Positions 1 to 64,000 of a stretch of DNA of 64,000 bases are shown here, piece by piece. Position 1 is the stretch's first letter. The number at the start of each line of letters is the position of its first letter. This stretch comes from Fulvitalea axinellae. GTDB lineage: Bacteria; Bacteroidota; Bacteroidia; Cytophagales; Cyclobacteriaceae. A program made the position numbers and the translations under genes. A model generated the notes under the pieces. It was not told the DNA's origin. It made no database searches and saw only the letters and a program-made list of their open reading frames with translations. The stretch covers positions 186,001-250,000 of the forward strand of contig NZ_AP025318.1 in assembly GCF_036492835.1 (NCBI RefSeq), written 5' to 3'.

Positions 1-2
1 TG

Positions 3-716
3 CTTAGAAGGTCTGAGCATCCGGAGGAAAAAAGAATCTATGACGGATCACCGATAAGAATTCCCGACAGAACCCTGCTTCCCAACCTTGAAAGTGGACG
101 TTTTATCCAACAAGTTCCTTGTGATGAAGAAGCCAAAAGCATATTCGGATTTATCCCAGAAGAAGAACACGAGCGAAAACGCAGGGCATTAATACTCTAC
201 CGGAAGATTCAGGAATCGCAACACCCCACAAAACCTCATGAAGAAGGTGCCTCAGGCTATACGCCACAGGGACTCAAAGCACAATTTAGCGGAAAACACC
301 AATACGAACATTTTTCAGCCTTAAGGGAACTCTCAAAGGAGGAACTGCAAAACCCAAAAGGCGTCCTGTACAAAGCCTATACGGCCCTTAGACACCACGC
401 CGCCCCCGGAGCGCACGGCATAGAAGTCAGTGAAGAACCTGAGGGAACGGACTTACCGGTATCGGCGTTGGGAGATGTCAACTCCGTGGCCGATCCCGCC
501 AGCCGTAGCGTCACAAACTCTACCCGCCCGAATCACTTTCTGCACCCGGGCGCCGTAAACCGGCAAGTCGTTATACAAGGAAAAACATTGGGTATCCGTA
601 CCGTAGGCATAGGAAAAGGAGCCTTTCCAAAAATGAATTCCTGGTTGGCTCCCGTAGTATGGAATCCCGTCGATAAACAGATCCGCTTAGAATTATCTTC
701 CGAACGGAACCAATAA
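3..716 (+). CDS. Unrecognised protein, C-terminal 237 codons (5' end outside window)
   Basis: The frame is open from the first bases and runs without a stop to TAA at 714-716. It has no in-frame ATG, GTG or TTG before 468, so the true start lies upstream of the window. The visible part is hydrophilic and rich in charged residues for its first 150 residues. A compact, more hydrophobic tail follows (about residues 180-232, ending in LAPVVWNPVDKQIRLEL). There is no signal peptide, membrane segment or known motif in the visible part. A charged stretch followed by a compact C-terminal module resembles polymorphic toxin or secreted effector architecture, but that is only inference. It ends 32 nt from the stop of a convergent channel-like gene. 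Confidence 0.7.
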   Translation, partial: LRRSEHPEEKRIYDGSPIRIPDRTLLPNLESGRFIQQVPCDEEAKSIFGFIPEEEHERKRRALILYRKIQESQHPTKPHEEGASGYTPQGLKAQFSGKHQYEHFSALRELSKEELQNPKGVLYKAYTALRHHAAPGAHGIEVSEEPEGTDLPVSALGDVNSVADPASRSVTNSTRPNHFLHPGAVNRQVVIQGKTLGIRTVGIGKGAFPKMNSWLAPVVWNPVDKQIRLELSSERNQ

Positions 717-748
717 CGTTCGCACTACCTTTTCGGAATGAATCACGA

Positions 749-1144
749 TTATTTTCCCGACATCTCTTTACGCAACATCTTTTCTCTTCTAAGAACTGTC
801 AGCAACAATGTGCACAACCTAATTACCAGAAAAGTACAAACGCCAAAAAGTGTAGAAATAAAGGACACTCTTAACCCTCCCGCAAGCAACTTCATTGATA
901 TATCACCTACCTGTTCAATAACCTCTAGTGCTCCCATCAAACCCAAGAACTGACCGAAAACGCCAAAAACCATCGCAAATAGACCTAACGAGTTAGCGAT
1001 ACTGACCCTACTCTCAAATTTCTCTCTGTTTTCAATAACAAGATACGCCCGGACAATCAACACTAACCCCGCTACAAACATAATTACCAACGGCCCCGTG
1101 AAGTAAAGGCCTCCCATAATTATCAAATTAAAAAGCTTTGTCAT
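749..1144 (-). CDS. Small ExbB/TolQ/MotA-like membrane protein
   Basis: A 131-residue protein with three predicted membrane segments (about 8-32, 48-70 and 85-115). The second half resembles the TM2-TM3 region of MotA/TolQ/ExbB proton channels: a Gly-rich helix (GLFAMVFGVFGQFLGLMGAL), a short linker, then LLAGGLRVSFISTLFGVCTF. That family powers TonB receptors, Tol-Pal, flagella or gliding through an ion flux across the inner membrane. Typical ExbB or TolQ proteins are about 220-240 residues, so this one lacks most of the cytoplasmic loop. No ExbD/TolR/MotB partner lies beside it. It is a single gene, divergent from the LytS kinase across a 300-nt gap. The family call is moderate; the driven system is unknown. 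Confidence 0.6.
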   Translation of the reverse strand: MTKLFNLIIMGGLYFTGPLVIMFVAGLVLIVRAYLVIENREKFESRVSIANSLGLFAMVFGVFGQFLGLMGALEVIEQVGDISMKLLAGGLRVSFISTLFGVCTFLVIRLCTLLLTVLRREKMLRKEMSGK

Positions 1145-1444
1145 GATTCTCTTTGTTTAAATGAAACATGCCCAATACTAAAGAATTAGTAATTGCCGAA
1201 TTATATTTTTGCGACGAACGGCTTTTTGTTTCCTCCAAAAAGCATCACGGCGATCACTAACATAAAATCACGGAACAAATTTGGTCAAATCAAGCCCTTA
1301 ATCGGTTATTCGTCGCAAAGAATCACTTATAACATTTAAAAACGACACTTTTAAACCCTAAAGCGTGACTAAAAACGAAAAATAGCCTAGTTCCAAAAAT
1401 TAAGTATATTATATCTAGCTTTAAAAGATACGGATTAAAACAGC
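1145..1444. other. Divergent intergenic region, 300 nt
   Basis: This AT-rich spacer separates two divergent genes and should hold both promoters. No open frame is convincing. It contains an 11-bp inverted repeat, listed separately. No clear Bacteroidota promoter (TTG then TAnnTTTG) could be placed with confidence. Confidence 0.5.
1208..1319. repeat. 11-bp inverted repeat, arms 91 nt apart
   Basis: TTTGCGACGAA at 1208-1218 is repeated as its exact reverse complement TTCGTCGCAAA at 1309-1319. The arms lie inside the divergent promoter region of the ExbB-like gene and the LytS kinase. Paired operator half-sites are possible, as is chance. Confidence 0.5.
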
Positions 1445-2560
1445 ATGGCGATAAATTTTAAAAATGATAAACTGAAACCACTCAAATACTTGCCTCTGCA
1501 TCTATTGGCATGGAGCGCCGTACTTTGGTTTTATATCCATTTTTTCGGTTTCCAAAGCAATGATTCTGAGTACGCATTCTTTTTTTCCGCCTGCCTGATG
1601 CCTGTAAGTATTGGCACCACATATACCACTATTTATTATCTGATTCCAAAATACCTACTTCAGAAACGCTACTGGAAATTTGCGATTTATTCGCTTTACA
1701 CACTTATCATCTCGGCGTATTTTATCATCATTTCCATTTTTTACGCAATGGTTTTCTTATCGGAATTGCGCATAAACGATATGCCTCCGATGAGCAAAAG
1801 CGTATTCATTATTTTCGTCGGAATATATTTGGTTGTACTCGCCGCCTCGGCCGTTTACCTGTTTCGCCACGCCTTTAAAGCCCAACAACGAAACCACGAA
1901 CTCGAAAAGAAAATCCTAGCCACTCAATTACTTCTTAAAGAACAGGAAATCGAATACCTGAAAATGCAGATTCGTCCGCATTTTCTTTTTAACACACTTA
2001 ATTCGCTGTATGGATTTGCGCTCACCAAATCGGAAGACACGCCGGAATTAATCCTAAAACTCTCAAACCTATTGGATTACCTGCTTTACCAGACCAAAAA
2101 GCCACTTGTATCATTAGCGCGCGAAGCCGAACATTTAAATGATTATCTCCAATTGGAAAAAGCCCGGTTTAAGGACAGTCTGGATATCCGTTTCCAAACC
2201 GACGGCGAACTGGACGATGTCCAAATCGCTCCGATGTTATTGATTCCTTTTGTCGAAAACGCCTTCAAACACGGCCGAAGCAACGAGGGAACGCTCTCTG
2301 TTTCCGTTAATCTATCCGTAAATGAGCAAACCATTGATTTCAAAGTCCATAACACAACGGGAAAACCTGAAAAAGTCAAAAAGAAACACGGCATTGGACT
2401 TTCGAATATGAGGAAAAGGCTCGAAATGCTTTATCCTGACCGCCATTCCCTCGAATTGGAAAACGACGAAGGATGGTTTGAGGCCCGTTTGTCCGTAACT
2501 ATCGGCCAGAATCTCGAAACAGAAATCAAAACCCCAAAAGCAGAAAATCATGGAGCGTAA
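1445..2560 (+). CDS. LytS/YehU-family sensor histidine kinase
   Basis: A 371-residue inner-membrane kinase with four predicted membrane segments (about 18-36, 44-66, 78-105 and 120-143). A coiled linker follows, then the His_kinase module RPHFLFNTLN with phospho-acceptor His179. The ATPase part shows an N box (IPFVENAFKHG, about 268-278) and a G box (HGIGLSNMRKR, about 315-325). No separate periplasmic sensor domain exists, so sensing is probably through the membrane bundle. It overlaps the next gene, a LytTR regulator, by 11 nt, which indicates translational coupling and a cognate pair. The target regulon cannot be read from the context. Confidence 0.93.
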   Translation: MAINFKNDKLKPLKYLPLHLLAWSAVLWFYIHFFGFQSNDSEYAFFFSACLMPVSIGTTYTTIYYLIPKYLLQKRYWKFAIYSLYTLIISAYFIIISIFYAMVFLSELRINDMPPMSKSVFIIFVGIYLVVLAASAVYLFRHAFKAQQRNHELEKKILATQLLLKEQEIEYLKMQIRPHFLFNTLNSLYGFALTKSEDTPELILKLSNLLDYLLYQTKKPLVSLAREAEHLNDYLQLEKARFKDSLDIRFQTDGELDDVQIAPMLLIPFVENAFKHGRSNEGTLSVSVNLSVNEQTIDFKVHNTTGKPEKVKKKHGIGLSNMRKRLEMLYPDRHSLELENDEGWFEARLSVTIGQNLETEIKTPKAENHGA

Positions 2561-3266
2561 AATACAGTGTCTGATTGTGGACGACGAGGCTATAGCGAGG
2601 GAAATTATCGAAACCCATCTCCGTAAAATCCCGGTAGCAGAAATAGCGGGAAAATGCAAAAATGCTGTCGAAGCGTTTCGTATTGTCAACACCCAACAAA
2701 TCGACCTGATTTTTCTGGATATCAATATGCCAGAAATTTCTGGCCTTTCATTCGCCAAAAGCGTTCCGCCAAATACCAAAATCATTTTCACCACCGCTTA
2801 TCGCGAATACGCCATAGACGGATTTGACCTGCGTGCGGTGGATTATCTGCTCAAACCGATCTCTTTCGAGCGATTATTGAAATCCGTACAAAACTATCTG
2901 GAACTTAACGACAAACCGGCCCAATCTGCGCCAACAAAAAATCAGGATTTTATCTTCGTGCGTTCGGATAGGAAAATGGTAAAAGTAAAACTCGACGAAC
3001 TTCACTATGTCGAAAGCCTTAAAGATTATCTTAAAATACACTTGGCCGACCGGTTTATAGTTACACGGGAAACTATCTCCGGCTTGGTCGATCGTTTACC
3101 AAAAAATTCATTTCTGAGAATTCACCGTTCATTCGTCGTTAACCTTTCTCATATCGATGCTTATACCAACGAGAGCGTGGAAATAAACAAAACAGTTTTG
3201 CCGATTAGCCGGCAGTACAAACAAGAAGTTTCCGATTTTCTAAACGACTCCGTCTCCTCTCACTAA
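2550..3266 (+). CDS. LytTR-family response regulator
   Basis: 238 residues: an N-terminal receiver (about 4-118) with acidic pocket residues Asp11/Asp12 and phospho-acceptor Asp57 in FLDINMPE, then a LytTR DNA-binding domain (about 133-235) containing the typical FLRIHRSFVVNLSHI segment. It should bind DNA as a dimer when phosphorylated by the overlapping upstream kinase. The architecture is the usual length for Bacteroidota LytTR regulators. A ThiE-like gene follows 29 nt downstream and could be read through, but a functional link is not evident. Confidence 0.94.
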   Translation: MERKIQCLIVDDEAIAREIIETHLRKIPVAEIAGKCKNAVEAFRIVNTQQIDLIFLDINMPEISGLSFAKSVPPNTKIIFTTAYREYAIDGFDLRAVDYLLKPISFERLLKSVQNYLELNDKPAQSAPTKNQDFIFVRSDRKMVKVKLDELHYVESLKDYLKIHLADRFIVTRETISGLVDRLPKNSFLRIHRSFVVNLSHIDAYTNESVEINKTVLPISRQYKQEVSDFLNDSVSSH

Positions 3267-3295
3267 ATTGCGACAGCAAAGGCCCTGTACCCATT

Positions 3296-3892
3296 ATGGA
3301 TTGTATACTGATATCTTCGGAAAGCGATTTAGAGAAAGAACACGAACTATTAAACGAGATGTTCCGTATCGGACTACGTATTTTTCACCTTCGGAAACCT
3401 TCTTATTCCTCGGAAAAAATGTCCGCATATCTGGATAAAATCAATCCGGAATACCATTCCCGGATAATGATCCACAGCCACCATCATTTGGCCGAAACTT
3501 ACGGCCTCAGAGGAATTCATTTTACGGAAAAAGGGCGGAAATCCCTTTCCGCCCCTTACGGTTCATCGCTTCCGGCCTCTTCCGGATTTCACTCCTTGGA
3601 AGCCCTCAGCCAATACAAAAACTCTTTCGAATACCGTTTCCTGAGCCCAATTTTCGATAGCGTGTCAAAGGCTGGATATACCAGCGGCTTTGAACTTGGA
3701 GAACTTCGAAAATTCTTATTTTCCTATTCTGGAAAAATAATCGCCCTGGGAGGTGTAAAACCTGAAAACACTCATAAAATAAAACTTTCGGGATTTTCAG
3801 GATTCGCCGTGCTCGGAGCTGTTTGGCAGTCCCAAAATCCAGTAAATACTTTACGCGAATTTCTCCGGATCTCTGAAGAAAACGTTTCGTAA
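3296..3892 (+). CDS. Thiamine phosphate synthase / TenI-like protein
   Basis: A 198-residue protein with a ThiE/TenI (TIM barrel) pattern: an N-terminal beta strand, FHLRKPSYS resembling the HLRKP-type strand, RGIHFTEKGR resembling the (G)VHLT strand, YRFLSPIFDSVSKAGY resembling the pyrophosphate-loop region, and IIALGGVKPEN near the C-terminus. ThiE condenses HMP-PP with thiazole phosphate, while TenI-type homologues act as thiazole tautomerase. It is slightly shorter than typical ThiE. No other thiamine gene is adjacent, so the stand-alone role is uncertain and a paralogue function is possible. Its stop lies 5 nt from the end of the convergent ABC permease gene. Confidence 0.75.
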   Translation: MDCILISSESDLEKEHELLNEMFRIGLRIFHLRKPSYSSEKMSAYLDKINPEYHSRIMIHSHHHLAETYGLRGIHFTEKGRKSLSAPYGSSLPASSGFHSLEALSQYKNSFEYRFLSPIFDSVSKAGYTSGFELGELRKFLFSYSGKIIALGGVKPENTHKIKLSGFSGFAVLGAVWQSQNPVNTLREFLRISEENVS

Positions 3893-3897
3893 TCTTT

Positions 3898-4683
3898 CTA
3901 TAGGTCCGCCCTTTTTACATACAGAAACGAGATTCCCACAAAGAGCAGGATATAAACCGATCCCAACAAAAGGTCTTGCCCGTAAACATCTGCCGGAACT
4001 GATCCCGGAAATCCCACTTTATAAAGAAACGGGTTAGCGTTCAGTCTTTCGAAAACGTTAAGAGGCAACCAACGTCCAAACTCATCGCCCATTCTCCAAG
4101 CGATCAGCGGTTCGGCCACCCAGGAATAACCCAAAAGTCCAGCCAACGTAAGCGCCGTGTTTTTTGTCAGAAACGCCAGCAACATCGTAAAGGTGAAATA
4201 ACCTAACATGGCGAATCCAAACGCCGGAACATAGCGATATCCTTCAAATATAGAAGTTGCGGCATCGGGCTTTGAAAGGCCTACATACAGCGCCGCTCCC
4301 GTAACCAAAACATACGCGAACAGACTCAAGCCGACGCAAAGCGCAAGCTTGGAGGCCAAAAATTCGCCACGTCCCATACCGTTAAACACATGTTGGCGAA
4401 ACGTTCCGTAAGTAAATTCATTAGCCACTTGCATAGCCACAATTATGGCTGGCAAAATCTTCATAAACTTGGCTACATAGCTCATATTCTGCCAGATATA
4501 CGGAAACCCCATATACTTACCGAAGTCCATATCCACCTGATTTCCCATATCGGAAACCTTAACGATAGCCGTGCTCAAGTTCGTGGTTACGATAAAAAAG
4601 ACCAGCACGTAAATTCCCATAAGAATAAAAAAGGACCGGCTATGGAAAAGCTTTCTGTATTCTATTTTCAAAATTCGTTTCAT
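3898..4683 (-). CDS. ABC-2 type exporter permease
   Basis: A 261-residue integral membrane protein with about six hydrophobic segments (roughly 17-38, 75-90, 112-135, 150-178, 180-200 and 238-256). The start MKRILKIEYRKLFHSRSFF, a cytoplasmic amphipathic helix before TM1, is typical of ABC-2 permeases. It begins 6 nt after the stop of the upstream ATPase gene, so the two form one exporter. Substrate is not deducible; family members export lipids, antibiotics, peptides or take part in gliding-related export. Confidence 0.85.
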   Translation of the reverse strand: MKRILKIEYRKLFHSRSFFILMGIYVLVFFIVTTNLSTAIVKVSDMGNQVDMDFGKYMGFPYIWQNMSYVAKFMKILPAIIVAMQVANEFTYGTFRQHVFNGMGRGEFLASKLALCVGLSLFAYVLVTGAALYVGLSKPDAATSIFEGYRYVPAFGFAMLGYFTFTMLLAFLTKNTALTLAGLLGYSWVAEPLIAWRMGDEFGRWLPLNVFERLNANPFLYKVGFPGSVPADVYGQDLLLGSVYILLFVGISFLYVKRADL

Positions 4684-4689
4684 ATCGGC

Positions 4690-5589
4690 TTATTTATTCT
4701 TGAGCAATTTTAAAAACTGTTCTTCCAGGCTTCCTTTCTTCACGTTGAAGTGTGTAAACACCACGCCTTGCTTGGCCATCTCCACGCTGAAGTCTTTGAC
4801 ATAGGTTTCGTCTGATATTGAAATCATTACAAAACCGCCCTCACGTTTCACTTTGTTTACCGCAGGGAATTTTTTGGCCAAATTAATTAATTCGGCTTCG
4901 TCGGAAGTTTTGGTCTCTATCCAGATCTCGTCGCCAAGCATGCCCTCTACAGTACCCGAATAAAGCGTCTGGCCTTTGCTCAAAACCAAAGTGTGGGTAC
5001 ACACTTTCTGAACTTCGTCGAGCAGGTGGCTGGCCAAAAGAATCGTGACGCCGGTTTCGGAAACGGACTTTATAATATCGCGCACCTCCGCAATGCCCGT
5101 CGGGTCAAGGCCGTTTGTGGGTTCGTCGAGAATCAGCACTTCGGGCGAGCCTAACAAAGCCACCGCCAGCGCCAAACGCTGTTTCATTCCCAAGGAATAC
5201 AAGCCGAAAGCTTTATCGCCCCAATCACCGAGTCCTACAATTCCCAAAACCCGAAGAACCTCGCTGTAAGGAAGGCTCTTGATATCGGCCACTATCTTCA
5301 GGTTGTTCACACCGCTCAGATTCGGGTTGAAAGACGGCGCTTCCAACATCGCCCCGATTTTCCGGCGCTGTTTAGGATCGTTTTCCGCTTGGCCAAACCA
5401 TGAATACTCCCCGCTGTTTTTCGACAATGTTCCTAACAGGATTCCCAAAGCGGTGGTCTTTCCGCTTCCGTTCGGGCCCAAAACTCCGTAGACTTGTCCG
5501 CTCTTTAGCTCAAGTCCGAAATCAGTGAGGGCCAGCAAAGAGCCGTAGCGTTTGCTCAGGCCTTTGGCGCTCAAAATTATATCGCTCAT
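4690..5589 (-). CDS. ABC transporter ATP-binding protein
   Basis: 299 residues from ATG at 5589. The frame is open further upstream, but the Walker fold starts directly after MSDIILSAKGLSKRYG, so the longer form is unlikely. Walker A is GPNGSGKT (38-45), the signature is YSLGMKQ (131-137), and Walker B with catalytic Glu is VLILDEP (151-157). The H-loop region reads LLASHLLDEV. The C-terminal 80 residues form the regulatory tail common in ABC-2 exporters of the CcmA/NatA/DrrA group. It is the first gene of a two-gene unit with the ABC-2 permease. A preceding spacer of 390 nt should hold the promoter. Confidence 0.93.
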   Translation of the reverse strand: MSDIILSAKGLSKRYGSLLALTDFGLELKSGQVYGVLGPNGSGKTTALGILLGTLSKNSGEYSWFGQAENDPKQRRKIGAMLEAPSFNPNLSGVNNLKIVADIKSLPYSEVLRVLGIVGLGDWGDKAFGLYSLGMKQRLALAVALLGSPEVLILDEPTNGLDPTGIAEVRDIIKSVSETGVTILLASHLLDEVQKVCTHTLVLSKGQTLYSGTVEGMLGDEIWIETKTSDEAELINLAKKFPAVNKVKREGGFVMISISDETYVKDFSVEMAKQGVVFTHFNVKKGSLEEQFLKLLKNK

Positions 5590-5979
5590 ATGGCTATTCC
5601 GATTTAAGTTCCGTAAAGTGAATAAGCCCAAATCGAAGCGGAAAAACCGCCAAACAAGCCAAACATAAGGACCGGTTTTAGAAAAAAGACTTATTCCGAA
5701 AAAATAAACGTAATTCAATATACGGCCAAAAGTCTATTGTTAACGAAAAAAATACGCGAAGACGCAGACCGGGCCACCAATGGAAAAAAACCGGGACTTC
5801 CGGCAAGCCCCAAAACGAAAAAACCAGGACCCTTTTGGCCCCGGTTTTTATTATCTGCCCAGTAAAACTTCTAATTCTTCCAGTAAAATAAAAGAGTTAT
5901 AATCAATTGCTTTTCAATAACTTTAAGAGGAAGTCGATTAGATTCTAAAGATAGAAATCACCTCTCGATCTATTCAAAA
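5590..5979. other. Intergenic region, 390 nt
   Basis: This spacer lies between the sulfatase stop (5980, minus strand) and the ABC ATPase start (5589, minus strand). It holds the sulfatase terminator (listed separately), a weak stem-loop near 5892-5924 and presumably the ABC operon promoter. No gene is evident. Confidence 0.5.
5818..5847 (-). terminator. Rho-independent terminator of the first sulfatase gene
   Basis: The arms at 5837-5847 and 5821-5831 pair over 11 positions with two G-U pairs and a 5-nt loop. On the minus strand they are followed by six U. It lies about 130 nt after the sulfatase stop. Confidence 0.75.
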
Positions 5980-7533
5980 TCAGATCCCGGCTTCAAGCGT
6001 TTTTTTCTTCGATCCGATTTCCTTGATCTCAAGACATTTTTTCTCCAAACGCTCCGCCACTTCCGGATAAACATCGATCAGGTTTTTCCTTTCGGAAATA
6101 TCAGCTTCCATATCATAGAGAGCATACGGCTTCTCGAAGTTCTTGCCACGCGGCTTTTGTCTTCCGCCCGAACCGGAGCCCAAAACCAATTTCCACTTAC
6201 CGTCACGGATGGCGAACATTCCTCCGATAGAATGGTGAATTACCGGCGGACGGGCTTCTTCCAACTGTTTTTCCTCCAGCAACGAATAGAAACTAAAGCT
6301 ATCCTCACCGGCGTTATCCGCCAATTTTCCTCCCGTAATATCGACTACCGTAGCGAACAGGTCGGTCAGGCAAACGGTGGAATCGACGATTACGCCATTT
6401 TTGATCTTGTCCGGCCAACGCACCAAGAACGGCACGCGGTGGCCACCCTCCCAAATATCGGCTTTGGTACCACGGAAAACGTGGTTGGCCCGGTGGCTTC
6501 CAGGATGAAACCAGAGCTTGCTGGAATCGGCTACATTATCCACGGGCTGTTCAGCGGTGTCGTAGCTGTACATAAACGAGCCGTTGTCGCTGGTGTATAC
6601 CACCAAAGTGTTGTCCTCTACTCCGGCTTCTTTGAGCGTTCGGTTCAGCTCACCGATCGTCCAGTCCACTTGGCTTACGAAGTCGGCGTAATGGCCCAAA
6701 CCTGTGGTACCACGGAAACGTTTATGCGGCATTACCGGCTTGTGTGGCGCGGTGATCGGGAAGTATAGGAAGAACGGTTTTTCACCCTTTGCGCTCTCTT
6801 TGATAAAGGTCTGGGCCTTTCCGAGCAAATGGTCCAACGTTTCCTCAGGGTTGAAAGACGGCGCTTTTTCTCCCGCTCTCATATACGTCGGGGCGGTGAG
6901 TTTTTCCTGTTTGTCGGTCGGCAGTTCGGTAGCCAGCCTGTCTTTTATATAAATGTATGGAGGGAAATCCAGCGAAGCGGAAATGATATACGACTCGTCA
7001 AACCCCCAATCGTTTGGCGTGCGTTTCAAGGGCTTATCATAATTGATTGCTCCCGGCTTGCCGTAATTGGCTGAGCCTTCTTTAGCCTCCGGCTGACGGT
7101 CAAATTCCAATCCCAAGTGCCATTTGCCCACGATTCCCGTTTTATAGCCTTGGGTTTTCAGGTATGAGGCTACGGTCTCGCGCCCTTCCTCTATCACGGG
7201 CTTTCCGTAGCCGTTGATCACGCCGCGTTTCAATCTGCCACGCCAGCAATAACGCCCTGTCAAAACTCCGTAGCGGGTAGGCGTGCACACTGACGAATTC
7301 GTATGGGCATCGGTAAAGGTGGCGCCACCTTCGCTCAACGCATTGAGATTTGGTGTCGGGATTCTTGAGGAGCTATTCAGCGCCTGAATGTCGCCATAGC
7401 CCATATCATCGGCCAAAATAAAAACTATATTGGGCCTTTCCGGCTCCACTTTCGCCTTGCGTTTGCTCCCGCAGGACCCGAAAAAAAGGGTAGCCGCCGA
7501 AGCGCAGGCCAAAAAATAGGTTTTCTTGATCAT
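5980..7533 (-). CDS. S1-family sulfatase lipoprotein (Cys-type)
   Basis: 517 residues with a lipoprotein signal peptide (FFGSC, lipid-acceptor Cys21). The alkaline-phosphatase fold starts at PNIVFILADDMGYGD, with metal-binding Asp42/Asp43. The sulfatase signature CTPTR begins at Cys83, which must be converted to formylglycine by an anSME or FGE maturase not present in this window. VGKWHLG and the later VYTSDNG give further active-site Lys/His and Asp/Asn residues. The CTPTRYGVLTGRY region resembles exo-acting bacterial S1 sulfatases on glycosaminoglycan-like or algal sugars, but substrate is not certain. It is a lone gene with its own terminator, not within the FAS1/Sus locus. Confidence 0.93.
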   Translation of the reverse strand: MIKKTYFLACASAATLFFGSCGSKRKAKVEPERPNIVFILADDMGYGDIQALNSSSRIPTPNLNALSEGGATFTDAHTNSSVCTPTRYGVLTGRYCWRGRLKRGVINGYGKPVIEEGRETVASYLKTQGYKTGIVGKWHLGLEFDRQPEAKEGSANYGKPGAINYDKPLKRTPNDWGFDESYIISASLDFPPYIYIKDRLATELPTDKQEKLTAPTYMRAGEKAPSFNPEETLDHLLGKAQTFIKESAKGEKPFFLYFPITAPHKPVMPHKRFRGTTGLGHYADFVSQVDWTIGELNRTLKEAGVEDNTLVVYTSDNGSFMYSYDTAEQPVDNVADSSKLWFHPGSHRANHVFRGTKADIWEGGHRVPFLVRWPDKIKNGVIVDSTVCLTDLFATVVDITGGKLADNAGEDSFSFYSLLEEKQLEEARPPVIHHSIGGMFAIRDGKWKLVLGSGSGGRQKPRGKNFEKPYALYDMEADISERKNLIDVYPEVAERLEKKCLEIKEIGSKKKTLEAGI

Positions 7534-7885
7534 TACAAAATAGGTGTATGTTCCACTTGTTCGGCCGGCAAATTAGAGCGATACCAAGATAAATGCTGTA
7601 ACAGAGAGCCTATTGAGTAAGACACCAGAGATAGTATGTCGGAATGTGAAGAAAAAAGACATTGATGATAGCTATGCTATATTCGAAAAAATGGGTTTTG
7701 GAATATAAAAAAGCCATTTCCTTTTAACCGTTCCTCAAAAGGGGAATCGATCAAAATGAAATGGCTTTCCAGTAAATGAGTCAAAATTCTTTAAATACAG
7801 ATAAGGAAAATTTCCCTATTCAGACTCAGGATGACAACAGTACTTAATACCTGAGACCTAAGACCTACACTCCTTAAGCCATCTA
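7534..7885. other. Intergenic region, 352 nt
   Basis: It contains the nrdBA terminator (7710-7768) and, between there and 7534, the presumed promoter of the sulfatase gene. No coding frame is convincing. Confidence 0.5.
7710..7768 (-). terminator. Terminator of the nrdB-nrdA operon
   Basis: The arms 7710-7725 and 7753-7768 are complementary at 15 of 16 positions (AAAGCCATTTC against GAAATGGCTTT at the base). On the minus strand the hairpin is followed by UUUUAUAUUC. It lies about 120 nt past the nrdA stop. Confidence 0.75.
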
Positions 7886-10234
7886 TCAACCACTGCACAT
7901 CTCGCAATCGTCAGGATTGTCGATAGAGCAGGCTACGGCTTCGGCCGAAGGTTGTTCCGTGCGCGTAACTTCCTTGTCTACGGTAAATTTGATCGCGTCG
8001 GCTGCTGCTTTGGTGCGCAGGTAGTACATACCGGTCTTCAAGCCGCTTTTCCAAGCGAAGAAGTGCATCGAGGTCAGTTTTCCGAAGTTCGGATCTTTCA
8101 GGTGCACGTTCATGCTCTGGCTTTGGCAGATATACGGCCCGCGGTCGGCGGCCATTTCCAAAACGGATTTCTGCGAGATTTCCCAAACGGTGCGGTAAAT
8201 CGCTTTCAGATTATCCGGGATAATGGAAATATGCTGGACGGAACCGTTGGCCTCGATAAGACGGTGCTTCATCTCCTCGCTCCAAAGTCCGAGCTCTATC
8301 AGGTCTTTCAGCAAATGCTTGTTCACCACGATAAACTCCCCGCTGAGTACGCGACGCGTATACACGTTGGAAGTATATGGTTCGAAACATTCGTTATTGC
8401 CCAAAATCTGCGAAGTGGAAGCGGTCGGCATCGGCGCTACGAGCAGTGAGTTTCTCACGCCGTGTTCTTTGACCTGAGCTTTCAGCGCGTCCCAATCCCA
8501 ACGGCCTGAATCCGGCGTAACGCCCCACAGATCGAACTGGAATTGGCCTTGTGAAACCGGCGATCCCTCGTAAGTCTGGTACGGGCCGTCCACTTTGGCG
8601 ATTTCCATCGAAGCCGTCATGGCGGCGTAGTAAATCGTCTCGAAGATCTCTTTGTTCAAAAGCTTGGCTTCCGGACTATCAAACGGCATGCGCAACAAGA
8701 TAAAAACGTCGGCCAAACCTTGGATTCCCAAACCGATCGGACGGTGGCGGAAATTGGAATTCTCGGCTTCTTTTATCGGATAATAATTGACATCGATAAT
8801 CTTGTTGAGGTTGCGGGTCACCACCTTCGTGATCTCGAAAAGCTTCTGGTGATCGAACTTTCCGTTGGAAACGAATTTCGGCAACGCCAACGAGGCCAAG
8901 TTACACACGGCCACTTCGTCTTTGGCCGTATATTCCACAATTTCGGTACAAAGGTTCGAGCTACGGATCACTCCCAGATTTTTCTGGTTCGATTTTCCGT
9001 TACAAGCGTCTTTATAAAGCATATAAGGCGTTCCCGTCTCCACCTGCGATTCCAAAATCTTGAACCAAAGGTCTTGAGCTTTCACGACTTTTCTGGCCTT
9101 GCCTTCCTTCTCCAATTTCAGGAACAAAGCGTCGAATTCCTCACCATGGGTATCGAAAAGCCCTTTTGATTCATTCGGGCAGAACAACGGCCAATCGCCG
9201 TTTTCCTCTACACGGCGCATAAACATATCGGGAATCCACAAGGCGTAGAACAGGTCGCGGGCGCGGAGCTCTTCCTTGCCGTGGTTTTTCTTCAAATCCA
9301 AAAACTCGAAGATATCGGCATGCCAAGGCTCGATATAAATAGCGAAACTGCCTTTGCGCTTTCCGCCTCCTTGGTCCACGTAGCGGGCCGTCATATCAAA
9401 GTTCCGGAGCATCGGCACAATGCCGTTCGAAACGCCGTTGGTGCCCTTGATATACGAACCTTTGGCGCGCACGTTATGGATGCTGAGCCCAATTCCGCCC
9501 GCCGACTGCGAGATCTTGGCACATTGTTTCAGCGTATCGTAAATGCCGTCGATACTGTCATCGCGCATCTGAAGCAGGAAGCATGACGAAAGTTGCGGTT
9601 TCGGTGTTCCGGCATTGAAAAGCGTAGGCGTGGCGTGCGTAAACCACTTCTCCGAAAGCAGGTTGTAGGTCTCTATCACAGAGTCGATATCGTCGCCGTG
9701 TATACCTACGGCCACACGCATCAGCATATGTTGCGGACGCTCCACCACCTTGCCGTCGAGGCGGATAAGGTAAGAGCGTTCCAAAGTCTTAAATCCGAAG
9801 TAATCGTACTGGAAATCACGATCGTAGATAATCGACGAATCCAACAGCGCCGCATTTTCCTTGATTACTTTGTAAGTCTCTTTCGAAATCATGGAAGCGC
9901 GCTCGCCCGTGGCCGGATCCTCATAACGATACAGGCGCTTCATGGTGCTGGAAAAAGACTTGCTCGTAACCTTGTGCAGATTCGAGACGGCGATACGGGC
10001 CGCCAACAGGGCGTAGTCGGGATGCACGGTAGTCATGGAAGCCGCCGTTTCGGCCGCCAAATTATCAAGCTCCACGGTAGTCACGCCGTCATAAATTCCG
10101 GCGATAACCTTCTTGGCCACTTGGACCTGGTCCACATAACGATTGTCGAGGCCGTAGCACAGCCGTTCGATGCGCGCGGTGATCTTATCGAATTTGACGG
10201 ACTCCTTCCGTCCGTCGCGTTTTACTACTAGCAT
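7886..10234 (-). CDS. nrdA: Class Ia ribonucleotide reductase, large subunit
   Basis: This 782-residue catalytic subunit reduces ribonucleoside diphosphates to deoxyribonucleotides in the cytoplasm. It has an N-terminal ATP-cone (about 1-90). SSCFLL carries the first redox Cys. The active-site triad lies in SNLCTEI, and the second redox Cys in [10 protein letters not shown]. The radical-transfer tyrosine pair is seen in GMYYLRT. A C-terminal CEMC pair passes electrons from thioredoxin or glutaredoxin. Length and motifs match the eukaryote-like class Ia/NrdA group. It lies 118 nt downstream of nrdB; the order beta then alpha is the reverse of enterobacterial nrdAB. A strong hairpin in the spacer may tune the subunit ratio. 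Confidence 0.97.
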
Positions 10235-10275
10235 GGTGGTGGCAGTTTGGGGTTTGAGCGATTGTTGTGGAAAGA

Positions 10276-10329
10276 GGAAACGGACGCCTACCGCCGGGAT
10301 CTGTCCCGTTTCGAGCGACGTCCGTTTCC
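10276..10329. repeat. Large nested stem-loop between nrdB and nrdA
   Basis: GGAAACGGACG at 10276-10286 pairs perfectly with CGTCCGTTTCC at 10319-10329. A second small hairpin (CGGGAT against TCCCG) lies inside. On the operon strand it is preceded by A residues and not followed by a U tract, so it is not a terminator for nrdB. On the plus strand a run of seven T follows, so it could stop antisense transcription. Confidence 0.6.
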
Positions 10330-10352
10330 GTTTTTTTGAGCCTGTGGCTCCG

Positions 10353-11345
10353 CTAGAAGTCCTCGTCGATAGAGAACTTGGCCGTGTCGGCAGACGGGCG
10401 TTCCTGCATCACGCCGGCTTTCTGGTATTCGGCCACTCTTTTCTCGAAGAAATTAGTCTTGCCCTGAAGCGAAATCATTTCCATAAAATCAAACGGATTG
10501 GACGATCCGTAAACTTTCGGGCACTCCAACTCAAAGAGCAGACGATCGGCCACAAACTCGATGTACTGGCACATCAAGTCGGCGTTCATACCGATAAGGC
10601 TAACCGGCAAGGCGTCGCTGACAAATTCCTTCTCGATCTCCACCGCATCGGTGATGATTTTGACCACGGTATCCTTCGGCATTTGGTTTACCACGTGCTT
10701 GGTGTAAAGGTGGCAAGCGAAATCGCAGTGCAAACCTTCGTCGCGGGAGATAAGCTCGTTCGAGAAGCTGAGACCCGGCATCAGCCCGCGCTTTTTCATC
10801 CAAAAAATAGAGCAGAAACTTCCGGAGAAGAAGATTCCCTCAACGGCCGCGAAAGCGATCAAACGCTCTTGGAAAGAACCATTATCGATCCAGCGAAGCG
10901 CCCAGTCGGCTTTTTTCTTAACGCAATCGATATGCTCGATGGCGTTGAACAGATAATCTCGCTCTTTCGGGTCCTTAATGTAAGTGTCGATCAGAAGCGA
11001 ATAAGTCTCGCTGTGGATATTCTCAATGGCGATCTGGAAACCGTAGAAAAACTTGGCTTCCGTATACTGTACCTCGGCCACGAAGTGCTCGGCCAAGTTT
11101 TCGTTCACAATACCGTCGCTGGCGGCGAAAAAGGCCAATACGTGCGAGATAAAATGGCGCTCGCCGTCGTTAAGGTTTTCCCAGTCTTTCAGGTCCTGGC
11201 TAAGGTCGATTTCCTCAGCCGTCCAGAAGCTGGCCTCGGCTTTTTTGTAAAACTCCCAAATGTCGTTGTGTTGTATCGGAAACAGGACAAAGCGATCCTT
11301 GTTTTCCTGGAGGATTGGTTCTGTGGTTTGAGTGATTTCCGTCAT
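10353..11345 (-). CDS. nrdB: Class Ia ribonucleotide reductase, small subunit
   Basis: A 330-residue ferritin-like diiron protein that generates the tyrosyl radical used by NrdA. The first ligand region is AEEIDLSQD (Asp47). The E-x2-H-x3-Y pattern [12 protein letters not shown] gives iron ligands Glu108 and His111 and radical Tyr115. Later ligands lie in [13 protein letters not shown] and [11 protein letters not shown]. The C-terminal tail ending in FSIDEDF is the docking peptide for the large subunit. The presence of the radical tyrosine places it in canonical class Ia rather than Ic. It is the first gene of the nrd operon, preceded by a 565-nt regulatory-size spacer. Confidence 0.97.
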
Positions 11346-11606
11346 TTCATTCGTTTTCTTGGGTTTTACCGCCAGCCTTCCAGCGGTACTTTCCCTGCGG
11401 GCAGGACTTTAAAAATGCTAAGTTTGTCAAACGAAAACAAGAACCTAAAAACAAAAAAATATTACAAAAATATAAATAAACTAATTTGCAGAAAATCTGG
11501 CACGCCCTTGCCGGCCTATTCGCCGAATCGAAAGCGTAGATTCACTTAGGATTAGCTATTCAATTTTGATTATGACTTTTTTGATAGATTGAATTTAAAT
11601 AAAAAA

Positions 11607-11726
11607 TGAATTTTATTGAAATTGTGAAAATAGAGCCCTACCATGCCATCAGGAAATGGCTTTCAATAAAATTGATAAAAACCCACTTCAATCCACTGTT
11701 TTATATTTTTCAATAAAATTCAATAT
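11607..11726. repeat. Three copies of a TTTCAATAAAATT motif
   Basis: The copies lie at 11607-11623 (inverted, reading TGAATTTTATTGAAATT), 11661-11675 (TTTCAATAAAATTGA) and 11707-11726 (direct, extended by CAATAT). They cover about 120 nt between nrdB and the MaoC-like gene, spaced 46-54 nt apart. They could be regulator binding sites. The low complexity of AT-rich DNA weakens the case. Confidence 0.45.
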
Positions 11727-11883
11727 GAAAAATACAATTTAACCCCAACCTCATAAAACACATCCTGACGGCCAAAAAGTAGGTTTTCGAACCAAATTCA
11801 CCAGTCATACAAATCTGATCACATATTTTAAAAATACAAGTTGTCACCGTTCCATATTTTTTCGGATTCTCAAAAGCCTTACT

Positions 11884-11891
11884 TATTTTTG
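11884..11891 (+). promoter_or_regulatory. Putative -7 promoter element for the MaoC-like gene
   Basis: TATTTTTG matches the Bacteroidota TAnnTTTG element and lies 19 nt before the ATG at 11911. No exact TTG was seen at the -33 distance, so support is partial. Confidence 0.35.
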
Positions 11892-11910
11892 TTTTTTCGA
11901 AAATACGACG

Positions 11911-12819
11911 ATGACACCCCACAAACACAAAACAAAAAGAAGCTGGCGCGGATTCCGGGCGCTATTGTCTCTAACCAGAGGAGTACCGGCCACATACCAA
12001 GATTATTCCGACGAGTCGTTTTCCGAAAACGTCGCTTTGCCCGACCACCGAAATCTTTCCAAGCATTTCGGGCTTACTCCAAAAGCTATTCCACTTCCTT
12101 TTTGGTATATCTCCGCACAGGAAACTCATATTGAGCTGATGTTCCGGAAAAGATTTCCATACCCCTTAGCCGGAACCGTGCATGTGGAAAACAGTCTGGA
12201 AAAAATCACGGAGTTCAACCCCGAAAAGCCCGTGAATGTCCGAACAACCGTTTTTTGCGAAGCGAAACCGGAAGGATCTCCAACGGGAACATTCGTAACG
12301 GAATTCGAGCAAGAAGGCGAAGTATTTGTCCGAAACGAAAGCGTTTACCTTTGGAAAAAAGGCGGAAAAAAATCTAAAAAGAAGAAATCGGAACCGGAAA
12401 TTTTCGAGGCCGATTGGAGCAAAATTTCGGACATAAACCCTACGGAAGGCCAAGTCTACGCTCGACTGTCAGGCGATCAGAACCCGATACACACCTCTAG
12501 CCTTATCGCCAAAGTTTTCGGTTTCAAAAGCAAGATTATCCACGGGTGGAATCTTGTCTACCGCCTTTATGCCACAGCGCTGGAAAACGGCCCGGAGCCT
12601 AAACGGTTCACAGTCCGGTTTCACAAACCCGTGGGCTTTCCGGGAAAGGTTATGATCGAAGGAAAACGAATAGAACCCTCCTCTCTAATCATTCAATCCC
12701 TGAGCCCCGACAGGAAAGTAAAACAGGTAAGCTTCGAAGCGGAATCCAACTTATCAGACGGTGATAAAAAACGATTCGACGAGATCAAAAATCATCGAAT
12801 GCGACACAAAACACCGTAA
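11911..12819 (+). CDS. MaoC-like hot-dog hydratase
   Basis: 302 residues. The C-terminal half (about 168-298) is a MaoC/hydratase-2 hot-dog domain. Its catalytic Asp189 and His194 lie in LSGDQNPIHTS, followed by the KIIHGWNLVYRL helix region. The N-terminal half (about 60-165) is a diverged second hot-dog without that pair, with a Lys-rich linker (150-160) between. This double hot-dog arrangement is seen in enoyl-CoA hydratases and acyl-ACP-type dehydratases, where one half has lost the active site. The substrate is probably an acyl-CoA or acyl-ACP. No fatty acid gene is adjacent. Confidence 0.85.
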   Translation: MTPHKHKTKRSWRGFRALLSLTRGVPATYQDYSDESFSENVALPDHRNLSKHFGLTPKAIPLPFWYISAQETHIELMFRKRFPYPLAGTVHVENSLEKITEFNPEKPVNVRTTVFCEAKPEGSPTGTFVTEFEQEGEVFVRNESVYLWKKGGKKSKKKKSEPEIFEADWSKISDINPTEGQVYARLSGDQNPIHTSSLIAKVFGFKSKIIHGWNLVYRLYATALENGPEPKRFTVRFHKPVGFPGKVMIEGKRIEPSSLIIQSLSPDRKVKQVSFEAESNLSDGDKKRFDEIKNHRMRHKTP

Positions 12820-12857
12820 AGAACTACCTTTAAAACAGTTACGTTATGATTAAAATA

Positions 12858-12888
12858 GAAAAGGGTAACGAATTTGCTACCCTTCTCT
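12858..12888. terminator. Bidirectional terminator between MaoC-like and GH62-like genes
   Basis: GAAAAGGGTA and TACCCTTCTC form a hairpin about 30 nt long. It is flanked by A-rich sequence on one side and CTTT on the other, and lies between two convergent stops. Confidence 0.65.
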
Positions 12889-12899
12889 TTAAAAATAGA

Positions 12900-13934
12900 T
12901 TATTTCTTTTCAGACATTACACCCAGACTCCAAACCAACTTCTCATAGGCTCCCGTATAGTCTTTCAGCTTCATGCCCTGAATCAACCAACGACAATTTT
13001 CAGAATCGTATTCCATTCTTTCGTCAAAACCTGATCTCAGGATTTCACCGTGTGAAACCAATTCGGTCCAACCCTTTTCTGTCCCGTCAAAACTGAGGCT
13101 TTCGCCCGTGGCGTAATCTTTTTCCACACGCTCCCACGGCCCCTCCAAACTTTCGGCCACAGCCAAACCGAATGATCTGCTGTTCTTGTTTTTCAATTCG
13201 TAAATCAGGTGATACTCCTTCTTCCCTTTGGCTTTGTAAATATGAACGGCCTCATGCACCTTGTCAAAAGCCAGTTTTTCCTTACTCCACCCGTTCGGGA
13301 ATTCCTCAAAACTAGTGGTCTTCACGTATACGTCCGTCTGCGATTGGGTGTAGAACATATACATCTTTTCCTCGTCGGCCATTACCCAGAAATCAATCCA
13401 TTTCTCTTTGCGGTTTTTCTCCACCAACGGCAAAGGATCAGACCACGATTCCGGATCCGAAATATTCTCTGTAGTGGAATACACCGGCTGATAATTCGAA
13501 TCCCTATTCTGGAAAACCAGATACCAGAGCTTCTGCGGACGATAATAAAAAACTTGCGGGGCACAACCGTACCGAGTCTTTCCCCTGATTTGCTTCAACT
13601 CGTGACGAGTGGCCGTATTCAATTCCTCCAAAGTCGGGGCCGCCACATATCCGGTTGAATATTCACCATTGCCACGCGCTGTGTAGAACACGTGCCACAT
13701 CCCTTCATAAAACACCACCGACGGATCTTTTACCGCCACTTCGTCAAAGGTACCCGCCTCGCCGGGCTCTAATACAGGATCGCTGACGTTCCAAGCCCTA
13801 ACCGACTTCTTCGACACCGAAGCCGTTTTCGCTTCTTTCTTCTCAACCTGCCGATCCCCCTTCTGCATAAACCAGACAGCCAAACCGACAGCGACAAGAA
13901 CCGCCACGGCCAAAACCATTTTCCGATTATTCAT
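12900..13934 (-). CDS. GH62-like alpha-L-arabinofuranosidase, membrane-anchored
   Basis: 344 residues from the ATG at 13934, which follows an AGGAG box. An upstream extension of the open frame is not supported. One N-terminal membrane segment (about 6-23) suggests an anchor or uncleaved signal. The five-bladed propeller shows the GH62 pattern: VAVKDPSVVFYEGMWHVFYT with base Asp70, YGCAPQVFYYRPQKLWYLVFQ, WIDFWVM with Asp181, and HEAVHIYKAKG with candidate acid Glu228. GH62 enzymes remove arabinofuranose side chains from arabinoxylan or arabinan. The Lys/Glu-rich linker (25-45) may span the periplasm. It is monocistronic. Confidence 0.82.
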   Translation of the reverse strand: MNNRKMVLAVAVLVAVGLAVWFMQKGDRQVEKKEAKTASVSKKSVRAWNVSDPVLEPGEAGTFDEVAVKDPSVVFYEGMWHVFYTARGNGEYSTGYVAAPTLEELNTATRHELKQIRGKTRYGCAPQVFYYRPQKLWYLVFQNRDSNYQPVYSTTENISDPESWSDPLPLVEKNRKEKWIDFWVMADEEKMYMFYTQSQTDVYVKTTSFEEFPNGWSKEKLAFDKVHEAVHIYKAKGKKEYHLIYELKNKNSRSFGLAVAESLEGPWERVEKDYATGESLSFDGTEKGWTELVSHGEILRSGFDERMEYDSENCRWLIQGMKLKDYTGAYEKLVWSLGVMSEKK

Positions 13935-14308
13935 AACTCCTATTTTACTATATAGCTTTCCCGGATACGGCAAAGCAACAATCCAACAAATCGCAAGACA
14001 CGCATTTTTTGCGCTCCGCATAGGCCCGGCTTTGGCGAGAAGAAGACGAAACCGTATATTAAAATTAAGGAAGACGGCGCTAATTCCGAAGGTGAATACG
14101 ATGGCAAGGACAACGATTAAAGGGGGCATTTCGACAAAAACCTTCTCTAAGCGTACGGTATGAAAGGTTGTTCACTCACATAGTACCCTCTAGAGAAATG
14201 CTATAGAGCACCAGAAACCAAAATCAGTATTTTAAGTTTCTTTTTCGGCATAAAATAAATACTTCCATATCTTTTGGTTCGTTAATTCATCAGACCCAAG
14301 ACAAAAAC
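13935..14308. other. Divergent intergenic region, 374 nt
   Basis: This spacer separates the GH62-like gene (minus) and an exported unknown protein (plus). The stretch near 14268-14276 (TATCTTTTG) is close to a Bacteroidota -7 element, with one extra T, for the plus-strand gene. The frame upstream of the GH62-like ATG is open, but I see no support for its translation. Confidence 0.45.
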
Positions 14309-15475
14309 ATGAAACTAATCTATACACTGGCGCTACTTCTAATCACTCAATTTACATTTGGCCAGACTAAACTTCTTTCCACTGAAGCGATAACGAAAGA
14401 AGAGTCCAAAGTAAAGCACGCCTTCGAAAGGTACCTGAAGAAGCCCAAGAACGGAAAACGAACCCGAATATTGGCCGAACTCTATAACGAATCGGTAAGA
14501 AAACATACCGACCGATTGGAGGTCCTAAGCAAAACACCTTCGGACGGTTTAACCGATTGGGAAGGGATCGTCAACGAAATCACGGCGCTCAAGTATCTGC
14601 GCGATATGACACATGGTTTTACGATCAGTGGACTCAATACCTCTTCGGAAAACCTAACCGCTAAAGAAGACAGCCTTCGGAAAAAGGGATCAAGGGTGCT
14701 TTACAAGCGCTCAAAGAAAATTCTTGAAAAAGACGGCCAGGCATATTATACATATGCGGACGCTTTTACGCTTCTCAACAGGTCCGTCGCTCTCGACTCC
14801 ACTTTCGATGACGGAAAAAATCTGCTAAAAAAAGTTATCGCCGAAGGCAAAAAAACTGTTTCTTTCGCACCTGTCGGTTTTGATAACCAAGGCAACTATA
14901 TCGAATGGTCAACCGATCACGCAAGCGTTTCCAGTGATTATATCATCGGCAAGCTGATCCATGATCTCTCCATACAAAATATAGGCGCCGAACTATTGGA
15001 CCATCCCGCTCCCGCCAGAGAAGACTGGACAGTGGAAATGCAATGGGTTGCGCTTAATATCAGTCCTGCCAGAGAAGTACAGCGGAGATACGAACGTGAA
15101 AAAACGGAAAAGACCGGCGACAATGAAAAAAAGATAAAAGCAACCGTTGTCTACCGGGATACACACCATAATATATCCGGAACCTTGTCAGTGACATTTA
15201 AGGATGCGCGTTCGGAAGAGACCCTTGTTTCAAAAACATTTACGGGAACCTCTTTTCTCACTAATACAACGGCCACCTTTAGTGGCGACCGCAATGCGCT
15301 CACTTATCAGGATATGCAAGCGATAGAAAAGTCATACCAAACATATAAATTCACTTCGCCAGAATTAGTGAAACGAATGTACACCGAACAAATTCACCCA
15401 CAAATCCTAAGGACTCTTGGGCATTACCTTAATTGGAACATTGACCTCGGAAGTCTTGAAACAAGCCTCCCCTAA
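14309..15475 (+). CDS. Exported protein of unknown function
   Basis: 388 residues with a type I signal peptide (MKLIYTLALLLITQFTFG, cleavage before Gln19). The mature part is hydrophilic, Lys-rich and mostly helical in residues 20-190, where a TPR-like organisation is possible (YADAFTLLNRSVALDS). A beta-rich middle part (about 190-330) alternates hydrophobic residues. No catalytic motif is recognised. It is likely periplasmic or secreted. It is monocistronic, with its own terminator, and lies before the FMN riboswitch with no evident relation to riboflavin. Confidence 0.75.
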   Translation: MKLIYTLALLLITQFTFGQTKLLSTEAITKEESKVKHAFERYLKKPKNGKRTRILAELYNESVRKHTDRLEVLSKTPSDGLTDWEGIVNEITALKYLRDMTHGFTISGLNTSSENLTAKEDSLRKKGSRVLYKRSKKILEKDGQAYYTYADAFTLLNRSVALDSTFDDGKNLLKKVIAEGKKTVSFAPVGFDNQGNYIEWSTDHASVSSDYIIGKLIHDLSIQNIGAELLDHPAPAREDWTVEMQWVALNISPAREVQRRYEREKTEKTGDNEKKIKATVVYRDTHHNISGTLSVTFKDARSEETLVSKTFTGTSFLTNTTATFSGDRNALTYQDMQAIEKSYQTYKFTSPELVKRMYTEQIHPQILRTLGHYLNWNIDLGSLETSLP

Positions 15476-15502
15476 TCATACCATAAGAATTTAATTTCAG
15501 AC

Positions 15503-15538
15503 AATACCCGGAAACCATTTTCTATCCTTCCGGGTATT
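15503..15538 (+). terminator. Terminator after the exported unknown gene
   Basis: AATACCCGGAA (15503-15513) pairs with TTCCGGGTATT (15528-15538) over 11 bp, and TT and CAGTT follow. It lies 28 nt past the stop. Confidence 0.8.
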
Positions 15539-15675
15539 TTCAGTTCTTAAAACCCATATTTTTTCTCCGCAGGCGTGCTATTTAAACCTTTTGTTCCAAT
15601 ATTCGCCCAAACTTTAGAAGCTACCGGATTTCTAAATAACCGGAAGCGAATTTTATCTTACGAATACGGTCATAA

Positions 15676-15811
15676 TTTTCTTCGGGGCAGGGCGCAATTC
15701 CCTACCGGCGGTGACAGTCCGCGACTCTTTTTTAGCCACATCCACCGGTAAAAAAGACTGACTCGGTGAAATTCCGAGGCCGACAGTAAAAGTCTGGATG
15801 ATAGAAGAAAA
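15676..15811 (+). ncRNA. FMN riboswitch (RFN element)
   Basis: P1 is formed by TTTTCTTC (15676-15683) and GAAGAAAA (15804-15811). Between them stand the conserved RFN blocks: GGGGCAGGG, ATTCCC, ACCGGCGGTGACAGTCCGCGA, ACTCGGTGAAATTCCGAG and AGTCTGGATGATAGAAG. A variable arm closed by T6/A6 lies in the middle. The aptamer binds FMN and should repress ribB. The 150 nt to the start codon form the expression platform. It contains several GC-rich stems near the ribB start but no clear intrinsic terminator with a U tract, so translational control is more likely than attenuation. Confidence 0.96.
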
Positions 15812-15964
15812 ACTTGGCATACACCGCACCGATGACAATCGGCGTGGCAAAACCTGTTTCCATTTAGGGATATAGGCCCGCCCGCCTTTGTTGTTACGTG
15901 TCCGTGCGCGCCATGATAACGTCTGCCCTGCGGAAACGCGTACCGCCAACACAAACTAAGGGCA

Positions 15965-16609
15965 ATGATGAAGAGCATCAACGATTTTGGAAATGACAGC
16001 GTAGCGAGAGTAGAAGCCGCATTGGCCAAACTCAAAGAAGGAAAAGGCGTGTTGCTCGTCGATGACGAGGACAGGGAAAACGAAGGGGATATCATCTTCG
16101 CCGCCAGCAACATGGGCGTGGCCGACATGGCCCTTATGATTCGGGAATGCAGCGGGATCGTGTGTCTCTGCATCACGGACGAGCGCAGGACACAACTCGA
16201 CCTGCAACCGATGGTAACCCACAACAACAGTAAAAACCAGACGGCCTTTACCGTTTCCATCGAGGCCAAAAAAGGCGTGACCACCGGCGTATCGGCGGCG
16301 GACAGGATCCAGACTATCCGCACCGCCATCGCGCCCGACGCCAAGCCTGAAGATCTCGCCCGCCCAGGGCACGTTTTCCCGCTAGCGGCCAAACCCGGCG
16401 GAGTATTCGAGCGACGCGGACACACCGAAGGCAGTATCGATTTGGCGAAATTGGCCGGACTTGGCGATACCGCCGTACTTTGTGAACTCACCAACGAAGA
16501 CGGAACAATGGCTCGCCTTCCGGAGATTATCACCTTCGCCGACAAGCATGAGATGACGGTTGTTACCATTGAGGATATCGTTCGGTACAGGACGATAAAA
16601 GAGAAATAA
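15965..16609 (+). CDS. ribB: 3,4-dihydroxy-2-butanone 4-phosphate synthase
   Basis: 214 residues. RibB converts ribulose 5-phosphate into formate and the four-carbon unit of riboflavin. The acidic loop [10 protein letters not shown] (33-42) supplies the Mg and substrate ligands, and RPGHVFPL and the late HTEGS region complete the site. The length matches a monofunctional enzyme: no GTP cyclohydrolase II (RibA) domain is fused, unlike RibBA of many bacteria. Two tandem ATGs (15965 and 15968) are possible starts. The FMN riboswitch immediately upstream places it under flavin feedback, and a terminator follows, so it is monocistronic. Confidence 0.97.
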
Positions 16610-16639
16610 AAAGGGAACTATTCTCCTTATGTTTTCCTG

Positions 16640-16681
16640 AAAAAGTCCGAAGACGCAAAACATGCAATCTTCGGGCTTTTT
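16640..16681 (+). terminator. Rho-independent terminator of ribB
   Basis: AAAAAGTCCGAAGA pairs with TCTTCGGGCTTTTT over 14 positions with one G-U pair. The hairpin ends in its own U tract. Confidence 0.9.
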
Positions 16682-16810
16682 ACTTTTCAAGCTTCCTCCA
16701 ACCCGCATTAGCTGTTATTCACTTTATGAATTCGGGCCAAAATTTGCATAACTACCGAAAACGGCGAACTGAGAAATCCGACCATACAACGGAGCGTATA
16801 AGCAGACCTG

Positions 16811-18271
16811 ATGTTCCAAAAAAGAAACAAAACGAAACCCGTCCAGAAATCGGCGAATACAAATAATGCCGCCTATCGCCAAGACTTCCGTCAGGAGGCC
16901 GTTTTGCAGGCGAAAATGGCCGGGGTGATTCGTGGCGAGGCTCCCATACAGCGTAAAATATACCTTGGCAACGCTCTGGAACCGGTGGCTACGATAGACG
17001 GCCTTCCAAAAGAAATCTGTCTTAAGATGTTGCAGTACGAATCCAAACGCGAAGAAATGACTGACGAGGATCGGGTTGTAGCGGTAAAGCTTCACCAATA
17101 TTTTCACTTCGACATTCCTTTACGAATAGCCTCTGACACAAAATGGGAAGACCTTAAGAAAAGGTTCAATGACGAAGGGGTGCGAGGCAACGATTTGACC
17201 ACCAATTTCAAACGTGGCGACCTTATTGTGGGTGCCGGTGGCCCAAGAGCAACGAAAAGCATTAAAGAAAGATTACCACAAACGGCGGATGATTACCTGA
17301 CGGTTGAGGCATTTCTAAAACGCCTTAATGTGGACGAACTCAGAACCGATCCAAAAAAGTTCAAAACCAGAATCATAAATCTGGCCACCATGTTCGGGCG
17401 AAACGAAAAAGACCCGAACTTTCTCTACTCGGTTTCAGCATTGAATAGTATGTTGATGAAGTTCAGATCACCTAGCGCCAACGATGTAAGAAGAAACCTG
17501 ATAAGCTCGCGCTTGGCCCGGCGTCACGTCCATTTTGACCTAGACGGAACCGACGACGCAGTCGTCATCAAAAAGCTACTGGAAGGCGACGACACTTATC
17601 TTCCACATGATATAAACGACGTACTGCACCTTTTGCATGACCAAAGGCTAGTTCGGGCCGTCGACGATCCTGAATCCCGGGTTCTATATTATCGGAACGG
17701 AAAACTGGCAAATGCTCCTTGGGTCGATAATCCCGACCTTTGGGAATTGGCGCAACCCGAAAACGTAGCCAAACACCAAGACAAACTGGCCCGACGCAAG
17801 GCCAAGTATAAAACGGCCTCGGAGGCATTCGAAGTGGTCGAATGGGGAGATCTTACCGAAGATGGTCTCATGCTGACCGACTACCAAGTCGGACGTCGGG
17901 CCATAATACTTTCCAGAGATCACCTCTCAGACTTCACCGACGAACAATTGGCCACGGGAGGCGGAGTTAATCGTGAATGTACGGCCGTAGAGGAAAAAGG
18001 CTGGCAAATGGACGACCATCGACTGATAGCCAAACAATTCGCCAGTAACCCGCAACATGAGGAGAGGATTTTCACTCGTCTAGAGCGTGTGGCCGACCTG
18101 ATAACCCAAAAACGAGAATCGGAAGCAATGAGCGAGGCTTGGAGCCAGAAGAAGGAGAAAAAGCGAAGCGCGGCAAGCACCCGGGAGGTCGAACGCTTAA
18201 GAAAACAGATGGAAGAAAGCCAATTCGGGAACCCGCAACCCTTCGGCAAAGACAATGACGACGAACTTTGA
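16811..18271 (+). CDS. Large protein of unknown function, possible secreted effector/toxin
   Basis: 486 residues, without a signal peptide or membrane segment. The N-terminal 55 residues are basic and Gln-rich (KPVQKSAN, QAKMAG, APIQRK), a style common at the head of Bacteroidota proteins linked to eCIS/DUF4157-type exported toxins. The middle (about 60-400) is charged and mostly helical, with VHFDLDGTDD and a short His/Asp-rich section. The last 80 residues are a highly charged predicted coiled coil (KKEKKRSAAS, STREVERLRKQMEE). No catalytic motif is recognised. No immunity-like gene follows. The stop abuts the stop of the convergent cytochrome b gene with no spacer. The function call is inference. 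Confidence 0.7.
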   Translation: MFQKRNKTKPVQKSANTNNAAYRQDFRQEAVLQAKMAGVIRGEAPIQRKIYLGNALEPVATIDGLPKEICLKMLQYESKREEMTDEDRVVAVKLHQYFHFDIPLRIASDTKWEDLKKRFNDEGVRGNDLTTNFKRGDLIVGAGGPRATKSIKERLPQTADDYLTVEAFLKRLNVDELRTDPKKFKTRIINLATMFGRNEKDPNFLYSVSALNSMLMKFRSPSANDVRRNLISSRLARRHVHFDLDGTDDAVVIKKLLEGDDTYLPHDINDVLHLLHDQRLVRAVDDPESRVLYYRNGKLANAPWVDNPDLWELAQPENVAKHQDKLARRKAKYKTASEAFEVVEWGDLTEDGLMLTDYQVGRRAIILSRDHLSDFTDEQLATGGGVNRECTAVEEKGWQMDDHRLIAKQFASNPQHEERIFTRLERVADLITQKRESEAMSEAWSQKKEKKRSAASTREVERLRKQMEESQFGNPQPFGKDNDDEL

Positions 18272-19678
18272 TCAACGGGAAACCTTTGCATCCGAAACGT
18301 TTTCCAAAAAATTGATTATCAAGTCCAACTCCTCTTGCGAAAGCGACCCGCCAAATGCCGGCATATACTCTCCTCCGTTCACTATCCTTATCGTCATTTC
18401 CTGCCTGTTTAACCTCCTGCTAACATTTGTAAGGTCCGGCCCCCTAAGTCCGCCTCTATCCCCTATTTTATGGCAATAAAGACAGCCTTTGTCGTAAAAC
18501 AACCTCATTCCCTTCAACAGTTTTTTGTCCGAAGTATCCAAGGTAGAGGCCGGCAAAGGCTTAACGTCAAACACCGGCGACCACGGCGCTTTCATCCCCT
18601 CAATACTCAAAGCGATCACGATAGCGACGGTCATGGCCACTCCCAAAATCGCCCAAGGCCTGCGCAACGGATGCCGTTCGCCCTTATTGGACAAAAACGG
18701 AAGCGCCAACAGAAGGAATATCAATACGGGAGGCCCAAAAGCGATCACGTAACTTTCGATTTTGGGAGGCATAAGCGCAAACAGCGCGAATATCCAAGAC
18801 AAGTACCAATCCGGCGCCGGGTTGGCGTTTATACTGGCGGGATCCGGCGGGCCAACCAACTTCGGGGCACCGATAAAATAGGCCGATAACGCAATAATAC
18901 AGATTACGCAAAATCCGAAAACCATATCGCGCCAAGCGGCGTCGGGAAAGAAAGGGACTCCCTTTTTCTCCAACATCTTTTCGTACCAAACCCTATATTT
19001 TTTCGGATCAACCAACCTGCCTACTTTCGGAGGTTCGGAAATACCGTTTCGGAAAACCAGATAAACGTGAAAGGCCGTAAAACCGAAGAGCAAAGCCGGA
19101 ACAATAAACACGTGGTAAGAATAAAACCTGCCCAACGTATAACCGCCCACGGTTTCTCCCCCAAGCAAAAAATAAGCGATCGCCTTGCCTATTACCGGTA
19201 TACGCCCCAATTGCTCGGCGGCAACTACGGCGGACCAAACTCCCGTATCATCCCAACGGAGTAACTGTCCGGTAAAGCCCATCACAATGGTGAGCAACAG
19301 CAAAACGATGCCCGTAATCCACTGCAGCTCACGCGGAAACTTGTAGGCCGCCGTCAAAAACACACGGATCATATGCAGGCCCATCAGCAAGATCATTCCC
19401 GAAGCACCGAAATAATGGATGCCCCGAAGCCAAGCGCTCAAGGTATTTGCGGAAATAAGCACCAATGATTGATAAGCCGTATCCGAAGACGGCTGATACA
19501 ATAGCGAAAGCCCAATACCGGTAACAACCTGAAGCATCAGACAAAACAAAGTGGCGCTACCGAAAACATACGACCACTTAGACCCCGGCGGAACCAAATG
19601 CTTCGCCAAGGGAACAACCAAAGCCGATATCCCCGACCGGTCGTCAATCCATTGCCATATTTTCCGTAATCGCTCCAT
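18272..19678 (-). CDS. Cytochrome b6-like / cytochrome c fusion (menaquinol:cytochrome c reductase)
   Basis: 468 residues with about nine membrane segments and a C-terminal cytochrome c domain. Heme-b ligand pairs are His88/His102 and His189/His204. The second pair is 15 apart, as in b6-type proteins, not 14 as in mitochondrial-type b. The Qo motif reads PDWY (289-292) instead of PEWY, a variant associated with low-potential quinones. CLYCH (399-403) binds heme c, with Met in YMPAFGG as a likely axial ligand. It therefore combines cytochrome b, subunit IV and cytochrome c in one chain. It is last in the oxidase operon, after the Rieske gene, with a repeat-containing 143-nt spacer. Confidence 0.93.
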   Translation of the reverse strand: MERLRKIWQWIDDRSGISALVVPLAKHLVPPGSKWSYVFGSATLFCLMLQVVTGIGLSLLYQPSSDTAYQSLVLISANTLSAWLRGIHYFGASGMILLMGLHMIRVFLTAAYKFPRELQWITGIVLLLLTIVMGFTGQLLRWDDTGVWSAVVAAEQLGRIPVIGKAIAYFLLGGETVGGYTLGRFYSYHVFIVPALLFGFTAFHVYLVFRNGISEPPKVGRLVDPKKYRVWYEKMLEKKGVPFFPDAAWRDMVFGFCVICIIALSAYFIGAPKLVGPPDPASINANPAPDWYLSWIFALFALMPPKIESYVIAFGPPVLIFLLLALPFLSNKGERHPLRRPWAILGVAMTVAIVIALSIEGMKAPWSPVFDVKPLPASTLDTSDKKLLKGMRLFYDKGCLYCHKIGDRGGLRGPDLTNVSRRLNRQEMTIRIVNGGEYMPAFGGSLSQEELDLIINFLENVSDAKVSR

Positions 19679-19704
19679 TTTTTTATATCTGGAAAAGGAT
19701 GGAA

Positions 19705-19820
19705 AGTAAAGAGTACATAGTAAAGCGTAAATAGACTAAATGGATTGGGCCGGTTTTGTCTAAACCCTAAGTTCCTGCCGAACAATACTCTTTACTATGT
19801 ACTCTTTACGCTTTACTAAA
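19705..19820. repeat. Two facing arrays of degenerate 7-bp repeats (inverted)
   Basis: From 19705 the sequence reads as heptamers: AGTAAAG, AGTACAT, AGTAAAG, CGTAAAT. From 19786 it reads TACTCTT, TACTATG, TACTCTT, TACGCTT, TACTAAA. The two arrays are reverse complements with a 20-bp exact core (19706-19725 against 19790-19809), so the spacer between the Rieske and cytochrome b genes can form a long hairpin. A related array lies at 60065. Confidence 0.8.
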
Positions 19821-19821
19821 C

Positions 19822-20364
19822 TCATCCATCGGACAATGTCGTTATCGGGACACCGCCAGTTAATATCTCAACTTTTTCGCCACTCAATCTCACTTTGTAT
19901 TTTGTCAGACCTTTGGGTGGTGGGCCTGCTGCCACTTCGCCGTTTTTGTAATACACCCCGCCGTGACAGGGACACAGAAACAGCTCCGAATCGGCGTCCC
20001 AGCGTACGGGACAGCCCAAATGGGCACAGTTAATCGCAAAGGCGGTAAAGCAATTTTCGCTATCGCGCCGGAGCCAGGAAGCCGTAAAGCCTATTCCTTT
20101 TTCCCAAGGGGCGGTTTCGCTGTCGCGAAATTTCACCAAAACGGTTTTTCCCAACTCAAAATCCGTAACACGGCCCACCGATCTCCATACGGGAACTTTT
20201 TTTGTCAGCCAAGGCTCCAACAAAGCGCCCAACACGGGAATCCCGATAATCAGGGCGGACAACCCTCCCAAAAAGAAAGTAAGCTTTTCGAGAAAGCCCC
20301 GCCTGTTCATTCCGGCTTTTCCTTTGCCACAAGATTCGCAATTTTGTTCCGTATCCTTATTCAT
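19822..20364 (-). CDS. Rieske iron-sulfur protein
   Basis: 180 residues. This is the high-potential [2Fe-2S] subunit of the quinol:cytochrome c reductase. A twin-arginine-like motif (NRRGFLEKL, 20-28) precedes one membrane anchor (about 30-50). CAHLGC (113-118) and CPCHGG (131-136) supply ligands Cys113, His115, Cys131 and His134, with disulfide Cys118 and Cys133. The GPPPKGL loop is typical. A Cys-rich N-terminus (CESCGKGK) precedes the RR motif and is unusual. The gene overlaps the upstream small-subunit gene by 8 nt. Confidence 0.95.
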   Translation of the reverse strand: MNKDTEQNCESCGKGKAGMNRRGFLEKLTFFLGGLSALIIGIPVLGALLEPWLTKKVPVWRSVGRVTDFELGKTVLVKFRDSETAPWEKGIGFTASWLRRDSENCFTAFAINCAHLGCPVRWDADSELFLCPCHGGVYYKNGEVAAGPPPKGLTKYKVRLSGEKVEILTGGVPITTLSDG

Positions 20365-20572
20365 TTCCGGATTCGTTGTACTCGTCTCTCAAATCGTTGA
20401 TCCATCCGACCAAGCCGTAAAAGAACAATCCCAAACCGATCAGACTCATGACATACTGCGTCACAATTCCCCAGAATATCAAAGCCACGCCCATCGACAA
20501 TACCAGCGGGTACCAAGTAGGTTTTGGCAGTTCCTGAGGGAAAGCTTTATGTTTTTCGGTTTCTTTTTCCAT
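20357..20572 (-). CDS. Small oxidase subunit (CoxIV-like)
   Basis: 71 residues with two adjacent hydrophobic stretches (about 21-41 and 43-58) and charged ends. Its position between CtaG and Rieske in a heme-copper oxidase operon, and its size, fit a small subunit IV-type protein of caa3 oxidases. Sequence identity with a known family is not evident, so the name rests on context. The start lies 17 nt downstream of the CtaG stop, and the 3' end overlaps the Rieske gene by 8 nt. Confidence 0.7.
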   Translation of the reverse strand: MEKETEKHKAFPQELPKPTWYPLVLSMGVALIFWGIVTQYVMSLIGLGLFFYGLVGWINDLRDEYNESGNE

Positions 20573-20589
20573 ACTCCAAAGGTTTGAAA

Positions 20590-21393
20590 TTATGCCACCG
20601 CTTTCTCTCTGTCTCCTTTTCTAAGCCAAGAGAAAAGAATACTCATCGATACCGACAGGTATATCAGACACCCCGGAACCCACATTATCAGCCCGGCGAT
20701 CTGTTGGTCCGTCCTTGGCTGAATTTTCCAAACGTTTCTGACCAACACGCTCACTGGATCCGACGGGTCTGTACCCGTAAAGCCGGGATAAAGCAATTTC
20801 GGGGAAAACGCTATGGCGATTCCCAGCAGACTACAGCCGATACAGGCAGTCACCAAATACGCGACACAACGCAAAGGGTGCATAGCACGGATACTGCGCA
20901 TTCCCAACACGGGAAAGTAGAACCAAATTCCGGCCAAAAGACTTAAAACCGCTACCCAAGCCTGAAAATCTATACTGGCATACTTTTCTGAAGAGACTTT
21001 GGCCACCACCTCCGGGACGTGCAATAGCCACATCACACACAGAAACAATGGCCAAGTGATCAGCGGCTTATATAAAAGCTTCTCCATTTTGATCTCGGCT
21101 GGAGTAATGTCATGCTTTGCCACACTCGCCCAAAACAAGGCGGGGATAACCATCAACACCAATACATGACGGACCATATGAGCGAAAAACAGATACTTTT
21201 TGGCCAAATATGACAATGGAGAAATCAACGCAAACACGGCCAATATCAAAGCAGCAAACAAAGCGAACCAATGCCAAAACCCGGTATGCATATTTCCGTA
21301 AGCTTTCCTGATCCAATACAGAAAGATCAACATCACGATGATCAACACAGCGGGGAAATTCCACTCCTCAAGCAACGCGTTCCATCCGTTCAT
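20590..21393 (-). CDS. ctaG: CtaG-type caa3 oxidase assembly protein
   Basis: 267 residues from ATG at 21393, which overlaps the CoxIII stop as ATGA. A longer form starting at 21462 would run through the CoxIII gene and is rejected. About seven membrane segments fit the caa3_CtaG family, with conserved HMVRHVLVLMVIPAL and AFALISPLSYLA-like segments, WPLFLCVMWLLHVPE and PLRCVAYLV. This multi-helix CtaG is needed for caa3 oxidase assembly in Bacillus and is unrelated to Cox11-type CtaG. Its presence with a c-heme-bearing CoxII supports a caa3 enzyme. Confidence 0.88.
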   Translation of the reverse strand: MNGWNALLEEWNFPAVLIIVMLIFLYWIRKAYGNMHTGFWHWFALFAALILAVFALISPLSYLAKKYLFFAHMVRHVLVLMVIPALFWASVAKHDITPAEIKMEKLLYKPLITWPLFLCVMWLLHVPEVVAKVSSEKYASIDFQAWVAVLSLLAGIWFYFPVLGMRSIRAMHPLRCVAYLVTACIGCSLLGIAIAFSPKLLYPGFTGTDPSDPVSVLVRNVWKIQPRTDQQIAGLIMWVPGCLIYLSVSMSILFSWLRKGDREKAVA

Positions 21394-21950
21394 AGCAAAG
21401 GCCTTAGGTACACAAAGAAAAACACGAAGACCCACACCGCATCCACAAAGTGCCAATACCACTCCGTAGCCAAAAAGGCCGAAAACGGCCCGTTACCCTT
21501 AAAGCTTCCCAACAAAACGAGCGTAAGGAATACGCTAAGGATTATCAGGCCAACAAAGACATGAAAACCGTGAAAACCCGTAAGCGTAAAGAACGCGCTC
21601 CCGAAAATATTCATGCTGATCTTTACGCCACGCTCATAAAGCATATAATATTCCGTAGCCTGCCCGGCCAAGAATATCGCTCCGAATACGATAGTCACGA
21701 CTAACGCCCCTACCAACACTCCTCTCTTTTGTTTTCTTAAAGCCCAATTCGCCACGGTAATGGTACCGCTACTGGAAAAGAGAAAGATGGTAAAGATTCC
21801 CGTGCGTCTTATATCAAGATATTTCGCCGACTCCGCCCAATCATCCGTCAAGTTCCGGAAATAGACATAAGCCACAATCAAGGCCACAAAAAACAAGGCC
21901 TCGGAGGCGATAAAGAACTGCATCAACAAACGGGTTTGGCGATATTCCAT
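21390..21950 (-). CDS. ctaE: Cytochrome c oxidase subunit III
   Basis: 186 residues with five membrane segments, as in the short five-helix form of CoxIII. The conserved signature GFHGFHVFVGLI and the late ATEWYWHFVDAVWVFVFF are present. It stabilises the catalytic core and the D-pathway entry. It lies 3 nt after CoxI and shares an ATGA overlap with ctaG, so it is in the same tightly packed operon. Confidence 0.95.
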   Translation of the reverse strand: MEYRQTRLLMQFFIASEALFFVALIVAYVYFRNLTDDWAESAKYLDIRRTGIFTIFLFSSSGTITVANWALRKQKRGVLVGALVVTIVFGAIFLAGQATEYYMLYERGVKISMNIFGSAFFTLTGFHGFHVFVGLIILSVFLTLVLLGSFKGNGPFSAFLATEWYWHFVDAVWVFVFFFVYLRPLL

Positions 21951-21953
21951 GGC

Positions 21954-23597
21954 CTAATTCTTTTTGTCTTCTTCCCAATCCAACAATGCTCTCTCGGTCC
22001 GTACCGGCGACAGCTCGCCGAAGTTTTTCAAACTCGGCGGAGACGACGCGTGCCATTCCAAGGTCCAGGCTCCCCACGGATTTTTGTCCGCTTTCACCCC
22101 TTTTCTTAGGCTATGGAAAATATTCCAGATAAAGATCAACATAGCCACGCCCATCATCGCCGCGCCAACGGTAGAGATAAAGTTGAGAATCCCGTACCAA
22201 GGCAAATCCGGATAAGTGTAAACCCGCCGGGGCATGCCCATCATGCCCAATAAGTGCTGGAACAAAAATGTCATATTGAAGCCAAGCAGAAAGAGCCAGA
22301 AATGCCACTTGCCCAGACGCTCGGAGAGCATACGTCCGCTGATTTTGGGAAACCAATAATATATACCGGCGAATATTGTGAACAGCGTCCCGCCCAAGAA
22401 AACATAATGGATATGCGCCACCACAAAATACGTATCCGTCACTCGCCAGTCGATCGGCACGATGGCGAAGGCCACTCCACTCAATCCTCCAAGCGTAAAG
22501 TCAACGATAAACGCCAAAGCGAAGAGCATGGACGTGGAGAAATACACCGCTCCGCCCCACATCGTAGCTATCCAGTTCACTATTTTTATTCCGGTAGGAA
22601 TTCCGATCAGCATACTGCCCGCCGCAAAGAAGGTGTTCACCGGGTTTCCCAAGCCCGCCGCAAACATATGGTGGGCCCAAACGCCAAACGACAACAAAGC
22701 GATAAACACCGTACTGCCCGCCAGCGTCCCGTATCCGTAAATCTTTTTTCTGCTGAAAACCGGAATGACTTCGGAGATAATCCCAAAACCCGGCAACGCA
22801 AGAATATACACCTCGGGGTGCCCAAAAGCCCAAAAGAAATGTTGCCAAAGCAAAGCCGATCCTCCGCTGGAAGGCAAAAAGAAATGCGCTCCCAATTGGC
22901 GGTCGATCAAAAGCATAAACAAACCGGCGTTGAGCAACGGAAAAGCGGCCAGGATAAGAAAACTGTTGATAAAAACCATCCAGACGAACAAAGGCAACCG
23001 GCCCAAGCCCATCCCTTTTACCCGCATGGTAACCGTAGTCACCACAAAATTAAGCGCCGCCCCAATACTGCCTATTCCCGTCACTATCAGGCCAATGCTA
23101 TAATAATCCAAGCCATTGGAAAAAGAGTAGTTCTGTTCGCTCAAAGGCGCATAGCTAAACCAACCGGCGTCCGGCGCTCCGCCAGCCAAAAAGCTGAAAT
23201 TTAGCAGGAAACCACCGAGTATAGTCACCCACAAGCTCATGGCGTTCAATCGGGGAAAGGCCATCTCGTTCGCACCAATCATCAACGGCAAGAAATAAGT
23301 GGCCAAACCGATCAGCGTAGGCATCAGCACCAAAAACACCATAGTAGTGCCGTGCATGGTAAAGAGTTGGTTATAAGCCTCCGGGCCAAGCAGATTAAGC
23401 TCCGGCCAAGCCAATTGCAAACGCATAAGCATAGCCTCCAAGCCACCTACCAAAAAGAAAAACAGTCCCGTCCACAGGTACATAATCCCCAACTGCTTGT
23501 GGTCCGTACTGGAAAGCCACTGCACCAGCCCATAAGTGGACCGCAAGGAAGGTAAAGGTACGCCCGGCTCGGGCACGTCGGCTCGGTCAGGTTTCAT
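21954..23597 (-). CDS. ctaD: Cytochrome c oxidase subunit I
   Basis: 547 residues with 12 membrane helices. Ligands are His82 and His397 (low-spin heme), His395 (a3), and His260, His309 and His310 (CuB). The Tyr264 cross-link site lies in HPEVYIL and Glu262 is present, as in type A1 enzymes. The K-channel Lys is in IPTGIK (Lys338). The D-channel entry motif reads NEMAFPRLN, so the usual Asp is Glu111. This enzyme reduces O2 to water and pumps protons in the inner membrane. It lies 5 nt after CoxII. Confidence 0.97.
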   Translation of the reverse strand: MKPDRADVPEPGVPLPSLRSTYGLVQWLSSTDHKQLGIMYLWTGLFFFLVGGLEAMLMRLQLAWPELNLLGPEAYNQLFTMHGTTMVFLVLMPTLIGLATYFLPLMIGANEMAFPRLNAMSLWVTILGGFLLNFSFLAGGAPDAGWFSYAPLSEQNYSFSNGLDYYSIGLIVTGIGSIGAALNFVVTTVTMRVKGMGLGRLPLFVWMVFINSFLILAAFPLLNAGLFMLLIDRQLGAHFFLPSSGGSALLWQHFFWAFGHPEVYILALPGFGIISEVIPVFSRKKIYGYGTLAGSTVFIALLSFGVWAHHMFAAGLGNPVNTFFAAGSMLIGIPTGIKIVNWIATMWGGAVYFSTSMLFALAFIVDFTLGGLSGVAFAIVPIDWRVTDTYFVVAHIHYVFLGGTLFTIFAGIYYWFPKISGRMLSERLGKWHFWLFLLGFNMTFLFQHLLGMMGMPRRVYTYPDLPWYGILNFISTVGAAMMGVAMLIFIWNIFHSLRKGVKADKNPWGAWTLEWHASSPPSLKNFGELSPVRTERALLDWEEDKKN

Positions 23598-23602
23598 ATT
23601 GT

Positions 23603-24544
23603 TTATTTTAAGGTGTACAGGTACGCCGCGATGGCGTCTATCTCCTTTTCTGTCATAATGAAATTAGGCATATGCGCTCCGGGCTTCATCCCTTGCGGAT
23701 TCGCAATCCAAGCCCTCAGGTTCTCGAAATTATTCTCATACTTTCCGCCCAACAAAGTCTTGCGACTAGCCACATGCGTCAAATCCGGACCTACAGTAGC
23801 CACCGCTTTTGTTCCGCGGATAGCGTGGCAATTCCCGCAAACTTTCTCTTCGAAAAGAGCCTTCCCTTTCTCGGCTATAGCGGAACTTGGTGTCTTGGCC
23901 AACTCTTGTTGCGAGTTTATCCATTGCCCAAAATCTTGTGGAGAATGCGCCACCACCCTAATCCTCATCCAAGCGTGTTGCGCTCCGCAATATTCGTTGC
24001 AAGCGCCTTCGTAAACGCCGGGCTTGCGGGCCTGCATCCATATATAATTCGTTACGCCAGGCACCATATCCGCTTTTCGGCCCAAGGCCGGGACGTACCA
24101 GTCATGCACAACGTCAGCTGATTCCAGACGCACCCAAAGTCGTTTTCCGGTAGGAATATGCAGTTCGTTGGCAACCATCACCCACTCTTCCGGATAGCGG
24201 ATTTCCCACCACCATTGGTGTCCCACAATCACAATATCCGCTTGCTGTCCCTTTTCGGGCTGGCGTTGGATATCCGTTACGGCCATAATCGTAAGCGCCA
24301 AGAAAAGCAGGATAATTCCCGAAGCCAGAAAGATAGTAGCCCGTTCCAGCCACTGCATTTTAGGTTCGGGTTTCAAAGCTTTGGTAAACTTCCTCACCCT
24401 GAATTTGAGGATAACATATACCGTAGCCCCCATCACCAACAGAAACACTATTCCCGCCGCCCAAAGGAAATGGTAGAACAAGCGGTTAAAGGTATCCGCA
24501 TCTTCAGAAACACTCTGGAATATGTTATTCAATATCGTATTCAT
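23603..24544 (-). CDS. ctaC: Cytochrome c oxidase subunit II with cytochrome c domain
   Basis: 313 residues from ATG at 24544. Two N-terminal membrane helices (about 28-48 and 68-90) precede a cupredoxin domain. The CuA site is His147 plus CNEYCGAQHAWM (Cys182, Glu184, Cys186, His190, Met193). A C-terminal cytochrome c domain carries CGNCH (236-240) and a later HMPNF Met ligand. The fusion defines the caa3 type, which takes electrons directly from a bc complex or a small cytochrome. It is the first gene of the seven-gene respiratory operon. The promoter must lie close to the terminator of the FAS1/Sus locus. Confidence 0.96.
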   Translation of the reverse strand: MNTILNNIFQSVSEDADTFNRLFYHFLWAAGIVFLLVMGATVYVILKFRVRKFTKALKPEPKMQWLERATIFLASGIILLFLALTIMAVTDIQRQPEKGQQADIVIVGHQWWWEIRYPEEWVMVANELHIPTGKRLWVRLESADVVHDWYVPALGRKADMVPGVTNYIWMQARKPGVYEGACNEYCGAQHAWMRIRVVAHSPQDFGQWINSQQELAKTPSSAIAEKGKALFEEKVCGNCHAIRGTKAVATVGPDLTHVASRKTLLGGKYENNFENLRAWIANPQGMKPGAHMPNFIMTEKEIDAIAAYLYTLK

Positions 24545-24578
24545 CGATACTCGCTCTCTCTTGCGAAAGGCAAGTCGC

Positions 24579-24623
24579 AAAAAAAGGCCCATTCTCTTTT
24601 CGTCACCGAAAGAAAATGGACCC
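24579..24623 (-). terminator. Terminator at the end of the FAS1/Sus locus
   Basis: On the minus strand a stem (GGGTCCATTTTCTTTCG against CGAAAAGAGAATGGGCC, imperfect) is followed by seven U. It lies about 30 nt after the stop of the last lipoprotein gene and directly upstream of the oxidase operon. Confidence 0.75.
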
Positions 24624-24656
24624 AACTCTCTAAGCTTTCAAATAAAACCCTTTCTT

Positions 24657-26594
24657 CTACTCCTCTTCTGTCTCTCCTTCAGGAGCCACCGCAAATACCC
24701 GGAATTCAGCTATATTGGAATACTTCTGCCAATTTGATTCCCTGTACGCCCCATTAATCTGGATTTTAACATAACGAGCCTCTTTAAACTCGGAACAATA
24801 AAATTCCTTCCAGTCGGAACTATAAGATCCAGGCCAGATATATTTGGCCACTTTTGTCCAATTCTCACTGTCCAAGCTGACAAAGACATCCATGTCAGAA
24901 ATATGGTCTTTGTACTGTGTCCTCGGCAAGTAACGGAATCCCATCACTTTAGAGGTCTGCTTCATGTCAATAGTAATGATATGCGGATAAACAAAAGAAC
25001 TGTTCTGCCAGTCCGTTTGCCAAACTGTCCCTCCGTCGTCGTCAAACATTTTGCTTTCATGGTGTTTGGCTTCCTGACGCGTATAATCGGAATGCGCACT
25101 CCAGAAAGTCGGATCAAGCTCTATACGCTCATATGCGGCAGGATTACGAATCAATTCACTGTCTAGAGCGTACCCCATATTTTTCTTAACATTCATCAGG
25201 AACTCCTCATCGCCCACAACGTTTCCGAACAACCACATATGATCATGGGGAGTGAACACAAACCCTTCATAACTTGGCAGGTTATTCCTTTTTTGGTCAT
25301 AATACCCCTGTATGATATCGACATCAGGGTAGGCTTTTTCCAACGAATCCAAGAAGAACAAATACTTTCCTATTCTCAATTCCTCCGGGTAGCCCATCTG
25401 CTGTTCTTCCGTCATGTTAACGGGATCGAACTCACGATAACGCTCATCCGCTTTGGCTTTGTCAATATAGCTTTGAACTTTGTCTCGGGCACCGCTTACG
25501 CCCAGGCGTTCCAACACTTTATAGGCGGCATACATACCAAAAGCATTATCCCCAAAGGGCTCGTTATTGGGCAAAGACCAGACACCGTGCACCAACTCCG
25601 CCAAGCGGTAGCGCATTTCTTCCTCATTTTCATAATAGGCTCCTACGGTAAGCATATTTTCTCCGAAAAGGCTACTGTTGATCCCCGTAGGCAATACATT
25701 AATCTTTACGGCTCCCTCTTTTGCTTTAGGCACTCCCGTCCAAGCTTCCATTTCAGGAGCTATTTCTCCGAACAACGTACTGATATTCTTAGCCTTCTCA
25801 AATTGGAAGTTATTAACCGAAAGCTTACTTCCATCATTTTCGATCTCAATTTCAGGAGCTATAGACGGTCTAAATTTATCTGAACTGGCAAATCCCTGTT
25901 TGTTAACGGAAATCTTGCCCAACAAATCCTGATAAAATTGGTAGTTGGCCTCAACCTTCTCGTTACCAAACAAGTCAATGCCCGACGCAAACACTTTACC
26001 TTCACCAAAATCCCTAACCGCACAGACAGGCATCCCCCCGGCCTCAAGCAACACTTCCCAGTCCCCTTCTGTCAACTCCAAGGCATAGCCATTATTAAAC
26101 GAACGAAGGTTTTTGCCTTCAAGTGATCCCGGGGTTAATTCCGATGCGTAACTAAAACCGAAACGGGAAGCCAGTTCGTTCGCCGAAGCCTTTGACTCCA
26201 TTCCGTCTCCCATACCAAATATGGCCAGCGCTCCGCCATTCTCCAATTGCGTAAAGTAGGAGAGAATGTCTTCGTCACTATATGAGTTTCCATTATCGAC
26301 ATTCACAAACACGTTTAACACACTCACCGTTGAGAGGCTTGATTTTAACCTTTCCGGTACGGCAATAGAATGCGAAACGCTCTGCTGGCTTCCAAAATCA
26401 ATAAATTCACTAAAAACGGAGCCTTCTTGGCCCATCAAGTTTGGAGTCCAGTATTGAGACAGGTCGTTCATTACGTGAACACCCGTTTTTGTTGTCACCT
26501 CAGTTTCTGGCACAACGTATATATCATCCTCTTGATCACAGGAAAAAATGGTTCCCGCCAGGATCAAGGTTCCTAGTAAAAGTCTATTCTTCAT
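24657..26594 (-). CDS. Discoidin (F5/8C) lipoprotein, M60-like layout without zinc motif
   Basis: 645 residues from ATG at 26594, with lipobox FSC (Cys19). Residues about 35-240 resemble the GATase-like N-domain found on M60-type surface peptidases (FGMGDGMES, VRDFGEGKVFASG). Residues about 245-480 form a helical domain (ELVHGVWSLPNNEPFGDNAF, MWLFGNVVGDEEF), but no HExxH zinc site is seen. Residues about 490-635 form an F5/8 type C domain (DDDGGTVWQT, DMDVFVSLDSENWTKV, EARYVKIQING), which usually binds sugars at the cell surface. It may be an inactive, binding-only relative. It is the last gene of the locus; a 222-nt spacer with a hairpin separates it from the gene before. Confidence 0.8.
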   Translation of the reverse strand: MKNRLLLGTLILAGTIFSCDQEDDIYVVPETEVTTKTGVHVMNDLSQYWTPNLMGQEGSVFSEFIDFGSQQSVSHSIAVPERLKSSLSTVSVLNVFVNVDNGNSYSDEDILSYFTQLENGGALAIFGMGDGMESKASANELASRFGFSYASELTPGSLEGKNLRSFNNGYALELTEGDWEVLLEAGGMPVCAVRDFGEGKVFASGIDLFGNEKVEANYQFYQDLLGKISVNKQGFASSDKFRPSIAPEIEIENDGSKLSVNNFQFEKAKNISTLFGEIAPEMEAWTGVPKAKEGAVKINVLPTGINSSLFGENMLTVGAYYENEEEMRYRLAELVHGVWSLPNNEPFGDNAFGMYAAYKVLERLGVSGARDKVQSYIDKAKADERYREFDPVNMTEEQQMGYPEELRIGKYLFFLDSLEKAYPDVDIIQGYYDQKRNNLPSYEGFVFTPHDHMWLFGNVVGDEEFLMNVKKNMGYALDSELIRNPAAYERIELDPTFWSAHSDYTRQEAKHHESKMFDDDGGTVWQTDWQNSSFVYPHIITIDMKQTSKVMGFRYLPRTQYKDHISDMDVFVSLDSENWTKVAKYIWPGSYSSDWKEFYCSEFKEARYVKIQINGAYRESNWQKYSNIAEFRVFAVAPEGETEEE

Positions 26595-26655
26595 ACGATT
26601 TGACTCAAAAATTCCGACAAAATTTTGAATAGATAGTTTCCGAAAAGTAGTGATA

Positions 26656-26683
26656 GCGGAAACGGAATTAGTCCCGTTTCCGC
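26656..26683. repeat. Perfect 10-bp stem-loop in the locus tail
   Basis: GCGGAAACGG (26656-26665) pairs with CCGTTTCCGC (26674-26683) with an 8-nt loop. No U tract follows on either strand, so it is more likely an mRNA stability or processing hairpin than a terminator. The arm shares GGAAACGG with the nrdB-nrdA hairpin. Confidence 0.6.
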
Positions 26684-26816
26684 AGTGAGCCAAGGTAAGC
26701 CTTTTGCTCGCCTCGCTTAGGTTTCTTTGCCTATGAACCTATTGCTACTCCGTATGTAACGCTTTATGTATTGCCAATACTAAAACCATATCACTAAGTT
26801 CCCCGGAAACGTTAGC

Positions 26817-28391
26817 CTACTTTGCGACAACCCATCCGTCGGGTCCGCCACAATCCGCTCCGCCTGACCTGTAGTGCGCACCGTCGCTGGAAGTGGGGTC
26901 ACCTATCACCACATTCTGGCCCTCAAACACGACACAAGAGCTTGTCTTCATGTTTATTACGGAGCCTCTTTTACCTGCCCTGTTGTTTTCGAATATGCAG
27001 TTTCTTATTCTGGGTTTACCCACTAATTCCAGCGCTCCAGCTTCGTCTCCAGCTTCATTGTCCTTGAATACGCACTCGTTAAAGAATGGACTGTTATCAT
27101 CCACACTGATCTTATAAGCACTGCATAGAAATACTCCTGCCCTTTTTGTAGAATAATTTCCTTCGAACAAGCACCGCGTAAATACGGCTTTATTCTTCAG
27201 CAGGTACCCTGCGGCGCCATACTGTCCTTGATTATCAAGAATATCACAATCTGTAAAGTGCGGAGAGCCCGACAGAATATAAAGTACACCTTTGCGGGCC
27301 TTTCCGTTTTTAATCACAAATCGCTCGACCTTACATTCGTCATTCAGATTCGACGCCGACATTTTGAATGTAGCCGTCCCTTCTTTTCCAGCGTCCGGAG
27401 CCAATCCCTCGGCATTAATCACAGTCTTAAGATTTTCAGGACGTTCCTCCATTGTATTTTCCGTCCCGGCAAAACCTCCATAAAGGTCCACGCCCTTTTT
27501 CAACTCAAGCTGAAACTCTTTATAATCCCCCGTGGCGGCTACCCATATCTTAACGCCTTCCTTGGCTTCGCCCATAGCTTCCCCAATGCTATTAAAAGCA
27601 GAATCCCAAGAAGCCCCCGTTCCTCCGTCAGGAGCAAGCAGGTTTACGTAAATCGTTGAGTTGGTCACAAAAGACTTAATCTCGCCTGACCCAGACGCAA
27701 ATTCGTTCTGAACCACTACATAGTAGCGGTATTCTTGGTCAGGGGCAAGGTTTTCGGCCCATGCCGTAAATACACCGCCTTCGCTAAGTATAAAGTTTCC
27801 GTCCGTATCTTTCTCTGGCGAAAAGAAGCTCTGCCTTTCGGGCGAACCTTTTGGCCAACATACTATCGTGATTTCCGGATTGTCACTTCCACCGTCACTA
27901 ATCAATTTGCCACTCAATAACGCTCGATTAAAAGTTACGGATTCGTGAGTCAAAGTCTCAGCGGAAGGCTCGCTCACGGTAGAAGATATCAAGGTGGAAA
28001 ACGAAATCGGGTCGCCGTCTTGCCGGGCATCCTGATCCTCAACGGCAAACGTATAGGCATAATCAAAGTAGGATTTCAAGTCTTCAAGGTGAACGGAAAA
28101 CTTCTCGCCGTCTAAAAATGACTTTCCTTCCTCAAGTTCAATCGAGGCTTTTTTGCGAGTGTTCATATCCCCTTGCTCCCAATAATAAAAGCTGACATCC
28201 TTTATGCCCGTCTCACCAACGTTAAGGATCTCGCCGTTCAGCGTGGCCTCGTTTTCGCCGATCTCCGTCGCCGTCAAAGTGGATACTTTCAGGCGCTCAA
28301 CCGCCGGAGGAGTCTCAAACCCCGGCTCGTCTTCGTTGCAAGCCACAAACACAGTCATTGCGGCCAACAACATAAAAAGATATTTTTTCAT
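26817..28391 (-). CDS. Lipoprotein with beta-sandwich and beta-helix domains
   Basis: 524 residues from MKKYLF at 28391, with lipobox VAC (Cys18). Residues about 35-235 hold two Ig/FN3-like strand-rich modules (ATLNGEILNVGETGIKDVSF, RALLSGKLISDGGSDN). Residues about 240-510 match a right-handed parallel beta-helix of the kind in surface polymorphic proteins (LAPDGGTGASWDSAFNSIGEA, GVDLYGGFAGTE, repeated FTDC/FTRCLFEGN turns). Such folds bind or cleave polysaccharide. No catalytic set of a known lyase is recognised. The position directly after SusD suggests a surface glycan-binding or depolymerising lipoprotein. Confidence 0.82.
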   Translation of the reverse strand: MKKYLFMLLAAMTVFVACNEDEPGFETPPAVERLKVSTLTATEIGENEATLNGEILNVGETGIKDVSFYYWEQGDMNTRKKASIELEEGKSFLDGEKFSVHLEDLKSYFDYAYTFAVEDQDARQDGDPISFSTLISSTVSEPSAETLTHESVTFNRALLSGKLISDGGSDNPEITIVCWPKGSPERQSFFSPEKDTDGNFILSEGGVFTAWAENLAPDQEYRYYVVVQNEFASGSGEIKSFVTNSTIYVNLLAPDGGTGASWDSAFNSIGEAMGEAKEGVKIWVAATGDYKEFQLELKKGVDLYGGFAGTENTMEERPENLKTVINAEGLAPDAGKEGTATFKMSASNLNDECKVERFVIKNGKARKGVLYILSGSPHFTDCDILDNQGQYGAAGYLLKNKAVFTRCLFEGNYSTKRAGVFLCSAYKISVDDNSPFFNECVFKDNEAGDEAGALELVGKPRIRNCIFENNRAGKRGSVINMKTSSCVVFEGQNVVIGDPTSSDGAHYRSGGADCGGPDGWVVAK

Positions 28392-28418
28392 AGATACCAT
28401 TTTTTAAAACGTCCTGTT

Positions 28419-29987
28419 TTACTCTTTTCCCAAAAAGTTCATATTGAAATCCAGATACCAATTATCCGGATTGATCAATTCGGTATACACTTCTTGAGCC
28501 TTGGCTTGATCCGTAAATTTTTGAGCCACGCGTTTGGCCAGCATCATCGGGTTATTCGATCGAGAGGCAAAACGCACAAGCGTATTCCATCGACGGCCCT
28601 CAAAAGCGAACTCCCGGGCGTTTTCCTCCAACAGAATTTCTTCCACCGCTTCCAGTTTATTCAGCAAATGCGGAGCGTCCTTCAGTCCCGTATATTCCAA
28701 AAGGTCAATCGATTCCAAGTTGATACGCTTACGGATACCGTCCGCCTCGGGCTGGCCCGGGATTCCGGTGTTGATTGTCGCCATGGCGTCATCGTGCAGA
28801 TTCATCCTGTTTACTGCCTCAGCGTACATCAGGTGCAAGTCAGCGGCGCGGTAGATACAAAATGGCGCTTCGCTCACAATCTCACTGCTTAGCGACATAT
28901 TATCTTTATCCATCACGTACTTGCGGACAAAGTATGACAGCTTCCCGCCGATTGTGGAAAAACCTACGGAACCTCGCTCCCTTCGAAAATCCTCATCATT
29001 GTCATGGACATCCTCCCAAGCGCTGATCGCCTGAGCCGTTGGTTTAAGCAAATAATCACCAGCTATGCCGTATAAGAAGAGCTTAGCGAATCCGTTAGAC
29101 TGTCCGCCAGTTCTCTTGAAAGGCACTATCGACACATGTTCGGCGTATGCGGCGCTAGTCTCTGTTGTTGGTACCGCATTCCATATTCTTTCCCATGAGC
29201 TTCCTCCTGTCCGGTTGCTGCACTTAAAGAAGTCCGAATCCTCTCCTCCTCCGTCGGTTACTATCGCCTCCAGGAAATACCCAGAAGCCGTGGAGTAATT
29301 TCCGGTCAAAAGGTGTAGCTCGCCCAACAAGGCGTTTCTGTTTATATTAAACCTATCCCAAGCAAAATCATCCGAATCCCCTCTCCAATGAAGTTTAGGA
29401 GCGTCTTTAACAGCTTCCATCTCTTGGACAAGCCAAGCCAAAAGTTTTGTCCGTTCGATCATTTCTGGTTCAAAACTCTCCCCATAACCTGTCAATGGAT
29501 CCAGAATAAGCGGCACTGACTTATAAGTCTGGGCTAATTGTAGGTATGTCCACGCCCTTAAGCTCTTGGCTTCAGCCAAGTACACCTCCATAATCTCTTC
29601 CGTAAAGTCGGCGTCGACAAGGGCCTTATCAACATTAGCTATGATATCGTTACATGCGAGGATCACGTCATAAAACACCCTAGGGTTCGCGTACACGTTG
29701 TTTTTCCCTATACGATGTTCGTCGATCTCGATCAGATCCCCGTTATAATTGTCGGTAACCGTAAGCAAATCCGCGCGGAGATCCCCCAACACGACGACCT
29801 CCTCTACCAAATCCTGTAATTCGGCATAAGCGCCGATCATAGCGCTACGAACCTTTTCATTGGATGTCCAATGTTTGTCTTCCTCAAGGATCGTATCCTG
29901 ATCCGGATCAAAATAATCGGAGCAAGATCCCAAGCCTAAAGAGCCCAAAAGCAAAAGGCAAATCCAGAGTCTTGTAAATGTTCTCAT
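28419..29987 (-). CDS. SusD/RagB-family lipoprotein (second pair)
   Basis: 522 residues with lipobox GSC (Cys22) and the TPR-rich SusD fold. Family features are KHWTSNEKVRSAMIGAYAELQ near the N-terminus, NDIIANVDKAL, YLAEAKSLRAWTYLQLAQTY, and the C-terminal AREFAFEGRRWNTLVRFA. SusD caps its partner SusC and captures oligomeric substrate at the outer membrane. It follows the second SusC by 68 nt. The substrate is unknown. Confidence 0.93.
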   Translation of the reverse strand: MRTFTRLWICLLLLGSLGLGSCSDYFDPDQDTILEEDKHWTSNEKVRSAMIGAYAELQDLVEEVVVLGDLRADLLTVTDNYNGDLIEIDEHRIGKNNVYANPRVFYDVILACNDIIANVDKALVDADFTEEIMEVYLAEAKSLRAWTYLQLAQTYKSVPLILDPLTGYGESFEPEMIERTKLLAWLVQEMEAVKDAPKLHWRGDSDDFAWDRFNINRNALLGELHLLTGNYSTASGYFLEAIVTDGGGEDSDFFKCSNRTGGSSWERIWNAVPTTETSAAYAEHVSIVPFKRTGGQSNGFAKLFLYGIAGDYLLKPTAQAISAWEDVHDNDEDFRRERGSVGFSTIGGKLSYFVRKYVMDKDNMSLSSEIVSEAPFCIYRAADLHLMYAEAVNRMNLHDDAMATINTGIPGQPEADGIRKRINLESIDLLEYTGLKDAPHLLNKLEAVEEILLEENAREFAFEGRRWNTLVRFASRSNNPMMLAKRVAQKFTDQAKAQEVYTELINPDNWYLDFNMNFLGKE

Positions 29988-30055
29988 ATCCGTATTGTGT
30001 TAGCACCGCCCAAGTTCAATATCAAGAGCGGTGCGATATTTCACTAAAACCTAGA

Positions 30056-33000
30056 TTAGATGCCAAGTTTGAATCCCGCCATCAAGCTACGCGTCACCGG
30101 TACGCGTCCGTAATCGGCGCCCATACCGGCTCCGCCAACAACCGCCGAAACATCAGGCGAGAATCCAAGATATTTGGTGTATGTAAACAGGTTATGCCCC
30201 GTTACATGTATATCCAGACTGCGGATTATCTTGATGTTCTTCAAAGGCACGCTATAGTTGAGGCTAATATTGCGCAGTCTTACGAAGGTTCCGTCCTCGA
30301 TCCAGCGGTCAGAAAAACGGCCGTTACCCATTGGGTCGCCATAAACCGCTTTCGGCATATCGGTAATATTTCCCTCCGCTTTCCATCTATTCTCCACCGC
30401 CGAACTCTGGTTCCGGTAAGTGTCCATAGATTCCAGATTGTTCCTTACATGGTTATAGATGTCATGCCCAGTGGCAAAATCAAACATGATATTGGCACGC
30501 AAACGTCCATAACGCAGACGTGTAACGAATGAGCCAGAAACGTCCGGATTCGGGTCTCCGATAATCTGCTTGTCGGCGGCGTTAATCACTCCGTTTCCGT
30601 CCAAATCATCGAATATCATATCACCTGCGCCGAACGGATTGCCATCTTCGTTAACCAAAGGTTTTCCTTCAAGTCCCGCCGCATTTGCCTGCTCGGTAGT
30701 GCTGAATACCCCTTTAGTTTTATGTCCGTAAAAAACGTTCACCGGCTCGCCCACTTTCATAATGCGCTCGCCTCCTTCAATCGGCGTGATTATACCTCCG
30801 TTAACCAATGACTCCTGACCAGCCGTGGCCGGCAAAGACAACAACTCGTTTTTGTAATGAGAAAGGACAAGTCCAAATTCCAACCCGAAACGATTACCCC
30901 TTATGGCTTTCACATCCAAGGCCATTTCGAGGCCCTTGTTAGAAAGGCTACCGCCGTTCCTTACATAAATGGACTCACCGTAATAAGAGGGAAGCAAACT
31001 GTACCCCAAAAGGTCATTCACCTCATTATCAAAATAGTCCAGTGATAGTTTGGCTACGCCATCAAAGACCGAAAGATCCAATCCGACATTCACGTGCGTT
31101 GTCTCTTCCCAGCGCAAATTAGGATTCGGGATACCGCCCCGAACAAGTCCGGAACCGGTATAGTAGGACGTAGACTCGTAATAAAACAGCGAGTTCACGT
31201 TACCTATATCATCGTTTCCTGAAACTCCGTAACTGGCCCTTAGCTTCAGGTCATCAATTGACTGAATTTGGGCCATAAACGGTTCCGCCGAAATCCGCCA
31301 AGCACCCGCTAGCGAATAGAACAAACCGAAGCGGTAATCCTCATCGAAACGAGAGTTCCCGTCTACGGTAGCGTTCGCCGCCAATATATATTTGTTCAGG
31401 TAAGTGTAATGAGCGGCGGCCTCAAAGCTCATCGTATTCCAAACACCACCCGAAGGACGGATATATCTCAAAGACTTATCCCCTTTACCCATTTTGACAA
31501 ACACGTCAGAAGCGGAATTGGCGTCAATCGCAAAATACTCGTCGTAATCGTTTTGCTTTCCTCTAACGCCTACACGCCCGCTAAGGTGATGCTTACGGCC
31601 GAAACTACGGTTAACATTTAGGCCTCCGGCAAAATAAGTGCTGTAATACGCCCGCTCCATATGGCCGATGACGTTACGAGCTTGCCCATCTTGCTGCGAT
31701 ACAACTCCTACATCCGGCGTAAAAGAATCTTCACTGTATTTTAGCAAGTCAAAACCCGTATTGAAATAAATATCCAAGCCTTTCGAAAGATCAATAGTAC
31801 CGTTGACACCAGCTATGGTTCTAAATGTCTCGCTATCTCCCAAAGAATTATCAATCAAAGCCTTAGGATTACTCACATTAAACATCCCGGTTTCCGCGTA
31901 ATGGGGTAAACGGTAGCCGTCCTCACTAATTTTGTAAGGACTCATCATCGGGGATTTGTACAACGAGGCTAAAATTGGATTACTCACTTCCGAGTCCCCT
32001 TGATCCCTATTAAACCCAAGACTTCTGGAAAACAGCAAAGTGGGCTTCACGGTAAGTCTCGACAGCAACTTCATCTTGGCGTTCAACCCGAAGTCAAAAC
32101 GCTCGTAACTTGTGTTCTTGATAATCCCGTCATTACTCGTGTACCCTGCGGTGGCAGCATAATTTGAGATAGCGTCACCGCCTCTTACATAAGCCGAATA
32201 GTTCTGGATAAACCCGCGTTGCTGAGTCCAGTCCTGCCAATCAGTGTCCGAAGCGTAACGGTAGTGTTCCTCCCCTTCCGCTTCTCCAACCATAAAAGGA
32301 GAGTACGTCTTGATAAATTCATAATCATGCCCTTGCCCACGCATCTGCTCTAGGGTAAGGTTTTTATGCTCCGCAGCATTAAGCAACGGCATTTTGCGAG
32401 GTTTAAACTGCACCCCAAAATTCGCCTCTACTCCCACACGGGTCTCCGTAGCTGTCGAGCTGGCGGTTTCGATAATTATAACCCCGTTTGCGCCTAATGA
32501 ACCGTACAGAGAGGCAGCACCGTCCTTAATCACGGTCACACGATCGATATTCTCCACCTTCAAGGTGGAAAGAGGGTCCAAGTCCACGCCTCCCGTCACG
32601 CTATAGTCAGCGAAGCGGTTCTCAAAAATCACCCCATCGACTACAACCAAAGGCCGGGTGTTTGCGGACAACGAGGAGATACCCCGAATATTCATATTGG
32701 AACCGTACCCCGAAGCCCCTGAACGGGCACTGCTATACATGCCCGGGACCAAACCGCTCAGGGCGTCGGACAGGGTGATATACCCTTTTCCGGAAAAATC
32801 CTCAGGCCTTAAGACTGTCGCCGCATATGGCAAATCCTTGGGTATCACATAGCCGTTTTTCCATACGGCCGGGTCCATATCCGAGACACTTGATTCGTCC
32901 AAAAGACTGACATCCAACGTAGTCCTTCCATTCAGATAAACCAATCTGGTCTTGAAGCCCACATAACTCATCTGCAAAGCCGCCAACCTAGGGTCGACTT

Positions 33001-33223
33001 CCAGAGAATATCGGCCTAAACTATCCGTCTGCGCCGTCTTGCCGGAAACTCCGTATACACTTACCTGCACATCACTCAATGGCTGTCCATTGCGGGCATC
33101 CGTCACTACACCCCGCACAGGAACTTGCCCCTGAGCGACAGATACGTGACAAAACACCAGCAAAAGCATGGACAAGCACATCGCCGTGCGCAGCGCTTTA
33201 TATTTATGCTTTATATGATCCAT
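30056..33223 (-). CDS. SusC/RagA TonB-dependent transporter (second pair)
   Basis: 1055 residues from MDHIKHK at 33223. A signal peptide (about 1-31) is followed by a carboxypeptidase-D-like domain (VPVRGVVTDARNGQPLSDV, about 33-110). The plug then shows GYITLSDALSGLVPG and the SusC signature NMNIRGISSLSANTRPLVVVDGV, with the TonB-receptor plug end ANGVIIIET. The rest is the outer-membrane barrel, ending in an aromatic-poor SLMAGFKLGI. A second N-terminal stretch (about 105-140) lacks the usual TonB-box-like region in a clear form. It forms an import unit with the downstream SusD. Confidence 0.93.
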   Translation of the reverse strand: MDHIKHKYKALRTAMCLSMLLLVFCHVSVAQGQVPVRGVVTDARNGQPLSDVQVSVYGVSGKTAQTDSLGRYSLEVDPRLAALQMSYVGFKTRLVYLNGRTTLDVSLLDESSVSDMDPAVWKNGYVIPKDLPYAATVLRPEDFSGKGYITLSDALSGLVPGMYSSARSGASGYGSNMNIRGISSLSANTRPLVVVDGVIFENRFADYSVTGGVDLDPLSTLKVENIDRVTVIKDGAASLYGSLGANGVIIIETASSTATETRVGVEANFGVQFKPRKMPLLNAAEHKNLTLEQMRGQGHDYEFIKTYSPFMVGEAEGEEHYRYASDTDWQDWTQQRGFIQNYSAYVRGGDAISNYAATAGYTSNDGIIKNTSYERFDFGLNAKMKLLSRLTVKPTLLFSRSLGFNRDQGDSEVSNPILASLYKSPMMSPYKISEDGYRLPHYAETGMFNVSNPKALIDNSLGDSETFRTIAGVNGTIDLSKGLDIYFNTGFDLLKYSEDSFTPDVGVVSQQDGQARNVIGHMERAYYSTYFAGGLNVNRSFGRKHHLSGRVGVRGKQNDYDEYFAIDANSASDVFVKMGKGDKSLRYIRPSGGVWNTMSFEAAAHYTYLNKYILAANATVDGNSRFDEDYRFGLFYSLAGAWRISAEPFMAQIQSIDDLKLRASYGVSGNDDIGNVNSLFYYESTSYYTGSGLVRGGIPNPNLRWEETTHVNVGLDLSVFDGVAKLSLDYFDNEVNDLLGYSLLPSYYGESIYVRNGGSLSNKGLEMALDVKAIRGNRFGLEFGLVLSHYKNELLSLPATAGQESLVNGGIITPIEGGERIMKVGEPVNVFYGHKTKGVFSTTEQANAAGLEGKPLVNEDGNPFGAGDMIFDDLDGNGVINAADKQIIGDPNPDVSGSFVTRLRYGRLRANIMFDFATGHDIYNHVRNNLESMDTYRNQSSAVENRWKAEGNITDMPKAVYGDPMGNGRFSDRWIEDGTFVRLRNISLNYSVPLKNIKIIRSLDIHVTGHNLFTYTKYLGFSPDVSAVVGGAGMGADYGRVPVTRSLMAGFKLGI

Positions 33224-33286
33224 ATATTTTCTTTTTAATTGGGCCAAATGCGAATACGCATGCCCAAATGCCAAAAAACAGCGTGC

Positions 33287-34765
33287 CTAATTATTGAGCA
33301 ACACGTTATATTCCGACACGGGAACAAAAGTGATTTTGTCAAAAGAAAGGCCGTATGTGCCTTCCACGCTATTGTTGGGTTCCAAGGTTGTAAAACTAAC
33401 CTCATGGTCTCCGTAAGACGATAGCTGGACATAACCGATAAAGTGGTTTCCCCAGTTGCCCCAAGGCCTATAGTCATCTGCTATTAGCTCACCGTCCACT
33501 GACACGTTCAGCACACTGGTAGAAGACGAAAGCGGACTCCACATAAGCCTGTAAGTACCGGCCATTAGGCTATCACAGGTATAAGTAACCGTGAACGGCT
33601 CGTTCGCCTCGATATCAACGGCAACGTTTTGTCCCTGATGGGTCTCGCCGAGCTCATACTCTTCAATATCGATCTCAAACTCGCCTGCTTCGCCCTCAGT
33701 ATATGTGTCTACTCCCATAAGGTTGGAGGCCAATAGACCAAGGGATTTCCACTGGTACAGATAACCGTTACTTTGTATAGTGTATGGTCCGGCGTCCTCT
33801 TCGTTGACCTCTACCAGGTAACCGCTTGTCATTACCATATAATTGTCAATGGCCTTTTCAGCTGTGGTTATATCATCCTCTTTGTACCAAACCGTCGAAG
33901 TCATGATCGCCTCAAGCACTTTGTCTTCCTTGGTAAGTCCCTTTTTGTCTTTTTCAACATAAAAGGCTTCAGGAACATTGTCCGCACTTTCATAATAGCG
34001 CTTTACTATACGGTCGAAAGAGGCCTGTATCGCATCATCGCTAAGCATAAGGCAAGAGACTGTGGAGTCCTCGTGCGAAATATCGGCCACCCCGGAAAGA
34101 AAACTGCTTTTTTCTACCCAAGCAGAATCGTAAATCGGACGCCCGAACCTGTCGGCGCCAACCTCTACGCTGTTTTCCCGGTCAAATACCAACTCAAAAC
34201 GGTTCACCCGCTCTCTGTATTTCGAATAATCGTCCCCTACTACGCCAATCTCCTCATACAGGTTCCTGATCGGCATTTGCATATTCTCCAAAACATGTAC
34301 AACACCATTGGAACAAACAATATCGGATTCAGCTAAAGAAGCGGAACGGTTAATCCTTAGACCTTCGTCGGTATAACTGAAGCGAAAGTTTTTGCCCATC
34401 AGGCTTTTCATAAAAGCGAAGCCTTTTGTCGGAACGTTTCTCTTGTACATCGGCGTATTCGCCACATGGTAGCGAATCACGTTACGGATCGAATCTTCCG
34501 AGAACCCTTCGAAAGAGGGAATATTCCCGTTACGAACAGCCATCACGGTACCTGACGCACTGTTTTTCAATGTTTCCAACAGCTCAAAACGCTCCAGTAG
34601 CGTCACAAAATCACTATATTCAGGTTTGCTGAGAATATAGTCGGCCGTGGTACCGTCATGTACGAATGGTTGTTTGTCCTCAAAATGCTCCTCGAATTCG
34701 CTGTCACACGAAGTCCAAACCGCAACGGCGAAAAAAGCGAGGATATATAAAAGTCCTTTTTTCAT
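33287..34765 (-). CDS. Fasciclin (FAS1) lipoprotein with C-terminal beta-sandwich
   Basis: 492 residues from MKKGLL at 34765, with lipobox TSC (Cys20). A first FAS1 domain spans about 38-165 and carries the H1-like YILSKPEYSDFVTLLERF and the H2-like IVCSNGVVHVLENMQMPI. A second, diverged FAS1-like region spans about 175-345. Residues 345-490 are a predicted jelly roll (AVDIEANEPFTVTYTCDSL, GNWGNHFIGYVQLSSYGDHEVSF) resembling carbohydrate-binding modules. It is anchored at the cell surface or periplasm and is probably a substrate-binding accessory. It lies 28 nt after the related FAS1 gene and 63 nt before the second SusC. Confidence 0.82.
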   Translation of the reverse strand: MKKGLLYILAFFAVAVWTSCDSEFEEHFEDKQPFVHDGTTADYILSKPEYSDFVTLLERFELLETLKNSASGTVMAVRNGNIPSFEGFSEDSIRNVIRYHVANTPMYKRNVPTKGFAFMKSLMGKNFRFSYTDEGLRINRSASLAESDIVCSNGVVHVLENMQMPIRNLYEEIGVVGDDYSKYRERVNRFELVFDRENSVEVGADRFGRPIYDSAWVEKSSFLSGVADISHEDSTVSCLMLSDDAIQASFDRIVKRYYESADNVPEAFYVEKDKKGLTKEDKVLEAIMTSTVWYKEDDITTAEKAIDNYMVMTSGYLVEVNEEDAGPYTIQSNGYLYQWKSLGLLASNLMGVDTYTEGEAGEFEIDIEEYELGETHQGQNVAVDIEANEPFTVTYTCDSLMAGTYRLMWSPLSSSTSVLNVSVDGELIADDYRPWGNWGNHFIGYVQLSSYGDHEVSFTTLEPNNSVEGTYGLSFDKITFVPVSEYNVLLNN

Positions 34766-34793
34766 ATTGATAAAATTTTCCAAATACAATCCC

Positions 34794-36269
34794 CTAATTG
34801 TCAACCGGTCTATAGGTAAGGCAACCTATTATGAAACGTCCTGGCCGGAAATCCTCGAAAGTGATCTTGTGGACCCCATTCTCTTCGAAAGTGAACTTGC
34901 CTAGGCTACTATTACCGCCACGCGGATCCACTATATTTCCTTCCTCTCCGTCCACGGTAGTCAGGTAAGCTCCCGTACCCGACCAAGTTTGGCCTGTCAA
35001 GGTTATCTCATAAGTGCCTTTTATCAAAGGAACAGTCTCATACGTAAATTTTCCGGTAAACTTTGAAAATACAAGGAAACCATTGCCACCGTCACAACTT
35101 CCTTGCGAGTGCCAATACGCTTGGGTCCAACCGCCTTCCCCTGTCCATCGGGCTACGTCTTTGGTATAGAAATTACGGTCTTGGTTATTCCTACTTTTGT
35201 ATTTTTCCAATTCCGGCTGGTCCAATATTTTATCGACTACGGTAACGGGCTTAGGTTCCATTACCTTCAGAAAATCGACAACTTCGTGAATCACGCCGTT
35301 CTTGGCCTGAATATTCATTTTCTCCGAAGACACAAAGCCATTAGCGCTCTCGAATTCCCCGAATTCATTGAACACAGGATTTATCTGAAACTCATGGTCG
35401 GCGTTGATACTCATAAACTGGTTATTCACCGTCGAGTACATGCCTGTTCTGATTTCCGAAGAATAATACTGTTCATTAATGAAATGGTATCCGATATAGC
35501 GATTCAGGGCATTGTCCGGGCTCGTATAGTCTCCGTCATCAGCGCTTCCCACCAATGTTGCCAACTCTTCTACCGATCCAATTCCCTGAGACTCATAAAA
35601 CTCGTCAGACTCAACCAATGCCGTAAACCGCAAGCGACGGCCTTCATCATTATAAAACATGTTAAGCTTCTCTGTCCAACCCGTCAATACCATAGCGTTG
35701 TAGAAAATGCTATAACCTTCGCTTTCCTCGATTTTCTTCGATACGCTTTTGGTAATCGGCGTAAGCACCTTGTCGATAGTATGGGCCACGCCGTTGGAGC
35801 ATACAATATCCCGTTCGGTTATAGTGGCGCTCTTGTCGATAAGAAGGTTGTTTACGCCCCCGTCACGGAAATCAACCGTGGCCAAGTTTCCCGCAAACGT
35901 GGAATCCTCGAAAATTCCCGGCTTCATGATATCCGTCGGATATTCACCTGTAAGGAAATGTGTAGCCACAACCAGACGCACGTATTCCTTTTCCAGTGAA
36001 TTTATATCCTTGCCTTCTAGAAACTCGGCTACCGCTTCGTTGTCCGGCAAGAAACCCGTAAAGGTACCCGTAGCGTTCAGCATTCCGTAAAGGCCGCTAA
36101 TATCCATAAGCTTCCCAAACTCTGAATACTGGTCCGGGTTAGCGCTGATAAACTCGACGAGAGTCATCGTTTCGCTCGTCATAAACTGCTCGGTGGCATC
36201 GTCGTCACACGCCTGCAACACCCACAAGGGCAACAGCAGGAGTATAAACCTTAAATTAATGTTTTTCAT
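34794..36269 (-). CDS. Fasciclin (FAS1) lipoprotein with C-terminal beta-sandwich
   Basis: 491 residues with lipobox QAC (Cys21). Two FAS1 domains: about 34-172 (FTGFLPDNEAVAEFLEG, IVCSNGVAHTIDKVLTP) and about 178-338 (ending AKNGVIHEVVDFLKVMEP). The C-terminal 140 residues form a beta-rich module (TYEITLTGQTWSGTGAYLTT, NGVHKITFEDFRPGRFIIG). The same layout is found in the next gene, so the two are likely diverged tandem duplicates. FAS1 domains mediate adhesion and, in Bacteroidota Sus-like loci, commonly stand where SusE/F-type glycan-binding proteins are expected. It lies 12 nt after the first SusD. Confidence 0.86.
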   Translation of the reverse strand: MKNINLRFILLLLPLWVLQACDDDATEQFMTSETMTLVEFISANPDQYSEFGKLMDISGLYGMLNATGTFTGFLPDNEAVAEFLEGKDINSLEKEYVRLVVATHFLTGEYPTDIMKPGIFEDSTFAGNLATVDFRDGGVNNLLIDKSATITERDIVCSNGVAHTIDKVLTPITKSVSKKIEESEGYSIFYNAMVLTGWTEKLNMFYNDEGRRLRFTALVESDEFYESQGIGSVEELATLVGSADDGDYTSPDNALNRYIGYHFINEQYYSSEIRTGMYSTVNNQFMSINADHEFQINPVFNEFGEFESANGFVSSEKMNIQAKNGVIHEVVDFLKVMEPKPVTVVDKILDQPELEKYKSRNNQDRNFYTKDVARWTGEGGWTQAYWHSQGSCDGGNGFLVFSKFTGKFTYETVPLIKGTYEITLTGQTWSGTGAYLTTVDGEEGNIVDPRGGNSSLGKFTFEENGVHKITFEDFRPGRFIIGCLTYRPVDN

Positions 36270-36281
36270 CTCACTACTGTT

Positions 36282-37721
36282 TTAATGCTCATAATACGGG
36301 TTCTGCTTCAGGTTGATATTGTTGCGCAGTTCCTTATAATAAATCGGCATGAAATAGCTCATCGGGTCAGACAGCTTACTTTCCCACAAATCCCTGTCGG
36401 CGGCGGGAGCGTTCTCCACCAATTTGTCAATAAGCATTTGCTTGCGCTCGAAGTTGTTGCGTTTGGCCACGCGAAGCAGGTCGAACCAACGCTTCCCTTC
36501 GAAAGCGAACTCCAAAGCCCTTTCGCTCAAAATCATATCTTCCGCGGTGGCTTTGTCGCCAGGTACAATTTTGCCCCCCAATCCAGCTCTCTCCCGAACC
36601 TTGTTGAGCAACTTCTGCGCTTTAAGCGAAGCGCCCTGCTGCACTAAAGCTTCCGCTTTCATAAGGAGAATGTCGGCATACCGGTACACGATCCAGTTCG
36701 TTGAGCTTCCTCCCAAATACATCTTAGTGATTTCCAATGTCTCCTCATCGAAACTCACTCCCATCCCGCGCTCTTCGTCATTGATATCCTCAAACGCCTC
36801 GAAGCCAGTGTCAGAAATCAAAACCTCAGGCTCTTTGATCAAGAAATCGAAAAAAGGATTAGGCTGGCTTTTCACCTCACTGTACTGGATCTCGAATACG
36901 CCTTCCAGCGAATTACCGCCTTCGTCGAATATGTCGTCGTAGAAAGCCTGCTCCGAGAAGTCTTTCGTTTCGTCCGGCGTCATCAACGCATGAGCGGAAC
37001 GACTGATGATCTTGTCACACATCACCAAACATTCGTCATACTTCTCGGCCCAGAGGTACACATCGGCCAAAAGCGCCTGTATAGCCGACTGGGAACCCCG
37101 CCCCTTGTTAAGACTCAGAGAACCGAAATCCCTTTTGGCATATTGCTCGGCCCAAACCAAATCCTCGATGATCTGATTAAGGATGGTCTCTTCCGAACTT
37201 TTTCCCAAAAAGAAATCTACATCGTCATTTTCCGAAGGCTCCAGCACCAAAGGCACTTCATGGAAAGTGCGAACCAGATAGAAATAAACCAGCGAACGCA
37301 CAAAATAAGCCTCGGCCATATATGCGTTCATGTCCTCTTCCAGAAAAGACGCGTCATATTCCCTAGTCGCCGGAGCGTTTTTAAGAACGGAATTAGCGAG
37401 GTTGATCACCGTATACATCCCTGTCCAGTTAGACAGGCCGTTATCATCGACTATTTGTAGTGCCAATATCCGCTTGACATCCCCGCCGGCGTTCTCGCCA
37501 ACCTGCAGGAAATCACCTCTTAGCTCCCCCCACCAAAACATGGTTTTGACCTGTGAGCGCAAAGCGATGAAAGTCGAGTTTACAGCGGCTTCCACATCCG
37601 CCTCCGATTTCCAGAAAGTCTCCTTACTGATAGAGTTCTGCAATTCAAGCTGAAGCCAGTCCGAACATCCGAAAAACGAAAACGACAATGCCACAAAAAA
37701 CAATATTTTTATCTTTTTCAT
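36282..37721 (-). CDS. SusD/RagB-family lipoprotein (first pair)
   Basis: 479 residues from MKKIKI at 37721, with lipobox FGC (Cys19). An ATG 18 nt upstream is also in frame, but the shorter form has the standard signal peptide. SusD features are NSISKETFWKSEADVEAAVNS, AEAYFVRSLVYFYLVRTFHEVPLVLEPS, VYRYADILLMKAEALVQ and RALEFAFEGKRWFDLLRVAKRNN. The last is a highly conserved motif of the family. It caps the first SusC, which ends 25 nt upstream. Confidence 0.94.
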   Translation of the reverse strand: MKKIKILFFVALSFSFFGCSDWLQLELQNSISKETFWKSEADVEAAVNSTFIALRSQVKTMFWWGELRGDFLQVGENAGGDVKRILALQIVDDNGLSNWTGMYTVINLANSVLKNAPATREYDASFLEEDMNAYMAEAYFVRSLVYFYLVRTFHEVPLVLEPSENDDVDFFLGKSSEETILNQIIEDLVWAEQYAKRDFGSLSLNKGRGSQSAIQALLADVYLWAEKYDECLVMCDKIISRSAHALMTPDETKDFSEQAFYDDIFDEGGNSLEGVFEIQYSEVKSQPNPFFDFLIKEPEVLISDTGFEAFEDINDEERGMGVSFDEETLEITKMYLGGSSTNWIVYRYADILLMKAEALVQQGASLKAQKLLNKVRERAGLGGKIVPGDKATAEDMILSERALEFAFEGKRWFDLLRVAKRNNFERKQMLIDKLVENAPAADRDLWESKLSDPMSYFMPIYYKELRNNINLKQNPYYEH

Positions 37722-37746
37722 AAGATTTTCTTCTTTCATGAAAAAC

Positions 37747-40700
37747 TTAGAAGGTCACCGAAGCTCCAAGCACGACAGATCGGCTAGGTGGCGTATAGCC
37801 CTTGTCTTCGCCAAAGTAGAAAGCGCCAGACCCTAGACCCACTTCCGGATCTTGCCCGGTATAATCGGTTATGGTGAATGGCCTGTTTACCGTTGCATAT
37901 ATCTTGAAATCCGACATTCCCAACCTCTTCAACATAGCTTTGTCAAGCCTATATGACAGCGATATACTGTTGCAACGGAGGTAACTGCCCTCTTCCACAA
38001 AACGGTCCGAGCCTAACCAGTTATAACCCGTGTTATAAATTGTCCGTGGGATGTCCGTCTCATCGCCGGTTTTTCTCCATCGCCTCAATGTCGCTACGCT
38101 CTGGTTACTCCGGGTAGACATATTCTCGGTGTCAATTCTGCCACGGTTAACAATCATCTGACCGCTACGGTAGACAAATCTTGAACTCAGCGTCAGCTTG
38201 CGCTTATAGGACAGCCTAAAGCTGAAACCTCCCGTGAAATCCGGATTACTGGATCCCAGATATACCACATCCAGCTCATCTATCACCCCATCGTGGTTAA
38301 TATCCTCGTAAATAGCGTCGCCTTCCTGGAAGGTGTAGTTTGTCGTGCCTCCCATACGCATCCTGAGATAGTCCTCCGAACCGGTGTAATCAGGAATTCT
38401 ATTGCCGTCACGGTCACGGGCATAAGTCGATTCCTTGTCAGGAAATACTCCCAGATAACGGTACCCGTAAAAACCGCCAATCGGCCTTCCGATATCGACA
38501 CGGCGCCCGTACTCTCCGTTTTTCAGCATGTTTCCTGCTTCCAACGCAATATTATCCGGCACTGCCTGCACCTTGTTGAGGTTTCTCGCAATGTTGAATT
38601 TGAGATCGAGAATCCAAGTCTTGTTCTTGATTGGTGTAACACCGAAATCAAACTCCACTCCGCTGTTGGTCATCTCGCCGGCGTTCATGTAGTATTTCTT
38701 GTACTCCTCATCAAACCCTGAAGACCCAGGGAGTTTAACTTGCCACAACAAATCCTTGGAAGATTTACCATACACCTCGAATGTCATCCGGAGACGATTC
38801 TGAAAAGCGCTAAAGTCAAATCCAGCGTTCCAGCTAGTCAGACGCTCCCACGAGAGATTCCGCAACTGTACGTTACTCGGGCGGATACCGCTACCGTCAA
38901 CATATCTGTCGTCATCGCTTCCATATGTCAAATAACGGCTTCCACTACTTGGTGGAGTACCGTTGACACCGTAACTGGCCCGGAACTTGAACTCGTCGAT
39001 CTGCTCGACATCACGCAAGAAACCTTCCTGAGCGATCCGCCAAGCGACCGCGCCAAAAGGGAAAGCCCCCCATTTTGTCTTCTCTCCGAAATTGGAACTG
39101 GCATCGAAACGGACACCGCCAGAAAGTATATAACGATCGTCAAATTTGTAATGAACGTTTAGCAGCCCGCCCAAGTCACGGCCTTCGCCGGTAGAAGATT
39201 TAACACTTGGAGCAGAACCGTCCGCACCCGGGTTCGTAATCTCGTCAGAAGGCAAATTGCCCGCAGCCGCGGAGAAATTGGTAGCTCTCTTCTCATATGT
39301 TTCCCAACGGAGGTTTACAGATAAGTCGTGCTTCTCTTCAGCAAACTCAGGAGTGTAAAACAAGTCCGTAAAAGTACCGACAGTGAACGTTCCCGAATTA
39401 CTTGAAGTCGCCTTGTTCTTGCTATCCGAAGTCCAAGCCCCCTGATTAGTCGCCGCTTCCGAAAGCATGGCGTTTCTACGGTTGTTGTTCAGGTCAAAAT
39501 TGATCGTACTCCTGATAAACAAATCATCCAAAACGTAATACTGCAAGGTGAACTTCGAACGCAAACGGTCATTAATAAGCTGGTTCGACGATTCGTTCGC
39601 CATCGCTACCGGATTATAGAATGGCGTATCCTTATCATTATACTTAAATGTCTGATACGGGTTTTCCCAGTCTCCGTTAAAGTATTCCCCCGTCAAGTTC
39701 CCTTCCGCATCATGTTCGTAGATAGCTTCGTTGGGCATCTTTTTGTAAGCGATACTCCTTATGTTGGAGTAGAAAGCATCATCACGATAAGCGCGAGCGT
39801 AACTTATATCGGTTATAAATTTTAATCGGTCCGATATAAAGTAGTCCAGGTTGATTTTTGTCGTTAATCGCTCATAACTGTTACTTGTGGTTGTTCCATC
39901 GTTTTGATGATAAGAAACAGAGGTCCGGTATCTCACCTTTTCCCCGCCTCCCCCTAAAGACACAAAGTGTTCTTTCATCACGCCCGTGCGGGTAATCTCG
40001 TCCAACCAGTCAGTGTCTTGATGATAATTGTAATAGTTCTCATCTCCCAACTGAGTCGTCAGTACGTCATGCAGACCCAAGTTAATGTTACCCCTGTCAT
40101 TAAAATACATCTCCTGCTGTAGCGTCACGTACTCGTCTCCGTTAAGCATCGGAATAGGGTCGGGCTGATAACTAAAGCTGGTTTTATAAGAGTATTTCAA
40201 GGTAGGTTTGGCTTTGCGTCCCCTCTTGGTGATTACTTTCAAAACACCGTTAGCGGCCTTTGACCCGTACATGGCCGCTGACGCGGCGTCTTTAAGCACC
40301 TCGATACTCTCTATGTCCTCAGGCGCAAGAGACAGCATGGCCCCGTACTCCCTAGTGTCCGCCGAAGCGAAATCGAAATCTTCATCAATTTCCGTTTCGA
40401 AAGGAATTCCATCCACAACAATTAGCGGTTCACGGTTACCGAGAATTGTTGAGGTACCCCGTATACGGATCTGCATACCGGCGCCAGGGTCACCAGACGC
40501 CGCGATGATATCGACACCACTAATCTCACCCTGAAGCATCTCATCAGCCGAAGTGGCGCCAATAGGGTCGAGGTTAGCCAAATCCACTTTTTTGACCGCC
40601 ATAGGCACATCACGCAACTTAATTCCTGTGGACGTTCTGCGTTCGGAACGTACCTCAACCACATTCAGCTGGGTAGCCTCTTCCTGCATCGTAATGTTTA

Positions 40701-40980
40701 CGTCCTGCTGGCCATCCACCTTCCTAAACTCTTCCTTAAACCCTACGTAAGCAAACTTCAACCGGAAAGCGGGGTTGATCTTCAACATATAGAATCCGTT
40801 GAAGTCCGTTACGGTACCTGACACGAAACGGTTTTCAGCGTCGACTTCCAAAATGTTTACACCAATCAGCGGTTCACCATCCGCGGATTTCACATAGCCT
40901 TTCACCACTACCTTTTCCTGCGCCAAAGCACTGGATAAGGAAAATAAAAGGCATATTATCAAAAAGTAAAAAGTCCTCAT
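37747..40980 (-). CDS. SusC/RagA TonB-dependent transporter (first pair)
   Basis: 1077 residues from MRTFYF at 40980. A signal peptide (about 1-21, ALA|QEK) precedes a carboxypeptidase-D-like domain (VVVKGYVKSADGEPLIGVNI, about 23-105). The plug shows the SusC signature MQIRIRGTSTILGNREPLIVVDGIPF and SAAMYGSKAANGVLKVITKRG. The large barrel carries many aromatic strand ends and closes in VVLGASVTF, ending in Phe as needed for outer-membrane insertion. It imports oligomers using TonB and proton motive force, paired with the downstream SusD. Confidence 0.95.
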   Translation of the reverse strand: MRTFYFLIICLLFSLSSALAQEKVVVKGYVKSADGEPLIGVNILEVDAENRFVSGTVTDFNGFYMLKINPAFRLKFAYVGFKEEFRKVDGQQDVNITMQEEATQLNVVEVRSERRTSTGIKLRDVPMAVKKVDLANLDPIGATSADEMLQGEISGVDIIAASGDPGAGMQIRIRGTSTILGNREPLIVVDGIPFETEIDEDFDFASADTREYGAMLSLAPEDIESIEVLKDAASAAMYGSKAANGVLKVITKRGRKAKPTLKYSYKTSFSYQPDPIPMLNGDEYVTLQQEMYFNDRGNINLGLHDVLTTQLGDENYYNYHQDTDWLDEITRTGVMKEHFVSLGGGGEKVRYRTSVSYHQNDGTTTSNSYERLTTKINLDYFISDRLKFITDISYARAYRDDAFYSNIRSIAYKKMPNEAIYEHDAEGNLTGEYFNGDWENPYQTFKYNDKDTPFYNPVAMANESSNQLINDRLRSKFTLQYYVLDDLFIRSTINFDLNNNRRNAMLSEAATNQGAWTSDSKNKATSSNSGTFTVGTFTDLFYTPEFAEEKHDLSVNLRWETYEKRATNFSAAAGNLPSDEITNPGADGSAPSVKSSTGEGRDLGGLLNVHYKFDDRYILSGGVRFDASSNFGEKTKWGAFPFGAVAWRIAQEGFLRDVEQIDEFKFRASYGVNGTPPSSGSRYLTYGSDDDRYVDGSGIRPSNVQLRNLSWERLTSWNAGFDFSAFQNRLRMTFEVYGKSSKDLLWQVKLPGSSGFDEEYKKYYMNAGEMTNSGVEFDFGVTPIKNKTWILDLKFNIARNLNKVQAVPDNIALEAGNMLKNGEYGRRVDIGRPIGGFYGYRYLGVFPDKESTYARDRDGNRIPDYTGSEDYLRMRMGGTTNYTFQEGDAIYEDINHDGVIDELDVVYLGSSNPDFTGGFSFRLSYKRKLTLSSRFVYRSGQMIVNRGRIDTENMSTRSNQSVATLRRWRKTGDETDIPRTIYNTGYNWLGSDRFVEEGSYLRCNSISLSYRLDKAMLKRLGMSDFKIYATVNRPFTITDYTGQDPEVGLGSGAFYFGEDKGYTPPSRSVVLGASVTF

Positions 40981-40990
40981 AAACAGGGGT

Positions 40991-43168
40991 TTAATTTTCC
41001 AATAACAATACGCCATTAATCTGATGGATCGCGGCTTTATTCGCCATGATATCACTGTTGCCCTTCTGCTCAACCCTTACGTCACTCTCCATATCTCCCA
41101 CGGCAACAATCCTAAGGTCCCGTTGCGAATTCTGGATCTCAAGACTTATGCGTTCACCCGCAATATCTTTCGCAAAGGTTCTGAACTTTCCGGCCTTCTG
41201 CCCATCGGAGAACACTTGCTCTTCTTCAAGGAAATAAAGGTTGAGGTAGTTCTTTAGCGTAGCCTCGCCATCATCCCCGTCAATGTTTCCTTCGGAATCC
41301 AGCCCCGGTATCTTACCAGCGATCACGGCGGCCTCAATGGCTTCATTTGTAGGAATGAATACCGTAAGCTCTTTTTCAGGGATAGTCATATTGGCTTTCT
41401 CAAGCAACCCTTTGAACCCTTGGAACACATCTCGAGCGTAAAGCTCATCATCAAGGTAGTCCTGAGCCTTGGCGCTTGGCCCATCCAAACGTCCTGCGAT
41501 CAAATAGGTAACACCATTATTCCCCCCTTTTTCGGCTTCCATAATATCAATGGTTTCACCTACTTCCTGGTTACCGCCAGCGTACACCCTACCATTTTCC
41601 ACGCAAATGTAAATGTCGCTATGAGCCTTAAGGAAGCGTCTTTCCGTGATATTGTCCAATGCCACATTATCAACCAAATGATCTGAGATCAGTCGAGAAC
41701 CACCGCCCCATGGAAAAACATCGTCTCCGATTCTCAGGGTAAAAGATTCCAGAACTTCATCATAAAAGATTCCCTTATCGTTGAAGCCTTGATCCGATAA
41801 CGCGAAGAAGGTCAGTTGAGAGTCTTTGTTTGACAATAACTGGTTTACCTCATTGGTGGTGACAAACATTCGCATCAGGTAGCTGAAATCCGGATCAAAC
41901 AATACCCGTGACGCGACCGACTTGTAAATATTTGGCTCAATGACTTTATTGATTCCGTAAATCACCCCATTGTTGCACCACTTGATCAACTCAACATCTT
42001 GGTCCTTATTCAGGGAAAGTGGCTCATAAAGACCTGACAAACAATCGTCAAGCTCGCTTGGTCGAGTCCACGTGTTATAGATGGAGCACAAATGGTTGCC
42101 CACCAAATAGGCCAATACCTCTTTAGGTATTTCGTCAACCGAAGCATAACGCCCGTTCAGAAAATTTTCATCGAGATAAGCCTGCAACGCCTCGTTTGTG
42201 GGAATGTACGAAGCCAAAGCCTTAGGTTCGCCCAGCTTGAAATTGTCTTGGATATTATAATTAACAATATCATTGGCTACGCTTGTGACTGTCATGCCCT
42301 CTCCTCGGCCTCCTCTATACCGTTTCACAAAAACCGAGTCCCGATAGCCTAATTCGTTAATCGGCTGTTTGGAAGTCCCTTCGGATGAGAAAGAATAATA
42401 TGCGAACCGGTCCAACAGGCTTCTGAACAAGCTAAACTTATCCGACATGTCCGCCATAGTCCTGTCAATATTTGGAAGGGGTTCGATTACCCTGTCCAAT
42501 TCGTGGATCATCCCGTTACTGGCAAAAATATCCTTCTCTTTGACTTTGGCGTTAGCCATATGCTCGCCGTCATACGGACGGCCTTCTTCCGGAAAAAGAT
42601 CCTGATAATCAGACAATTCCTTAAGGCCTACGAAAAATTGAGGCGCCATAACAGGAATAAACTTCTGAGCCTGCCAGACTTTGTAGGTTTTTCCATCATC
42701 AACAGAAACCTCCTCTACAAAAGGAGCCCGATAGAGTGTCGGCCGTTTAAATCCCCACAAGCCCGCTCCGTGAGGTCCCAAATCGTCCTCCTCGCTCCAA
42801 TCCCTAAGGTGCATCTTCAGGAGTTTTTCCCATGTCATCGCATTATTCACCACATGGTTCAAAACAATACCCTTGAGCTCCTCTTCCGAAAGGTCATCCA
42901 AACTGGTGTAACCCTTGCGCTGGAAATAAAGGTCGAATGCTTCGTCATTTGGAGGGAACACGGTATAAGAGCCCGACACCAAAGTTTTTTCAAGCCCCAA
43001 ACGTTCGATCGCGTCACTGTATAAGCTCAGATTAGCCCGGGCCCCGATTACGTCCACTACTGTTCCGAACTCGTCTTTCGGCACATCATAGTGCTCTTTC
43101 TCTTCATCACAAGCCGCAAAAAAGAAGCAACCTATGAGCAAAAGATAACATAGTCGTTTTCTTACCAT
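40991..43168 (-). CDS. Multi-domain fasciclin (FAS1) lipoprotein
   Basis: 725 residues with lipobox AAC (Cys20). Four FAS1 repeats can be read by their hallmark strand: YTVFPPNDEAFD (about 68), LASYIPTNEALQ (about 310), LTFFALSDQGFND (about 460) and LTVFIPTNEAIEA (about 610). Each repeat ends in a NGxIxxI/NGVIYxI-type segment (SNGMIHELDRVIEP, NNGVIYGINKVIEP, KAAIHQINGVLLLE). The third is the most diverged. It lacks the C-terminal beta-sandwich of its two shorter neighbours. As the first gene of the operon and 10 nt before the first SusC, it is likely a surface binding partner. Confidence 0.85.
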   Translation of the reverse strand: MVRKRLCYLLLIGCFFFAACDEEKEHYDVPKDEFGTVVDVIGARANLSLYSDAIERLGLEKTLVSGSYTVFPPNDEAFDLYFQRKGYTSLDDLSEEELKGIVLNHVVNNAMTWEKLLKMHLRDWSEEDDLGPHGAGLWGFKRPTLYRAPFVEEVSVDDGKTYKVWQAQKFIPVMAPQFFVGLKELSDYQDLFPEEGRPYDGEHMANAKVKEKDIFASNGMIHELDRVIEPLPNIDRTMADMSDKFSLFRSLLDRFAYYSFSSEGTSKQPINELGYRDSVFVKRYRGGRGEGMTVTSVANDIVNYNIQDNFKLGEPKALASYIPTNEALQAYLDENFLNGRYASVDEIPKEVLAYLVGNHLCSIYNTWTRPSELDDCLSGLYEPLSLNKDQDVELIKWCNNGVIYGINKVIEPNIYKSVASRVLFDPDFSYLMRMFVTTNEVNQLLSNKDSQLTFFALSDQGFNDKGIFYDEVLESFTLRIGDDVFPWGGGSRLISDHLVDNVALDNITERRFLKAHSDIYICVENGRVYAGGNQEVGETIDIMEAEKGGNNGVTYLIAGRLDGPSAKAQDYLDDELYARDVFQGFKGLLEKANMTIPEKELTVFIPTNEAIEAAVIAGKIPGLDSEGNIDGDDGEATLKNYLNLYFLEEEQVFSDGQKAGKFRTFAKDIAGERISLEIQNSQRDLRIVAVGDMESDVRVEQKGNSDIMANKAAIHQINGVLLLEN

Positions 43169-43615
43169 ACTTTAGTATTTATGTTAATCAGAAAAAATGA
43201 GTTCAAAAATTATTAATAGGGCTCAAGGCCCTATATGACTGTACAATTGAAAACCAAAAACGAATAGCGTGATCCCTTTTGAATTCGGAATAAATTTAAT
43301 CTCAAAACCTACTGTTCAGCTCACAAAAATTGACCAAAAAAAAGGATTATTCTCTTCCGTTTACTCATCGTTTACCCTCATTAAATCTTGTTTATCTACA
43401 TTACATTTAACGAGTTTAAACATTCACAAAAAACACATATAAGCAACTACAAAATAGAGGGTTACGAAGAAAAACTTCGTCTTTAAGAGCGGTTACTCTT
43501 TGTCAATCACGGCTATTGGATGTGCCAACTTGTAAAAATTGACAAGGAAAGGGAAGAGTATAAGCCTTTTACAATGCTGACGCAATTCCTTCTGAAATTT
43601 TTTAACTCATATTCT
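43169..43615. other. Divergent regulatory region, 447 nt
   Basis: This AT-rich spacer separates the FAS1/Sus locus (minus) from the sulfatase (plus). It contains a perfect 7-bp-arm palindrome (listed separately), and the paired run GTTTACTCATCG then GTTTACCCTCA near 43362-43381 may be a direct repeat. In-frame upstream codons of the sulfatase (from 43520) are open but not supported as its start. Confidence 0.55.
43216..43234. promoter_or_regulatory. Palindromic operator-like site upstream of FAS1/Sus locus
   Basis: ATAGGGC and GCCCTAT are exact inverted 7-mers separated by TCAAG. The site lies about 48 nt upstream of the first FAS1 start codon, within the divergent promoter region. It may be an operator or a 5'-leader hairpin. 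Confidence 0.5.
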
Positions 43616-45058
43616 ATGTCAAAACACTATCTTACCGGACTTTCCGCTTTGGCGCTGACAGCAGGAACGCTAAGCTCTTGCACAGAAAAAACGCAAACCG
43701 AACGACCGCCTAATATCGTATGGCTTATCGCCGAGGATTTGTCCCAGGATTTGGGGTGCTACGGCAATTCAAACGTACAAACACCTACCATCGACAGTCT
43801 GGCGCTAAACGGAAAGCGTTTTACGAATATGTACGCCACGGCCGCCGTCTGTTCGCCCAGCCGGACCGCACTGGCTACGGGTTTTTACCAAAACAGCATC
43901 GGGGCGTACCATATGCGCTATCCGGATTCGCTGAAGCCGGCATTGCCGGAAAAAGTCTTGCCTATTCACCGGTTATTGGCCGAGAATAATTACCAAACGG
44001 CCAATATCAAAAGCCGGCCCAGCACAGGCAAAACGGACTGGCTTTTCAAATTCGATCCAAAAACCTACGATTTCGAAAAATGGGACGATATTGATAAAGA
44101 AAAACCGTTTTTTGCCCGTGTGAATTTCTCTCTTACCCACAGAGGATTCAGCCGAGACAGCAAACGCCCTGTCGATCCGTCAAAAGTTAATATTCCTCCC
44201 TACTATCCTGACCATTCCGTAAGCCGGAGGGATTGGGCGAATTACCTTGAATCGGCACAAATACTTGATAATCAGGTAAGACAAGTCATCAAACAGCTTA
44301 ATGATAAGGGGCTGATGGAGAACACTTTAGTCTTTTTCTTCTCGGACCACGGCCGACCGATGACCCGCGGAAAGTGTTTCCTTTACGACTCCGGACTCAA
44401 GGTTCCTTTTATCGCTTTCGCTTCCGACTCGAAGATTAAGCAACGGTATCTAAAAGGGAAAACCGATGACCGAATGTGGAGTATGCTGGATATAAACGCC
44501 ACGACTTTGGCCCTTGCCGGAGTAAAAGGTTACGCTTCCCAAGGCAGAACATTTATTGGAGAAAACGCCGAAGGAAGGGATTTTGTCTATGCCGCCAGCG
44601 ACAGGATCGGGGAGGTTTTCTTCAAATCCAGAACAGTTAGGACAAAGAAATTGCGCTATATCCGGAATCTCAGAAACGACCTTTCCGTCAACGAAGCTTC
44701 TACCGCCTATCGTAAAGCGAATCATCCTATATATCATTTAATCAAAGCTTTGGATGAAAAAGGGACACTGACTCCGGCCCAAAAACAATTGGTTACTCCG
44801 ATACCTCCGGAAGAGCTTTACGATTTGGAATCCGATCCGTACGAAACCGTGAACTTAGCGAACGATCCGGCATGGAAAGGAAAACTCGCCGAAATGCGAA
44901 AGCTTTTGGATTCCACAACGGAAGAAATCGGGGATTTGGCCTTGGGTAAAGATCCTCAGGAAATCAAAGACGCTTTCAAACAATACGGAATCGGATCAGA
45001 AAAAAGGAACAGGGAAAGAATCAGAAAACTGGAAGCTAGCGTCAAGGCCAAGCTATAA
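43616..45058 (+). CDS. S1-family sulfatase lipoprotein (Cys-type)
   Basis: 480 residues from ATG at 43616, with lipobox SSC (Cys22). The catalytic fold starts at PNIVWLIAEDLSQDLGCYG; Glu40 and Asp41 stand at the first metal site. The sulfatase motif CSPSR begins at Cys79 and requires formylglycine maturation. The FSDHGRPMTRGK segment gives the second metal-site residues. The sequence style resembles heparan N-sulfatase-like S1 enzymes, but substrate is not proven. It is transcribed away from the FAS1/Sus locus through a shared promoter region, so joint control is likely. Confidence 0.93.
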   Translation: MSKHYLTGLSALALTAGTLSSCTEKTQTERPPNIVWLIAEDLSQDLGCYGNSNVQTPTIDSLALNGKRFTNMYATAAVCSPSRTALATGFYQNSIGAYHMRYPDSLKPALPEKVLPIHRLLAENNYQTANIKSRPSTGKTDWLFKFDPKTYDFEKWDDIDKEKPFFARVNFSLTHRGFSRDSKRPVDPSKVNIPPYYPDHSVSRRDWANYLESAQILDNQVRQVIKQLNDKGLMENTLVFFFSDHGRPMTRGKCFLYDSGLKVPFIAFASDSKIKQRYLKGKTDDRMWSMLDINATTLALAGVKGYASQGRTFIGENAEGRDFVYAASDRIGEVFFKSRTVRTKKLRYIRNLRNDLSVNEASTAYRKANHPIYHLIKALDEKGTLTPAQKQLVTPIPPEELYDLESDPYETVNLANDPAWKGKLAEMRKLLDSTTEEIGDLALGKDPQEIKDAFKQYGIGSEKRNRERIRKLEASVKAKL

Positions 45059-45060
45059 CA

Positions 45061-45092
45061 AAAAAAGCCACCACCCTTTTTCGGGTGGTGGC
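45061..45092 (-). terminator. Terminator between sulfatase and membrane regulator
   Basis: GCCACCACCC (45067-45076) pairs perfectly with GGGTGGTGGC (45083-45092). On the minus strand six U follow, so it terminates the regulator gene. The same stem may also stop the convergent sulfatase transcript. Confidence 0.85.
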
Positions 45093-45145
45093 CAAATACA
45101 CATTTCACAAAAAACGTTTTTTATATATAAAGATCTCTCTATTTC

Positions 45146-47206
45146 TCACTTATACTCAAAGTTCCTTTCGATATCCGCTACAAACGCCACCAGATCCAAA
45201 TCGCAATTGCGATGTTTGGTCCGGAAATAATTCTTCCTGTAATCATCCGCCAAAAACTGAACGCCACTCTGATCATCGCTCTGAAGGTTCGCCCTAATGC
45301 CGTATTCCAAAGCTTTCGGATCAATCGGGTCAAAAACTTTCAAAGCCTCCGCAAATAAAAAAGCCTCTTCCGGGGTCAATGGCCCTTCATAGTTCCACAG
45401 TTTCTGACAAACGCGTTCCCTGATTTCCTGACGATACGACTTCAACCACTCCCCCTCCATCTTTCCGGCAAGTGCTCCTCTACTCAAGATTGACAAAACA
45501 TCCATAACGGATTCGTCCATAACCAACGGACCACCGACGACTATCCGGGCGTAAACATCCTCAAGGTCGCAACGTACATTGGCTTTCAACCGCATTTCCC
45601 ACTTCCCTGACTCAAAGACCAAAGTTCCTATATCCAGCTTATCCAATACCTTTCTCAACTTCGAAAAAAGCGTACTCCGGCTATTGTTAGCGCTAGTCAT
45701 ATTGGTATTGGGCCAAAGGGCTTTATTGATTTCTTTTGTCGTAAAACTATCGCCCCAAACATGCTTCACCAAAAGCCAGGTCATGATTTCCCGAAGTTTC
45801 GGAGTAAACTCTCCCGAATGTTTCACTCCCAAACTGTCTTCCACTACAAAGCCGCCTATAATACGTATACTCAGCCCGTATTCAGACTGCCCCTCATCGG
45901 TCACTATTTCACCCTGATCCACATTCTTTTCGGTTCGTTGGGCTAATTTTCTCTTCACAATTATGTAAATGGCCACCAGCACAACCAAAAGCAACACAAC
46001 CGAGATTACTGTCATCATTGCGCCCAAACTAAAAATAGGCTGGGTGGAGCTTGCAAGCAGTTCCAATTCCATTGAAGAGAGAATCCGGCCCCAAACCACA
46101 AAGTCTGACAAATTGCCCAGGAAAGTTTCACCCCAAGCGTTTCGCCCCAAAGTATAGCTACAAATGGTCTCTGTACACAAGGCCAGACCCGGAATTTTCT
46201 TCAACAAATCACCGTCAAGAAATATGGCAATACTTCCGCCTCTAGGCGATGTAATCGCAAGGTCATGCGTGACACCGTCCGGAACTTTTTCTTTCAGAAT
46301 GAATTCGCCTTCCGAATTTTTTCCTGACAAAATCAAACGTTCATTATCTAACAACAAATCAAACGCCCTGCCCGACAACAGGCACTGTCTTTTCGACCCT
46401 CCTTTTTTCCTGAATGAAAAATGGAAAGTCCTGCCCTCACCTTCCTGCTCCGGACCCTTCAGAAGTACAGAAACCGATGTCTGATCATCCTCCCGGCCAT
46501 ACCCAACAGACGCCTTTACGTCCCACAGATCAACAAAACGGTCTGACTTTAAATAATGGGCCACAACTCCGGCCGAAATATCCAGCCTATACATTCTAAA
46601 TGTCGCCTCAACGTTTTCTTTTCCCTTACCAAAGGTGATTTCGGCAGGAAAAAAAAGATAACCGGGCTTATAGGGCCTAAAAGTGATTTCTTCGCCTTTG
46701 GGGTTTGGCAAAATGAACGAGCTTCCAAAATACCTGTCCGTACCCAGCTCCGAAATTCCCTCACAATCAAACCGTTTGGAAGCGTCAACCCTGCCTTTTA
46801 CTCGATCGATCGAGTTTAAACTATCGCATAACGCACGCAACAGCGTAGCCGATTCCTCCTCGCCAATTACGAAACGAGGCGGATAACCGCATTTGTTCCA
46901 CACGGCCAAAACAGAGTCCAATGTCCAGTCACCGCTCTCAAAATCAAGATAAGAAAGCTTAGACAATCTCCGTTTGTCCGAACCATACGGCGCCAAGCTG
47001 TCAAACGGCACGCCAACGGTCGCTTCAGGAGCCTCATTATCGGAAAGTATTACAGCCTCTGTTATACCATATAACGGTAACTCCACTTCTTGTCGCTCAG
47101 TTTCCTGTCCAAAAACGTTGAATGACAAAGAAAACGTGGCGCAAAAACACAACAGCGGTAACAGTCGCTTGTACAGTTTATACATCTGCATAAATTTTGC
47201 CTCCAT
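45146..47206 (-). CDS. Membrane-spanning regulator: LamG-like sensor, TM, SARP-like winged helix
   Basis: 686 residues from ATG at 47206; an in-frame TTG lies just before. A signal peptide (about 1-33) precedes an unassigned region (about 40-200), then a LamG/concanavalin-like beta-sandwich (about 205-385; IAIFLDGDLLKKIPG and YTLGRNAWGETFLGNLSDFVVWGR are typical). A single membrane segment (about 396-417) is followed by a cytoplasmic part. This shows a winged helix of the SARP/OmpR type (IRIIGGFVVEDSLG, ALWPNTNMTSANNSRSTLFSKLRKVL) and a BTAD-like C-terminus (about 547-686). It may sense a glycan in the periplasm and activate the neighbouring sulfatase and FAS1/Sus genes. No phosphorylation domain is seen. 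Confidence 0.82.
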   Translation of the reverse strand: MEAKFMQMYKLYKRLLPLLCFCATFSLSFNVFGQETERQEVELPLYGITEAVILSDNEAPEATVGVPFDSLAPYGSDKRRLSKLSYLDFESGDWTLDSVLAVWNKCGYPPRFVIGEEESATLLRALCDSLNSIDRVKGRVDASKRFDCEGISELGTDRYFGSSFILPNPKGEEITFRPYKPGYLFFPAEITFGKGKENVEATFRMYRLDISAGVVAHYLKSDRFVDLWDVKASVGYGREDDQTSVSVLLKGPEQEGEGRTFHFSFRKKGGSKRQCLLSGRAFDLLLDNERLILSGKNSEGEFILKEKVPDGVTHDLAITSPRGGSIAIFLDGDLLKKIPGLALCTETICSYTLGRNAWGETFLGNLSDFVVWGRILSSMELELLASSTQPIFSLGAMMTVISVVLLLVVLVAIYIIVKRKLAQRTEKNVDQGEIVTDEGQSEYGLSIRIIGGFVVEDSLGVKHSGEFTPKLREIMTWLLVKHVWGDSFTTKEINKALWPNTNMTSANNSRSTLFSKLRKVLDKLDIGTLVFESGKWEMRLKANVRCDLEDVYARIVVGGPLVMDESVMDVLSILSRGALAGKMEGEWLKSYRQEIRERVCQKLWNYEGPLTPEEAFLFAEALKVFDPIDPKALEYGIRANLQSDDQSGVQFLADDYRKNYFRTKHRNCDLDLVAFVADIERNFEYK

Positions 47207-47603
47207 CAAACCGGACCATGGAACACATCATACAGATCCGGAAAAACACATCACGCTGAAAAAATAATGGGCGATTAGTCACACCCTTATAAACAAAAGA
47301 CTGACGAAAAGGAATTCCCCCTCTATCGGGATATAAAAAAAATTGAAATAAGTCTCTTTTTATCGATATTCACCTTTAATCCAAAATCAAAACATCTATC
47401 CAAAGCTTAATGTCCCCGGTTTTCTGTATAACTATATGACTTTATCGTATTGATGGGTCCAGCTTAAAATCGGAAATTCCGCCGTTGAAAAGCCCGGTTT
47501 AACAACCCATACAGGCAATCGGACGTAAGACGGATAGATTGGTGCGTAGGTGCCAAACGCCTTCAACGCATCCCCGAAAGACTCTAACTCGAAACTACAT
47601 AAA
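47207..47603. other. Divergent intergenic region, 397 nt
   Basis: This spacer between the membrane regulator (minus) and cysM (plus) should hold both promoters. It contains no clear riboswitch. In-frame codons upstream of cysM to 47550 are open but lack support. Confidence 0.45.
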
Positions 47604-48515
47604 ATGAGCGATAGCAACACTCAGCCCGCCTTTCCCGATGTGATGGGCATAATAGGCAAGACGCCACTTGTGGAACTACGGCACCTTTCGCCAAAACCCG
47701 GCGTAAGGATTCTATTGAAATTGGAAGGAAACAATCCCGGAGGAAGCGTAAAAGACCGCGCGGCTTGGGGAATGATCAACGGGGCTTTGGAGCGTGGCGA
47801 ACTGGAGCCGGGCACCAAACTGATAGAAGCCACCAGTGGCAATACGGGAATCGCACTTGCGATGATCGCTCGGCTAAAGGGAATCGATATTGAACTTGTA
47901 ATGCCTGAAACCGCCACCCGAGAACGTGTCCAAACCATGCGGGCATACGGCGCCAAGGTAACGCTGACATCCAAAGAAGTGGGGATGGAAGGCGCCCGGG
48001 ACTACGCCGAAAAAAAGGTAAGCGAAGGCGGATATCTAATGCTGAACCAATTCGCCAACCCCGATAACTACCGGGCCCATTACCAAAGCACTGGACCGGA
48101 AATCTGGGAAGCGACACAAGGCGGAGTCACTCATTTTGTGTCGGCTATGGGTACTACGGGTACCATTATGGGCGTGTCTCGCTACCTTAAAGAGCGGAAC
48201 CCGAATGTTTGCATAGTCGGAGCGCAACCCGCCAAAGGGTCCAACATTCCTGGTATAAGAAGATGGCCTAAAGAATACCTTCCGAAGATATTCGACCCCG
48301 AGCGTGTGGACCGTACCATGGACGTAAGCGCAGACGAAGCGAGAGAGATGTCCAGATCGTTGGCCGAACACGAAGGAATCTTCGCCGGAATGAGCAGTGG
48401 CGGAGCCTTGGCAGTCGCCCGGCGGTTGGCCGAAGAGCTTGAAGAAGGCCTTATCGTCTGCATTGTCTGCGACCGTGGCGACAGGTATCTGTCTTCTGAT
48501 CTATTTGGAAACTAA
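47604..48515 (+). CDS. cysM: Cysteine synthase B (O-acetylserine sulfhydrylase)
   Basis: 303 residues, the same length as CysM of E. coli. It makes cysteine from O-acetylserine and sulfide or thiosulfate, in the cytoplasm, with PLP bound at Lys50 (PGGSVKDRAAW). TSGNTG (77-82) binds the substrate carboxylate. GTTGT and the late SSGGA and CDRGDRYLS segments bind the cofactor phosphate and ring. IRRWPKEYLPKIF distinguishes CysM from CysK. It is monocistronic or weakly linked to the next gene, 177 nt downstream. Confidence 0.95.
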   Translation: MSDSNTQPAFPDVMGIIGKTPLVELRHLSPKPGVRILLKLEGNNPGGSVKDRAAWGMINGALERGELEPGTKLIEATSGNTGIALAMIARLKGIDIELVMPETATRERVQTMRAYGAKVTLTSKEVGMEGARDYAEKKVSEGGYLMLNQFANPDNYRAHYQSTGPEIWEATQGGVTHFVSAMGTTGTIMGVSRYLKERNPNVCIVGAQPAKGSNIPGIRRWPKEYLPKIFDPERVDRTMDVSADEAREMSRSLAEHEGIFAGMSSGGALAVARRLAEELEEGLIVCIVCDRGDRYLSSDLFGN

Positions 48516-48692
48516 TATTATACATTATGGTGTTGGGGAGGAAAAGAGGCCCTTCCCCAGCATCTATATTTTATTTGAAAAAACATTTGCGTTTTCGTCT
48601 TTTTTCCAGATGTAATTTTCCAATTCGAATTAAATCAATTATAAAACCACCATTGTTCCCCATTTTTTTGTACGGGGCATCCCCTTTTGAGT

Positions 48693-49595
48693 ATGTTGCG
48701 ATCATTAGCAACCAAACTCGACAATTTGAATAAAACCTTTACTCTTTATATCGTTCGAACTCTACTGTTAGTTGGCTGTATTCTGTCCTCCTGTAATATG
48801 GGACGCCAGAAAGCCATGTATCGGGAAACCGGATTCCAAGTGTTTGAAGGCTACGTTTCCAAACACAATTCCATCAATTTCATTTCCCCTTACGACGGCC
48901 AAATCCTTGGAGCCGGCCTACTGCCCGGCAAACAATTCAAGGAAGGGGACTTGCTGTGTCATATCGCCGACAAGGAAGTGCTTGGGGAATTGAGACGCCT
49001 TAAGCGTGGCATGATCCAGCGCCTTCCGCAAGTAATCTCTTCGCTGATGCTGGAAGAGCCCAAAAGCGCCGAAGCCTGGAGCGACTACCTCTCGAAACTG
49101 AAGATTAACGGCGACATGCCCCAGCCTCCGGCTCCACAGAACAAAGGAGAGGAAAAGACTCTGTTCAAACACCGAATCTACAGAGACTACTACGCCATTG
49201 ACCAACTGCAACGCACGGTAAAGGACCACCCGATTTACGCGCCTTTCGACGGTATCGTAAAAAACATCGCCAGCGACAATACCGAGATATACTCAGGGCA
49301 ACACCTGATGACATTGTGGAGAAGCCATAATACGTTTGAATTGGAGACCCAGCTCTCCGTAAGCTTCGGCCAGTCCGTAAACGAGGGCGATTCCGTAAAC
49401 GTATCATTAGCCGCCAATCCCGACAAGGTTTGGTCCGGTTATGTATGCACCATCAAGGCTCCGGAAGATTTCAGAGTCGAACAGTACAAAGTTACCGTGG
49501 GCGTAAATATCTCCGACCCAAAAAGCGGTTTGCCCTCAGAGGGAGAAAAAGCCTCTGTAGTAATATTTCCGGCCGTCAGCACCAAGAGGCGCTGA
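48693..49595 (+). CDS. HlyD-like periplasmic adaptor lipoprotein
   Basis: 300 residues from ATG at 48693; a TTG six bases earlier is in frame. The signal peptide ends in a lipobox-like SSC (Cys30). A barrel-sandwich motif is split around a helical hairpin: first half INFISPYDGQILG and LLPGKQFKEGDLLCHI, then helices, then second half IYAPFDGIVKNI and GQHLMTLW. A beta-barrel domain follows (LETQLSVSFGQSVNEGDSVNV). This is the layout of membrane-fusion proteins of ABC or RND exporters, but no pump or TolC lies nearby. The next gene is an AI-2E-family permease 44 nt downstream, so they may work together. Confidence 0.82.
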   Translation: MLRSLATKLDNLNKTFTLYIVRTLLLVGCILSSCNMGRQKAMYRETGFQVFEGYVSKHNSINFISPYDGQILGAGLLPGKQFKEGDLLCHIADKEVLGELRRLKRGMIQRLPQVISSLMLEEPKSAEAWSDYLSKLKINGDMPQPPAPQNKGEEKTLFKHRIYRDYYAIDQLQRTVKDHPIYAPFDGIVKNIASDNTEIYSGQHLMTLWRSHNTFELETQLSVSFGQSVNEGDSVNVSLAANPDKVWSGYVCTIKAPEDFRVEQYKVTVGVNISDPKSGLPSEGEKASVVIFPAVSTKRR

Positions 49596-49639
49596 TCGGC
49601 CCAATCTTTGGGCAGGGCTTCCAAAAGCTCTCCCCATCG

Positions 49640-50647
49640 ATGAAACGACTGAAAAAAAACGTAGAAAGCATCCGCTTGATTCTGGTCTTCTTCATGACCT
49701 TCCTGATTTTTTATCTGCTCAAGACATTATCAAGCATCGTACTTCCTTTGATTCTGGCTTTCTTTTTTTCCCTTCTTCTTTATCCTGTAATCAGTTTCTT
49801 GCACAAAAAAGGGATTCCCTCTGCTTTGGCCCTAGTTCTTTCCGGATTATTGGTATTGCTGATAGCGGGAAGCATCATCGAAACAATCAGGATATCGATA
49901 CTGCAACTGTATGGCGAGAAAGCGGAACTTACACGTTTGGTCACGGTAAAAATGAACGAGTTGGGCCTCTCAATGAGCGATGTCCAGCAGAAGTTCACCG
50001 AATTTGCCGGCCCCATTCGTTGGTCACGCGTTTTGGCTACTGTAGGCGGAAGCCTTACCAGCTTAGCCGGATCGATGTTTATTATGCTGATCTACCTCTT
50101 TATTATCTTGGGAGGGATGGTAAAGTACAAAGAATATTTCCGGAGTCTAGAAGAAAAAGAAAACGGCGAATGGCTTCAGATTTTTGAGGAAATAAAACGT
50201 TCAATATCGATTTATATCCAAGTAAAATTCTTCACAAGCTTCGCCACCGGACTCTGTTTCGGCCTTACCGCGTATTTTTTCAATCTGGACTTTCCCTTGT
50301 TCTGGGGCTTTATGGCCTTTTGTCTCAATTTCATACCCTCGTTCGGTTCATTTGCTGTTACGATAGTCTTGATCCTGTTTGGCGGATTATATATTTCGTA
50401 CGCCAATCTGTGGGTTTTCGCCTTGTTATTGGTCTTTATACAAGTGTTCTTCGGTAATATCGTCGAACCGAAATTTCTAGATTACCGGCTATCGATCAAT
50501 ATGCTTACGATCCTTTTCGGACTAATTTTCTGGGGATATATCCTGGGACCAATCGGTTTGCTATTAGCCGTTCCTTTGCTAGTATTGGTTAAATTGATCC
50601 TCAAACGCCAAAACGGAACAAAGATATTGGCGAAACTAATGGAATGA
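49640..50647 (+). CDS. AI-2E family transporter (TqsA-like)
   Basis: 335 residues from MKRLKKN at 49640. The long open frame upstream overlaps the HlyD-like gene in another frame and is rejected. About eight membrane segments with a pair at 18-52, then a cytosolic or periplasmic helical insert (about 75-125), and a second half containing FFTSFATGLCFGLTAYF, LNFIPSFGSF and NIVEPKFLDYRLSINML. These are family features of AI-2E transporters (formerly UPF0118), which move autoinducer-2, Na+/H+ or unidentified solutes. It shares a unit with the upstream adaptor lipoprotein and ends in a strong bidirectional terminator. Confidence 0.92.
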   Translation: MKRLKKNVESIRLILVFFMTFLIFYLLKTLSSIVLPLILAFFFSLLLYPVISFLHKKGIPSALALVLSGLLVLLIAGSIIETIRISILQLYGEKAELTRLVTVKMNELGLSMSDVQQKFTEFAGPIRWSRVLATVGGSLTSLAGSMFIMLIYLFIILGGMVKYKEYFRSLEEKENGEWLQIFEEIKRSISIYIQVKFFTSFATGLCFGLTAYFFNLDFPLFWGFMAFCLNFIPSFGSFAVTIVLILFGGLYISYANLWVFALLLVFIQVFFGNIVEPKFLDYRLSINMLTILFGLIFWGYILGPIGLLLAVPLLVLVKLILKRQNGTKILAKLME

Positions 50648-50666
50648 TGGGATAACCTGCGGACAA

Positions 50667-50707
50667 AAAAATAGCCACTGACACACGGTTTGTCAGTGGC
50701 TATTTTT
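50667..50707. terminator. Bidirectional terminator
   Basis: AAAAATAGCCACTGACA (50667-50683) pairs perfectly with its complement at 50691-50707 over 17 bp with a 7-nt loop. A/T tails on both sides serve the plus-strand AI-2E gene and the convergent esterase gene. Confidence 0.93.
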
Positions 50708-50723
50708 CTAAAAGGAATATGAA

Positions 50724-52001
50724 TTACAGTCTTACCGTCACTTTCTTGTTTGACTCAACTTTCAGACTAGCCGGGAAAGCCAATTTCGAATCATGCTTGT
50801 ATGACATCGAACGCCAAAGGTTCATAGCGTCACGTTGCGCTTTTCCTTTGAAAATCTCATTTCCCTGATACTTCACGACAACATCCTTGTCCAAATCAAG
50901 CATTGCGTCATTCAGGTTGATGAAAAGCACATCGCTATAATTCTCCTCGATGTTGATTTCGTTTTTAGACTTGTCGTAGGAAGCCCTAACTACTCCGCCT
51001 TTCTTAAGATCTTTTTCAGGAACTTCGAGCCAGTACATGCTGTTCAGGCGAGTGTTGTCGCTATGCCAAACCACGTTTGCTGGTACAGGATTACGCTTAA
51101 ATTTCAACATCCATGGCAACGCCACAGCGTCCTGAAGCTCCATCCAGTGGCCTTTTCCTTTGTGAATAGTCACAGAGTGCTCATATGATCCCGGATATTT
51201 GTCGCTCAATGCCTGAAGCTTTTCGCCCCACTCTGCCGCCAACTCGTTACGACGATACGCCGCGTCAAGCTCGCCCATATGGATAGAAAAAGGAAGGTTG
51301 CGAAGATTCAAAGCGGAAACTCCACCCGGGTGTCCGGCCATCATTGAGGCGGCAGCCCAACGGTCGGCCATACGCGGAGCCATACGGAATGTTCCGTCTC
51401 CGCCAGCCGAATACCCCATCACATACACTTTGTCAGGGTTTACGCCTTCTTTGATTACTGCCATCCGAATGATATTATTGAAGAAATCTTCGATCTCATC
51501 ACGGTGCCAGAGGTCCCACGAGTTGCCCGGAGCACGTGGCGCCAAGTATACTCCTTCCAGCCCTTTCATAGTTGCGTCGTACAGGCGCTGTTGGTTACGG
51601 TACTGCTGGTCGTTTACCTTTGCCGGAGCACCACCGCCACCGTGCATCGAGATGAAAAGACTACGACCGTCAGCGGGCTTTTCGCCCCAAACCTTATAAA
51701 AGAAAGGCATAGTTTTGTCGCCAAGTTTCATTTCCCTAGCATCCCACTGACTGCCGAGAGTTTCCAAAGCCTCACGTTCTGCCTCTTTTGTGAGTATACC
51801 CTTCACTTTTGACGCTCCTTCAGCGCTTAAGGCTTCCTTTGAAAATGCAAGAGTTTCCAGCCCAGACCTTGACTTAGTATCCTTGCCCAACCAAGCCTTC
51901 AACTCCGATTGAACTTTTTCGTCGCCGGAAGTACAACCAGAGCCTCCTAATACTACAAGAGAAACGAGGAAAAATAAAAATTTTAATCTTCTGTTTATCA
52001 T
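50724..52001 (-). CDS. Alpha/beta-hydrolase lipoprotein (esterase/peptidase-like)
   Basis: 425 residues with lipobox SGC (Cys23). The serine-hydrolase core shows the oxyanion segment SMHGGGGAP (about 118-126), nucleophile Ser198 in GYSAGGDG and His285 in KGKGHWMEL. Asp245 (GELDAAYRRNE) is a candidate acid. A predicted beta-domain fills the C-terminal 110 residues (IEENYSDVLFINLNDAMLDL, VVVKYQGNEIFKG). The layout is like secreted carbohydrate esterases or PHB-depolymerase-like enzymes. The substrate cannot be told. It is a lone gene with a long AT-rich upstream region. Confidence 0.85.
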   Translation of the reverse strand: MINRRLKFLFFLVSLVVLGGSGCTSGDEKVQSELKAWLGKDTKSRSGLETLAFSKEALSAEGASKVKGILTKEAEREALETLGSQWDAREMKLGDKTMPFFYKVWGEKPADGRSLFISMHGGGGAPAKVNDQQYRNQQRLYDATMKGLEGVYLAPRAPGNSWDLWHRDEIEDFFNNIIRMAVIKEGVNPDKVYVMGYSAGGDGTFRMAPRMADRWAAASMMAGHPGGVSALNLRNLPFSIHMGELDAAYRRNELAAEWGEKLQALSDKYPGSYEHSVTIHKGKGHWMELQDAVALPWMLKFKRNPVPANVVWHSDNTRLNSMYWLEVPEKDLKKGGVVRASYDKSKNEINIEENYSDVLFINLNDAMLDLDKDVVVKYQGNEIFKGKAQRDAMNLWRSMSYKHDSKLAFPASLKVESNKKVTVRL

Positions 52002-52659
52002 GACCTTATGCCATTAAATGAAATTTTTGAAAGTCACCCATTAAGGGATAATAAAAAACAAACGGGCAGATCCCGAATATGCAAAACTAAGGTAGCGTAC
52101 CTTTCCTAGACACTGGCCTTAGTAAGATTTCAATTTAACAAAATATTAGCTCAATAGGCATTTTTCATTCAAATAACTTATATCATAACCAACACCCCAA
52201 ACAACCATAAATCACTATTTATCAGTTTTTTAATTATGAAAATAAGTTGCGCGGAATTCGCATTTAGGATCAATTCCAAGAGAAAATATTCATGCCGTAA
52301 TTTGGATAGAAAAAACAATTCAACTGTTTTTATTATTTGCAGAAACAAAACAATTCCGTCTCTAATCAGAAGAATATTCTGAGTAAACTCTATTAAACGG
52401 AGGAATAAAGTTCTTTCTTTTCCGAGTCAAAATCTTAAAAATTGGATCCTACAAAGGAGCAAAACCGAAACTTTTTAGAAATTATTATATCCGCATATGA
52501 TTAAATCGTTGTAAAACAGAGTCAAAAGGTGTTTTTTTGTTTTTACATTAGAGTGAAGCATCGGTTTTGTCTAACAGATCATAAGAACTCATATCTGAGA
52601 TCCCCAATGATTCCGACTATAGCCGTGAAGATCAAGTGTTGTTGTTTTTTAGTAATTAG
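52002..52659. other. Long AT-rich intergenic region, 658 nt
   Basis: The longest gene-free stretch in the window lies between the divergent esterase and GAF genes. No open frame, terminator or known RNA is recognised. It must hold two promoters. A pair of AAAACAATTC runs near 52311 and 52347 may be a direct repeat. Confidence 0.5.
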
Positions 52660-54039
52660 ATGAGCTTTTTAAAACGTATATCTGAATTTGGCGCAAACGA
52701 GCAGATGGACATTGAATCCAAAGCATCGTTAAAAGTAGCCAACCTGTGGGCATTTCTCGGAATGTTAATCACCGCTCCCTTTATTGTAGTGACCTACAAA
52801 CTCTATCCGCCTATTATGGGGATAACCATCGGAATATTCGTGGTGATGGCGCTTCATTATCTGATAGTCGCCTTCGGCGCTGACAGCAAATACTCGCGCA
52901 TAATAATGGGAACGGTAAATCCTTGGCTAATTTTTTCCTATCATATGCTCTTGCGCCATGCTGGCGACGGTATTGTCCCCGGTCTGTCATTGGCTCAAGG
53001 CAGTATGACTATCATGCCTTGGGTACTGTACTCTACGAACGAGAGAAAATTACAGCTCACAATGATTGCCAACTCATTCCTGACCCTATGCTTGCCATTA
53101 TTTCTTGACGGGTGGGGAAGTGACGAGTTTTCCAATAAAGAGTTCTATTCCCAAGACATGACCGTCGCGTTGTTTGCCGTGGCGGGAATGATTCTTTTTA
53201 TCTGCTATATTCTCAGTACATCTTCTTACAGTTCGCTTCAAAAACAAAACGCTAAGCTGTGGAAGGATATGGAAACCAAACAGCAGGACATCCAATCCCA
53301 ATCCGCTGATTTAAAAAGTTATGTGGCGAAAGTGGAAAAGCAACAGGCGGAAAACGAAAAGCGTCAATGGGTTATGCAAGGGCTGTCAGAATTGAACAAT
53401 ATTTTGCGTGGCGAATCGGATTGGGATATTGTAAAAGACAGATTCCTTTCGCACCTTATCAGTTACCTGAAAGTCAACCAAGGGGCGGTGTATGTGGTAT
53501 CGGACGAAGAGGGTGAAGATGTTTATATCGAATTGTCAACCTGTTACGCTTACAGTCGAAAGAAGCACATCGAGCATAAATTAGATCCGGGAGAAGGGTT
53601 GTTGGGCCAAGCGTATTTGGAAAATGACACAGTTTACAGAACGGAAATACCAGAAGATTATATCAGGGTAACTTCAGGTTTGGGCGAAGCCCTGCCCACA
53701 AGTCTGCTTATCGTTCCGTTAAGGCATAACGAAGAGGTTTTGGCTTTGGTGGAATTGGCGTCTTTCCGTGAGTTTGCCGAACATGAAATCAATCTGGTAA
53801 AGGAATCGGGCGAAGGGCTCGCCTCATTCTTGTCCACTTCCAAAGTGACCCGAAAGATGCGGAATCTCGTAAGTAACGCGGAAAAATCCAGTGAACAGAT
53901 GCGGGAACAAGAGCATATGATGCGACAGAATATGGAGGAGATAATGAACGCTCAAGAGGAATACAGCCGCACAATTCAGGAGAAAGATGAAGAGTTGAAA
54001 ACGCTAAGGGCCAGAATTCTGGAACTTGAGACAAGCTAA
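52660..54039 (+). CDS. Membrane GAF-domain protein with coiled coils
   Basis: 459 residues. Six predicted membrane helices (about 30-48, 52-70, 82-98, 108-125, 130-145 and 165-182) are followed by a coiled coil (about 190-240), a GAF domain (about 240-390, including GEGLLGQAYLENDTVYRTE and LLIVPLRHNEEVLALVELASF), and a second long coiled coil (about 395-458, MREQEHMMRQNMEEIM). No kinase or cyclase output domain is present. It may be a sensor that acts through a partner, or a scaffold. Its position gives no clue to a partner. Confidence 0.8.
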   Translation: MSFLKRISEFGANEQMDIESKASLKVANLWAFLGMLITAPFIVVTYKLYPPIMGITIGIFVVMALHYLIVAFGADSKYSRIIMGTVNPWLIFSYHMLLRHAGDGIVPGLSLAQGSMTIMPWVLYSTNERKLQLTMIANSFLTLCLPLFLDGWGSDEFSNKEFYSQDMTVALFAVAGMILFICYILSTSSYSSLQKQNAKLWKDMETKQQDIQSQSADLKSYVAKVEKQQAENEKRQWVMQGLSELNNILRGESDWDIVKDRFLSHLISYLKVNQGAVYVVSDEEGEDVYIELSTCYAYSRKKHIEHKLDPGEGLLGQAYLENDTVYRTEIPEDYIRVTSGLGEALPTSLLIVPLRHNEEVLALVELASFREFAEHEINLVKESGEGLASFLSTSKVTRKMRNLVSNAEKSSEQMREQEHMMRQNMEEIMNAQEEYSRTIQEKDEELKTLRARILELETS

Positions 54040-54052
54040 CAGGAAATCACGG

Positions 54053-54090
54053 AATGTCGGTAAATCACCTATTGGTCTTTTACCGGCATT
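54053..54090 (+). terminator. Hairpin after the GAF gene
   Basis: AATGTCGGTAAA (54053-54064) pairs with TTTACCGGCATT (54079-54090), with one G-U. A strong U tract is absent, so termination function is uncertain. It lies between two convergent genes. Confidence 0.5.
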
Positions 54091-54118
54091 CAACCACTAA
54101 CAATCTACCAATACAAAC

Positions 54119-54352
54119 TCACCCCCTTCCCATCACTTTCCACAAGAAAGCGGTAGCCCCGGCCAAGAAACCGATCCATATTGCCTGAAAGGTTCCCAAA
54201 GCTCCCATTGAAACTAGATACATAAATGTTCCCACAAGCATTCCTGGCTTTAGCGCCTGAACTAACCGATTCCCTATCGGAGCTCCGCTGATTTGTCCGT
54301 ATGTCTGTTTCATAAGCTCACGAATCTTTTGTCTCTTCGTTATCTTTTTCAT
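54119..54352 (-). CDS. Small hydrophobic membrane protein
   Basis: 77 residues. A basic N-terminus (MKKITKRQKIREL) precedes two predicted membrane helices (about 38-56 and 58-74) rich in Gly. It overlaps the upstream small membrane gene by 35 nt; an internal ATG at 54313 (MKQTYG) would give no overlap and a 64-residue protein. It closes the ECF sigma-factor cluster. No family recognised. Confidence 0.6.
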   Translation of the reverse strand: MKKITKRQKIRELMKQTYGQISGAPIGNRLVQALKPGMLVGTFMYLVSMGALGTFQAIWIGFLAGATAFLWKVMGRG

Positions 54353-54638
54353 CTGTCTTTACGCATTCCGAAAATTTACGTCTCATACGCTCCCGCAGAT
54401 CCCCACCCCGTTTATTGTCACAACATCGTTCTTCCTTACAATGTCTGTGCGCCATCCATGGACCTGAAAAAAGGAGTTTGGATAGCAAAAACAAACCCGC
54501 AGCTTGAGCGAATCCGATTTCCGGCAAGCCGAACAGCTCTGGCAAAAGCCAGTTCCACAACGACTTGAGTACTACTACAATCGCCGCAAGAACCGCTACA
54601 GCGAACAACGATTTACACAATATTGATACTACTTTCAT
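54318..54638 (-). CDS. Small membrane protein of the ECF cluster
   Basis: 106 residues from ATG at 54638. It has one or two N-terminal membrane segments (about 2-24 and 36-57) and a charged tail with clustered His, Cys and Arg (HRHCKEERCC, RERMRRKF). Small proteins with a membrane N-terminus and an HRH/RER tail are commonly found after ECF sigma factors in Bacteroidota and may take part in sigma control or metal response. Function is not known. Confidence 0.6.
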   Translation of the reverse strand: MKVVSILCKSLFAVAVLAAIVVVLKSLWNWLLPELFGLPEIGFAQAAGLFLLSKLLFSGPWMAHRHCKEERCCDNKRGGDLRERMRRKFSECVKTDEKDNEETKDS

Positions 54639-54767
54639 TTCTTTCCCATTTTCAGATTCAACCAATCCTAATCACAAAGCTTTTCAGGGGAAGTCAATTT
54701 CATTTGGCTCCATAGCCACAAGACAAACAATCAATTGAACTTTAGCTTATTAATGATTTTTTTACAA

Positions 54768-55160
54768 TCAACAATCTTCCGGAATACGGATATCACGCTG
54801 TTGACGAATCCAAGAAAGCACAAGCTCAAACTGTGACTCCGTGAGAGCGTATTCCGCAGGAAGGCTTTCGACAAACATCGACAAAGCCTCGTCGGAGCGT
54901 TGCCATACTTCTTTCAGAGCTACTGATTTGTGACCAAAAGCCATTAGTAGGGCATCCTCCGGAAATACAGCCCCATCAGGCCGATTAGACATCACGGCCT
55001 TAAGTCCTTCCTGATCCAAGCCCAATACCTCACAAAAAGCCTGCTCCCAAGCTTTGCGATTTCTTCTGTACGCCGTCTCTATCTTTTGGGCGGTTTCCAT
55101 TGGTATTCCGGCTCCGAAAATCCCATTTGCCTCAAAGGCTTTCACTTCCGCTAATAGCAT
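54768..55160 (-). CDS. Unrecognised small cytoplasmic protein of the ECF cluster
   Basis: 130 residues from the ATG at 55160; an in-frame TTG at 55193 would add 11 charged residues. It is hydrophilic, mostly helical, and lacks a signal or membrane segment. It follows the ECF sigma gene by 59 nt, so it may be a cytosolic anti-sigma-like partner. Sequence gives no support for a named family. Confidence 0.6.
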   Translation of the reverse strand: MLLAEVKAFEANGIFGAGIPMETAQKIETAYRRNRKAWEQAFCEVLGLDQEGLKAVMSNRPDGAVFPEDALLMAFGHKSVALKEVWQRSDEALSMFVESLPAEYALTESQFELVLSWIRQQRDIRIPEDC

Positions 55161-55219
55161 ATCTTTTTTATCTTTTGACGGTTTTGTTTCCAATTTGAAA
55201 GACGGTCATGATCATTCCC

Positions 55220-55771
55220 CTAGTACTGTTCGTACAAATGCCTAAGTCTTTTCCTAAGAAAAAGAATAGCGTACCTTTTCCTGGAAATCAAGGTGTTAAC
55301 GGCGACTCCCGTTTCCGCCGAAATTTGCTTAAAGCCCTTTCCCTCAAGCTCATGACAGACAAAAACCCGGCGTTGCTCTTCCGGAAGATCATCCAACGCC
55401 TTTTCCAGTTCTTCCCATACCTGTTCCCGGAGAAATTCCGACTCCGGATTTCCTTCCAAAGAAGGCAACAGATCCTGAAAGTGTAGCGGTCCGTCATCGG
55501 TTTCCGTTTCCGAAAGGCTGTCTTGCTTGCCTCTCGTCCCTTTTTTCCGAAACAGATCCGTGATTTTGTTTCTGGCCACCCTGTATATCCAACCAGTTAC
55601 TTTCTCAAGATCCCGGATATTATCATATCCTAACAGGTACTGATAAAACACGTCTTGCAAGATGTCCTCGGCGTCTTCCAAGCTAGGTACATTCCGTCTG
55701 ATGAAATTCCTCAATTTGCCCTGTTCCTCATCAAAGGGCTTGAGTATATCTTCATTCTTCCGTTCGCTCAT
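55220..55771 (-). CDS. ECF-type RNA polymerase sigma factor
   Basis: 183 residues. Region 2 (about 18-85) contains LEDAEDILQDVFYQYL and VTGWIYRVARNKITDLFRK, which binds the -10 and the core enzyme. Region 4 (about 115-180) shows DLPEEQRRVFVCHELEGKGFKQISAETGVAVNTLISRKRYAILFLRKRL, the -35-binding HTH. The acidic linker between is typical. It starts the four-gene minus-strand cluster; no FecR-type anti-sigma with a periplasmic domain is present, so its control is unlike that of SusCD-linked ECF pairs. Confidence 0.93.
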   Translation of the reverse strand: MSERKNEDILKPFDEEQGKLRNFIRRNVPSLEDAEDILQDVFYQYLLGYDNIRDLEKVTGWIYRVARNKITDLFRKKGTRGKQDSLSETETDDGPLHFQDLLPSLEGNPESEFLREQVWEELEKALDDLPEEQRRVFVCHELEGKGFKQISAETGVAVNTLISRKRYAILFLRKRLRHLYEQY

Positions 55772-56276
55772 CGTCGCGGACTTTCGTGTTTACACTTTGT
55801 AGTCGGCTTAGCGGAGAAAATATTTTAAGGGATTTCGATTTTTTTCAAAAAAAACTCAAAATCCTCTTTCCAACCGTTTCTTTCCGGTAAAACCAACGTT
55901 TTCGCTATCTGATAATTCAAATATATAGGCGCCTTGTGACAACCCTGTGTCAGTAGACATCAGCGATTGCGAAAAGAAAGGAACACAAGGACGTCTTGGG
56001 AAACAAGGCTGAAATGCTGTACGGTCAGATTCATCTACAAAACGTCTCTCCCGCCCGGAAATGGAAAACTGTCAAAAACAGAAAAAGGGGATTTGTGTGA
56101 CATTTTACCCTTACTCCTTTTTCCACCACTACATTAGTGACTTTTTTAAGGGTATACTCAGCTTCAATAATAACTCTGTTTTCTTATCAACCTCCTCTTT
56201 AAGTTTAAAGAAAACTTGATGTACACAAATAAGAAGAGCAGGGGTAAAACCCCCGCACTGAATCAATTAAAGGAAA
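55772..56276. other. Intergenic region, 505 nt
   Basis: It holds the ECF operon promoter and a weak terminator for the SMR gene (56238-56256). No gene is evident. The stretch from 56099 to 56160 has several short T-rich runs only. Confidence 0.5.
56238..56256 (-). terminator. Weak terminator of the SMR gene
   Basis: GCAGGGGT and ACCCCCGC form a hairpin with one mismatch and a 3-nt loop. The following minus-strand sequence is only moderately U-rich. Confidence 0.5.
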
Positions 56277-56603
56277 TTAATGCGATGTTTGTGAATAGAA
56301 ATTCATTACCACAACACCAGCAATAATTAAAATAGTGCCGAGGATTGCGGGAACATCGAACTTTTGTCCAAAAAACGCAACTGATACGATTGAGGTGAGA
56401 ACGATACCCAAACCAGCCCAAATTGCGTAACATGTTCCCAAAGGAATCTCCCTCAAGGCAAGAGACAACAGATAGAAAGACAAGCAGTAAACCACTATCG
56501 ATCCCGTGGCAGGTAACCATTTTGTATACCCGTCAGAGATCTTCAAGAGTGATGAACCAAAAACCTCACATCCGATCGCTAATGCCAGATACAAATACTT
56601 CAT
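56277..56603 (-). CDS. SMR-family multidrug efflux protein (Qac/EmrE-like)
   Basis: 108 residues from MKYLYL at 56603; an ATG 12 nt earlier is in frame. Four membrane helices with the essential Glu13 in LAIGCEVFGSSLLK, the YAIWAGLGIVLTSIVS helix and the AFFGQKFDVPAILGTILIIAGVV loop-helix. All three places match EmrE-type proteins that export cationic compounds by proton antiport as dimers. The pattern fits Qac rather than guanidine exporters. A structured leader precedes it, and the RND/LytTR operon lies upstream. Confidence 0.93.
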   Translation of the reverse strand: MKYLYLALAIGCEVFGSSLLKISDGYTKWLPATGSIVVYCLSFYLLSLALREIPLGTCYAIWAGLGIVLTSIVSVAFFGQKFDVPAILGTILIIAGVVVMNFYSQTSH

Positions 56604-56629
56604 GATAATTAACATTATAAATAATGCAC

Positions 56630-56701
56630 GGGAACTTTGTGTCCCTCGGCTGTGGAAGAATAGGATCCCGAGTCCTTGATAACGTTACTTCCTTCACGTT
56701 A
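56630..56701 (-). promoter_or_regulatory. Three-hairpin leader upstream of the SMR gene
   Basis: Three consecutive stems are visible: 56630-56645 (GGGA against TCCC), 56645-56672 (CTCGG against CCGAG) and 56680-56701 (TAACGT against ACGTTA). They lie within 100 nt of the SMR start. No known riboswitch consensus was found. Confidence 0.45.
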
Positions 56702-56805
56702 CAGCCTCACTATATTGGCTACGCGCCTTGCGTCTTTCTTCCATATAAAAGGTGGATGGAGCATCGCTTTATAACTACAGTTTTATCCGTACTATGCTTT
56801 CCAGT

Positions 56806-57501
56806 TTACCCCAAAGCATCCAACAAATCGGCACGATAGCCATCACTGATAGGAAGATGATGATCACCGACAAACAAACGGCTGGTGTCGATATAGCGGA
56901 CCTCATCCAGGTTGACCAAATATGAGCGATGAATCCGGCGGAAGCCACTGGCCCGGAGTTGGTCCTCTACCCTCTTCATAGAGTCAAGCACTTTGAGTGG
57001 ACCGAAGCTTTTGGTTTGGTACACTACGTACTCACTGTCAGCTTTTACAAATTCTATATCGGAAAGCTTGACACGGTAAATCTTTCTGTCCGATTTCAGG
57101 ACCACGTGACTAGTAACGGCTTCATGGGGCGTGGCCGGATCCACGCCTCGCTGTTCGCGCACGCGATTGACGGCTGACATAAAACGGCTAAATTCTATAG
57201 GCTTAACCAGATAATCGGTCACGTTCAACTCAAACCCTTCAACCGCATATTCTCTGAAGGCCGTAGTGATAATGATAGCTGGCGGGGCGCTCAAAGCTTT
57301 GATAAACTCCAACCCTGTCATTTCCGGCATATTGATATCAAGAAAAACTAAATCAACGGGATTGTCGGCCAAAGCGGCTAAGCCCGCCACCGCAGATTTG
57401 AAGTCGTCAACCACTTCCAAATCGGGCACTCGGGAGCAGTAAGCCCGCAAGAGCTGGCGCGCAGGTTTTTCATCGTCAATTATCAGACATTTCAGTGTCA
57501 T
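56806..57501 (-). CDS. LytTR-family response regulator of the RND operon
   Basis: 231 residues from ATG at 57501 (a TTG 9 nt earlier is in frame). Receiver with Asp9/Asp10 and phospho-acceptor Asp55 in FLDINMPE, then a LytTR domain (about 130-230) with FRRIHRSYLVNLDEVRYI. It overlaps the upstream kinase gene by 26 nt, a strong sign of a cognate pair. The pair follows the RND efflux genes, so it may control them. Confidence 0.94.
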   Translation of the reverse strand: MTLKCLIIDDEKPARQLLRAYCSRVPDLEVVDDFKSAVAGLAALADNPVDLVFLDINMPEMTGLEFIKALSAPPAIIITTAFREYAVEGFELNVTDYLVKPIEFSRFMSAVNRVREQRGVDPATPHEAVTSHVVLKSDRKIYRVKLSDIEFVKADSEYVVYQTKSFGPLKVLDSMKRVEDQLRASGFRRIHRSYLVNLDEVRYIDTSRLFVGDHHLPISDGYRADLLDALG

Positions 57502-58537
57502 CGAGCTCAATTTTCAGTTTCACATAGAAAACCCGATTACGGCTTCCCGTCTCCAAGCTATGCCGTTTCGGGTAGAAGAGTTCCAGTCTGCGGCTTACGT
57601 TCTGTATTCCTATCCCATGGCCAGGGCTTTTGCGTTTATCCTCGCAAAACGAGTTTTCGCAAATAAATGTCAGCGTATTTCCCTCAGTCGCTAAACTTAT
57701 CCTGACAAACCCTTCGTGTACGCACTCCACGTTGCCGTGTTTAAAAGCGTTTTCCACGAAAGGAATCAACAGCATGGGCGCTATTTTTCTGGAAGGATCG
57801 GTGTGTATATGGTCAATGGTCACGTTAACTATCTCGTCGTCTTTCAATAAGAACAGTTCCGTGAAATTCTTGATATAGCTAACCTCGTCCCGCAGGCTTA
57901 CAATTCCTTTTCTTGTCCCGTAAAGGGAATAATCCAACAATTTGGAAAGTCGCATCACGGCCTCGGGACCCTTGGGGTCATTCATCGAGGTCATAGAGTA
58001 GATATTATTCAGGGTATTAAACAAAAAATGCGGATTGATTTGTTGCATCAAGAAGTCCTTTTCGGACTCCACAACCGAAAGTCTTTTCTTATCCGATTCC
58101 TGCGCCTTTTTATAAGAATAAAAATAAAGACTGGCCAAAACGGCGAAAATAGGGGGAGCGCTGTGTATCAATGTCTCCTCAAAGCGCCAAAGCGAATAGG
58201 ACATCACCTCCTGGATCATGACTTTGGTAGGGCCGTCAAAGACTTCTCCAAACCGCCTGTATTCTGGCGTAAACGTAAACAGTAAACGTCCTACCCCAAA
58301 ACTAACGACAATTGACAAAAGGGCAAGAAAGACATAATGCCCAGGACGGGGCTTAAAATATTTCGGCAATAACACCCTGATGTTCAGATAAAAAATAGCC
58401 GCTTGGGGAACAACTATTCCCGTTGTCCGCAAAAGGGCGGTAACGGGATCGGTTAATTCTGTGAAGAGTGCGAAAAAAAACAGCGCAATCCCCAGCCATA
58501 AGGCTACGGTCGTTATTTTTTTGTTTTTGATTGACAT
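57476..58537 (-). CDS. LytS/YehU-family sensor histidine kinase of the RND operon
   Basis: 353 residues. Four membrane segments (about 10-28, 37-55, 67-88 and 125-142) are followed by the His_kinase module QQINPHFLFNTLNNIYSM (phospho-acceptor His170) and the ATPase part with IPFVENAFKHG and HGIGIQNVSRRLELF. It is transcribed after the outer-membrane factor across a 75-nt gap that has a hairpin. The kinase shares its layout with the pair at 1445-3266, so the two are probably paralogues. Confidence 0.93.
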   Translation of the reverse strand: MSIKNKKITTVALWLGIALFFFALFTELTDPVTALLRTTGIVVPQAAIFYLNIRVLLPKYFKPRPGHYVFLALLSIVVSFGVGRLLFTFTPEYRRFGEVFDGPTKVMIQEVMSYSLWRFEETLIHSAPPIFAVLASLYFYSYKKAQESDKKRLSVVESEKDFLMQQINPHFLFNTLNNIYSMTSMNDPKGPEAVMRLSKLLDYSLYGTRKGIVSLRDEVSYIKNFTELFLLKDDEIVNVTIDHIHTDPSRKIAPMLLIPFVENAFKHGNVECVHEGFVRISLATEGNTLTFICENSFCEDKRKSPGHGIGIQNVSRRLELFYPKRHSLETGSRNRVFYVKLKIELDDTEMSDN

Positions 58538-58552
58538 ATCAACACTATAAAA

Positions 58553-58580
58553 TCCGGAAGGGGATTATACCCCTCCCGGA
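58553..58580 (-). terminator. Hairpin between outer-membrane factor and kinase
   Basis: TCCGGAAGGGG (58553-58563) pairs with CCCCTCCCGGA (58570-58580) with one mismatch. On the minus strand AUUUUAUAG follows, a weak U tract, so partial read-through into the kinase is plausible. Confidence 0.55.
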
Positions 58581-58612
58581 AAATTGGACGCTACAGATGG
58601 AAGAAAGGGCCT

Positions 58613-60040
58613 TTATTCGATTCCCCCTCCGCCCAAAGATACGTAAAGATTCAGCAGGGCTTTGTTCTGCCCGTTTTGCAAATCAACAAGCGACAACTCT
58701 GTAGCCAACTCGTTTTGTTGCGCCCGCAAAACCTCCAAGTAATTAACCATTCCGCTAGCCAACAGCGCCTCGGACTGGCGAGTGGCTTGGCTGTAAGCCT
58801 CAAAGGATTTGCCTACGCTTATCTTTCTCTCGGCGGAAGTCTTGTAATTGACCAAGGCATCGTTTACCTCGCGCGAGGCGTTTAATATCGCCTGTTCAAA
58901 ACTCAACAGCGCTTGTTCCTCCTTGGTTTTGGCTACCTCAAGTTGGGTTTTGAGCTTACGGCCGTTAAAGATCGGTTGCGTAAGGTTAGCGAAGAGGTTA
59001 TAATAAAAGGCATCGCCACGAAATACTTTGGATATTTCGTTACCCATCAGCCCCACATCAGCGCTAAGGCTCAAGGCAGGATAAAGATCGGCCTTGGCCA
59101 CGTTAGTCATCTCGAAGGCGTTTACGAAACCTTGCTCGGCGGCCCGCAAATCGGGGCGATTGGAAAGCAGGGCCAAAGGAACGCCGGGCGAAAGTGTCTC
59201 CGCCTCGGAAGCGAACATTTCCGGTCCCATGACGCCACGCTCCACCGGCCCCGGCGTACGGCCGAGCAGTACGGAAAGGGCGTTTTCCGTCAGGCGAATC
59301 CGGCCTTGCAGATCGGCCTTGATCTGCTGAGCGTCGTAAAGTTGCGCTTCGGCTTGCTTTACGGCTACTTCGGTCAGGTTGTCCTGTCCGGCGTCTTTCA
59401 GCGCTCGGATTACGTTCAGACTCCTTTGGCGGTTTACGATCGTGCGCTCCGTAACGTCAAGCTGGCGATCCAGGGCCAACAAATCGAAGTATGAGGACGA
59501 GATATCCGATATCATTCTGGTGACCACGGCCTGTTTGGCGGCCAGAGTCTGAAGATACGAGGCGCGGAAGGCTTTGTTCTGGCTGGTGATTTTCCCCCAA
59601 ATATCGGCTTCCCAACTAAAGCTGCCTGTCACGTCAAACTGGTCCATATTAAAATCACCACCACCGAACGCAGTGTTGTCGGAAGGGTTTTGCCAACTGG
59701 CTCTGCCAGCCAAGCTGGCTGTAGGCAAATAGCCGGCTTTTCCCTGCTTGCGGTAAGCGTCGGCCGCCACGATGTTCTGCAAGGCTATTCGGACATCATA
59801 ATTGTTTTCCAGTCCCGTTCGTATATGCTTGCGCAGAATTTCATCCGAAAAGAACTCTTCCCAAGGCATCTCCCCAATAGATTTGTCGGAGGATTCCGTA
59901 ACGACATCGGTGCGGTACAGCGCCTCGGTATCGACAGAGAGTTTGGGCTCGCTGTACTTGCGCCTTACCAAGCATGACTGCAAGGTAAGGGGCAAGACGA
60001 GGGCCAGCGCCCAATAATATATGATTCTGTTTCTTGTCAT
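58613..60040 (-). CDS. Outer-membrane efflux lipoprotein (OprM/NodT family)
   Basis: 475 residues from ATG at 60040, with lipobox QSC (Cys23). The TolC-like fold is seen from the early helix LRKHIRTGLENNYDVRIALQNI through GYLPTASLAGRASWQNPS to the repeated late half LSNRPDLRAAEQGFVNA and LYPALSLSADVG. It forms the outer-membrane channel of the RND pump just upstream. The gene follows the pump gene across a spacer with the 7-bp-period repeat. Confidence 0.94.
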   Translation of the reverse strand: MTRNRIIYYWALALVLPLTLQSCLVRRKYSEPKLSVDTEALYRTDVVTESSDKSIGEMPWEEFFSDEILRKHIRTGLENNYDVRIALQNIVAADAYRKQGKAGYLPTASLAGRASWQNPSDNTAFGGGDFNMDQFDVTGSFSWEADIWGKITSQNKAFRASYLQTLAAKQAVVTRMISDISSSYFDLLALDRQLDVTERTIVNRQRSLNVIRALKDAGQDNLTEVAVKQAEAQLYDAQQIKADLQGRIRLTENALSVLLGRTPGPVERGVMGPEMFASEAETLSPGVPLALLSNRPDLRAAEQGFVNAFEMTNVAKADLYPALSLSADVGLMGNEISKVFRGDAFYYNLFANLTQPIFNGRKLKTQLEVAKTKEEQALLSFEQAILNASREVNDALVNYKTSAERKISVGKSFEAYSQATRQSEALLASGMVNYLEVLRAQQNELATELSLVDLQNGQNKALLNLYVSLGGGGIE

Positions 60041-60064
60041 GATTTCTAAACTAAAATCGTACTT

Positions 60065-60099
60065 AGTAAAGAGTCCAGAGTAAAGCGTAAAGAGTATGC
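60065..60099. repeat. Degenerate 7-bp-period repeat between RND pump and outer-membrane factor
   Basis: Reads as heptamers AGTAAAG, AGTCCAG, AGTAAAG, CGTAAAG, AGTATGC. It is clearly of the same family as the arrays at 19705-19820 in the oxidase operon. Confidence 0.75.
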
Positions 60100-60161
60100 A
60101 GTGATGAATTATCAAGCTTGCTCTTCTTGCTTTTTCAACTCCTTTACAGAAGGTGCACTTA

Positions 60162-63100
60162 TCAGGACTCCGTTATCGCTTCGGCTTTTAGTTCGGTCTC
60201 GGGTTTTCTTTTAAAGCGTTCCTGCAACGATTGGAACACCACGAACAGCACAGGAACCACAAACAGCCCCAAAGCCGTACCCACAAGCATACCGCCCGCC
60301 GCGCCGGTACCGATAGAGCGGTTTCCGGAAGCGCCTACCCCCTGCGCCAACACCAATGGCAAAAGGCCGAGGATAAAGGCGAACGATGTCATCAATACGG
60401 GGCGGAGACGTGCCTTGGCGCCAGTTACGGCGGCCTGTACCAACTCCATTCCTTCTTTGCGTCGTTGTAATGCGTATTCCACAATCAGAATGGCGTTTTT
60501 AGCCAAAAGACCAAGCAACATTATCAGGGCAACCTGGAAGTAGATATTATTCTCAAGACCAAATAACCAAGAGGTTCCGTAAGCGCCCGAAATACCCAAA
60601 GGCAATGACAGGATAACGGCAAACGGAAGGATGTAACTTTCGTACTGTACGGCCAAGAAGAAATAGGCGAAGATAACACTAAGGGCGAACAGGAAAGTAA
60701 GCTGGTCACCGGCCAGGATCTCCTCGCGGGTAAGTCCGGAGAAAGACACCTCGTAGTTTTTGGGAAGCATTTCCTCAGCCACCTCGTTAAAGGCCTTGAT
60801 GGCGTCGCCGGAAGAATAGCCCGGCGCGGCGGTACCGTTTAGCGTAACAGCGTTGAACAAGTTAAAGCGGCTAACCGTTTGTGGCCCTTTGGTACGGGTA
60901 AGCGTCACGAATTCAGAAACGGGGGCCATCAAACCGTCGGGAGTTCTTACGGAGATAAGGTCAAGGCTGGCAGGGTCTTCCCTGTGCTCGGGCTTGGCCT
61001 GAACGAATACCTTGAACTGTTTGCCATATTTACTGAAGTCCGCGGCGTAAATACCGCCGATATAGCCCTGCATCGCCGACATCACGTCGCCGACGTTCAG
61101 GCCCGCTTCCTTGATTTTCGGAATATCCAAAGTCATTTCGAACTGCGGGAAATTCGTGTTGAACGAACTTGACACAAAGCCTAACTCCGGACGGGCCGTA
61201 AGCGCTTGGGCGAAATTTCGGGCCGTCACGTCCAGCTCCTTCAAATCACCCGACTGACTGTCAACCAACTGGGCTTCCACACCTCCCGACTCTCCAAAGC
61301 CCGGTACGGTACCCGGAGGGAAGAATACGATTTGGGCGTCGGGAATCATTTGGGTGGCACCATAAAGCCCCCCTAAAATTGCTTCCACACTCAAATCAGG
61401 CGTTTTCCGTTTATCCCAATCATCAAGACTGATAAATCCCATAGCATAGGAACTACCAGCTCCAGAAAAGAAGCTACTACCATTGATCATTGTATAACTG
61501 CTGACTCCAGGCGTTTGGGAGAAAATTTCTTCCATTTGTTTGGTCACACTTACGGTACGGTCAAGTGAGGCGCCTTCCGGCAACTCCACATTGATAAAGA
61601 TCGTCGCTTGGTCTTCATTTGGCACAAAACCCGAGGACATCCGGCTGTTATACCAGAAAACAGAAACAGCGCACAAGGCTAACAATCCGGCCGAGATCCA
61701 TTTCCTTTTGACCAAGAAGCCAACCACTTTCCCGTATTTTCCCGTAAGGGACTCGAAGCCCACATTAAAGGCCGTGGTGAATCGGGCGCCAAAACCTTTT
61801 TTCTCTTCTCCGTGGCCATCGCTTTTCAACAACAAGGCACAGAGCGCCGGACTAAGCGTAAGGGCATTTACCGCAGAAATCAGGATTGAAATCAGAAGCG
61901 TAACGCCGAATTGTTTGTAGAATACGCCTACAGGACCGTTTGCGAAAGTAATAGGAACGAATACGGCGCCCATCACAAGCGTAATGGAGATCAAGGCTCC
62001 GCCGATTTCTTCCATAGCCGAATGCGTAGCTTTTCTGGCGCTACGGTATCCCGCGTCCAACTTGGCGTGTACGGCCTCTACCACCACAATGGCGTCATCG
62101 ACCACAATACCGATAGCCAAAACCAAGGCGAAAAGCGTAAGAAGGTTGATGGAATAGCCGAAAACCTGCAAGAAGAAGAATGTACCGATAATAGAAACCG
62201 GAACAGCGATGGCCGGTATCAGCGTGGAGCGGAAATCCTGAAGAAAGATAAACACCACGATAAACACCAGCGCAAAGGCTTCGAATAAAGTCGTTTTCAC
62301 TTTGGACATAGAAGCCGCCAGAAAACGATCCGTATCATAATCGTAATTGAATTTCAGACCCTCGGGCATTCCTTTCTCCAGCTCAGCGATTTTCTCGTAG
62401 AGTTTTGCAGAAATCTTGTGCGAGTTGGAACCCGGCATTTGATAAATACCCATGGAAATGCTAGGAAATCCTTTGGTGCTAGCCGTGGAAGAATATGAGA
62501 AAGCGTCGATCTCAACCTCTGCGACATCGCTTAACCGAAGTATCTTACCATTTTCCAGCCTCTGGATTACGATATCCCTGTATTCTTTCTCCTCCTTATA
62601 TCGCCCTTTGTACTTGATCACATATTCGAAGGAATTACCGGCGTTTTGGCTCAAGGTACCCGCCGAAGCTTCCACACTTTGGTCATTAACAGCGGACACC
62701 ACATCGGATACCGTCACTCCGTAAGTGGACATACGGACCGGATCTATCCAGACCCGCATCGTATATCCCTTATCTCCGAATATGCTTACGGTACCCACAC
62801 CGTCGATACGCTGGAATTCGGGCTTAATATTAATGTTGACATAATTCTGGACGAAAGTTTCGTCCAGGTCCGGATTCTCGGAACGAACCGACATATACAT
62901 CAGCGCCGAGTTTTGTTGCTTTTCCGTGATTACGCCCATACGGGTAACCGCAGCGGGCAGAGTGGAACTGGCCAAAGCCACGCGATTCTGTACGTTTACC
63001 GCAGCCATGTCCGGATCATAACCCGGCTTAAAGAACACGGTAATCTGAACGCTACCGTTGTTACTGGCTTTGGAGGTCATGTATGTCATGCCTTCCACAC

Positions 63101-63311
63101 CGTTGATCTGCTCCTCGATAGGAGTCACAACGCTCTCTACCAGCGTTTCGGCACTAGCGCCGGGAAAGCTGGTGGTTACGCTTACGGTAGGAGGCGCAAT
63201 TTCCGGATACTGCGTCATCGGGAGTGTCCGGATGGCGAGTAAGCCCATCATAACGATCAACACCGAGATGACCGTAGAGAGGACAGGCCTTTCTATAAAT
63301 ACCTTTAGCAT
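60162..63311 (-). CDS. RND (HAE1/AcrB-type) efflux transporter
   Basis: 1049 residues, the usual length of AcrB-type pumps. The N-terminus MLKVFIERPVLSTVISVLIVMMGLLAIRTLP is a typical first helix. TM4 has GIVVDDAIVVVEA with the two proton-relay Asp residues, and the second half has NAILIVEYA. The periplasmic porter has two parallel halves (about 40-330 and 560-860). It exports hydrophobic compounds by proton antiport in a trimer. It lies 7 nt after the adaptor gene and, with the outer-membrane factor, forms a full tripartite system. Confidence 0.96.
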   Translation of the reverse strand: MLKVFIERPVLSTVISVLIVMMGLLAIRTLPMTQYPEIAPPTVSVTTSFPGASAETLVESVVTPIEEQINGVEGMTYMTSKASNNGSVQITVFFKPGYDPDMAAVNVQNRVALASSTLPAAVTRMGVITEKQQNSALMYMSVRSENPDLDETFVQNYVNINIKPEFQRIDGVGTVSIFGDKGYTMRVWIDPVRMSTYGVTVSDVVSAVNDQSVEASAGTLSQNAGNSFEYVIKYKGRYKEEKEYRDIVIQRLENGKILRLSDVAEVEIDAFSYSSTASTKGFPSISMGIYQMPGSNSHKISAKLYEKIAELEKGMPEGLKFNYDYDTDRFLAASMSKVKTTLFEAFALVFIVVFIFLQDFRSTLIPAIAVPVSIIGTFFFLQVFGYSINLLTLFALVLAIGIVVDDAIVVVEAVHAKLDAGYRSARKATHSAMEEIGGALISITLVMGAVFVPITFANGPVGVFYKQFGVTLLISILISAVNALTLSPALCALLLKSDGHGEEKKGFGARFTTAFNVGFESLTGKYGKVVGFLVKRKWISAGLLALCAVSVFWYNSRMSSGFVPNEDQATIFINVELPEGASLDRTVSVTKQMEEIFSQTPGVSSYTMINGSSFFSGAGSSYAMGFISLDDWDKRKTPDLSVEAILGGLYGATQMIPDAQIVFFPPGTVPGFGESGGVEAQLVDSQSGDLKELDVTARNFAQALTARPELGFVSSSFNTNFPQFEMTLDIPKIKEAGLNVGDVMSAMQGYIGGIYAADFSKYGKQFKVFVQAKPEHREDPASLDLISVRTPDGLMAPVSEFVTLTRTKGPQTVSRFNLFNAVTLNGTAAPGYSSGDAIKAFNEVAEEMLPKNYEVSFSGLTREEILAGDQLTFLFALSVIFAYFFLAVQYESYILPFAVILSLPLGISGAYGTSWLFGLENNIYFQVALIMLLGLLAKNAILIVEYALQRRKEGMELVQAAVTGAKARLRPVLMTSFAFILGLLPLVLAQGVGASGNRSIGTGAAGGMLVGTALGLFVVPVLFVVFQSLQERFKRKPETELKAEAITES

Positions 63312-63318
63312 GGTCTTA

Positions 63319-64000
63319 TCAGAATACCGTTTTGATAGAATTGATGAGTTGGTCCGTTGAAGTTGGAACAGGTTGGATTGTCATTCCCGGACGGATGCGG
63401 TTCATTCCTTGGCCCACGATTGTCTGGCCCTCTTTGAGCCCTTCCAGAACAATTGCCCTGTTATCGATGATTCCCCCAAGTTTTACAAAGGCCATCGATA
63501 CCGAGTCGCCCTGCTGGACGGCGTACACATATGACTGTTCCTGTAACTCGGCCGTAGCCATAGCCGGAACGGTCAGCGCGCCGTCAAAACGGGTCGGGAT
63601 CATGACTTGTCCACTACTTCCGTTGCGAAGCGTGCCCGCCGGATTAGGAAATACCGCCCTAAACTGAACCGATCCCGTACGCTTGTCGATCTCTCCCGTA
63701 ACAGTCTGGATTGTTCCTTCGGTTCCATACTCCGAACCGTCCGCAAGCTGAAGCTTAACGGCGGGCATCTTGGCTATTTTTTCAGAGAATGTGTTGCCTT
63801 CAATATTCTTGGTGAATTCCAGAAAACGTTTCTCGTTCATTGAGAAATATACATACACTTGATCGATGCTGGATACGGACGTCAAGGCTTTCTGGCTACT
63901 AGGCCCAACCAATGTCCCTTCACGAAAGCGAATGTCACTCACAACACCGTTGACCGGACTTTTGATAGCCGTGTAGCCAATATCGGCCAAAATTCCGGCG
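63319..64000 (-). CDS. RND periplasmic adaptor (HlyD/AcrA-type), N-terminus outside window
   Basis: At least 226 codons of the C-terminal part are present; the frame stays open to the window end. The visible part starts in the barrel-sandwich second half (IGYTAIKSPVNGVVSDI), followed by GTLVGPSSQKALTSV, the beta-barrel domain (about 35-120) and the membrane-proximal domain (VPTSTDQLINSIK near the end). The sequence fits AcrA-type adaptors that join the pump and the outer-membrane channel. It is upstream of, and in one unit with, the RND pump. Confidence 0.93.
   Translation of the reverse strand, partial: AGILADIGYTAIKSPVNGVVSDIRFREGTLVGPSSQKALTSVSSIDQVYVYFSMNEKRFLEFTKNIEGNTFSEKIAKMPAVKLQLADGSEYGTEGTIQTVTGEIDKRTGSVQFRAVFPNPAGTLRNGSSGQVMIPTRFDGALTVPAMATAELQEQSYVYAVQQGDSVSMAFVKLGGIIDNRAIVLEGLKEGQTIVGQGMNRIRPGMTIQPVPTSTDQLINSIKTVF

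Follow-up and report, generated by a model that had tools for sequence, protein, structure and literature searches.

A conserved double-SusCD/FAS1 gene set, present in fifteen diverged copies and mostly free of enzymes in Fulvitalea axinellae

Introduction

Uptake loci of Bacteroidota are usually interpreted through the enzymes that they encode. What, then, does a locus do that carries two SusC/SusD pairs and three FAS1 lipoproteins, with no catalytic family detected in its nine genes by Pfam, NCBIfam or profile searches? Such a locus lies in the window analysed here, a stretch of 64,000 nucleotides of Fulvitalea axinellae DNA (NZ_AP025318.1, positions 186,001 to 250,000). We found that it is one of 15 diverged copies of a conserved double-SusCD/FAS1 set that is mostly enzyme-free in this genome; because these cassettes have few enzyme neighbours, substrate prediction based on enzymes fails for them.

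Results

The nine genes and their neighbours

The ORF check places nine genes on the minus strand from 43168 to 24657, where the preliminary description had put them, and Pfam and NCBIfam agree with the order and types that it gave: FAS1 with four repeats, SusC, SusD, two further FAS1 genes, SusC, SusD, beta-helix and discoidin. With two divergent or linked neighbours, the features are as follows.

40991..43168, minus strand: gene 1, FAS1 lipoprotein with four FAS1 repeats (Pfam Fasciclin; 15 copies in the genome)
37747..41073, minus strand: gene 2, SusC1, TonB-dependent SusC/RagA transporter (Pfam Plug; NCBIfam TIGR04056, 717.5 bits)
36282..37739, minus strand: gene 3, SusD1 lipoprotein (Pfam SusD_RagB and SusD-like_3)
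34794..36269, minus strand: gene 4, FAS1b lipoprotein, two FAS1 domains and a C-terminal domain (Pfam Fasciclin)
33287..34804, minus strand: gene 5, FAS1c lipoprotein, one FAS1 domain found in the window copy (Pfam Fasciclin)
30056..33274, minus strand: gene 6, SusC2 transporter (Pfam Plug; TIGR04056, 625.7 bits)
28419..29987, minus strand: gene 7, SusD2 lipoprotein (Pfam SusD_RagB)
26817..28400, minus strand: gene 8, lipoprotein with a fibronectin-III-like stretch and right-handed beta-helix/PMP-like repeats
24657..26693, minus strand: gene 9, lipoprotein with GIFT-like, gluzincin-fold and CBM32 domains (Pfam F5/8 type C)
43520..45058, plus strand: type I sulfatase with intact CSPSR motif, a divergent neighbour that does not regularly accompany the cassette
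45146..47209, minus strand: linked putative regulator with LamG domain, membrane helix near residue 400 and winged-helix-like C-terminus

Between longest ORFs, the successive gaps are -83, 7, 12, -11, 12, 68, 18 and 123 nt, the negative values (overlaps) arising partly from the choice of the longest ORF; the real start of gene 2, whose coordinates are those of its longest ORF, is probably further downstream. The spacers of 10-68 nt described earlier were nearly right, the longest-ORF gaps ranging from -83 to 123 nt; the nine genes are presumably transcribed as an operon.

Both SusC proteins belong to OMP_RagA_SusC in NCBIfam, and Pfam finds a carboxypeptidase-regulatory domain beside the Plug domain in each. 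The closest solved chain to SusC1 is 8aa4_A (1.8e-104), which we take to come from a dextran complex, and the closest to SusD1 is 9sje_B (4.2e-34).

In the window copy, a FAS1 domain model built here recovers the four repeats that had been claimed for gene 1, the first of them split into two pieces; by this model gene 4 has two repeats and gene 5 a single one. Across the gene 5 family, 10 of the 15 copies have one domain and five have two. For the C-terminal domain of FAS1b, the profile search gave a weak match to a xanthan-lyase domain. The Pfam Beta_helix match of gene 8 is weak as well (25.3 bits, with a cut-off of 25.9). This gene has 14 full matches in the genome, all within cassettes, and two partial ones; one of the copies has a weak pectate-lyase-like match (0.0017). 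The lipoproteins lie beside SusCD in the positions of glycan-binding proteins; gene 9 has a CBM32, and the xanthan-lyase match of FAS1b is weak.

Fifteen copies that evolve as a block

The cassette occurs 15 times in the genome in identical gene order. Fourteen copies are complete and one lacks the last two genes, so that 13 of the 14 sites besides the window locus carry all nine genes. Recurrence of these genes at 14 other sites, with order and strand unchanged, shows that the locus is not a chance arrangement. Two adjacent SusC and SusD pairs are found in every copy (15/15), and the cassettes account for 30 of the 67 SusD matches of the genome.

Distances between copies correlate among all nine genes (r 0.73-0.95), and of 2000 label permutations none reached as high a correlation in any of the 8 pairs of genes examined in this way. 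Three splits are common to all nine gene trees (with copy c2 left out), which indicates that the block evolves as a unit. In the SusC1 tree 14 copies form one clade, while c2 groups with a Cytophagales MAG. Mean identity among copies is 47-54% for SusC and SusD and 32-37% for the FAS1, beta-helix and discoidin proteins, as would be expected if surface receptors diversify faster than SusCD.

FAS1 domains could serve adhesion alone, a point against an uptake function. If the FAS1 proteins were mainly adhesins, the block would serve attachment or cell-cell contact and import through SusCD would be incidental; the FAS1 profiles do match periostin and TGFBIp, and gene 8 has PMP-like repeats. We judge this very improbable, given the tight co-evolution with two SusCD pairs and the hydrolases that adjoin the core of the set in other lineages.

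A seven-gene core across Bacteroidota

Genes 1-7 are a conserved module across Bacteroidota, while genes 8 and 9 were not found outside this genome. A FAS1b neighbour is present in all 80 of the best SusD1-related loci, and SusC2 and SusD2 in all 50 relative loci that have enough sequence. The preliminary description was therefore right that FAS1 lipoproteins occupy the places of binding proteins beside SusCD, an arrangement kept far outside the window locus. In several other lineages the gene set of the core does include a glycan-degrading enzyme. Where examined, the core often adjoins HTCS regulators (in relative locus L051; 20 more relative loci have proteins resembling them) or GH28, GH88, PL11 and GH20 genes; GH28, GH88, PL11 and GH115 adjoin it in Sphingobacterium, Echinicola and Parapedobacter.

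The spread of the set is patchy, as few genomes match among relatives or in the phylum sample. Eighteen relatives, 12 sharing the family and 6 the order, gave no gene 1 match at 1e-30, and on this count a recent origin from a close relative was rejected. Among 395 genomes sampled across the phylum (threshold 1e-20, two best candidates scored per genome), near full-length matches occurred in this genome and 7 others, and partial ones in 4.

The neighbouring sulfatase

Within the nine genes, the earlier statement that the locus has no catalytic set holds. Outside the nine-gene interval, however, at a distance of 351 nt from gene 1, a sulfatase begins. Its residues 111-115 read CSPSR, in agreement with C-x-P-x-R, the type I sulfatase motif. 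If this sulfatase served the window copy as a dedicated enzyme, the locus would be an ordinary polysaccharide utilization locus (PUL) for sulfated or pectin-like polysaccharides. The genome has 62 sulfatase matches, sulfatase-like genes adjoin the core in three relative loci (L065, L086, L098) and lie upstream of it in a fourth (L162), and the hydrolase and lyase neighbours in Sphingobacterium, Echinicola and Parapedobacter point the same way. We nevertheless consider an ordinary PUL unlikely. Only two of the 62 sulfatases lie within 12 kb upstream of the 15 copies, where 1.5 are expected by chance, and none lies inside the 20-kb cassette stretches; the lack of enrichment counts against a sulfated glycan, and the count rules out a sulfatase as a fixed partner of the cassette. 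GH88 is scarce in the genome, with 2 matches above the cut-off.

Pfam scans of flanks covered 20 flanking proteins of the genome's own copies and the neighbours of the window locus. A weak GH42-like protein is encoded roughly 1.5 kb upstream of c12, and enzyme neighbours are thus not entirely absent from the copies.

A predicted peptidase fold without its zinc motif

Gene 9 is predicted to consist of a GIFT-like domain (residues ~71-265), a gluzincin fold (~268-518) and a CBM32 domain (~522-673); the last is identified as CBM32/F5-8 type C by both family profile and fold, and the gluzincin fold by comparison of the predicted structure. The HExxH zinc motif is found in none of the 14 copies, nor is H[EQDST]xxH. 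Gene 9 is thus probably an inactive peptidase used as a receptor. The preliminary description had held that its reading would fall if the beta-helix or discoidin protein were a known lyase or peptidase, and this turned out half true: the discoidin protein has a predicted peptidase fold and, in all 14 copies, lacks HExxH.

On an alternative reading, the imported material would be glycopeptides or pieces of glycoproteins similar to mucins or proteoglycans, and gene 9 would be an M60-like peptidase that still recognises its ligand after the loss of catalysis. Besides the gluzincin fold with CBM32, the M60 mucinase AM0627 (7yx8_A) is among the Foldseek matches of gene 9 (TM 0.63 by query length), and an M60-CBM32 protein directly follows SusD2 in an Odoribacteraceae locus (L053). 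A SusCD locus of Bacteroides thetaiotaomicron with an M60-CBM32 lipoprotein acts on mucin O-glycoproteins, according to the accessible part of one report (PMC11992087). However, the best structural matches of gene 9 are M1 aminopeptidases and not M60; AM0627 appears in one comparison, while M60 is absent among the 50 structural matches listed in another. Up to E = 1, Pfam M60 matches none of the 14 copies, and it has no match elsewhere in this genome; the gene 9 profile aligns with the Odoribacteraceae protein over CBM32 alone, and M60 adjoins the core in just 1 of 80 loci (phmmer, with the single L053 protein as query). Membership in M60 was accordingly rejected: the fold is compatible, but the sequence does not match. 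We regard glycopeptide import as improbable.

Putative linked regulators and upstream sequences

Directly upstream of cassettes, genes of a LamG–membrane–winged-helix-like family are overrepresented, with 8 of the family's 16 copies there against 0.39 expected; a family gene lies near 7 of the 15 cassette copies. The protein is probably a sensor-regulator, with a weak DNA-binding assignment for its C-terminus. As to a common promoter motif, words in the 15 upstream stretches of 350 bases did not exceed 6 shuffles per setting. TAnnTTTG occurs in 4 of the 15 stretches and in one with the full spacing of the Bacteroidota-type -33/-7 pair.

Discussion

Proposed function

SusCD complexes import by a lid-and-barrel, TonB-driven route. 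The reading that we think fairly probable is that the cassettes form a family of Sus-type importers in which FAS1 proteins act as receptors, most enzymes being encoded elsewhere. The three FAS1 lipoproteins, the beta-helix protein and the CBM32/dead-peptidase protein would bind a large ligand, a glycan or glycoconjugate, at the cell surface; the ligand would be cut mostly by enzymes encoded elsewhere in the genome, and the two SusCD pairs would then import the products by that route. Within the lineage the unit would have been duplicated as a block, its copies diverging, probably toward different ligands, and the LamG-membrane-winged-helix protein near about half of them would probably sense and regulate. 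Speaking against this reading are the sulfatases, which are not enriched near the copies, the lack of a common promoter motif, the GH42-like neighbour of c12 and the weak pectate-lyase-like match of one beta-helix copy. An uptake locus for a polymer cut elsewhere, or for a glycoprotein or proteoglycan, with FAS1 receptors, had been proposed before. The conserved SusCD and FAS1 genes and the failure to detect an active enzyme fit that proposal, which had not taken in the 15 copies, the adjoining sulfatase or the glycoside hydrolases and lyases beside the core elsewhere.

A bolder version, which we offer tentatively and think rather doubtful, is that the lineage turned a seven-gene module into an enzyme-free repertoire of receptor-importers. 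It would have added the beta-helix protein and the dead peptidase, expanded to 14 diverged copies and wired many of them to membrane-bound transcription regulators of lectin (LamG) type, each copy importing a different glycoconjugate cut by shared enzymes. If this is true, recognition has been separated from degradation. A family of 15 copies with matched parts would allow specificity to be mapped by comparing or swapping parts. Each element can also be tested by itself: FAS1 proteins, the doubled SusCD pair, the presumed receptor with a dead peptidase fold, and the putative regulator of LamG type.

Comparison with known systems

In the literature searched, with subscription journals and preprints outside its coverage, we did not find FAS1 proteins, a two-pair design, a dead-peptidase receptor and a LamG regulator described as a set. 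In the accessible part of a study of one symbiont, strong transcription of a FAS1 gene is reported, and so is a contig with two SusCD pairs, but the two are not linked (PMC10199937); the accessible text of a FAS1 review does not mention TonB (PMC6032426).

The closest known systems are Sus-like PULs, in particular the levan and dextran utilisomes of B. thetaiotaomicron, as far as the available text of that work describes them (PMC7618045). Like them, the cassette unites SusC/SusD pairs and additional lipoproteins, which would lie at the surface, in a single gene set, and its closest solved SusC and SusD chains (8aa4 and 9sje) are Bacteroides-type SusCD. Unlike them, it has a constant gene order with two SusCD pairs and three FAS1 lipoproteins, lacks a surface glycoside hydrolase within the block, and occurs 15 times in one genome. 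The mucin PUL BT4240-50, with the M60-like peptidase BT4244 and CBM32 proteins (PMC11992087), resembles the cassette in pairing SusCD with a CBM32-bearing gluzincin-fold lipoprotein. In the accessible part of that report, BT4244 is an active O-glycopeptidase and its locus has one SusCD pair and no reported FAS1 protein, whereas gene 9 lacks HExxH in all 14 copies and stands in a cassette of two SusCD pairs and three FAS1 proteins.

Genomic context and copy number

Nine minus-strand genes are present in the window as the preliminary description had them. In order of transcription they encode a four-repeat FAS1 lipoprotein (gene 1), SusC1, SusD1, FAS1b (two FAS1 domains), FAS1c, SusC2, SusD2, a beta-helix lipoprotein (gene 8) and a discoidin lipoprotein (gene 9), with repeat counts taken from a domain model built in the present analysis. 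Spacers between the longest ORFs run from -83 to 123 nt, and the N-termini of the encoded proteins resemble lipoprotein signals; an additional automatic check for these was lenient. No catalytic family was detected among the nine genes. A divergent sulfatase gene, its CSPSR motif intact, lies 351 nt from gene 1.

Features of the window
24657-43168 (-), nine-gene locus
43520-45058 (+), sulfatase
45146-47209 (-), putative LamG-type regulator
18272-24625 (-), cytochrome oxidase cluster immediately downstream of the nine genes: COX2 with cytochrome c, COX1, COX3, CtaG, and cytochrome b with a cytochrome c domain
5980-7533 (-), second sulfatase; genome match C5:192331-193434
57476-63311 (-), three consecutive ORFs of 353, 500 and 1049 aa; possibly an efflux set, judged by size alone

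We searched all 15 contigs of the genome (7.39 Mb) for FAS1 domains, and the 80 matches fell into 15 clusters, each a copy of the block (c-numbers denote copies). Gene 1 alone, used as a query, likewise finds 15 places. Gene order and strand are identical in all 15 copies; 14 hold all nine genes, and c2 holds the first seven only. Compared with the window copy, the others are about 27% to 62% identical, depending on gene and copy, and 30 of the genome's 67 SusD matches fall inside the copies.

The nine genes have evolved together as one block. Distances between the 14 complete copies, taken pair by pair, are correlated from gene to gene for all nine (r 0.73 to 0.95), and three splits are common to all nine gene trees; for each of the eight gene pairs tested by permuting labels, the observed correlation was never attained in 2000 permutations. 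In a SusC1 tree made by a quick method with SH-aLRT support, these copies group together (support 100) and c2 groups with a Cytophagales MAG (support 99). Mean identity among copies is 47-54% for the SusC and SusD proteins and 32-37% for the FAS1, beta-helix and discoidin proteins.

Conservation of a seven-gene core

Scanning named genome contigs with SusD1 yielded 440 relatives; the analysis retained the best 80, so that the sample is biased to the closest relatives. Within it, FAS1b is found in 80 of 80 loci and SusC1 in 79. Where the upstream sequence is long enough (65 loci), gene 1 lies upstream in 64; the script counted 65, including L098, where the match is downstream. SusC2 and SusD2 occur in all 50 loci with enough downstream sequence and FAS1c in 48 of them; FAS1c is apparently missing from five loci (L092, L102, L111, L113, L116). 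Hosts include Prolixibacteraceae, Odoribacteraceae, Sphingobacterium, Parapedobacter and Echinicola. Counted by gene 1, copy number is 1 to 8 among the 23 genomes with that gene, some copies being partial. Genes 8 and 9 had no match in the 80 loci, which cover mostly about 2 kb past SusD2 and formed the search for gene 8 outside its own genome; a gene-9 profile matched in the 23 genomes by its CBM32 part only.

Enzymes adjoin the core in some relatives.

Enzyme neighbours of the core in relatives (selected examples, not a census; L-numbers denote loci)
GH88: L076, Echinicola pacifica, Parapedobacter
GH88 by similarity: L088, L115, L120
GH28: Sphingobacterium athyrii, Echinicola pacifica
PL11: L118, L119
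GH115: L118 genome, further on from PL11
GH20 twice and one sulfatase: Puteibacter
GH30: L069
GH2: L078, L160
DUF4450 protein: L083, L155
M60-CBM32 protein: L053:19370-21373, Odoribacteraceae MAG, immediately 3' of SusD2 at the end of the core

In three Bacteroidales loci, SusD2 is followed by a protein family of about 700 aa (L073:19261-21468, L061:19299-21515, L080:19464-21521), whose sole recognised feature is a Por secretion tail in L073. Upstream of the core in L051 is a hybrid two-component regulator; proteins clustering with it occur at 21 relative loci in all.

Neighbours of the copies and a putative regulator

The 20 flanking proteins scanned around the 15 copies are mostly housekeeping (DnaX-like, gamma-glutamyltransferase, P-type ATPase, PspC, AAA). 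Others are a sulfatase (c14), a weakly matching GH42-like protein (c12), Fe-ADH (c5, c10), an FGGY kinase (c10) and FecR, upstream of c13 (L038:562-1755). Small proteins of one BLAST cluster, possibly ECF sigma factors, lie near both c13 and c2 (c2 flanks, L012/L027). Of the genome's 62 sulfatases, 2 stand upstream of the copies; with 1.5 expected, this is no enrichment.

The protein at 45146-47209 belongs to a family in which all seven members scanned have a LamG domain and a membrane helix near residues 400-440. Its C-terminus resembles a winged helix, and one of the seven gave a weak Trans_reg_C match (0.0091). The best hint of DNA binding by the family is the Trans_reg_C match, under the curated cut-off (1.5e-4), of a member outside the window and away from the copies (C1:1133409-1134386). 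Compared with six OmpR-type domains, the C-terminal profile gave P 0.0022 at a probability of only 13% (unrelated control, 0.72). Eight of the genome's 16 family matches sit at most 12 kb upstream of seven of the 15 copies (c1, c3, c6, c7 twice, c8, c11, c14; the c3 match being a short frame, about 300 aa long), against 0.39 expected (P 1e-9; 3e-8 without the seed). Because joint duplication with the block could add to it, this enrichment shows linkage, not regulation.

Proposed function and comparison with known systems

Import by SusCD pairs goes through a TonB-dependent barrel with a lid, and additional lipoproteins can join the pairs in stable complexes (PMC7618045). In the present block, the FAS1, beta-helix and CBM32 proteins would capture ligand, the two SusCD pairs may take in two product classes or sizes, and enzymes would be supplied from elsewhere; the LamG protein may detect sugar and then switch expression.

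Every part belongs to known families. In the open papers searched, we found no description of the fixed double-SusCD/FAS1 arrangement and its wide conservation, or of the 15-fold expansion and the putative dead-peptidase receptor encoded by gene 9. For a gluzincin-CBM32 lipoprotein next to SusCD, the nearest precedent is the B. thetaiotaomicron mucin locus (PMC11992087); there the peptidase is active, whereas the gene 9 product is read as a dead one.
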